Positions 1-29,279 of a DNA stretch of 29,279 nt are shown here, in pieces. The translations under genes and the position numbers were made by a program. Numbering within the stretch: position 1 is the first letter of the stretch; each line of letters starts with the position of its first letter. Below the pieces are notes generated by a model. That model ran no database searches, was not told where the DNA came from, and worked only from the letters and a program-made list of their open reading frames with translations. The DNA comes from Candidatus Acidulodesulfobacterium acidiphilum (lineage in GTDB: Bacteria; SZUA-79; Acidulodesulfobacterales; Acidulodesulfobacteraceae), in the NCBI GenBank assembly GCA_008534395.1, contig SHMQ01000030.1, positions 1 to 29,279 of the forward strand, given 5' to 3'.

Positions 1-10
1 AAAAGCTACT

Positions 11-38
11 TGCGGAAAATTAATCTGGCACCTTTTTC
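11..38. repeat. Orphan right arm of GGTGTC palindromic element
   Basis: The sequence TGCGGAAAATTAATCTGGCA followed by CCTTTTTC matches the right arm of the element at 284-367, including its unusual TCTGGCACC variant where other copies have TCTGACACC. The left arm, if present, lies beyond the window edge. The shared variant suggests that this copy and the one at 343-367 are related by duplication or gene conversion. Confidence 0.7.
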
Positions 39-63
39 TAAAACAGCCTTTATTTTGAAAATA

Positions 64-92
64 TAGACAAAGCGCAATATATATATTATAAT
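64..92 (+). promoter_or_regulatory. Near-consensus sigma-70 promoter upstream of palindrome array
   Basis: TAGACA at 64-69 (five of six bases of the -35 consensus) is separated by exactly 17 bp from a perfect TATAAT at 87-92. The predicted start of transcription, about 98-100, falls on the first base block of the palindrome array that begins at 96. The next coding region starts at 420, so any transcript begins with about 270-320 nt of repeat sequence. AT-rich DNA produces chance -10 boxes, but a near-consensus -35 at optimal spacing is less common. Confidence 0.55.
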
Positions 93-95
93 AAT

Positions 96-272
96 GGGGA
101 CAGAATTCAATTCTGTCCCCATAACAACTTGGAAAGGACAGAATTCAATTCTGTCCCCATAACAACTTGGAAAGGACAGAATTCAATTCTGTCCCCATAA
201 CAACTTGGAAAGGACAGAATTCAATTCTGTCCCCATAACAACTTGGAAAGGACAGAATTCAATTCTGTCCCC
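96..272. repeat. Tandem array of five palindromes (38-bp unit)
   Basis: A perfect 25-bp palindrome occupies 96-120: GGGGACAGAATT, a central C, then AATTCTGTCCCC. It is followed by four identical contiguous 38-bp units at 121-158, 159-196, 197-234 and 235-272. Each unit is a 17-base ATAACAACTTGGAAAGG-type linker joined to the same palindrome, shortened at its left edge. The units are identical by eye, which implies recent amplification or active homogenisation. As RNA each palindrome can form a 9-10 bp hairpin with a small AU-rich loop. A single diverged fragment of this family (TCAATTCCGTCCCC) lies at 7824-7837. It is not CRISPR-like because the linkers are identical and there are no variable spacers. 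Confidence 0.9.
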
Positions 273-279
273 ATAAGAT

Positions 280-371
280 GCGGAAAAGGTGTCAGATTAA
301 TTTTCCGCATTTATGAGGTATATGTAAATTAAAAAAAGTAAAGCGGAAAATTAATCTGGCACCTTTTTTTT
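280..371. repeat. GGTGTC palindromic element, copy A, terminator-like
   Basis: The left arm 284-308 (AAAAGGTGTCAGATTAATTT then TCCGC) pairs with the right arm 343-367 over about 24 bp across a 34-nt loop. One position is a G-T pair that would be G-U in RNA. The right arm runs into eight consecutive T (364-371), so the structure resembles an intrinsic terminator reading rightwards. The left arm can also fold on itself: GCGGAAAA at 280-287 against TTTTCCGC at 301-308 with a 13-nt loop, which excludes the long hairpin. The RBS of the rhodanese gene follows at about 401-406. Confidence 0.8.
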
Positions 372-419
372 CCTTTACGTCACTATCGCAAATTGATAAA
401 AGGGGGAATAAAAAAAGAG

Positions 420-791
420 ATGTTTAATATTTTTAAAAGAGAAGGATTGTTCGGCGATGTCAGCCAGATAACTCCGGATGAGGCATTTAAAAAATTATCT
501 GAAGATAAAGAAAGTAAAAATACGCTGGTAATAGACGTAAGAGAACCGAATGAATATAACGGGAATTTGGGGCATATAGAAAATTCGCACTTGATTCCTA
601 TAAGACTTTTGCCGCTAAAAATTCAGGAATTAGAGAAGCATAAAGATAAGGATATAATTGCGGTATGCCACAGCGGCGCCAGAAGTTATTCCGCATGCAC
701 TATGCTCAAAAGACACGGATTTAATAAGCTTCATAACCTTAAAGGCGGAATGCTTTTATGGAAAAAAATGGGATTAAAAACCCATATGTAA
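420..791 (+). CDS. Rhodanese-like domain protein
   Basis: A single-domain rhodanese-like sulfurtransferase of about 123 residues, probably cytoplasmic. The active-site loop CHSGARS (83-89 from the ATG) has the catalytic Cys83 in the usual CxxGxRS setting. The family features LVIDVREPNEY near residues 36-46 and GHIENSHLIP near 51-60 precede it, and the LKGGMLLWKK C-terminal signature is present. I chose the ATG at 420. A TTG at 393 in the same frame would add nine Lys/Gly-rich residues and lies before the GGGGGA at 402-407. Such proteins carry sulfane sulfur or act in sulfur transfer and detoxification; the substrate cannot be told from sequence. It is followed after 34 bp by the PSRP-type gene and is probably co-transcribed with it. 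A palindrome with a T-run lies directly upstream and may limit read-through into it. Confidence 0.85.
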   Translation: MFNIFKREGLFGDVSQITPDEAFKKLSEDKESKNTLVIDVREPNEYNGNLGHIENSHLIPIRLLPLKIQELEKHKDKDIIAVCHSGARSYSACTMLKRHGFNKLHNLKGGMLLWKKMGLKTHM

Positions 792-825
792 ATTAAATTA
801 TAATATTTTTTTATTAGGCGGAACA

Positions 826-1635
826 ATGAACGATAAAAATTTTCATGTCTTCGTAGTATCCGATTCTACCGGCGAAACGGCGGAAAAGGTCGCAAGGGCG
901 GCTATATCGCAGTTTTCTATTCCCGAGGTGCGCCTTAAGCGTTTCTTATTGATAGATTCGGAATTGAAGTTAAGAGAAATAATAACGGAAGCCGCAGAAA
1001 AAAAAGCGTTGGTTATTTTTACTTTAGTTAAAGACGGGTTGAGAAATATTATGCTTCAGGAATCTGCAGAAAAAGGTATCGTTAGTATCGATATAATAGG
1101 ACCGGTACTTAATTCTATAGCAAATATCCTTAATCTTTTACCGGAAAGAAAGCCCGGTTTAATTCACAGGGTTAACGACGAGTATTTTAAAAGAATAGAT
1201 GCCCTGGAATATGCCGTTAAACACGACGACGGACAGAGGATAGACGAAGTTTTGGAAGCGGATGCCCTTATACTGGGCATATCAAGAACGTCTAAGACCC
1301 CGCTTTGTCTTTTTCTTGCCCAAAGAGGATTTAAGGCGGCTAATATTCCCATAATAGATTCTCAGGTTATAGACGATACGGTATTTAAGGTTCAAAGGAG
1401 TAAAATATTCGGTTTGGTTTCCGATGCAGGAAGAATTTCAAATTTAAGAAAAGAAAGGTTAAAAAGAATGGGGCTGGGTCTTTCACAGGATTACGTATCG
1501 AAAGAATCTATAGAAAAAGAACTTGCCCATTCAATGTCTATATACGCTAAATTAAACGCATATATTATAGATATTACCGATAAATCTATAGAAGAAGTCG
1601 CCGCGGATATAATATCCCGCATAAACAACAAATAA
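826..1635 (+). CDS. PSRP/PDRP-type kinase-pyrophosphorylase (DUF299)
   Basis: This 269-residue protein belongs to the DUF299 family of bifunctional regulators. Members phosphorylate and dephosphorylate a threonine on phosphoenolpyruvate synthase or pyruvate, phosphate dikinase, using ADP and Pi, and so switch gluconeogenic PEP formation on and off. Visible hallmarks are the N-terminal VSDSTGETAE (11-20), the YFKRIDALEYAVKHDDGQ block (about 120-137) and the P-loop-like GISRTSKTPL (151-160). Length is normal for the family. A GGCGG-containing RBS precedes the ATG. No PEP synthase or PPDK gene lies in the window, so the target is inferred from the family only, and sequence alone does not decide between the PpsR and PDRP subtypes. 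Confidence 0.9.
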   Translation: MNDKNFHVFVVSDSTGETAEKVARAAISQFSIPEVRLKRFLLIDSELKLREIITEAAEKKALVIFTLVKDGLRNIMLQESAEKGIVSIDIIGPVLNSIANILNLLPERKPGLIHRVNDEYFKRIDALEYAVKHDDGQRIDEVLEADALILGISRTSKTPLCLFLAQRGFKAANIPIIDSQVIDDTVFKVQRSKIFGLVSDAGRISNLRKERLKRMGLGLSQDYVSKESIEKELAHSMSIYAKLNAYIIDITDKSIEEVAADIISRINNK

Positions 1636-1746
1636 TATCCGGTAAAATAATAACTATCATATTAATTAAACTAACGGAAGACTGGCGGGCAAGCAAAGCA
1701 TAATTTTTAATTAACCGTTGAAAAAAATAAAGGAAATATAAAATAT

Positions 1747-3171
1747 ATGGCTGACTTAGATAAAAAAATAAGGGATGAGAAATTGCAGGGAATCATAGGA
1801 GACGGAAGTCGGTTATTTGATACTGCAGTTTCAATAACCGGCGAATATTGCAAAAATAAAGGAATAGAGTTCGAGCTTTATATGTTTAATTCAAAAGTCC
1901 TCAAAATGGAATCGGAGGACGGCGGCATTTCTAACTACGTAAATGCCGAAACCAACGGTCTGAATATCAGGCTTTTAGATAAAAAGAAGATGAGTTTTTC
2001 TTATTGCCTCGGATTAGAGGGCGATAAAATTTTAAACGCTTTAGAAGGCGCTTACTCGCTTTTAAAATATATGGAAGCGGACGAATTTGCGGAATTTGCG
2101 GAAAAAGAAGACTATTATAGCGGCGATAACGATATATATACTCCCGAAAAATTAGGTATTTATTCCGAAGACGGCAAAGATATAGATATCGATAAAAAAA
2201 AGTCTTTACTGCTTGAAATGGAAGAAACGGCTTATTCATACGACAAAAAAATATACAAAGTAGATAAGCCGTCGTATTCCGAGACATTAATCAATAAAAG
2301 ATTTTGTAATTCAAAAGGAATAGATGTTTCTTCGGTAAAAACTTTTTACGAGATATTTTTGTCTGTTGCGTCGCGGGACGGCGAAGATACCGGTTCGGGC
2401 TTCGATTTTGATTTTTCCCACGGTTTCAGTGCGCTTAAGTTTAAAAAAGCCGCTATGAATGCAGCTAAAAAAGGCGTGGACCAGCTTGGAGCAAGGACGG
2501 TAGCAAGCGGAAATTATCCTGTTGTTTTCGATAACTATACTTCTTCGGAGATTCTTGGGATATTGAAGCAGTCATTTTACGCGGACAGCGTTTATAAAAA
2601 AAAATCGTTATTGGAAGGTAAAATAGGCAAAAAAATATTTTCCGACAAATTAGACATAATAGACGACGGTCTTTTATACGGCGGAGCGCTAACCGATATG
2701 TTCGACAGAGAAGGCGTAAAGATGAAAACGAAAGTTTTATGTTCTTCAGGCACTATAAATTCCTATCTTTATGATATCAGGTACGGAAAAATATACGGCG
2801 TAAAGTCTTCCGGAAATTCGGCGGGGCGTTCGTTTACTCTTCCGCCTGACATAGGCTCCACTAATTTTTTTATAAAAAACGGCGAAACTAATATTTTAGA
2901 TATAATAGGCTCTATAAAAGAAGGACTTTATATAACGGAACTTATGGGTCTTCATATGGCAAAACCTTATACTGGGGAGTTTTCTCTGGGAGCCGCAGGA
3001 TTTTTCGTTAAAAACGGAAAAATAGATTTTCCGGTAAAAGGAATAGCTTTAAGCGGAAATATTATGCAGTTGTTTAACGGCATATCTGCAATAGCGAACG
3101 ACCTGCGTTTTTTCGGTTCGGTCGGCTCGCCTTCTATATTGTTTGAAAATATTCAGGTTTCAGGAAAATAA
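1747..3171 (+). CDS. pmbA: TldE/PmbA family protein
   Basis: A 474-residue member of the TldD/TldE (PmbA) family. In characterised systems TldD and TldE form a heterodimeric cytosolic protease that processes peptides such as microcins and degrades the CcdA antitoxin. TldD carries an HExxxH metal site and TldE does not. No HExxxH is present here, which assigns the protein to the TldE side. Supporting blocks are FNSKGID and DGEDTGSGFDFDF in the middle, YPVVFDNYTSSEILGIL at the start of the C-terminal half, and the closing PSILFENIQVSGK. An AGGA lies about 12 nt before the ATG. No tldD partner is seen in the window. The 111-bp gap before this gene shows no clear promoter. The stop lies 19 bp before the chosen secA start. 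Confidence 0.85.
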   Translation: MADLDKKIRDEKLQGIIGDGSRLFDTAVSITGEYCKNKGIEFELYMFNSKVLKMESEDGGISNYVNAETNGLNIRLLDKKKMSFSYCLGLEGDKILNALEGAYSLLKYMEADEFAEFAEKEDYYSGDNDIYTPEKLGIYSEDGKDIDIDKKKSLLLEMEETAYSYDKKIYKVDKPSYSETLINKRFCNSKGIDVSSVKTFYEIFLSVASRDGEDTGSGFDFDFSHGFSALKFKKAAMNAAKKGVDQLGARTVASGNYPVVFDNYTSSEILGILKQSFYADSVYKKKSLLEGKIGKKIFSDKLDIIDDGLLYGGALTDMFDREGVKMKTKVLCSSGTINSYLYDIRYGKIYGVKSSGNSAGRSFTLPPDIGSTNFFIKNGETNILDIIGSIKEGLYITELMGLHMAKPYTGEFSLGAAGFFVKNGKIDFPVKGIALSGNIMQLFNGISAIANDLRFFGSVGSPSILFENIQVSGK

Positions 3172-3190
3172 AAACGGGGGAACATTTACT

Positions 3191-5839
3191 TTGGTAATGA
3201 AAATATTAAAAAGCATTTTTGGAACGAGCAACCAGAGGGAGATTGCCAGATTAAAGCCTTTAGTAGAAAAGATTAACTCTTTAGAGCCCCAATATTCCGG
3301 TATAGGCGATGACGAAATAAAGAATATTACGCTTAAGTTTAAAGATGAATTAAAAGATATTGCTCCTTCGGAACAGGATAAGAAGCTTGACGAAATTCTG
3401 CCGTTAGCTTTTGCGGTCGCAAGAGAAGGAATAAAACGCGCTCTAGGACTCAGAGCATTTGACGTTCAGCTTATAGGCGCTTCAGTTTTGCATTCAGGAA
3501 AAATAGCCGAAATGGCGACGGGCGAAGGAAAAACTTTAGTTGCGGTTATGCCCGCATATTTAAACAGTTTGACCGGAAGAGGCGTACATATCATAACCGT
3601 TAACGACTATCTTGCAAAAAGAGACGCCGAATGGATGGGCAAGGCATATAATCTGCTTGGTCTTTCAGTCGGGGTTATCACAAACGATATGGACGACGAA
3701 GCAAGAAAAAAAGCTTATAATTGCGACGTAACATACGGCACCAATAACGAATTCGGTTTCGATTATCTCAGGGACAATATGAAATACTCTTTGGAAGATT
3801 ATGTCCAGAGAGAACTTAATTACGCTATAATAGACGAAGTAGATTCAGTTCTTATAGACGAAGCGAGAACACCCCTCATTATTTCCGGCGAATCCGAAGA
3901 AACGACCGAATTATATTATAAAGCCGATAATGCCGTAAGCAAACTTGTTAAAGATGAAGATTTTACAGTCGACGAGAAATTAAAAACCGCTATTATGACC
4001 GAAGAAGGCATAGAAAAAGTAGAAAATGCTTTAAAAATAAAAAACATTTACGACCCTAGGCACTTAGATTTACTGCATGCCGTTAATCAGTCCCTCAGGG
4101 CGCATGCCTGTTATTTTAAAGACGTAGATTATTTAATTCAGGACAATCAAGTAGTCATAGTAGATGAATTTACCGGACGCGTTATGAACGGAAGACGTTA
4201 CGGAGAAGGACTGCATCAGGCATTAGAAGCAAAAGAGCATCTTAAAGTAGAAGGAGAAAACCAGACTCTTGCTACCGTTACTTTTCAGAATTTTTTTAGG
4301 ATGTATAATAAGTTAGCGGGTATGACCGGAACCGCCGATACCGAAGCCGAAGAGTTTAAGAAAATATACAACTTAGACGTCGTCGTTATTCCTACCAATA
4401 AACCTATGGCAAGAAAAGACCATGCAGATTTGGTCTATGCAACGGAAGCGGAAAAATTTAATGCCGTAGCGGACGAGATTGCGGAAAAATATAAAACGGG
4501 GCAGCCTGTTCTAGTAGGAACCGTTTCGGTAGAAAAATCCGAAAGGCTTAGCGGTATTTTAAAGAAAAAAGGAATACCGCATTCAGTTCTCAACGCAAAA
4601 AATAATGCTAAAGAAGCGCAGATTATCGCAAACGCCGGGCAGAAAAAATCCGTTACCATTTCTACGAATATGGCCGGAAGAGGAACGGATATAGTTCTCG
4701 GCGATGGAGTTAAAGATATTGGCGGTCTTCACGTTATAGGAACGGAAAGACATGAGTCCAGACGTATAGACAACCAACTAAGAGGAAGGTCGGGCAGACA
4801 GGGCGACGTCGGTTCTTCAAGGTTTTACGTATCTTTGGAAGACGACCTCATGAGGATATTCGGCTCCGAAAGACTTGCGCCGTTCTTGGAAAAACTTGGA
4901 CTTAAAGACGGACAGGCAATAGAGCATGGGATGATTTCCAAGGCTATAGAAAATGCTCAGAAAAAAGTCGAAGGCCATAATTTCGATATCAGAAAAAATC
5001 TTATAGATTACGACAACGTTATGAATAAACAGAGAGAGCTTATATATTCGTACAGAAAAAGAATGCTTGAGATATGCGATATATCCGAAATAAAAGAAGA
5101 TATAGCATTTGACGTCGAAGCTTTGCTTGAATCTTATTTTGAAACCTACGTCCCCGAAAAAACGCATAGCGAAAATTGGGATATAGAAGGCCTTTTGGAA
5201 ATATTAAAAGTTAGTCTGTCTGCCGATATATTAAGTTTAGAGACTTTAAATTTAAATGCTGGACTGAATATTAATGCCGAATATGCATCTCAGGAAGATA
5301 AAAAAAACGCAGTAATAAATCTATTTAAAAAAATGCCTAGAAGCGAGTTTTTTAATTCGCTTACCGATTTAATTAAAAAAAATATAGATGCAAAGATTGA
5401 ATCATTTCCTGAAGACCAAAAATTAGACATACTGAAAGCTCTTTATCTTCAGGCGGTCGACAGTTTATGGAAAGATGCTTTGACTTCTTTAGACGTTCTC
5501 AAAGAAGGCATAGGGTTAAGGGGCTATGCCCAGGTTAATCCTCTTATAGAATATCAGAAAGAAGCATATTCTTTATTTATAAATATGCAGTTTAGGATGA
5601 AAGAAGAAGCACTGAATTCGATAATAGCAGTTCAGTTTGAAGACGGCATTAACGCCGAAGACATTATAGAGGGCGCAGGACTGCTTTCCGATAACATAAT
5701 ACTGACGCATAACGAAATGAATCAAGGGCAGGAAGAAAAACAAAAACCTATAGTCAAGCCTAAAAAAATAGGAAGGAACGAACCTTGTCCTTGCGGCAGC
5801 GGTAAAAAATATAAAAATTGCCATGGGAAAAATGAATAA
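3191..5839 (+). CDS. secA: Preprotein translocase ATPase SecA
   Basis: SecA drives Sec-dependent export by coupling ATP hydrolysis to preprotein movement through SecYEG. Visible are Walker A ATGEGKT (109-115), the DEVD box of DEVDSVLIDEARTP (215-218), the second ATPase-domain blocks GTVSVEKSE, TNMAGRGTDIVLG and QLRGRSGRQGD, and a C-terminal zinc-binding tail CPCGSGKKYKNCH. About 882 residues, normal for the family. Start choice: GGGGG at 3176-3180 lies 10 nt before a TTG at 3191 and 16 nt before an ATG at 3197. The TTG gives MVMKILKSIFG, which aligns in length with the E. coli N-terminus, so I prefer it; the ATG remains possible. The 3' end overlaps argJ by 17 bp. Confidence 0.97.
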   Translation: MVMKILKSIFGTSNQREIARLKPLVEKINSLEPQYSGIGDDEIKNITLKFKDELKDIAPSEQDKKLDEILPLAFAVAREGIKRALGLRAFDVQLIGASVLHSGKIAEMATGEGKTLVAVMPAYLNSLTGRGVHIITVNDYLAKRDAEWMGKAYNLLGLSVGVITNDMDDEARKKAYNCDVTYGTNNEFGFDYLRDNMKYSLEDYVQRELNYAIIDEVDSVLIDEARTPLIISGESEETTELYYKADNAVSKLVKDEDFTVDEKLKTAIMTEEGIEKVENALKIKNIYDPRHLDLLHAVNQSLRAHACYFKDVDYLIQDNQVVIVDEFTGRVMNGRRYGEGLHQALEAKEHLKVEGENQTLATVTFQNFFRMYNKLAGMTGTADTEAEEFKKIYNLDVVVIPTNKPMARKDHADLVYATEAEKFNAVADEIAEKYKTGQPVLVGTVSVEKSERLSGILKKKGIPHSVLNAKNNAKEAQIIANAGQKKSVTISTNMAGRGTDIVLGDGVKDIGGLHVIGTERHESRRIDNQLRGRSGRQGDVGSSRFYVSLEDDLMRIFGSERLAPFLEKLGLKDGQAIEHGMISKAIENAQKKVEGHNFDIRKNLIDYDNVMNKQRELIYSYRKRMLEICDISEIKEDIAFDVEALLESYFETYVPEKTHSENWDIEGLLEILKVSLSADILSLETLNLNAGLNINAEYASQEDKKNAVINLFKKMPRSEFFNSLTDLIKKNIDAKIESFPEDQKLDILKALYLQAVDSLWKDALTSLDVLKEGIGLRGYAQVNPLIEYQKEAYSLFINMQFRMKEEALNSIIAVQFEDGINAEDIIEGAGLLSDNIILTHNEMNQGQEEKQKPIVKPKKIGRNEPCPCGSGKKYKNCHGKNE

Positions 5840-7019
5840 TTTTTTATATGCAGGTAAAGCCTGCGGGCTTAAAAAAAATAAAGATTTAGATTTGGGATTG
5901 ATGATTTCTAAGTTTCCGCTTAGAGTCAGCGCAGTATTTACTAAAAATAAAGTTAAAGCGGCGCCGGTCGTAATATCTAAAAAAAATTCTAAAAATATTA
6001 TAAAAGCGTTAATAGTGAATTCGGGAAATGCAAATGCATGCAACGGTAAGCAAGGTATGGAAGACGCTCTGCGGGTAGTTAAATCGTTGGCAAAAGAAGC
6101 AGGCATAGATGAAAGCTCCGTTTTTACGTGTTCCACAGGCGTAATCGGCGAAAGGCTTAACGTTTCTTTTATAGAGCATGCAATTCCGGACTTGTTAAAT
6201 TCTGCCGATGAAGAAGGTTTCGATAATTTTACCAAAGCTATTATGACTACCGATACGTTTCCAAAAACAGTTTCCAAAAGCTTTTCGATAAACGGCAGTC
6301 AATATCAAATTAGAGGCTCTGCTAAAGGGTCTGGTATGATTATGCCGGATATGGCTACTATGCTGGCTTTTATATTTACCGACCTTCCTATAAAAAAAGA
6401 AACCGCCGATAAAATGTTTAAAGAATGCGTCGAAGCATCTTTTAATTCTATTACGGTCGACGGCGATACCTCGACTAACGATACCGCTTCGTTTTTTTAT
6501 CCTGCATCTGCTGATACATTTATAGATTTGACGGGAAACGATACCGAATCAAAACATAACTATCAAATAGTAAAAAACGCTTTATTCGAAGTCTGTTACG
6601 AACTTGCAAAAATGATAGTTATCGACGGAGAGGGAGCAACTAAGTTTATTAAAGTCACGGTCGTTAACGCCTCTACTGAAGCAGGCGCAAAGAAAACCGC
6701 GTTAACGATAGCAAACTCGCCGCTTTTTAAAACGATGATAACCGGCGAAGATTTAAATTGGGGCAGAATAATGGCGGCGGTCGGAAGAGCAGGTGTCCCT
6801 CTCAAAGCCGAAAATATTGATATTTACATAAACGGAAAAATTATAGTAGAAAATTCTACTGCTTCTAAAAAATTAACGAAAGATATAGAAAAAACTATAC
6901 TATCTCCTAAAGAAATAGACGTAGAGATAGACTTAAAATCGGGAAATAAAAAGCGTTCCGTTTTAACTTGCAATCTCACCCACGGGTATATAGATATAAA
7001 CGCGTCTTACAGAAGTTAG
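5823..7019 (+). CDS. argJ: Bifunctional ornithine acetyltransferase / N-acetylglutamate synthase
   Basis: ArgJ transfers the acetyl group from N-acetylornithine to glutamate and, in bifunctional members, also makes N-acetylglutamate from acetyl-CoA, giving a cyclic arginine pathway. The diagnostic block KGSGMIMPDMATMLAF contains the autocleavage site, with Thr179 as the new N-terminal nucleophile of the beta chain. VNSGNANACNG (65-75), CSTGVIGE (103-110) and the C-terminal THGYIDINASYRS are also present. 398 residues, full length. The ATG at 5823 lies inside the secA stop region and has no visible Shine-Dalgarno; an ATG at 5832 (MNNFLYAG) is an alternative. Translational coupling to secA is likely. 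No other arg genes are in the window. Confidence 0.95.
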   Translation: MGKMNNFLYAGKACGLKKNKDLDLGLMISKFPLRVSAVFTKNKVKAAPVVISKKNSKNIIKALIVNSGNANACNGKQGMEDALRVVKSLAKEAGIDESSVFTCSTGVIGERLNVSFIEHAIPDLLNSADEEGFDNFTKAIMTTDTFPKTVSKSFSINGSQYQIRGSAKGSGMIMPDMATMLAFIFTDLPIKKETADKMFKECVEASFNSITVDGDTSTNDTASFFYPASADTFIDLTGNDTESKHNYQIVKNALFEVCYELAKMIVIDGEGATKFIKVTVVNASTEAGAKKTALTIANSPLFKTMITGEDLNWGRIMAAVGRAGVPLKAENIDIYINGKIIVENSTASKKLTKDIEKTILSPKEIDVEIDLKSGNKKRSVLTCNLTHGYIDINASYRS

Positions 7020-7031
7020 CGGGCTTATCCC

Positions 7032-7733
7032 ATGAAAATCCCCGTATTATACTACCATAAAATAGACTATCCAAAAAAAGATGCCGTATTTAAAGGTTTA
7101 TACGTAACGCCGGGGCAGTTTAAAAGACAGTTGTCCATCCTTAAATTTTTAGGCTATGAAACTGTGAATCCAAAAGAAATCATGTCTTTTATAAAAGGCC
7201 ATAAACTTTCCGTAAAAAAACCGATTCTTATAACTTTCGACGACGGATACGAAAATAATTATCTTAACGCCTATCCGATATTAAAATCCGCCGGTTTTAC
7301 TTCAATGATATTTATAAGCAGCGGTTTTATAGGAAAAAAAAACGCGGTTTCCGACGAAAGAGAAAGAGTTAAGGAAAACTTTTTAAATAAAAATGAAATA
7401 AAAGAAATGTTTAATGACGGTTTTTTCATAGGTTCGCACGGCATAAACCATTTTTATTTAGACAGACTGGAAGAAGGAGTTATGATAGGCGAACTTATCG
7501 CTTCCAAAGCTTATCTTGAAAATATTACTGGTTCTGCCGTGGAATTTTTCTCCTATCCTTTCGGCGCTTATAACGCGAACGTTATGAGAGCAGTTAAAAA
7601 TGCAGGTTATACTGCTGCCTTTACCACCGTTAACGGCAAAATAGAAGTCGGGGACAACTCCTTTGAACTTAAACGAATCTCTGTAAACGGGTACAATAAT
7701 ATCTTTAATTTTATATTTAAAATATTGTTATAG
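7032..7733 (+). CDS. Polysaccharide deacetylase (NodB domain) family protein
   Basis: A 233-residue stand-alone NodB-homology domain of carbohydrate esterase family 4. Motif 1 is TFDDGY with Asp70 and Asp71. Motif 2 is SHGINH with zinc-ligand candidates His136 and His140. Motif 3 is SYPFGAY (174-180), the YPFG variant typical of IcaB/PgaB-like enzymes. The ELKRISV block (212-218) resembles the C-terminal catalytic motifs. Such enzymes remove N- or O-acetyl groups from glycans. No signal peptide or membrane segment is evident, so export and substrate are open. The gene begins 12 bp after argJ and probably shares its transcript. It ends just before palindromic copy B. Confidence 0.85.
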   Translation: MKIPVLYYHKIDYPKKDAVFKGLYVTPGQFKRQLSILKFLGYETVNPKEIMSFIKGHKLSVKKPILITFDDGYENNYLNAYPILKSAGFTSMIFISSGFIGKKNAVSDERERVKENFLNKNEIKEMFNDGFFIGSHGINHFYLDRLEEGVMIGELIASKAYLENITGSAVEFFSYPFGAYNANVMRAVKNAGYTAAFTTVNGKIEVGDNSFELKRISVNGYNNIFNFIFKILL

Positions 7734-7739
7734 TGCGAT

Positions 7740-7822
7740 AAAGGTGTCAGATTTTATTTTCCGCATAAAGAAAAAATTAATTTATACAAAAATATACTAC
7801 GGAAAATTAATCTGACACCTTT
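7740..7822. repeat. GGTGTC palindromic element, copy B
   Basis: The left arm 7740-7764 (AAAGGTGTCAGATTTTATTT then TCCGC) faces the right arm 7800-7822 (CGGAAAATTAATCTGACACC then TTT) across a 35-nt AT-rich spacer. The outer 12 bp pair perfectly. The middle differs by one extra base (TTTTATTTT against TTAATTTT), which leaves a small bulge, and the CCG/CGG ends pair again. It starts seven bases after the deacetylase stop codon and may act as its transcription end. Strand is not assigned because the element is an inverted repeat. Confidence 0.8.
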
Positions 7823-7823
7823 A

Positions 7824-7837
7824 TCAATTCCGTCCCC
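7824..7837. repeat. Fragment of the GGGGACAGAATTC palindrome family
   Basis: TCAATTCCGTCCCC differs at one of 14 positions from TCAATTCTGTCCCC, the right half of the palindromes amplified at 96-272. It directly follows copy B, so the two repeat families sit side by side here as they do at the left end of the window. Confidence 0.55.
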
Positions 7838-7912
7838 GTCACAAAATGGAAATTTCTTCTTGCAAAAAAAGCCTAAAAATGATAAAAGAATATGTTGATT
7901 TAAAATTAATTT

Positions 7913-7934
7913 AACTTTAACTTTAACTTTAACC
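7913..7934. repeat. Short hexamer tandem repeat (AACTTT)
   Basis: AACTTT occurs three times head to tail at 7913-7930, followed by AACC. It lies upstream of rpsB. This is a simple repeat and no function is assigned. No convincing -35/-10 pair is seen in the 7840-7940 segment, although a promoter for rpsB is expected there. Confidence 0.6.
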
Positions 7935-7943
7935 AAAATCGTA

Positions 7944-7985
7944 TCCGGTTATTAATTTGTGCTTGAAGCTTTTTACGTAACCGGA
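7944..7985 (+). promoter_or_regulatory. Inverted repeat in rpsB leader
   Basis: TCCGGTTA at 7944-7951 and TAACCGGA at 7978-7985 form a perfect 8-bp stem around a 26-nt loop. The stem ends 15 nt before the AAGGAG Shine-Dalgarno (8001-8006) of rpsB. Ribosomal protein operons are often autoregulated through leader RNA folds, and S2 is known to repress rpsB-tsf in E. coli. A similar role here is inference from position only. Confidence 0.4.
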
Positions 7986-8013
7986 GAGAAAAAAGCGCAA
8001 AAGGAGACTAAAA

Positions 8014-8832
8014 ATGCCATTTGATTTATCTATTAAGCAGTTGTTGGAAGCAGGCGTCCATTTCGGACATCAGACGAAAAGATGGAATCCCAAGATGAAG
8101 CCTTATATCTACGGGGCAAGGAACGGAGTTCATATAATTGACCTCCAAAAAGCACTGCCGTATATATCTGCGGCCTACGAAAAACTTTTCGATATCGCAA
8201 AAGAAGGCGGAACTATTCTTATAGTAGGGACTAAAAAACAGGCAAATCCTATCGTCGTGGAAGAAGCCAAAAGATGCGGTATGCCTTATGTCAACGAAAG
8301 ATGGCTCGGCGGTATGCTAACCAACTTTTCAACTATAAAACATTCTATACAAAGATTGAAAGAGCTTGAATCGCTTAAAGAATCGGAAGAATTTTCCAGG
8401 TTTACAAAAAAAGAAATGGCTAAGATGGAAAAAGAGATAGTTAAACTCCAGAAAGTTCTTAACGGTCTCAGAGATATACATAAAATACCGGATGCAGTTT
8501 TTATAGTCGATGTACACCATGAAATAATAGCGGCAAAAGAAGCAAAAAGACTTGAAATACCGGTCATAGGAATTGCGGATACAAATGCTGATCCCGAACT
8601 AGTGGATTGGATGATACCTGGAAACGACGATGCTATCAGGGCAATAAAGCTTATTCTTAATGCTATGTCCGAAGCCATTATAGAAGGCAGGAAGATTTAC
8701 GAAGAAAAAACTGGGAAAGGGAAAGGCAGTCCTCTGCCGGAGGGAGTTATAACGGAAGAAACTTTCGCGGCAGCCGTTTCTTCTCAGGCGGAAAATGCCG
8801 AATCTACTGCGGAGGAGGACATTTCCATATAA
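8014..8832 (+). CDS. rpsB: 30S ribosomal protein S2
   Basis: Small-subunit protein S2, which joins late in 30S assembly and binds near S1. Recognised by LLEAGVHFGHQTKRWNPKMK near the N-terminus, the ARNGVHIIDLQKA block, the RWLGGMLTNF block and the PVIGIADTNADPELVDWMIP signature. 272 residues, of normal length, with a Ser/Ala/Glu-rich acidic C-terminal tail. The start is fixed by AAGGAG at 8001-8006, eight nt before the ATG. It heads the rpsB-tsf-pyrH-frr-uppS-cdsA series. Confidence 0.98.
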   Translation: MPFDLSIKQLLEAGVHFGHQTKRWNPKMKPYIYGARNGVHIIDLQKALPYISAAYEKLFDIAKEGGTILIVGTKKQANPIVVEEAKRCGMPYVNERWLGGMLTNFSTIKHSIQRLKELESLKESEEFSRFTKKEMAKMEKEIVKLQKVLNGLRDIHKIPDAVFIVDVHHEIIAAKEAKRLEIPVIGIADTNADPELVDWMIPGNDDAIRAIKLILNAMSEAIIEGRKIYEEKTGKGKGSPLPEGVITEETFAAAVSSQAENAESTAEEDISI

Positions 8833-8926
8833 AATCAAATAAAGTCCTAAATACTTTGCAAATTAATTAATAAGTCAAAATTATATTATTTATTATATAT
8901 GTTATATATCAGGGAGGAAAAATTAA

Positions 8927-9532
8927 TTGGATAATACAAAGAATATAAGCGCCGAACTTGTTAAAAATCTGAGACAGATGACCGGAGCTGGTTTCGTAGA
9001 TTGTAAAAACGTTCTTGTAAAAACCGGAGGAGACCTTGAAAAAGCCGTAGAAGTGTTAAGAAAAAAAGGTCTTGCAAAAGCTCAGAAAAAAGCAGGCAGA
9101 GAAGCCAAAGAAGGTTTAGTCTATTCTTACATACACGCAGGCGGAAGAATCGGCGTTCTTTTAGAAATAAATTGCGAAACCGATTTTGTTGCAAGAACGA
9201 ACGAATTTCAGGAGCTTGCCAAAAATATCGCCATGCATATTGCGGCTTCAAACCCTCTTTATATTAAAAGAGATGGCGTTAAAAATGAAGTTATAGCTAA
9301 AGAAAAAGAGATATACGCAGAACAGCTTGCCAATATGGATAAACCTCAGGCGGTTAAAGAAAAAATAATAGAAGGCAAACTTGAAAAATACTTTCAGGAA
9401 GTTTGTCTGTTGGAGCAGGCTTATATCAAAGATCCGTCAAAAAATATAGCTGCCGTTATAGACAACGATATAGCTAAATTAGGTGAAAATATTATTTTAA
9501 AAAGGTTTGTTCGTTATCAACTTGGTGAATAA
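8927..9532 (+). CDS. tsf: Translation elongation factor Ts
   Basis: EF-Ts recycles EF-Tu by releasing GDP. The N-terminal UBA-like segment [17 protein letters not shown] (12-28) and the catalytic TDFVAR motif (85-90) are present. At 201 residues it is of the short type, much shorter than the E. coli protein of about 280 residues, and lacks most of the C-terminal extension. The start is a TTG at 8927, supported by AGGGAGG at 8911-8917; no nearer ATG fits. The 94-bp gap after rpsB is AT-rich without a clear terminator. The stop codon shares one base with the pyrH start (TAATG), so coupling is likely. Confidence 0.97.
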
Positions 9533-10260
9533 TGGGTCTTAACTACAAAAGGATACTTTTAAAAGTCAGCGGCGAAGCGCTTGCCGGCGAAAGCAAGTGC
9601 GGGATAGATCCTGAGATAATCAATTTCGTCTCTCAGGAAATAAAATCCGTCGTTTCGGAAGGCGCAGAGATTGCCGTAGTTATAGGCGGCGGCAATATTT
9701 TCAGGGGATTTGGAAGTTCCTCTAAAGATTTAGGAATAGAACGTACGCAAGGCGATTATATGGGCATGCTTGCCACAGTTATAAACGCCTTAGCCCTTCA
9801 GGCTAGCCTTGAAGATAACGGCGTTATTTCAAGGGTTCAGACGGCTATCGCTATGCAGCAGGTTGCCGAACCTTATATACGCCGAAGAGCTTTGCGCCAT
9901 TTAGAAAAAAAAAGAGTAGTTATTTTTGCGGCCGGAACCGGAAATCCTTACTTTACTACAGATACGGCGGCATCATTGAGGGCGATGGAAATTCATGCGG
10001 ACGTTATATTAAAAGCCACTAAAATAGACGGAGTATATACGGAAGACCCTATGATAAATAAACAGGCTGTTAAATTCGACAGCCTTACATATATAGACGT
10101 TTTGAATAAAAATTTAAAAGTTATGGATTCTACTTCCATATCTTTATGTATGGACAATGCTCTGCCTATAGTAGTTTTTAATTTGCTCGGCAAGGGAAAT
10201 CTTTTAAAAGTTGTTAAAGGCGAATCCATAGGAACGATAATATCAAAGGCAAATATTTAA
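9532..10260 (+). CDS. pyrH: Uridylate kinase
   Basis: Bacterial UMP kinase of the amino acid kinase fold, which phosphorylates UMP to UDP in pyrimidine nucleotide synthesis. SGEALAG (13-19), the glycine-rich [26 protein letters not shown] and [17 protein letters not shown] are the family motifs. 242 residues, full length. The ATG overlaps the tsf stop by one base, and the GGTGA at 9524-9528 inside tsf may serve as RBS. Followed 16 bp later by frr. Confidence 0.97.
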
Positions 10261-10276
10261 TTTAGGAGCTTATGTT

Positions 10277-10837
10277 ATGGACGAAACTGCATTTGTCAAT
10301 GAAACAAAAACAAAAATGAGCCATGCTATAGAGGCTTATAAAGCGGAACTTGCAAAAATCAGGACGGGAAGGGCTTCTACTGGATTAATTGAAGCGGTTA
10401 ACGTCGAATATTACGGTTCGGTTTCCCCTATAATAAGGCTTGCTTCTATATCTATTCCTGACAGCAGAACTATCAGTATAAACCCGTGGGATGCAGGTTC
10501 TCTTCCGGCTATTGAAAAAGCAATACAAAAATACGACCCTTCTTTAAATCCTTCTAACGACGGAAAAAGTATAAATATAAAAATACCTGCTTTAACTCAA
10601 GAAAGGCGCAAAGAAATAACAAAACAGGTCGGCAAGTTATCAGAATCTATAAAACAAGAAATCAGAAATTTCAGGAGACTATCAAACGAAAAGATAAAAA
10701 CTTATGAAAAATCAAAAGAAATATCCGAAGACCAGTCTTTTAAAATTCAAAAAAAAGTGCAGGATTTAACGGATAATTTTATTAAGGAAATAGACGAAAT
10801 TACAAAACGCAAAGAAAAAGAAATATCAGAGGTATGA
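10277..10837 (+). CDS. frr: Ribosome recycling factor
   Basis: RRF splits post-termination ribosomes together with EF-G. 186 residues, the usual length. Diagnostic stretches are AELAKIRTGRAS, VEYYGSVSPI, NPWDAGSLPAIEKAI, NDGKSINIKIPALTQERR and the helical C-terminal arm rich in Lys and Glu. AGGAG at 10264-10268 precedes the ATG at a good distance. The last four bases (ATGA) overlap the uppS start. Confidence 0.97.
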   Translation: MDETAFVNETKTKMSHAIEAYKAELAKIRTGRASTGLIEAVNVEYYGSVSPIIRLASISIPDSRTISINPWDAGSLPAIEKAIQKYDPSLNPSNDGKSINIKIPALTQERRKEITKQVGKLSESIKQEIRNFRRLSNEKIKTYEKSKEISEDQSFKIQKKVQDLTDNFIKEIDEITKRKEKEISEV

Positions 10838-11541
10838 CATTTAAAAATCTTCCTGGACATATAGCTATTATAATGGACGGCAACGGCAGATGGGCGCAGA
10901 AAAGAAATTTAGACAGAATTTACGGACATCTTGAAGGAATAAAATCTTTAAAATCCGTCGTAAAAGGCGTAATAGATTATAAAATCAAATATCTTACGGT
11001 TTATGCTTTTTCGTCGGAAAACTGGCAGAGACCGGAAGAAGAAGTAGATTATTTAATGGAACTTCTTGAGCAGTATATAGAAATAGAACTTCCTTATCTT
11101 ATAAAAAATAAAATCAGGCTTAATTTTATCGGAAATTTAGAAAAACTGCCGGAAAAATCAAAAATTGCGGTGTCGAGAGCCATAGACAAAACAAAAAACG
11201 GTTCCGAATTGATTTTAACGCTTGCGATAAGTTACGGCTCCAAGGAAGAAATATTAAATGCCGTTAGAAAAATATCGGAAGATGTTAAAAAAAAATCAAT
11301 AAATTTAACCGATATAAACGACGGTCTTTTTTCTAGTTATCTTTATACGGCCGGAATTCCAGACCCCGACCTTATAATCAGGACTAGCGGAGAAGAAAGG
11401 CTGTCCAATTTTATGCTTTATCAGGCTGCATATGCGGAACTTTATTTCACTAAAACTTTGTGGCCGGATTTTAGAAAGAAAAATTTAATAGCTGCATTAA
11501 AAAATTACGAAAAAAGGTCAAGGCGATTTGGAAAAACCTAA
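10834..11541 (+). CDS. uppS: Undecaprenyl diphosphate synthase (cis-prenyltransferase)
   Basis: Condenses isopentenyl diphosphate units onto farnesyl diphosphate to make the C55 lipid carrier for peptidoglycan and O-antigen. IMDGNGRWA carries the catalytic Asp15. AFSSENWQRP and the C-terminal LIIRTSGEERLSNFML and ELYFTKTLWPDF blocks are typical. 235 residues, full length. It overlaps frr by 4 bp and cdsA by 14 bp, so all three are translated as a compact unit. Confidence 0.97.
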   Translation: MTFKNLPGHIAIIMDGNGRWAQKRNLDRIYGHLEGIKSLKSVVKGVIDYKIKYLTVYAFSSENWQRPEEEVDYLMELLEQYIEIELPYLIKNKIRLNFIGNLEKLPEKSKIAVSRAIDKTKNGSELILTLAISYGSKEEILNAVRKISEDVKKKSINLTDINDGLFSSYLYTAGIPDPDLIIRTSGEERLSNFMLYQAAYAELYFTKTLWPDFRKKNLIAALKNYEKRSRRFGKT

Positions 11542-12340
11542 TTTCGACCCTAAAAGATTTATATTCGGCATTATATTCGGCGTAGTTATAATTTTATCTA
11601 TATTTCTGCTGAATATATATGAATTTTTCATAGTTTCTGCCGTTATGACGGCGCTTTCCGTTTACGAAATATATTCTATTTTCGATTTGTCGGAATATAA
11701 ATATTTTATACTCCCCGAATTGCTTGCTATTTTAACTTCATTTTCTTTTGCTTTTTTGAAAGAAGGCGCTTTTATATTTATCTTGTTTTTTTCCGTTTTT
11801 TTAATTTTTTTAAAAAACATTCTTTCTTTTAAAAACGATTTTGGAAAAACCTTATTCATAGATCTGTTTTCAATAATTTATACGGGCTTTCTTATATCTT
11901 TCCTCGTTAAAATTTTTGCAGTTTCCGGAGGCAGAATGCTTATTCTGCTGTTATTTATACTTGTATGGGCATCCGATATTTTTGCTTATTACGGCGGCAG
12001 GCATTTCGGCATGCATAAGCTTATTGTATCTTTAAGCCCAAAAAAGACCGTAGAGGGAGCAGTAATAGGTTTTTTAGCCGCCTTGCTTACCGCTCTTATA
12101 TTTAGGGTATTTATAAGCGAATATAAGGAATTTACCGTTCTTTTATTTATATTTTTGTCTTCCGTTACCATTATAGCCGGAATGTTTGGCGATTTAACGG
12201 AATCTTTAATTAAAAGGATGGGCGGAAAAAAAGATTCGGGAAATTTAATTCCCGGTCACGGCGGTATTTTAGACAGAATAGACAGCCTGATACTTGCCGC
12301 CCCGTTTTTTTATTACATTATGATTTTTTGCTTAAAATAG
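11528..12340 (+). CDS. cdsA: Phosphatidate cytidylyltransferase
   Basis: Integral membrane enzyme that makes CDP-diacylglycerol from phosphatidate and CTP, the branch point of phospholipid synthesis. 270 residues with about seven hydrophobic segments (for example 11-30, 33-50, 60-75, 80-98, 110-131, 136-155, 173-194, 203-221). The CDS signature lies at 221-252: GDLTESLIKRMGGKKDSG and then PGHGGILDRID. SPKKTVEG (170-177) precedes it, as in the family. The start is TTG at 11528 inside the uppS reading frame. A later start would remove the first membrane segment. Confidence 0.95.
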   Translation: MEKPNFDPKRFIFGIIFGVVIILSIFLLNIYEFFIVSAVMTALSVYEIYSIFDLSEYKYFILPELLAILTSFSFAFLKEGAFIFILFFSVFLIFLKNILSFKNDFGKTLFIDLFSIIYTGFLISFLVKIFAVSGGRMLILLLFILVWASDIFAYYGGRHFGMHKLIVSLSPKKTVEGAVIGFLAALLTALIFRVFISEYKEFTVLLFIFLSSVTIIAGMFGDLTESLIKRMGGKKDSGNLIPGHGGILDRIDSLILAAPFFYYIMIFCLK

Positions 12341-12368
12341 AAAATAACCGACATAAATTAAATAAATA

Positions 12369-12389
12369 AATATATATATTATATATATT
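12369..12389. repeat. AT-only palindrome abutting dxr start
   Basis: A perfect 10-1-10 palindrome, AATATATATA, T, TATATATATT, ends on the base before the dxr ATG at 12390. It takes the place where a Shine-Dalgarno would be. It may be chance in AT-rich DNA, a site of strand opening, or a protein-binding site. Confidence 0.5.
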
Positions 12390-13553
12390 ATGCGAAATAT
12401 ATTTCTTGCCGGTTCTACCGGCTCTATAGGCAGAAATGCCGTAAACGTAGCCGTCTCATATCCTGACTTCCTTGCCGTAAAAGGTATTGCTGCCGGGCAT
12501 TTTACTCAGGAGCTAAAAGAACAGATTGAAAAACTCAAACCATTATACTGCGTTCTTTCTTCAAAAACTGAATACGATAAAGCTAAAGACAATTTAAAAA
12601 ACATAAAAGGCGTTAAGACGAAATTAATTTTCGGCGAGGAAGGACTGCATGAAGCGGTTTCCGACGGTATATTCGACGTGGTATTGAACGCCATAAGCGG
12701 TTCCGCAGGACTTTTACTTTCTTACCGTAGCCTTGAGGCCGGCAAAGACCTTGCGCTTGCCAACAAAGAATCCATGGTTATGGCAGGCGATATTCTAAAC
12801 AAAACGGCAAAAAAGCATAAAGCTAAAATAATTCCCGTAGATTCCGAGCATTCGGCTCTGTTTCAGTGCCTTAAAAGCGGAGTTAAGCAGGACGTTAAAA
12901 AATTAATCTTGACTGCATCCGGTGGGCCTTTTTACGACAAGGATAAAAACTATTTTAATAATATAACCGTCGATATGGCATTAAACCATCCTAAATGGAA
13001 GATGGGAAAGAAAATTACCGTAGATTCTTCAACGCTTGCCAATAAAGGGCTCGAAGTAATAGAAGCCTCTTTTTTATTTGGGTTTAAAGAAGACAAAATA
13101 GACGTCGTCATACATCCGCAGGCAGTAGTTCATTCGATGGTAGAATTTATGGACGGTACGTTAATAGCCCAGATGGGAGATGCCGATATGAAAGGTCCGA
13201 TAGGTTATGCGCTGTCTTATCCGCACCGCTTCCATAATCTCATGAAACCGATAGATTTGACCGAAATTGCAAAACTGGAGTTTTTTGCGCCTGACGACGA
13301 GAAATTTCCGTTTTTAAATATTGCAAGATATTCTTTAAGGGAAGGCAAAAGCATGCCGGCGGTTTTTTGCGAAGCCAACGAGATTTTCGTTAATTCTTTC
13401 TTAAACAGAAAAATATCTTTTAATAAAATTGCCCAAAACGTGGAATCTGTAATGCAGAAGCACAAACCGTTCGATTTAAAAACTATAGAGGACGTAATAG
13501 AAGCGAAAAAGCAGGCAGAATCTCTTTCAAAAAAGCTAATTTCTGATACTTAG
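12390..13553 (+). CDS. dxr: 1-deoxy-D-xylulose 5-phosphate reductoisomerase
   Basis: Second enzyme of the MEP isoprenoid pathway, converting DXP to MEP with NADPH. The N-terminal nucleotide-binding motif GSTGSIGRNA (8-17), the metal-site block DSEHSALFQ with Asp151 and Glu153, ASGGPF, and TLANKGLEVIEA with another metal-site Glu are all visible. 387 residues, full length. It supplies isoprenoid precursors for uppS just upstream. No Shine-Dalgarno is visible; the ATG directly follows an AT-only palindrome. The M50-type protease gene rseP, which often follows dxr in proteobacteria, is absent; a repeat-bearing gap follows instead. Confidence 0.97.
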   Translation: MRNIFLAGSTGSIGRNAVNVAVSYPDFLAVKGIAAGHFTQELKEQIEKLKPLYCVLSSKTEYDKAKDNLKNIKGVKTKLIFGEEGLHEAVSDGIFDVVLNAISGSAGLLLSYRSLEAGKDLALANKESMVMAGDILNKTAKKHKAKIIPVDSEHSALFQCLKSGVKQDVKKLILTASGGPFYDKDKNYFNNITVDMALNHPKWKMGKKITVDSSTLANKGLEVIEASFLFGFKEDKIDVVIHPQAVVHSMVEFMDGTLIAQMGDADMKGPIGYALSYPHRFHNLMKPIDLTEIAKLEFFAPDDEKFPFLNIARYSLREGKSMPAVFCEANEIFVNSFLNRKISFNKIAQNVESVMQKHKPFDLKTIEDVIEAKKQAESLSKKLISDT

Positions 13554-13590
13554 TGTGACTTGGACAGACAGGAAAACATGCAAAAAAATC

Positions 13591-13619
13591 CCGACTTTTC
13601 TGCAAAATTGTTGTATAAT
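13591..13619 (+). promoter_or_regulatory. Candidate promoter downstream of dxr, -10 inside a palindrome
   Basis: CCGACT at 13591-13596 (three of six -35 bases) and a perfect TATAAT at 13614-13619 are 17 bp apart. The -10 lies inside a perfect 7-1-7 palindrome, TTGTATA, A, TATACAA (13611-13625), which could be an operator. The downstream gene starts 240 bp later, past palindromic copy C. Support is from motif match only. Confidence 0.3.
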
Positions 13620-13696
13620 ATACAATTAAACAATCAAACAAAAAATAAATCTAAAACCTTAATCCTGCAATAAAACAACAAAAAACTTATTGATTG

Positions 13697-13705
13697 TGTT
13701 ATAAT
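13697..13705 (+). promoter_or_regulatory. Extended -10 promoter candidate for the carbonic-anhydrase-like gene
   Basis: TGT followed by TATAAT gives a perfect extended -10 element (TGnTATAAT). No good -35 lies at the proper distance, which extended -10 promoters can do without. Transcription would start near 13712, just before copy C, placing that hairpin in the 5' untranslated region of the gene at 13861. Confidence 0.4.
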
Positions 13706-13721
13706 GAGTAGAAAAATGTGA

Positions 13722-13812
13722 GAAAAAGGTGTCGGATTTTATTTTACGCATAAGAATAGAAATAACTAAAAGATAGAAAAATTTTGCGTAAAATTAATCT
13801 GACACCTTTTTC
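13722..13812. repeat. GGTGTC palindromic element, copy C
   Basis: The left arm 13722-13750 begins GAAAAAGGTGTCGGATTTTA and ends TTTTACGCA. The right arm 13785-13812 begins TGCGTAAAATTAATCTGACA and ends CCTTTTTC. The inner block is TTTTACGC/GCGTAAAA, where copies A and B have TTTTCCGC/(G)CGGAAAA. Both arms have changed together, so the pair is preserved. One outer position is a G-T pair. The remainder of the 307-bp gap 13554-13860 holds the two promoter candidates and the flanking 14-bp repeats. Confidence 0.85.
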
Positions 13813-13860
13813 TAATGCAGGATTAAGGTAAAAATTAAACATGAAAGGCCTGGAGGATGT

Positions 13861-14373
13861 ATGATAATAGAATCTTATCTCGGTAAATATCCTAAGATAG
13901 ACGAAACGGCGTATATATCGCAAAACGTAGTAATCGTCGGCGACGTCGAAATTGGAAAGGAATGCAGCGTTTGGTACGGCGCCGTTATCAGGGGCGACGT
14001 GCACTACATTAAAATAGGCGAAAATACAAACGTTCAGGACAACAGCGTTCTTCACGTACAGCACGATACCGGTCCTTTGATAATTGGCAGGGGCGTTACC
14101 ATAGGGCATAACGTCAATCTTCACGGGTGCGAGATAGGCGATAACTGTCTTATAGGAATAGGCGCCATAGTTTTAACCGGAGCTAAAATCGGCAAAAACT
14201 GCATAATTGCCGCAGGGGCTTTAATTAAAGAAAATGCGGTTATACCCGAAGGTTCTTTGGTAGCCGGACTGCCCGGCGTAATCAAAAAAAATCTGAGCGA
14301 AAAAGAGATAGACTCAATAAGGGAATCTGCGAATAATTACGTTAAATACGTTAAAAATTACAGGGGAGAATAG
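13861..14373 (+). CDS. Gamma-carbonic-anhydrase-like hexapeptide-repeat protein
   Basis: A 170-residue left-handed beta-helix protein of the gamma carbonic anhydrase/YrdA/PaaY group. Hexapeptide-type repeats run from about residue 20 to 125 (for example VIVGDVEIG, IGRGVTIGHNV, LIGIGAIVLTGAKIG). Candidate zinc ligands are His83 and His88 (GHNVNLHGC), spaced five apart as in the archaeal enzyme Cam, and His65 or His68 (LHVQHD). GAVIRGDVHYIKIG carries conserved Arg and Asp. The C-terminus forms the usual helix. Many family members are not proven carbonic anhydrases, so activity is uncertain. GGAGG at 13852-13856 lies close to the ATG. The next gene begins one base after its stop. Confidence 0.9.
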   Translation: MIIESYLGKYPKIDETAYISQNVVIVGDVEIGKECSVWYGAVIRGDVHYIKIGENTNVQDNSVLHVQHDTGPLIIGRGVTIGHNVNLHGCEIGDNCLIGIGAIVLTGAKIGKNCIIAAGALIKENAVIPEGSLVAGLPGVIKKNLSEKEIDSIRESANNYVKYVKNYRGE

Positions 14374-14374
14374 A

Positions 14375-15319
14375 TTGGTTTCAAACTCGGCCTCAGATAC
14401 TAAATTCAAAGCATCTATAGATATCGGGACAAATACTATAAGGTGCCTTATAACCGGTCAAGAAAATAATTTTTTAAGTCCCGATTACGTGGATATGAAA
14501 ATTATCAGGCTGGGCGAAAATTTCAAAAAAGAAGGAGTAATAACCCAAAATTCAATAAACAGGCTCAAAAAAGCTTTGAAAGTTTATATAGAAGAAATTA
14601 GAAATTTCGGCATAAAGCCGGAGAATGTAGTTATAACCGGCACAAGCGTGTTGAGGGACGCTCCTAACGCTGAAGAAGTAAAAAATATAATTTTTAGGGA
14701 ATTCGGTTTCAATCTTGAAATTATAAGCGGAGAAAAAGAGGCTTTAATAACTTTAAAAGGAATTTCTAAATGTTTTAACGGTATTAACGAATTTTATTCA
14801 ATAGACATAGGAGGCGGTTCTACGGAATACGTCTGCGTTAAAAACGGAGCGCCTTTATGGAAATACAGCCTGAATATGGGCGTAGTACATCTTACGGAAG
14901 AAGTTGTTAAAACCGACCCGGTGTCCGAAGAAAATTTAAAGGAATTGGAAAGCCGCATAGAACAAAAATTAAACCCGTTAAAAGCCGAAATAATTGAAAG
15001 CGGTTTTGTTTTCAAGCCTATGACTCTTTTCGGGACTGCCGGAACAGCGACTACTCTTGCGATGGTAGATTTAAATATGAAGAGCTACCAAAGGCTTAAA
15101 GTACACGGATATTTCGTGAGCAGGGAAAAAACCGCCGGAATTTACAGAAAATTTGCTTCCGCAAAAATATCCGACAGGTTGAAAATTGACGGCGTAGAAA
15201 CAGGAAGGGAAGACCTTGTTCTCGCCGGAGCGGCTATAATGTTAAAGAGCATAGATTTTTTTGAGGTTTCCGGTTTTACCGTTTCGGAATGCGGACTGTT
15301 GGAAGGACTTATAAGTTAA
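14375..15319 (+). CDS. Ppx/GppA-family phosphatase
   Basis: A 314-residue protein of the ASKHA fold that hydrolyses polyphosphate or converts pppGpp to ppGpp. DIGTNT (16-21) and DIGGGST (144-150) are the two phosphate-binding loops. ISGEKEA (117-123) contains the catalytic Glu region, and FGTAGTATTLAMVDL completes the site. Only the catalytic domain is present; the C-terminal HD-like part of long Ppx/GppA enzymes is missing, as in many short family members. The start is TTG at 14375, supported by the GGGGAGAA at 14363-14370. It is tightly linked to the preceding gene and followed 22 bp later by guaB. The choice between exopolyphosphatase and GppA cannot be made from sequence alone. Confidence 0.9.
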   Translation: MVSNSASDTKFKASIDIGTNTIRCLITGQENNFLSPDYVDMKIIRLGENFKKEGVITQNSINRLKKALKVYIEEIRNFGIKPENVVITGTSVLRDAPNAEEVKNIIFREFGFNLEIISGEKEALITLKGISKCFNGINEFYSIDIGGGSTEYVCVKNGAPLWKYSLNMGVVHLTEEVVKTDPVSEENLKELESRIEQKLNPLKAEIIESGFVFKPMTLFGTAGTATTLAMVDLNMKSYQRLKVHGYFVSREKTAGIYRKFASAKISDRLKIDGVETGREDLVLAGAAIMLKSIDFFEVSGFTVSECGLLEGLIS

Positions 15320-15326
15320 ACAATAA

Positions 15327-16799
<1,473 letters not shown>

Positions 16800-16802
16800 T
16801 CG

Positions 16803-18344
16803 ATGGGAATAAATTCTAAAATACTTATTATAGATTTCGGTTCGCAATATACCCAGCTTATTGCAAGGAAAATCAGGGAAAGCAAGGTTTATTGCGAGAT
16901 ATATCCCTATAATTCTCCGTTAAGCAAAATTAAACAATACAATGCAAATGCAATTATACTTTCAGGCGGGCCGTCTTCGGTTTACGATAAAAATGCTCCC
17001 ATAATTTCTAAGGATTTATTTAAATTAAACGTTCCTTTCTTAGGCATATGTTACGGCATGCAGATTATGGCGCATCTACTAGGCGGAGAGGTCAAACCGG
17101 CTAAAAACAGGGAATACGGCCATTCTAAACTTGAAATACTTCGTAAGAGCAGCCTTTTAAAAGGGTGCGGCAAATCCAGTTTGGTATGGATGAGCCACGG
17201 CGACGTCATAGTGAAAATTCCGACAGGTTTTAAAATAACGGCGCAGACGGAAACCTGCGATACCGCGGCATTTGAATATCCGGAAAAAAAATTTTACGGA
17301 CTGCAGTTTCATCCCGAAGTGGTTCACACCGAATGCGGGACTGATATATTAAATAATTTTTTGTTTAAAATATCAGGCGTTAAAGGCGACTGGGAACTGG
17401 AAGATTTTATATCCGACAAAGTAGGAGAAATCAGGAAAAAAACCGGCGGGGCAAAAGCTATATGTGCTCTTTCGGGAGGAGTCGATTCTACGGTAGCGGC
17501 GGTTATTACCAACAGGGCTATAGGCGGCAACCTTAAATGCATATTTGTCGACAACGGACTTTTAAGAGAATCGGAAGCGAAATCTGTTATGAAGTATTAT
17601 AAGGAAAATCTTAGCCTTAACGTAAAATCAGTCAACGCTTCTGCTTTATTCTTAAAGGAACTTAAAGGGGTGACCGATCCTGAAAGAAAACGTAAAATTA
17701 TCGGCAGGCTTTTTATAAAAATATTCGAAAAAGAAGCTAAAAAGATTAAAGGCGTGAATTTTTTGGTGCAGGGAACGCTTTATCCGGACGTAATAGAATC
17801 CGTTAAAGTTTTCGGCGCCTCAAGCGTAATAAAAAGCCATCACAACGTCGGAGGTCTTCCAAAAAAATTAAATCTAAAATTAATAGAACCCTTAAGGGAA
17901 TTATTTAAAGACGAGGTCCGCGTTATAGGAAAAAAATTAGGAATTCCGGAAGAAATAATAAACAGGCAGCCGTTTCCCGGTCCAGGATTAGCAATAAGAA
18001 TAATAGGGGCGGTGGATAAAAAAAATCTCGATATTTTAAGGAAAGCCGATGCTATAGTTACTCAGGAAATAAAAGCGGCGGGATTATACGATAAAATATG
18101 GCAGTCTTTTCCGGTGCTAGTGCCGGTAAAAACTGTAGGCGTAATGGGCGATAAAAGGAGTTATGAATCGGTAGTGGCTCTTCGCGCCGTGACTTCCGTG
18201 GACGGAATGACCGCCGATTTTGCAAAATTAGATTACGATATATTAAGAACATGTTCTTCAAGGATAATTTCGGAAATTAAAGGGGTTAACAGGGTGGTTT
18301 ACGATATTACTTCAAAACCGCCTTCGACTATAGAATGGGAATAA
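16803..18344 (+). CDS. guaA: GMP synthase (glutamine-hydrolysing)
   Basis: Amidates XMP to GMP. The glutaminase domain has the triad Cys83 (LGICYGMQ), His170 and Glu172 (QFHPEV). The ATP-pyrophosphatase domain starts with the P-loop SGGVDST (224-230), and the dimerisation domain ends with [12 protein letters not shown]. 513 residues, full length. It follows guaB by three bases and precedes dnaE by 19 bp, so the three are probably on one transcript. Confidence 0.98.
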
Positions 18345-18363
18345 AAAACGGAGTAAATTTATA

Positions 18364-21300
18364 ATGAGCGATTTTGTTCATTTGCATCTTCATTCGCATT
18401 ACAGTCTTTTAGACGGCGCAATTAAAATAGACGATATAGTAAATAAAGCTATAGAATTTAATATGCCTGCCGTTGCGGTAACCGACCACGGAAATATGTT
18501 CGGAGCGATAGAATTTTACGAAAAAGCGGTTAAAAAAGGAGTCAAACCTATAATCGGATGCGAAATGTATATTTCAAAATCCGATATGAAACTGAAAAAC
18601 TCAAACGAAAAATTTTATAATCACCTTATTCTTCTTGCAAAAAACGATACAGGTTATCAAAATCTTTCGAAATTAGTTTCTATGTCTTACATAGACGGAT
18701 TTTATTACAAACCGAGAATAGACAAAAATACCTTAAAAGACCATAGCGAAGGATTAGTAGCCATGTCCGCCTGCATTAAAGGCGAAATACCTTACGAAAT
18801 AGTAAAAGGACGATTCGATTCTGCGGAAGAAAGCCTTAAGTTTTATTTAGATATTTTTAAAGACGATTTTTATTTGGAAATGCAGGTTCAGGGTATGGAA
18901 GAACAGCTTACCGCCAACGACGGACTAATAGAGCTTTCCAAAAAATACGGAGTACCTTTAACGGCCACCAACGACTGCCATTATCTTCTCAAAGAGGACT
19001 ATGAAGCTCACGACGTACTTCTTTGCATACAGACCGGAAAGACCGTCGAGGACAAAGACAGATTAAAATTTTCGACTAAAGACCTATATTTTAGGTCGCA
19101 GGACGAGATGAAAGAAATTTTTGGCCGTTACCCTTCCGAAGCTATATCTAATACGCTTTTGGTTGCCGATAAATGCAATTTTTCTTTTAAATTAAAAGGC
19201 GGACACTATTTTCCCCAATTCAAACCCGGAAACGAAGCCGAAAAACTAAAAAACGCAAAATCATCCTTAGGCGCAACCGTCGAAGCGAATGAACGTCAGC
19301 CTGTTAATATAACAGAAACAGCTATTGGAGACGATTTCGATGCCGCCGATTATTTCGAGAAAAAAACAAGGGAAGGTTTCGAGGGAATTTTTATAAAAAA
19401 CCCTTCTAAAGCCGCTGCAGAATCCTATTTAAAAAGAAAGGAAGAATACGAATCAAGATTAGACATGGAAATAGAAGTTATTAAAAAATCTAATTTTGCG
19501 GGATATTTTTTGATAGTTTCCGATTTTATAAAATATGCGAAAGAACATGATATACCCGTCGGTCCGGGCAGAGGTTCCGCCGCCGGAAGCTTAGCCGCCT
19601 ACTGTCTTAAAATTACGGAAATAGACCCCATAAAATACGATTTGATGTTTGAAAGATTTCTTAATCCCGAAAGAATAAGCATGCCCGATATAGACTCCGA
19701 TTTCTGCATAAACGGAAGAGACGAAGTTATTAAATATGTTGCGCATAAATACGGCGAAGAAAAGGTGTCGCAGATAATAACTTTCGGTACCATGCTTGCA
19801 AAAGCCGTTATCAGGGATACCGGCAGGGCTTTGAATATGCCGTATGCAGAAGTCGATAAGATCGCAAAATTAGTTCCGAATACTCTTGGCATTACTTTAG
19901 AAAATGCAATAAAAGAAGAGCCTAAGCTCCGCAATTTAATTGAAACGAACCCTAAGGTAAAGAAATTAATAGAAATAGCAAAAAGATTGGAAGGTCTTGC
20001 CAGGCATGCAAGCACGCATGCCGCCGGCGTAGTAATATCTAACGAACCTATAAACAGTTATATGCCTTTATATAAAGGCACAAAAGAAACGGACGTTATT
20101 ACTACTCAGTATACCGGAACAGATTTAGAAAAACTTGGATTTATAAAGTTCGACTTTCTGGGATTAAAAACGCTTACGGTAATGAATGAGGCTATAAAGC
20201 TTATTAACGAAACTAAATTCCTTCAAAGACTGCAAAGGGAACATGAAGAAGAAGTGGAAAGCGGCGGCTTTAACGAAGATAAGGATTTTAATATATACGA
20301 TATAGATTTAAACGATAAGGCTACGTTTAAACTGCTGGCGGCTGGAGACACCACCGGCGTGTTTCAGTTAGAAAGTTCGGGTATGAAAGAATTGATAAAA
20401 AAGCTGATACCAAATTCATTTGAAGATTTAATTCCTCTCGTAGCTTTGTATAGACCTGGACCGCTAGGAAGCGGCATGGTGGACGATTTTATCAAGGCTA
20501 AGCACGGTAAAGCCAAAATACATTATATTCATCCGTCGCTTAAGGATATTCTCCATGAAACTTACGGCGTAATGCTATATCAAGAGCAGATAATGAGGGT
20601 GGCTACTAATCTTGCCGGATTTTCTATGGGCGAAGCCGACGTTTTAAGAAAGGGCGTAGGAAAGAAGCAGACTGAACTTATCAATCAGATGAAAGATAAG
20701 TTCATAAGCGGATGCAAAGCAAACGGCATAGAAGAGTCGAAATCCGAAAAGATTTTTTCCCTTATAGTAAAATTCGGAGAATACGGCTTCAATAAATCAC
20801 ATTCCACCGCCTATGCATATATTGCATATATGACTGCATATTTAAAAGCTAATTATAAAGAGCATTTTACCGCCGCTCTTTTATCCAGCGAAATGACAAA
20901 TGCGGATAAATTGACTAAGATAATAAACGAAGCAAAATCGGGAATGAACGCATGCGAAATATTACCGCCGTCGGTTAACGAATCGTCCGAAAGGTTTGCT
21001 ATAGTCGAAAAAAGAATTTGCGCGGATAATTGTGAAGATAAAAACAAAGAATTTGCCGGCGGTACGGTTAAGTTAGCTATAAGGACAGGCTTGGGAGCCG
21101 TAAAAAACGTCGGCAAAGCCGCCATAGATTCTATTTTGCAGGCTCGCTCAGACAAGCCTTTTAGAGACTTGTTAGATTTTTGTTCAAGGGTAGATACCAG
21201 GAAAGTCAATAAGAGGACGATAGAAAACTTGATTAAAAGCGGGGCTTTAGATATAGGCGGAGAATCGAGGAAATGGATGCTAGATAATCTTGAAGCGGTA

Positions 21301-22254
21301 ATGGAAGAATCTATCCGCAAAAGAGAAAAAGAAGATTCCGGACAGGCCGATTTATTCGGTTCATCATCGGAAGGTATAGATTTTGATGCAGGAAAAAACG
21401 ATTCCTATTTAACGGCTGCAGGAGAAAAAGACGATATAAAATCCATCCTTGCTTTTGAAAAAGAGTCGCTCGGTTTCTATCTGTCGGGGCATCCTTTAGA
21501 CGGTTATGAAGAAAAATTAAAACTTCTTAAAATAAAACCCGTAACCGATATAGTAAGGGAATATATAGAAGCAAAAGGAAAAATTCCTCAGGATGCTTCA
21601 TATAAAGTCGTGGGAGTAATAAATCAGCTTAAAATCCGCAAGACTAAAAGCAACGATAAAATGGCTTCTTTTATATTAAACGACAATAATTCGAATATAG
21701 AAACCGTGTTTTTTCCAAAAAGTTTTTTAAAATACGAAGATGTGTTATCTACTAATCAGCCGGTAATTATTACGGGGAGAATAGATTTTTCGGGCTTAGA
21801 CATTTCCGCCTTAAGCGGCAAAGGAATACAGGCGGCGGATGACGAAAATTTATCGGACATCGAAGCCTCGGAAAACGGCATATACAAACTGGAAGATAAC
21901 GCATTAACGGAAAACGCAGGGCAAAACGCTGCTTTAATTAACGGAGACGCAGATCTGGGCATTAAAATTGTCGGCGAAAGCATAGAACTGCTTGATGCGG
22001 TAAAAGTTAAACTGCCGGTAAAACCTGCTGGAGAAGCCTGTATTATAGAGATAAAAGACAATGTTGTTATGCTTGACGGCGCCGAATTTAAAAAAATGCT
22101 TTTTGAAATTAAAAAAAGTTTTTCAGAAGCAAAAGGAAGCGATAAGGTAATATTCAAAATTTCGGGATACAGCATTACCCTTGGAGAAAATATTGCCGTG
22201 GACAAATCTTTATTGAAATCCAATCCGTTATTTAATTACTTGAATATTATTTGA
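18364..22254 (+). CDS. dnaE: DNA polymerase III subunit alpha
   Basis: Replicative DNA polymerase of the DnaE type, 1296 residues against about 1160 in E. coli. An N-terminal PHP domain (about 1-280) begins [15 protein letters not shown] and appears to keep a full metal site: His8, His10, Asp17, His42, Glu67, His87, Cys137, Asp204, His206. The palm carries PGRGSAAGS (401-409) and the catalytic DIDSDF (442-447), with a third Asp in KFDFLGLKT. Helix-hairpin-helix and OB-fold segments follow (OB around [18 protein letters not shown]). Extra residues appear at about 287-325, at about 620-640 (acidic, [10 protein letters not shown]) and near the C-terminus. It is followed by accA, a pairing also seen in E. 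coli. Confidence 0.97.
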
Positions 22255-22267
22255 TAGATGGTATAAT
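22240..22267 (+). promoter_or_regulatory. Candidate promoter for accA
   Basis: TTGAAT at 22240-22245 (four of six -35 bases) and a perfect TATAAT at 22262-22267 are separated by 16 bp, overlapping the last codons of dnaE. The predicted start near 22274 leaves an AT-rich leader of about 76 nt before the accA ATG. The rest of the gap 22255-22349 shows only AT-rich sequence. Confidence 0.4.
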
Positions 22268-22349
22268 AAAAAAAACAAAAATATAAAAGAGTTACATTTA
22301 ACAAACAAATAAAATAATAATAATAAGTAAAAAAATATAAAATATTATC

Positions 22350-23294
22350 ATGGCATTACAGTATTTGGATTTTGAAAAACCCATCATAGAACTGGAACAG
22401 AAGATAGAAGAACTTAAGACTTTTAATCTTGGAGGATTTGCCGACGTCGAAGACGAGATTAAAAACCTTGAAACAAAAAAAGAAAAACTTATAAAAGATA
22501 TTTTTAAAAATATAAACAACTGGCAGATTACCCAGTTGTCAAGGCATCCGCTGAGACCATACGCTATGGATTATATAGAAACGGCGGCGGAAAATTTTAT
22601 AGAACTTCACGGCGACAGGCGGTTTATGGACGACAAAGCGGTAATAGGCGGATTCTGTTTCATGAACGATGAGCGGGTGCTTATAGTCGGACACCAGAAA
22701 GGGCGGAACACTAGAGATAAAATGTGCAGAAATTTCGGCATGCCGCATCCTGAAGGCTACAGAAAAGCGCAAAGACTTTTTAAGCTTGCCGACAGGTATA
22801 AAATTCCTATCGTCACGCTGATAGATACTCCTGGGGCATATCCCGGTTTAGGTGCGGAAGAAAGAGGACAGTCCGAGGCTATAGCGGAAACGATATACGA
22901 ATTATTAAACGTTAACGTTCCGGTGATATCGGTAATTATAGGAGAAGGCGGAAGCGGAGGCGCTCTTGCTTTTGGAACAGGCAACAGCGTATTAATGATG
23001 GAATATTCCGTTTATTCGGTTATATCGCCTGAAGGATGCGCTTCTATTTTATACAAAGATACTTCTAAAACGGAAGAAGCGGCGAATTCTCTGAAATTAA
23101 CCGCAAAAGACCTGCTTAACGACTCCAAGGCCATAGACGGCATTATAGCGGAACCTCTCGGCGGCGCGCACAGGGACCCTAAACTTGCCGCCGAAAATTT
23201 AAAGAAAGCAGTCTTGGAAAATATAAACGAATTGAAAAAATACAAAGGGGAAGATTTAAGAAACCAAAGAATTGAAAAGTTTTCCAAATTTTAA
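22350..23294 (+). CDS. accA: Acetyl-CoA carboxylase carboxyltransferase subunit alpha
   Basis: With AccD it forms the carboxyltransferase that makes malonyl-CoA for fatty acid synthesis. The N-terminus MALQYLDFEKPIIELEQKIE matches the family exactly in position, which fixes the start although no Shine-Dalgarno is visible. LSRHPLRPYAMDYI, IGHQKGRNT-like GHQKGRNTRDK, DTPGAYPG, GEGGSGGALAFG and ISPEGCASILYKD are the carboxyltransferase motifs. 314 residues, full length. accD is not in the window. Confidence 0.97.
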   Translation: MALQYLDFEKPIIELEQKIEELKTFNLGGFADVEDEIKNLETKKEKLIKDIFKNINNWQITQLSRHPLRPYAMDYIETAAENFIELHGDRRFMDDKAVIGGFCFMNDERVLIVGHQKGRNTRDKMCRNFGMPHPEGYRKAQRLFKLADRYKIPIVTLIDTPGAYPGLGAEERGQSEAIAETIYELLNVNVPVISVIIGEGGSGGALAFGTGNSVLMMEYSVYSVISPEGCASILYKDTSKTEEAANSLKLTAKDLLNDSKAIDGIIAEPLGGAHRDPKLAAENLKKAVLENINELKKYKGEDLRNQRIEKFSKF

Positions 23295-23330
23295 ATTCAT
23301 TAATATTCAATAATAACGTTTTATTCCTTT

Positions 23331-25121
23331 ATGGTAGAATATCCGGATATTGCTTATTTTCTTTCAAAAGACCTTATTTCTAAAAATTCCAGAGAAGAAA
23401 TATACGAAAAAATTTCGATAACGGCCTCTAAATTTATAAAGAGCGATATCGTCACTATTTTTATGCTCAACGAGGATACCGAAAAAATAAACTGCGTAAA
23501 TTACTACAAGGACGGAAAATTTATAAAGAAAGATTTAGAAATATTGCTCGGCGAAGGTTTAATAGGTTCGGTTATAGAGAACGGCGAATCTTTGGTCAGT
23601 TCTAATTTAAAAACGGATTTATCGGATATATATTATGAACTTGAAAAACAGTTTACTGGAATGTCGTCTATGCTCAGCGTTCCTATTTATGCAGGATCGT
23701 TAGTTTTAGGCGCTTTAAATATATACGGCAAAGAAATATATGAATTTTCGGAAGAAGAAGTAAAAATAGCCAAGTTTATCGCTATGCTGGGCGGTATTTT
23801 CATATACAGCCTGACCCTTTACGAAAACGCAAATCTTTTATACTTAAGGCAAAAAGATGAAAGCCGCAAAATATCCGATTTGTTGGAAATTTCAAAATTA
23901 GTCTCTTCGTCTTTAGACCTTACCAGTATTATCGAATACTCTATAAAAAGGCTTATGAATTATACCAAAACGGATTCAGCGCTCGTATATCTTAAAGAAA
24001 ACAATAAAGATGTAAATAAATTCTGTTATGAATTTTTTAACTGCAATGTGACGGGATGTTCTAATTACGGCGGGAGTATCAACTGTTATAATATCACGGA
24101 TTTCAGCTGTCCTTTCGTAAAATGCCCTCCGGAAAATAAAATACTTCAAAAATGCAACGCTTGCGATTTCTTCAAAAATATTTCATTAAAATTATTTAAC
24201 GCTTACAATATGGATGCTTCGTTTTCCGGCCACGATACGTTGAAATTAAACGATTGTAAATGTTTAAAAACCGTAAGTTCCGATTATCCGACTATAAATT
24301 ATTATGAAGACGATTCCGTTTCAGGAAGCGAAAACAATTCGCCGTGCGATTGTTTTTTGAAAGATATTTCTAAAAAAACTTTTATAGCTATTCCCGTTAA
24401 GACCGACAAAGATTTTCTCGGTCTTATTTTTCTTTTAGGAAAAATAAAAACGGAATATTCAATGGAAACTATCGATTTTACAGCAAATATTTCAAGCATA
24501 ATTTCAGTAGCGGTTTATAACGCGCAAACGCTTAACTATATCGAAGAAGAACATTTTGAAACTATAAGCTCTATATCCGAAGCTATAGAAGCAAGAGATA
24601 CATATACGAGAACTCACGGCGACCGGCTTATAGATTACGGCGTTATGGTTGCTAAGGAACTTGGGCTAAGCCATAACGAAATTAAAAATATAAGATATGC
24701 GGCGGCAATGCACGACGTAGGAAAGATAGGCATAAAAGATTCAATATTAAACAAGCAGGGCAAACTTACGGACGAAGAATACGAAGAGATTAAAAAACAT
24801 CCGGAAATAGGCTATAATATGCTAAAAAAAATAAAGTTTTTAAGCCATATAGCAAACGACGTTCTTCACCATCAGGAAAGATACGACGGAAAAGGCTATC
24901 CATTCGGTCTTTCCGGCGAAGATATCCCTATAGCCTCAAGAATTATAGCGGTAGTGGATACTTTCGACGCAATGACGACCGACAGGCCATACAGAAAAGC
25001 TCTTCCGGTTGAAACGGCGCTGGAAGAAATTAAAAAAAATTCCGGAACGCAATTCGACCCGAATGTAGTCGAGGCATTTTTGAAAGCCGTCAAGTCGGGG
25101 GGGGGGGGGTACCCTTACTAA
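23331..25121 (+). CDS. GAF-GAF(Cys-rich)-HD-GYP c-di-GMP phosphodiesterase
   Basis: A soluble 596-residue signalling protein. The first GAF domain spans about 10-165 (LGEGLIGSVIENGE, LSVPIYAGSLVLGALNIYG). A second GAF domain spans about 183-400 and is interrupted by a Cys-rich insert at 232-341 with twelve Cys: 232, 238, 243, 252, 260, 265, 275, 278, 309, 311, 339, 341. The HD-GYP output domain lies at about 410-590: HGDRL, HDVGKIGI (461-468), HHQERYDGKGYP (513-524), SRIIAVVDTFDAMTTDRPYR. HD and GYP residues are intact, so c-di-GMP hydrolysis is expected. The 3' end holds a run of 13 G, giving the tail SGGGGYPY. No Shine-Dalgarno is clear. It lies 36 bp after accA; a functional link to accA is not apparent. 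Confidence 0.9.
   Translation: MVEYPDIAYFLSKDLISKNSREEIYEKISITASKFIKSDIVTIFMLNEDTEKINCVNYYKDGKFIKKDLEILLGEGLIGSVIENGESLVSSNLKTDLSDIYYELEKQFTGMSSMLSVPIYAGSLVLGALNIYGKEIYEFSEEEVKIAKFIAMLGGIFIYSLTLYENANLLYLRQKDESRKISDLLEISKLVSSSLDLTSIIEYSIKRLMNYTKTDSALVYLKENNKDVNKFCYEFFNCNVTGCSNYGGSINCYNITDFSCPFVKCPPENKILQKCNACDFFKNISLKLFNAYNMDASFSGHDTLKLNDCKCLKTVSSDYPTINYYEDDSVSGSENNSPCDCFLKDISKKTFIAIPVKTDKDFLGLIFLLGKIKTEYSMETIDFTANISSIISVAVYNAQTLNYIEEEHFETISSISEAIEARDTYTRTHGDRLIDYGVMVAKELGLSHNEIKNIRYAAAMHDVGKIGIKDSILNKQGKLTDEEYEEIKKHPEIGYNMLKKIKFLSHIANDVLHHQERYDGKGYPFGLSGEDIPIASRIIAVVDTFDAMTTDRPYRKALPVETALEEIKKNSGTQFDPNVVEAFLKAVKSGGGGYPY
25097..25109 (+). repeat. Homopolymeric run of 13 G at the 3' end of the HD-GYP gene
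   Basis: Thirteen consecutive G follow AAGTC and precede TACC. The tract encodes the end of a Ser and four Gly. Losing one G would change the tail from GGGGYPY to GGGGTLTK; gaining one would give GGGGVPLLNNNY. All three versions stop within about ten codons. Such tracts slip easily during replication, and they are also a common place for sequencing or assembly errors. Confidence 0.9.
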
Positions 25122-25150
25122 ATAATAATTACTAAATTATTTAAAAAAAA

Positions 25151-25250
25151 AATAAAGGTGTCAATAAAGGTGTCAATAAAGGTGTCAGATTTATTTATTT
25201 TCTTACTCAATAAAGGTGTCAGATTTATTTATTTTAGATTTATTTATTTT
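25151..25250. repeat. Degenerate direct repeats derived from GGTGTC element arms
   Basis: AATAAAGGTGTC is repeated three times in tandem (25151-25162, 25163-25174, 25175-25186) and again at 25209-25220. AGATTTATTTATTTT follows the third and fourth copies and is itself duplicated (25187-25201, 25221-25235, 25236-25250). The core AAAGGTGTCAGATTT is the start of a left arm of the palindromic family, without matching right arms. This looks like slippage or template-switch expansion of half-elements. The gap 25122-25403 holds this block and copy D and nothing else that I can recognise. Confidence 0.8.
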
Positions 25251-25277
25251 CTTACTTACGTCTGCGTTTGCTGGTTT

Positions 25278-25347
25278 TGAGAAAAAGGCGTCGGATTTTA
25301 ATTGACTGTTTAGTATGCGGAAAATAAAATCCGACGCCTTTTTCTCA
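25278..25347. repeat. GGTGTC palindromic element, copy D (GGCGTCGGA variant)
   Basis: A perfect 23-bp inverted repeat: the left arm 25278-25300 contains GAAAAAGGCGTCGGATTTTA and the right arm 25325-25347 contains TAAAATCCGACGCCTTTTTC, with a 24-nt loop. Compared with copy B two base pairs have changed, both compensated in the opposite arm (T-A to C-G and A-T to G-C). The right side continues inwards with GCGGAAAA, but the left has lost its TTTTCCGC partner. The right arm carries a T5 run. The hairpin lies 158 bp after the HD-GYP stop codon and 57 bp before cobQ. Confidence 0.85.
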
Positions 25348-25403
25348 TGCTGAAAATTAAGTACGTGCATTAAAAAAAGATTAAAAAGGCTGCTAATAGA
25401 AAA

Positions 25404-27017
25404 ATGAAATCTAAATATATTATGATACAGGGAACGTCTAGCTCCGCCGGCAAGAGCGTTCTGACCGCCGGATTTTTAAGGTATTTTGCAAACAGAGGGG
25501 TAAACTGCTCGCCTTTTAAATCCCAGAATATGTCGCTTAACAGTTTTATTACGGAAGACGGTTCCGAAATTGCCGTTTCTCAAGCGGTACAGTCCCAAGC
25601 CGCTTTTAAAAAACCGTTGAGGCAGATTAATCCGATTTTAATAAAGCCTTCTTCCGACACCGAAATGCATCTGGTTCTGGACGGAAAACATTTCGGCAAT
25701 ATGAATTTTGAAGAATACAACGCCAAAAAAAGTTTTTTTTTAAAAAAAGCATCCCAGTCTTTCGATTTTTTAACGGAACGCAACGAACTGGTTATAGCGG
25801 AAGGCGCGGGAAGTCCGGCTGAAATAAATCTCTATAAGTATGATATCGCCAATATGGGTTTTGCCGAAATTTATAATATGCCCGTAATTTTAATCGCAGA
25901 TATAGAAAGAGGAGGCGTTTTTGCGTCTTTATACGGAACGGTAAAACTGCTGAAACCTAAATGGAGAAAATTGGTCAAAGGTTTTATAATCAATAAGTTC
26001 AGGGGTAATCTTTCAATACTGAAGCCCGGCATAGACGAGATAGAAAAAAGTTTAAATATACCATGCGCAGGCGTAATTCCTTATATTAAAAATATTCATA
26101 TAGAGGCGGAAGACAGTTTAAACCTTAAAAATGACTTAAGCGGATCCGATATATACTCTGATAACGGCGGAAAAATTAAAATAGGAATAGTCCGCTTAGA
26201 GCATATTTCAAATTTTAACGAATTCGACCCTCTTTTTTTTGACGAAAGGTTTCATCCCGTTTTTTTCGATGCAGTTCCCATTGGCGAAGCCGGTGAATTT
26301 GATATTATAATAATACCGGGAACTAAAACTACCGCTTCGGATTTAAACCAAATTAAAAAATCGGGAATTTTTGATTATATAAAAAGATTCGAAAAATTTA
26401 AGAAAGGTATTATATTAGGGATTTGCGGCGGTTTTCAGATGATGGGAAACATAATAAAAGATCCTTATAAACTTGAATCCCGTAAAAATTCGGAGAATTT
26501 AGAAACCGTCGGCGGTTTCGGTTTTTTTGGACTTGAAACGATATTATCGGACAAAAAAATAACCGTTAGCGGAAAGTATGATTTTAACGGCAGTTTCCTT
26601 GACGGTTACGAGATTCATAACGGAAGGAGTTTTTTAAAAGACGCAGAGAATGTGAAATTTGACCGTCATCAAGGCGGTAAAGGCATTTCGTCTTTTTTAC
26701 TTAAACAGGTCAACGATAATTCGGACGGTAAATGCGCTTTAGAATTTTCGGATAAAAACGAAGTTTTATCGCTAATCTCTATAGATGGAAGAAAAATAGG
26801 AACTTATGTTCACGGATTGTTTGCCGATAAAATATTTAGGGATTTTTTAGAAGAACTTGTAAACAAAAACAATAAAAATAAAAACTATAAATATATCTTG
26901 CCGAATAATAATAATCGCGATTATGCAGACGTGAGAAACGAAAGTTTTAACATTCTTGCCGATAATATAGAAAAATACGTCGATATGAAACTGTTTAAAG
27001 AAATAACGCGCATTTAA
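25404..27017 (+). CDS. cobQ: Cobyric acid synthase
   Basis: Amidates four side chains of adenosylcobyrinic a,c-diamide in cobalamin synthesis, using ATP and glutamine. The N-terminal dethiobiotin-synthetase-like ATPase domain has the P-loop GTSSSAGKS (10-18), FKSQNMSLNSF, and IAEGAGSPAEINL. The C-terminal type-1 glutamine amidotransferase domain has Cys341 in LGICGGFQMMG and the His of GTYVHGLFAD. 537 residues, slightly long: a Gly/Asp/Ser stretch around 243-256 and an Asn/Lys-rich stretch late in the protein (NKNNKNKNYKYILPNNNN) are extra. No clear Shine-Dalgarno. No other cobalamin genes are in the window. It is convergent with ftsX, with a 16-bp gap that shows no obvious bidirectional terminator. 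Confidence 0.95.
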   Translation: MKSKYIMIQGTSSSAGKSVLTAGFLRYFANRGVNCSPFKSQNMSLNSFITEDGSEIAVSQAVQSQAAFKKPLRQINPILIKPSSDTEMHLVLDGKHFGNMNFEEYNAKKSFFLKKASQSFDFLTERNELVIAEGAGSPAEINLYKYDIANMGFAEIYNMPVILIADIERGGVFASLYGTVKLLKPKWRKLVKGFIINKFRGNLSILKPGIDEIEKSLNIPCAGVIPYIKNIHIEAEDSLNLKNDLSGSDIYSDNGGKIKIGIVRLEHISNFNEFDPLFFDERFHPVFFDAVPIGEAGEFDIIIIPGTKTTASDLNQIKKSGIFDYIKRFEKFKKGIILGICGGFQMMGNIIKDPYKLESRKNSENLETVGGFGFFGLETILSDKKITVSGKYDFNGSFLDGYEIHNGRSFLKDAENVKFDRHQGGKGISSFLLKQVNDNSDGKCALEFSDKNEVLSLISIDGRKIGTYVHGLFADKIFRDFLEELVNKNNKNKNYKYILPNNNNRDYADVRNESFNILADNIEKYVDMKLFKEITRI

Positions 27018-27033
27018 TCCGTTTATATTTATA

Positions 27034-27933
27034 TTAAAAGAATTTCCGAGAAGACAAATAAGTTCCCGCAATGCCCGATATTAAGGCAATTAAAAAGACG
27101 GCGGCAATCTGCGCAGAGTTTAAAAAAATTATTTTTATATGGAAAAAATTTAAGAAGGCGTCGAACCCGTAAAATATAAATATTTTATAAATTGAGTAAA
27201 GCAGCGAGATAGAAACTAAAAAAGCTAAAACGGCGCCTATTTCGCCTTCTATAAACATAGGTACTCTTATATAGCCGTCGGTAGCTCCTATAAGTCTGAG
27301 TATCTCTATTTCGTTTTGTTTCCGCAATATAACAAGCTTTATTGCGCTATACGATATAAAAACTGACAGAATTGAGAGGAATAAAAACAGAATAAGACCT
27401 ATGACTTTAGTAAAAAACATGAACTGTATTATTTTATTTTCGAGCATTTTATTGTAGTAAACTAATTTAATTCCTTTAAGGGAAGTCAGCCTAAGATAAA
27501 TATTGCTGAGAAAAATAGCGCTAACGGCGCTTTTTTTAAAATGGATTTTAATAAACGAAGGCATATAATTTGGGTTTATGTTTTTTAAAACAGATGTAAG
27601 ATTTTTTAATCTTTTCGATAAAAATTCCATCGAAGATTTTTTGCCGTAGTATTTAATTTTTTTAATTCCGTTGATTTTATTTATAAAATTAATTATATTC
27701 TGCCTGTTTTTTTTGCTTGCCCCGCTTTTCAAAAAAACAATCATAACGCTATTTTTTTGAAAAATATTCATGTAGTTATAAATATTCGTATAACATAACA
27801 GAAAAAAAAGCATTATGAAAAACGAAAAGGACATTATTAAAAAAGCGAAAACATTCCCCGAAATATTAGATTTAATATTTAAGAACGCAATTTTAAAATA
27901 ATTTATTAAATATTTAAGCTTTTGTGATATCAA
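27034..27933 (-). CDS. ftsX: Cell division protein FtsX
   Basis: Membrane partner of FtsE in the ABC-like complex that relays divisome state to peptidoglycan hydrolases or their activators. 299 residues with the standard four-helix plan: transmembrane segments at about 27-47, 175-200, 229-254 and 273-293, an extracytoplasmic loop between the first two, and the cytoplasmic coupling helix block [20 protein letters not shown] (205-224). The start is TTG, lying 20 bp inside the end of ftsE, which suggests coupled translation. The protein is unusually rich in Ile, Phe and Lys, consistent with the base composition. Confidence 0.93.
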
Positions 27934-28555
27934 TTACCCTTGCCCTGCCCGTATTAGCTATTAGATGTTTATCGTGCGTAGCCAGCATTACCGTAGTGCC
28001 TTTATTGTTGAAAGATTTTATTATATCGATTATTATTTTAGAAGTTTCTTCGTCTAAGTTTCCGGTAGGTTCGTCCGCAAGCAGGACCTGCGGATTCTGC
28101 ACCAGCGCTCTTGCAATGGCAACCCTTTGCTGTTCTCCGCCTGAAAGGCTTAACGGATACTCATCTTTTTTTGAATAAAGCTCGACGGCTTTAAGCAGTT
28201 CAGAAACGTTTTTCGTTATAACGTCTCCGAAAACGCCCGAAACCTCAAGACCGAGCGCTACGTTCTGGAATACCGTTCTTTTTGGAAGAAGCTTAAAGTC
28301 TTGAAAAACAAATCCTATTTTTCTTCTTAAAAAAGGTATCTCGGATTTTTTGATATCGTTAAGCTCCGTTCCCATAAATTTTACCGCGCCGTGCGTCGGC
28401 TTTTCCATGGCTATAAGCATTTTGAGGGTAGTGGTTTTACCTGCTCCGGAAGGTCCGGTAATAAAAATGAATTCCCCTTTGTTTACGGTAAAATTTAAGT
28501 CTCTTAAAATATAGTTTTTATCGTAATTTTTATAAACGTGACTGAATTCAATCAA
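27914..28555 (-). CDS. ftsE: Cell division ATP-binding protein FtsE
   Basis: ABC ATPase of the FtsEX complex. Walker [10 protein letters not shown] (34-42), Q-loop VFQDFKLLP, signature [15 protein letters not shown] (137-151), Walker B VLLADEP (157-163) and switch His194 are all intact. 213 residues, close to the usual 220. The start is a TTG at 28555, preceded on the minus strand by AGAGG at 28564-28568 with about eight bases of spacing. It begins 24 bp after the end of thiE on the same strand, so thiE-ftsE-ftsX may be one transcript. Confidence 0.96.
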
Positions 28556-28579
28556 ATATAATGCCTCTATTTTCTTATT

Positions 28580-29227
28580 CTATAATTTTATAAATTTGTC
28601 GATATGATTTCTAAATTTTATTGCCGCCGCCAGCGGATCGTCTGCATTTGAAACTGCGCCTATTACCGCAACTCCTCCCGCTCCCAATTCCGCAAGTTCT
28701 TCTATTTTGTCTTCCGTAATGCCGCCTATTGCAATGACCGGTATATCGACCGAGGAACATATGGAGTTAAAAGTTTCTTTAGCCATTGCGTCTCCGGCAT
28801 CCTTTTTGGAATACGTCTTATATAACGGTCCGGCGCCTATATAATCTGCTCCGTCTTTTTCCGCCGCTTCGGCCTGTTTTACGTTTTCCGCGCTGACGCC
28901 TACTATTAAATTCGGAAAAAATTTTTTAATTTTATCAGCTGGAAAATCGTCCTGTCCTACATGTACTCCGTCTGCGCCGACAATGTGCGCAATATCCGGT
29001 CTGTCGTTTATAATAAAGAGGGTTTTACCTCTATTATTTAAATTATCCAATTTTTTTTTTAAAAAAACTGCGCAATCATAAAGACTGCGTGATGAAATAT
29101 TTTTATTTCTTAACTGCAATACGCCGGCCGAACTTCCAACCGCCGCCGCCGCTATTTCGCTAAGATATTCAAAGCGTTCTTCAAAATCGAAATCTTTCGT
29201 TATTATTTGAAAATTAATAGTTTTCAT
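28580..29227 (-). CDS. thiE: Thiamine-phosphate synthase
   Basis: Joins HMP diphosphate and thiazole phosphate to form thiamine phosphate. TIM-barrel motifs in order: LQLRNK (38-43), NDRPDIA (74-80), GADGVHVGQDD (84-94), GAGPLYKTYSKKDAG (131-145) and PVIAIGGI (163-170). 215 residues, full length; the N-terminus is slightly longer than in the shortest members. The ATG at 29227 has no Shine-Dalgarno and overlaps a 24-bp AT-rich palindrome. No thiamine riboswitch is visible in the 52 bases upstream that fall in the window. No other thiamine genes are present. Confidence 0.95.
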   Translation of the reverse strand: MKTINFQIITKDFDFEERFEYLSEIAAAAVGSSAGVLQLRNKNISSRSLYDCAVFLKKKLDNLNNRGKTLFIINDRPDIAHIVGADGVHVGQDDFPADKIKKFFPNLIVGVSAENVKQAEAAEKDGADYIGAGPLYKTYSKKDAGDAMAKETFNSICSSVDIPVIAIGGITEDKIEELAELGAGGVAVIGAVSNADDPLAAAIKFRNHIDKFIKL

Positions 29228-29249
29228 ATTATCATATATATGATAATAT
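29226..29249. promoter_or_regulatory. 24-bp perfect palindrome over the thiE start
   Basis: ATATTATCATATATATGATA followed by ATAT reads the same on both strands. It covers the first two bases of the thiE start codon and ends exactly where the minus-strand -10 candidate begins. It could be an operator or a chance product of AT-rich sequence; the GATA/TATC steps mean it is not a pure AT alternation. Confidence 0.45.
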
Positions 29250-29255
29250 ATTATA
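29250..29255 (-). promoter_or_regulatory. Candidate -10 box for thiE
   Basis: On the minus strand the sequence reads TATAAT. The predicted start of transcription lies inside the adjoining palindrome, giving a leader of roughly 15 nt. The -35 region at the right spacing is an A-rich stretch without a good match, so this is supported by the -10 only. Confidence 0.3.
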
Positions 29256-29279
29256 CATTTTTTTCAATAAAATTTTTCT

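Follow-up and report, generated by a model that had tools for sequence, protein, structure and literature searches.

The short palindromes that recur between the genes of Candidatus Acidulodesulfobacterium acidiphilum are probably a REPIN-like hairpin family without the GTAG tag. They would represent a gene-less derivative of TIRYT units, in which terminal inverted repeats (TIRs) flank a RAYT-like Y1 transposase gene, and a TIRYT is the presumed agent of their movement. We chose this description because the arms are of the TIRYT type, the unit as a whole appears to work in the manner of a REPIN, the GTAG tag is missing and single arms do not form hairpins themselves. The family is dispersed over about 65 sites in the genome, its sites can be found empty in sister species, its ends are sharp, its arms covary and these arms are held in common with the TIRs of TIRYTs.

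Our starting point was a window of 29,279 nucleotides (contig SHMQ01000030.1, here C30), in which an earlier note, made from the sequence alone, had described four copies (A to D) of one palindromic element, all of which are present. Placing the element borders by the conserved ends GRAAAAGG...CCTTTTYC, copy A occupies 282..369 (plus strand, orientation uncertain), reading GGAAAAGG...CCTTTTTT with both inner arms TTAATTTT; copy B (7737..7825, plus strand, GATAAAGG...CCTTTATC) belongs to a CCG subfamily and is absent from the genome G002; copy C (13722..13812, plus strand, GAAAAAGG...CCTTTTTC) belongs to an ACG subfamily and is absent from G002, G005, G012 and G015; and copy D (25281..25344, minus strand) is internally shortened, with arms GGCGTCGG/CCGACGCC. 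These copies fall in the gene-free stretches longer than 250 bp, which on the ORF list are the window start, 7734-8013, 13554-13860 and 25122-25403, an observation with some circularity to it, since those gaps owe part of their length to the repeats. The compensated changes between arms that had been claimed for copies D (T-A to C-G and A-T to G-C) and C (C-G to A-T) are real, as are the G.T pairs in copies A and C. Folded as single strands, the window copies gave z-scores between -8.2 and -8.9 for DNA and between -8.6 and -10.3 for RNA, none of 200 shuffled sequences was as stable, and the arm motif was matched 14 times in the window against 3.0 expected.

The window also holds solo arms (AATAAAGGTGTCAGATTTATTTATTTT, 25173-25201 and 25207-25235) which lie, together with a tandem repeat of 12 nt from the outer arm, within 25151..25250 on the plus strand. 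Tandem duplication of the outer 12-13 nt of the arm (GAAAAAGGTGTCA) on one side is seen directly beside many copies, at C5:88746, C11:34549, C14:23533, C17:21914 and others in the same genome, and likewise at window 25151-25187. Close by, the gene at 23331-25121 has towards its 3' end a run of about 12 G residues (25100-25112), possibly a slippage-prone tract or an effect of assembly.

The supposed orphan arm at 11-38 proved to be no orphan, being the right arm (12..38, plus strand) of a fifth full copy that is cut by the contig edge and whose remainder lies on contig C21 (C21:34504-34613). The final 127 bases of C21 are identical to window 1-127, and the two contigs therefore adjoin in the genome; an exact overlap of 127 nt is typical of k-mer assembler output at a repeat. 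A tandem repeat at 94..276 (no strand assigned) could be what broke the assembly between C21 and C30. It consists of a related-looking short palindrome, GGACAGAATTCAATTCTGTCC, with a 38-nt period, identical copies and GGGGACAG ends that resemble TIRYT TIRs, and this palindrome also occurs at other loci of the same genome and of its relatives.

A covariance-model search of the genome and related genomes, which the earlier note had proposed, revealed many further copies. With a model built from 29 copies, 65 loci of about 89 bp each were found in the 2.09 Mb draft from which the window derives (G000), and a motif pattern for the arms gave 56+53 matches genome-wide compared with none for the reversed control pattern. 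Judged by simple ORF calls, 59 of the 65 copies are intergenic, one overlaps an ORF end and five at contig edges are unclassified; the intergenic copies occupy 43 tandem, 11 convergent and five divergent gaps. The high copy number and intergenic placement that mark REPINs and GTAG REPs are thus found here. Genus-mates hold from zero copies to roughly the number in G000, and G016, which belongs to another genus of the same family, carries about 50 near-identical copies of a variant with inner arms TTTTTT rather than TTTTMCG. A search of known plasmids found no similar copies, and a literature search on the GGTGTCAG repeat returned nothing relevant.

Eight G000 sites could be compared with close relatives that retain the same gene neighbours, and for every site at least one relative lacked the copy, which indicates that the copies spread recently. 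At the cleanest of these (C17:18361), the hairpin alone has been added, from its G to its C, with a few target bases also differing; no target-site duplication is visible at this one site, the only one clean enough to judge. Other new copies arrived within larger insertions, and new hairpins are nested in the remnants of older ones. At C17:24494 (locus L133, about 7695-7788), one and the same gap is occupied in G000 and G002 (locus L215) by hairpins that point in opposite directions, and G000 also retains remnants of an older copy, reflecting either nested re-insertion or inversion.

The outermost three nucleotides differ among copies (GAA, GGA, GAT, AAA, GTT, CAA) yet match between the two arms in 112 of 126 copies, whilst pairing outside them is at the level of chance (mean 0.53 vs 0.46 pairs, P 0.14), and together these observations define where the borders of the unit lie. 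Pairing that extends into the host flanks, as palindromic-target insertion or outward copying would entail, was considered and rejected, since flank pairing is at chance. We examined covariation, for which the earlier note had called for a statistical test, using an R-scape-like procedure in which changes were placed randomly on the inferred tree of 116 distinct copies from four genomes. Two stem pairs covary (alignment columns 1-118 and 27-94, both with E about 0), a further stem pair (28-93) has the third-highest score among all pairs with E 0.57, and none of the 3,546 non-stem pairs reaches E<0.05, all of these E-values being rough because the tree was built on short sequences. Double changes on the same branch number 31 in the stem, compared with 3-11 when partners are shifted by one to three columns. 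Covariation between the arms therefore exceeds the phylogenetic expectation, and the family shares with REPINs the form of an inverted doublet folding as a single hairpin, in which changes on one side are compensated on the other.

How this complementarity is maintained can be read in more than one way. The earlier note offered selection on the hairpin or a copying process that needs one, and these stand as two options that our data do not separate. In 11 of the 126 copies the inner arms are identical to each other, despite the asymmetry of the family, which most copies keep; this suggests that some arm-to-arm copying probably occurs. Taken further, it may be that the arms of TIR-type hairpins evolve in concert through hairpin-templated copying, either while the element transposes or afterwards. 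New paired subfamilies would then appear at once rather than by stepwise compensatory selection, and the hairpin would also be carried as a passenger of an unrelated MITE in a genome without a RAYT-type gene, but we regard this broader scheme as rather unlikely.

The link to transposases comes from the TIRs. The genome has one Y1_Tnp gene (C68:64-867), encoding a RAYT-like protein of 267 aa (Y1_Tnp E 4e-14), and across nine aligned proteins H60-V-H62 and Y121 are invariant, giving both the HUH motif and the catalytic tyrosine. The suggestion that a Y1 gene would be found flanked by the arms of the family holds in related genomes (G009, Desulfocapsa-type loci and NZ_CP116719.1) and fails at the C68 gene, alongside which no arms or TIRs were found. 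At seven Desulfocapsa-type and similar loci, GGGGACAGATTTATTTTT, which comprises GGGGACAG and then an AT-rich tract (e.g. ATTTATTTTT), lies 51-53 nt upstream of the start codon, and at several related Y1 genes an inverted CTGTCCCC-type arm lies over or just after the stop codon. In G009, from the same genus, GGYGTCAG arms flank the Y1 gene, its stop codon lying within AATAAATAAATCTGACGCCTTTATT and matching inverted arms lying upstream. In NZ_CP116719.1, perfect TIRs AAAGGGGACAGATTTATTTTCCC enclose each of three genes, whose products are 53%-identical or similar proteins, and in the clearest case, by our own count, 20 of 24 positions of this TIR are identical to the G000 arm at C10:12005. The same record, which is a 24-kb Pseudomonas aeruginosa entry (L259), has matches to the related TIR at 23 places amid a cluster of small cassette genes, and several TIRYT genes. 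All 16 genus genomes searched contain solo arms of the AAAGGTGTCAGATTTATTTATT type, with 59 in G000 at up to two mismatches, some of which are hairpin arms; solo arms with GGGGTCAG and with GGGGACAG are present in G000 too. The GGGGACAG core of the related genes fits the TIRYT consensus GGGGWSAS, and the GGTGTCAG core of the hairpin arms is one base off. For the transposase itself, a Pfam search for a C-terminal HTH found none even at E 10, an AlphaFold model of a related-locus protein (mean pLDDT 50) gave nothing usable on this point, and no sequence relatives were found in the PDB at E 0.01.

TnpAREP is thought to move REPINs, and we envisage a comparable arrangement here. The non-autonomous element, some 89 bp long and made up of GRAAAAGGTGTCAGATTTTATTTTMCGC, a spacer of roughly 30 nt and GCGKAAAATTAATCTGACACCTTTTYC, would correspond to both TIRs of a TIRYT unit minus the gene, and would fold when its DNA is single-stranded. 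A TIRYT working in trans may then cut the hairpin at its foot and move it, and if only well-paired copies were recognised, then the arms would remain complementary whilst their sequence drifted into subfamilies, with part of the arm identity probably renewed by hairpin-templated copying. Three points in the sequences speak against movement driven by a TIRYT: copy number does not go with the presence of a RAYT-type gene, the C68 gene has no arms beside it, and most copies in G016 are found close to an end of a second mobile unit. With regard to the first of these, no correlation was visible across the genomes: copies are numerous in G012, G014 and G016, in which a RAYT-type gene was not found (G012 and G014 being incomplete and G016 99% complete), whereas G003 and G004 combine the gene with a small number of copies.

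The second unit is a larger inverted repeat with ends CCTTAATCCTGCA/TGCAGGATTAAGG, which encloses copy C in the window (13657..13828, no strand assigned) and also contains several further copies. Units of this kind around a hairpin were seen in the window and at L113, L121, L149 and L154, and are more frequent in G016 than in G000. Copies within 130 nt of a CCTTAATCCTGCA MITE end make up 41 of 48 in G016 (14 of these with both ends) as opposed to 15 of 65 in G000, so that the hairpin in G016 may travel as a passenger, and in some lineages it may also have spread in this way inside the second MITE. If one extends this to the whole family, the hairpin would have no transposition system of its own, being spread by the CCTTAATCCTGCA MITE, nested insertions and recombination, with complementarity kept by hairpin-templated repair (quasipalindrome correction). 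The proximity to MITE ends, the copies with identical inner arms and the poor match between copy number and the RAYT-type gene would all be in line with this. Nevertheless, 50 of the 65 G000 copies have no such MITE end nearby, the hairpin alone was added at C17:18361, the asymmetric inner arms kept in most copies imply that whole-arm copying is infrequent, and the element has sharp ends, so we consider this account unlikely.

It is less likely still that the palindromes are retained as functional RNA hairpins, for example as intrinsic terminators or as stabilisers of mRNA at gene ends. As RNA the copies would form stable hairpins that a run of U follows, 31 of the 43 copies in tandem gaps of G000 point the same way as the genes (P 0.005), and on the gene-oriented strand G.T pairs outnumber A.C pairs (48 vs 25, although these cells are not independent). 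Against this, sites in sister species are empty or otherwise occupied, five copies lie in divergent gaps, distances to upstream gene ends and downstream gene starts are alike (medians 64 vs 73 nt, P 0.29), orientation in G016 is unbiased with respect to local skew or ORFs (20/38 and 19/38), and a search of the window against Rfam gave no match. A terminator role in particular was rejected on the lack of position preference, the failure of the G000 orientation agreement to recur in G016, and the empty or differently occupied orthologous gaps in relatives. The orientation of 42 of the 65 G000 copies follows positive local GC skew; a replication-strand bias was looked for in G016 and discarded (20/38). 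Finally, the elements are short, non-coding and dispersed with inverted-repeat ends, as would be a MITE with GRAAAAGGTGTCAG ends mobilised by a DDE transposon that shares these TIRs and duplicates its target, but the clean site lacks a target duplication and the same TIRs flank Y1 rather than DDE transposase genes, making this highly improbable.

We therefore return to the REPIN-like, gene-less TIRYT derivative and to how it stands among known systems. The earlier guess of REP/BIME elements mobilised by RAYTs was right in kind, given the sequence link to RAYT-like Y1 transposases and the gene at C68, and wrong as to subclass: the foot of the hairpin is GRAAAAGG, the consensus has no GTAG there, and the arms are of the TIR type (GGTGTCAG/GGGGACAG). 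The sections of Di Nocera et al. 2013 (PMC3733652) on which we draw define the TIRYT/TIRtron class as a RAYT-like Y1 gene flanked by TIRs, and those of a later study (PMC6006769) tie TIRYTs to TnpAY1 subclass 2.1, with the flanking consensus GGGG[AT][CG]A[CG] and a C-terminal HTH. In these sections, the TIRYT literature, of which our search found two papers that use the name (2013 and 2018), consists of sequence surveys rather than enzyme tests on repeats. The present data connect one clade of RAYT-like transposases, the TIRYTs, with an extensive family of hairpins whose ends are sharp and whose covariation has been measured. With its empty sites in sister genomes, its well-preserved copies and an intact gene, the system is well suited to asking whether TIRYTs move hairpins.

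The family resembles TIRYTs/TIRtrons in its RAYT-like Y1/HUH gene, in a GGGGWSAS-like TIR core about 52 nt upstream of the start and over or after the stop, in the dispersal of TIRs as solo copies and dimers, and in the absence of GTAG REPs. It differs in that its core is mostly GGTGTCAG, one base from that consensus, that a hairpin dimer of fixed spacing (about 89 bp) dominates, and that the genome's own gene has no TIRs; the C-terminal HTH of TnpAY1 subclass 2.1 was likewise undetected here with Pfam. DDE-transposon MITEs are similarly gene-less and dispersed with inverted-repeat borders, but here the clean site has no target-site duplication and the inverted repeats correspond to those found at Y1 genes. 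Compared with REPINs and their RAYTs, the GTAG tag is absent, a single arm is not a palindromic REP, and mobility is deduced. The likenesses to REPINs are an inverted doublet with a spacer that forms one hairpin, intergenic placement in tens of copies, a RAYT-like gene in the genome, and compensatory changes between the two sides, which have already been described as common in REPINs (Bertels and Rainey 2011, PMC3116915). The hairpin family is thus a new but unsurprising addition to a class of bacterial mobile repeats that is already known.
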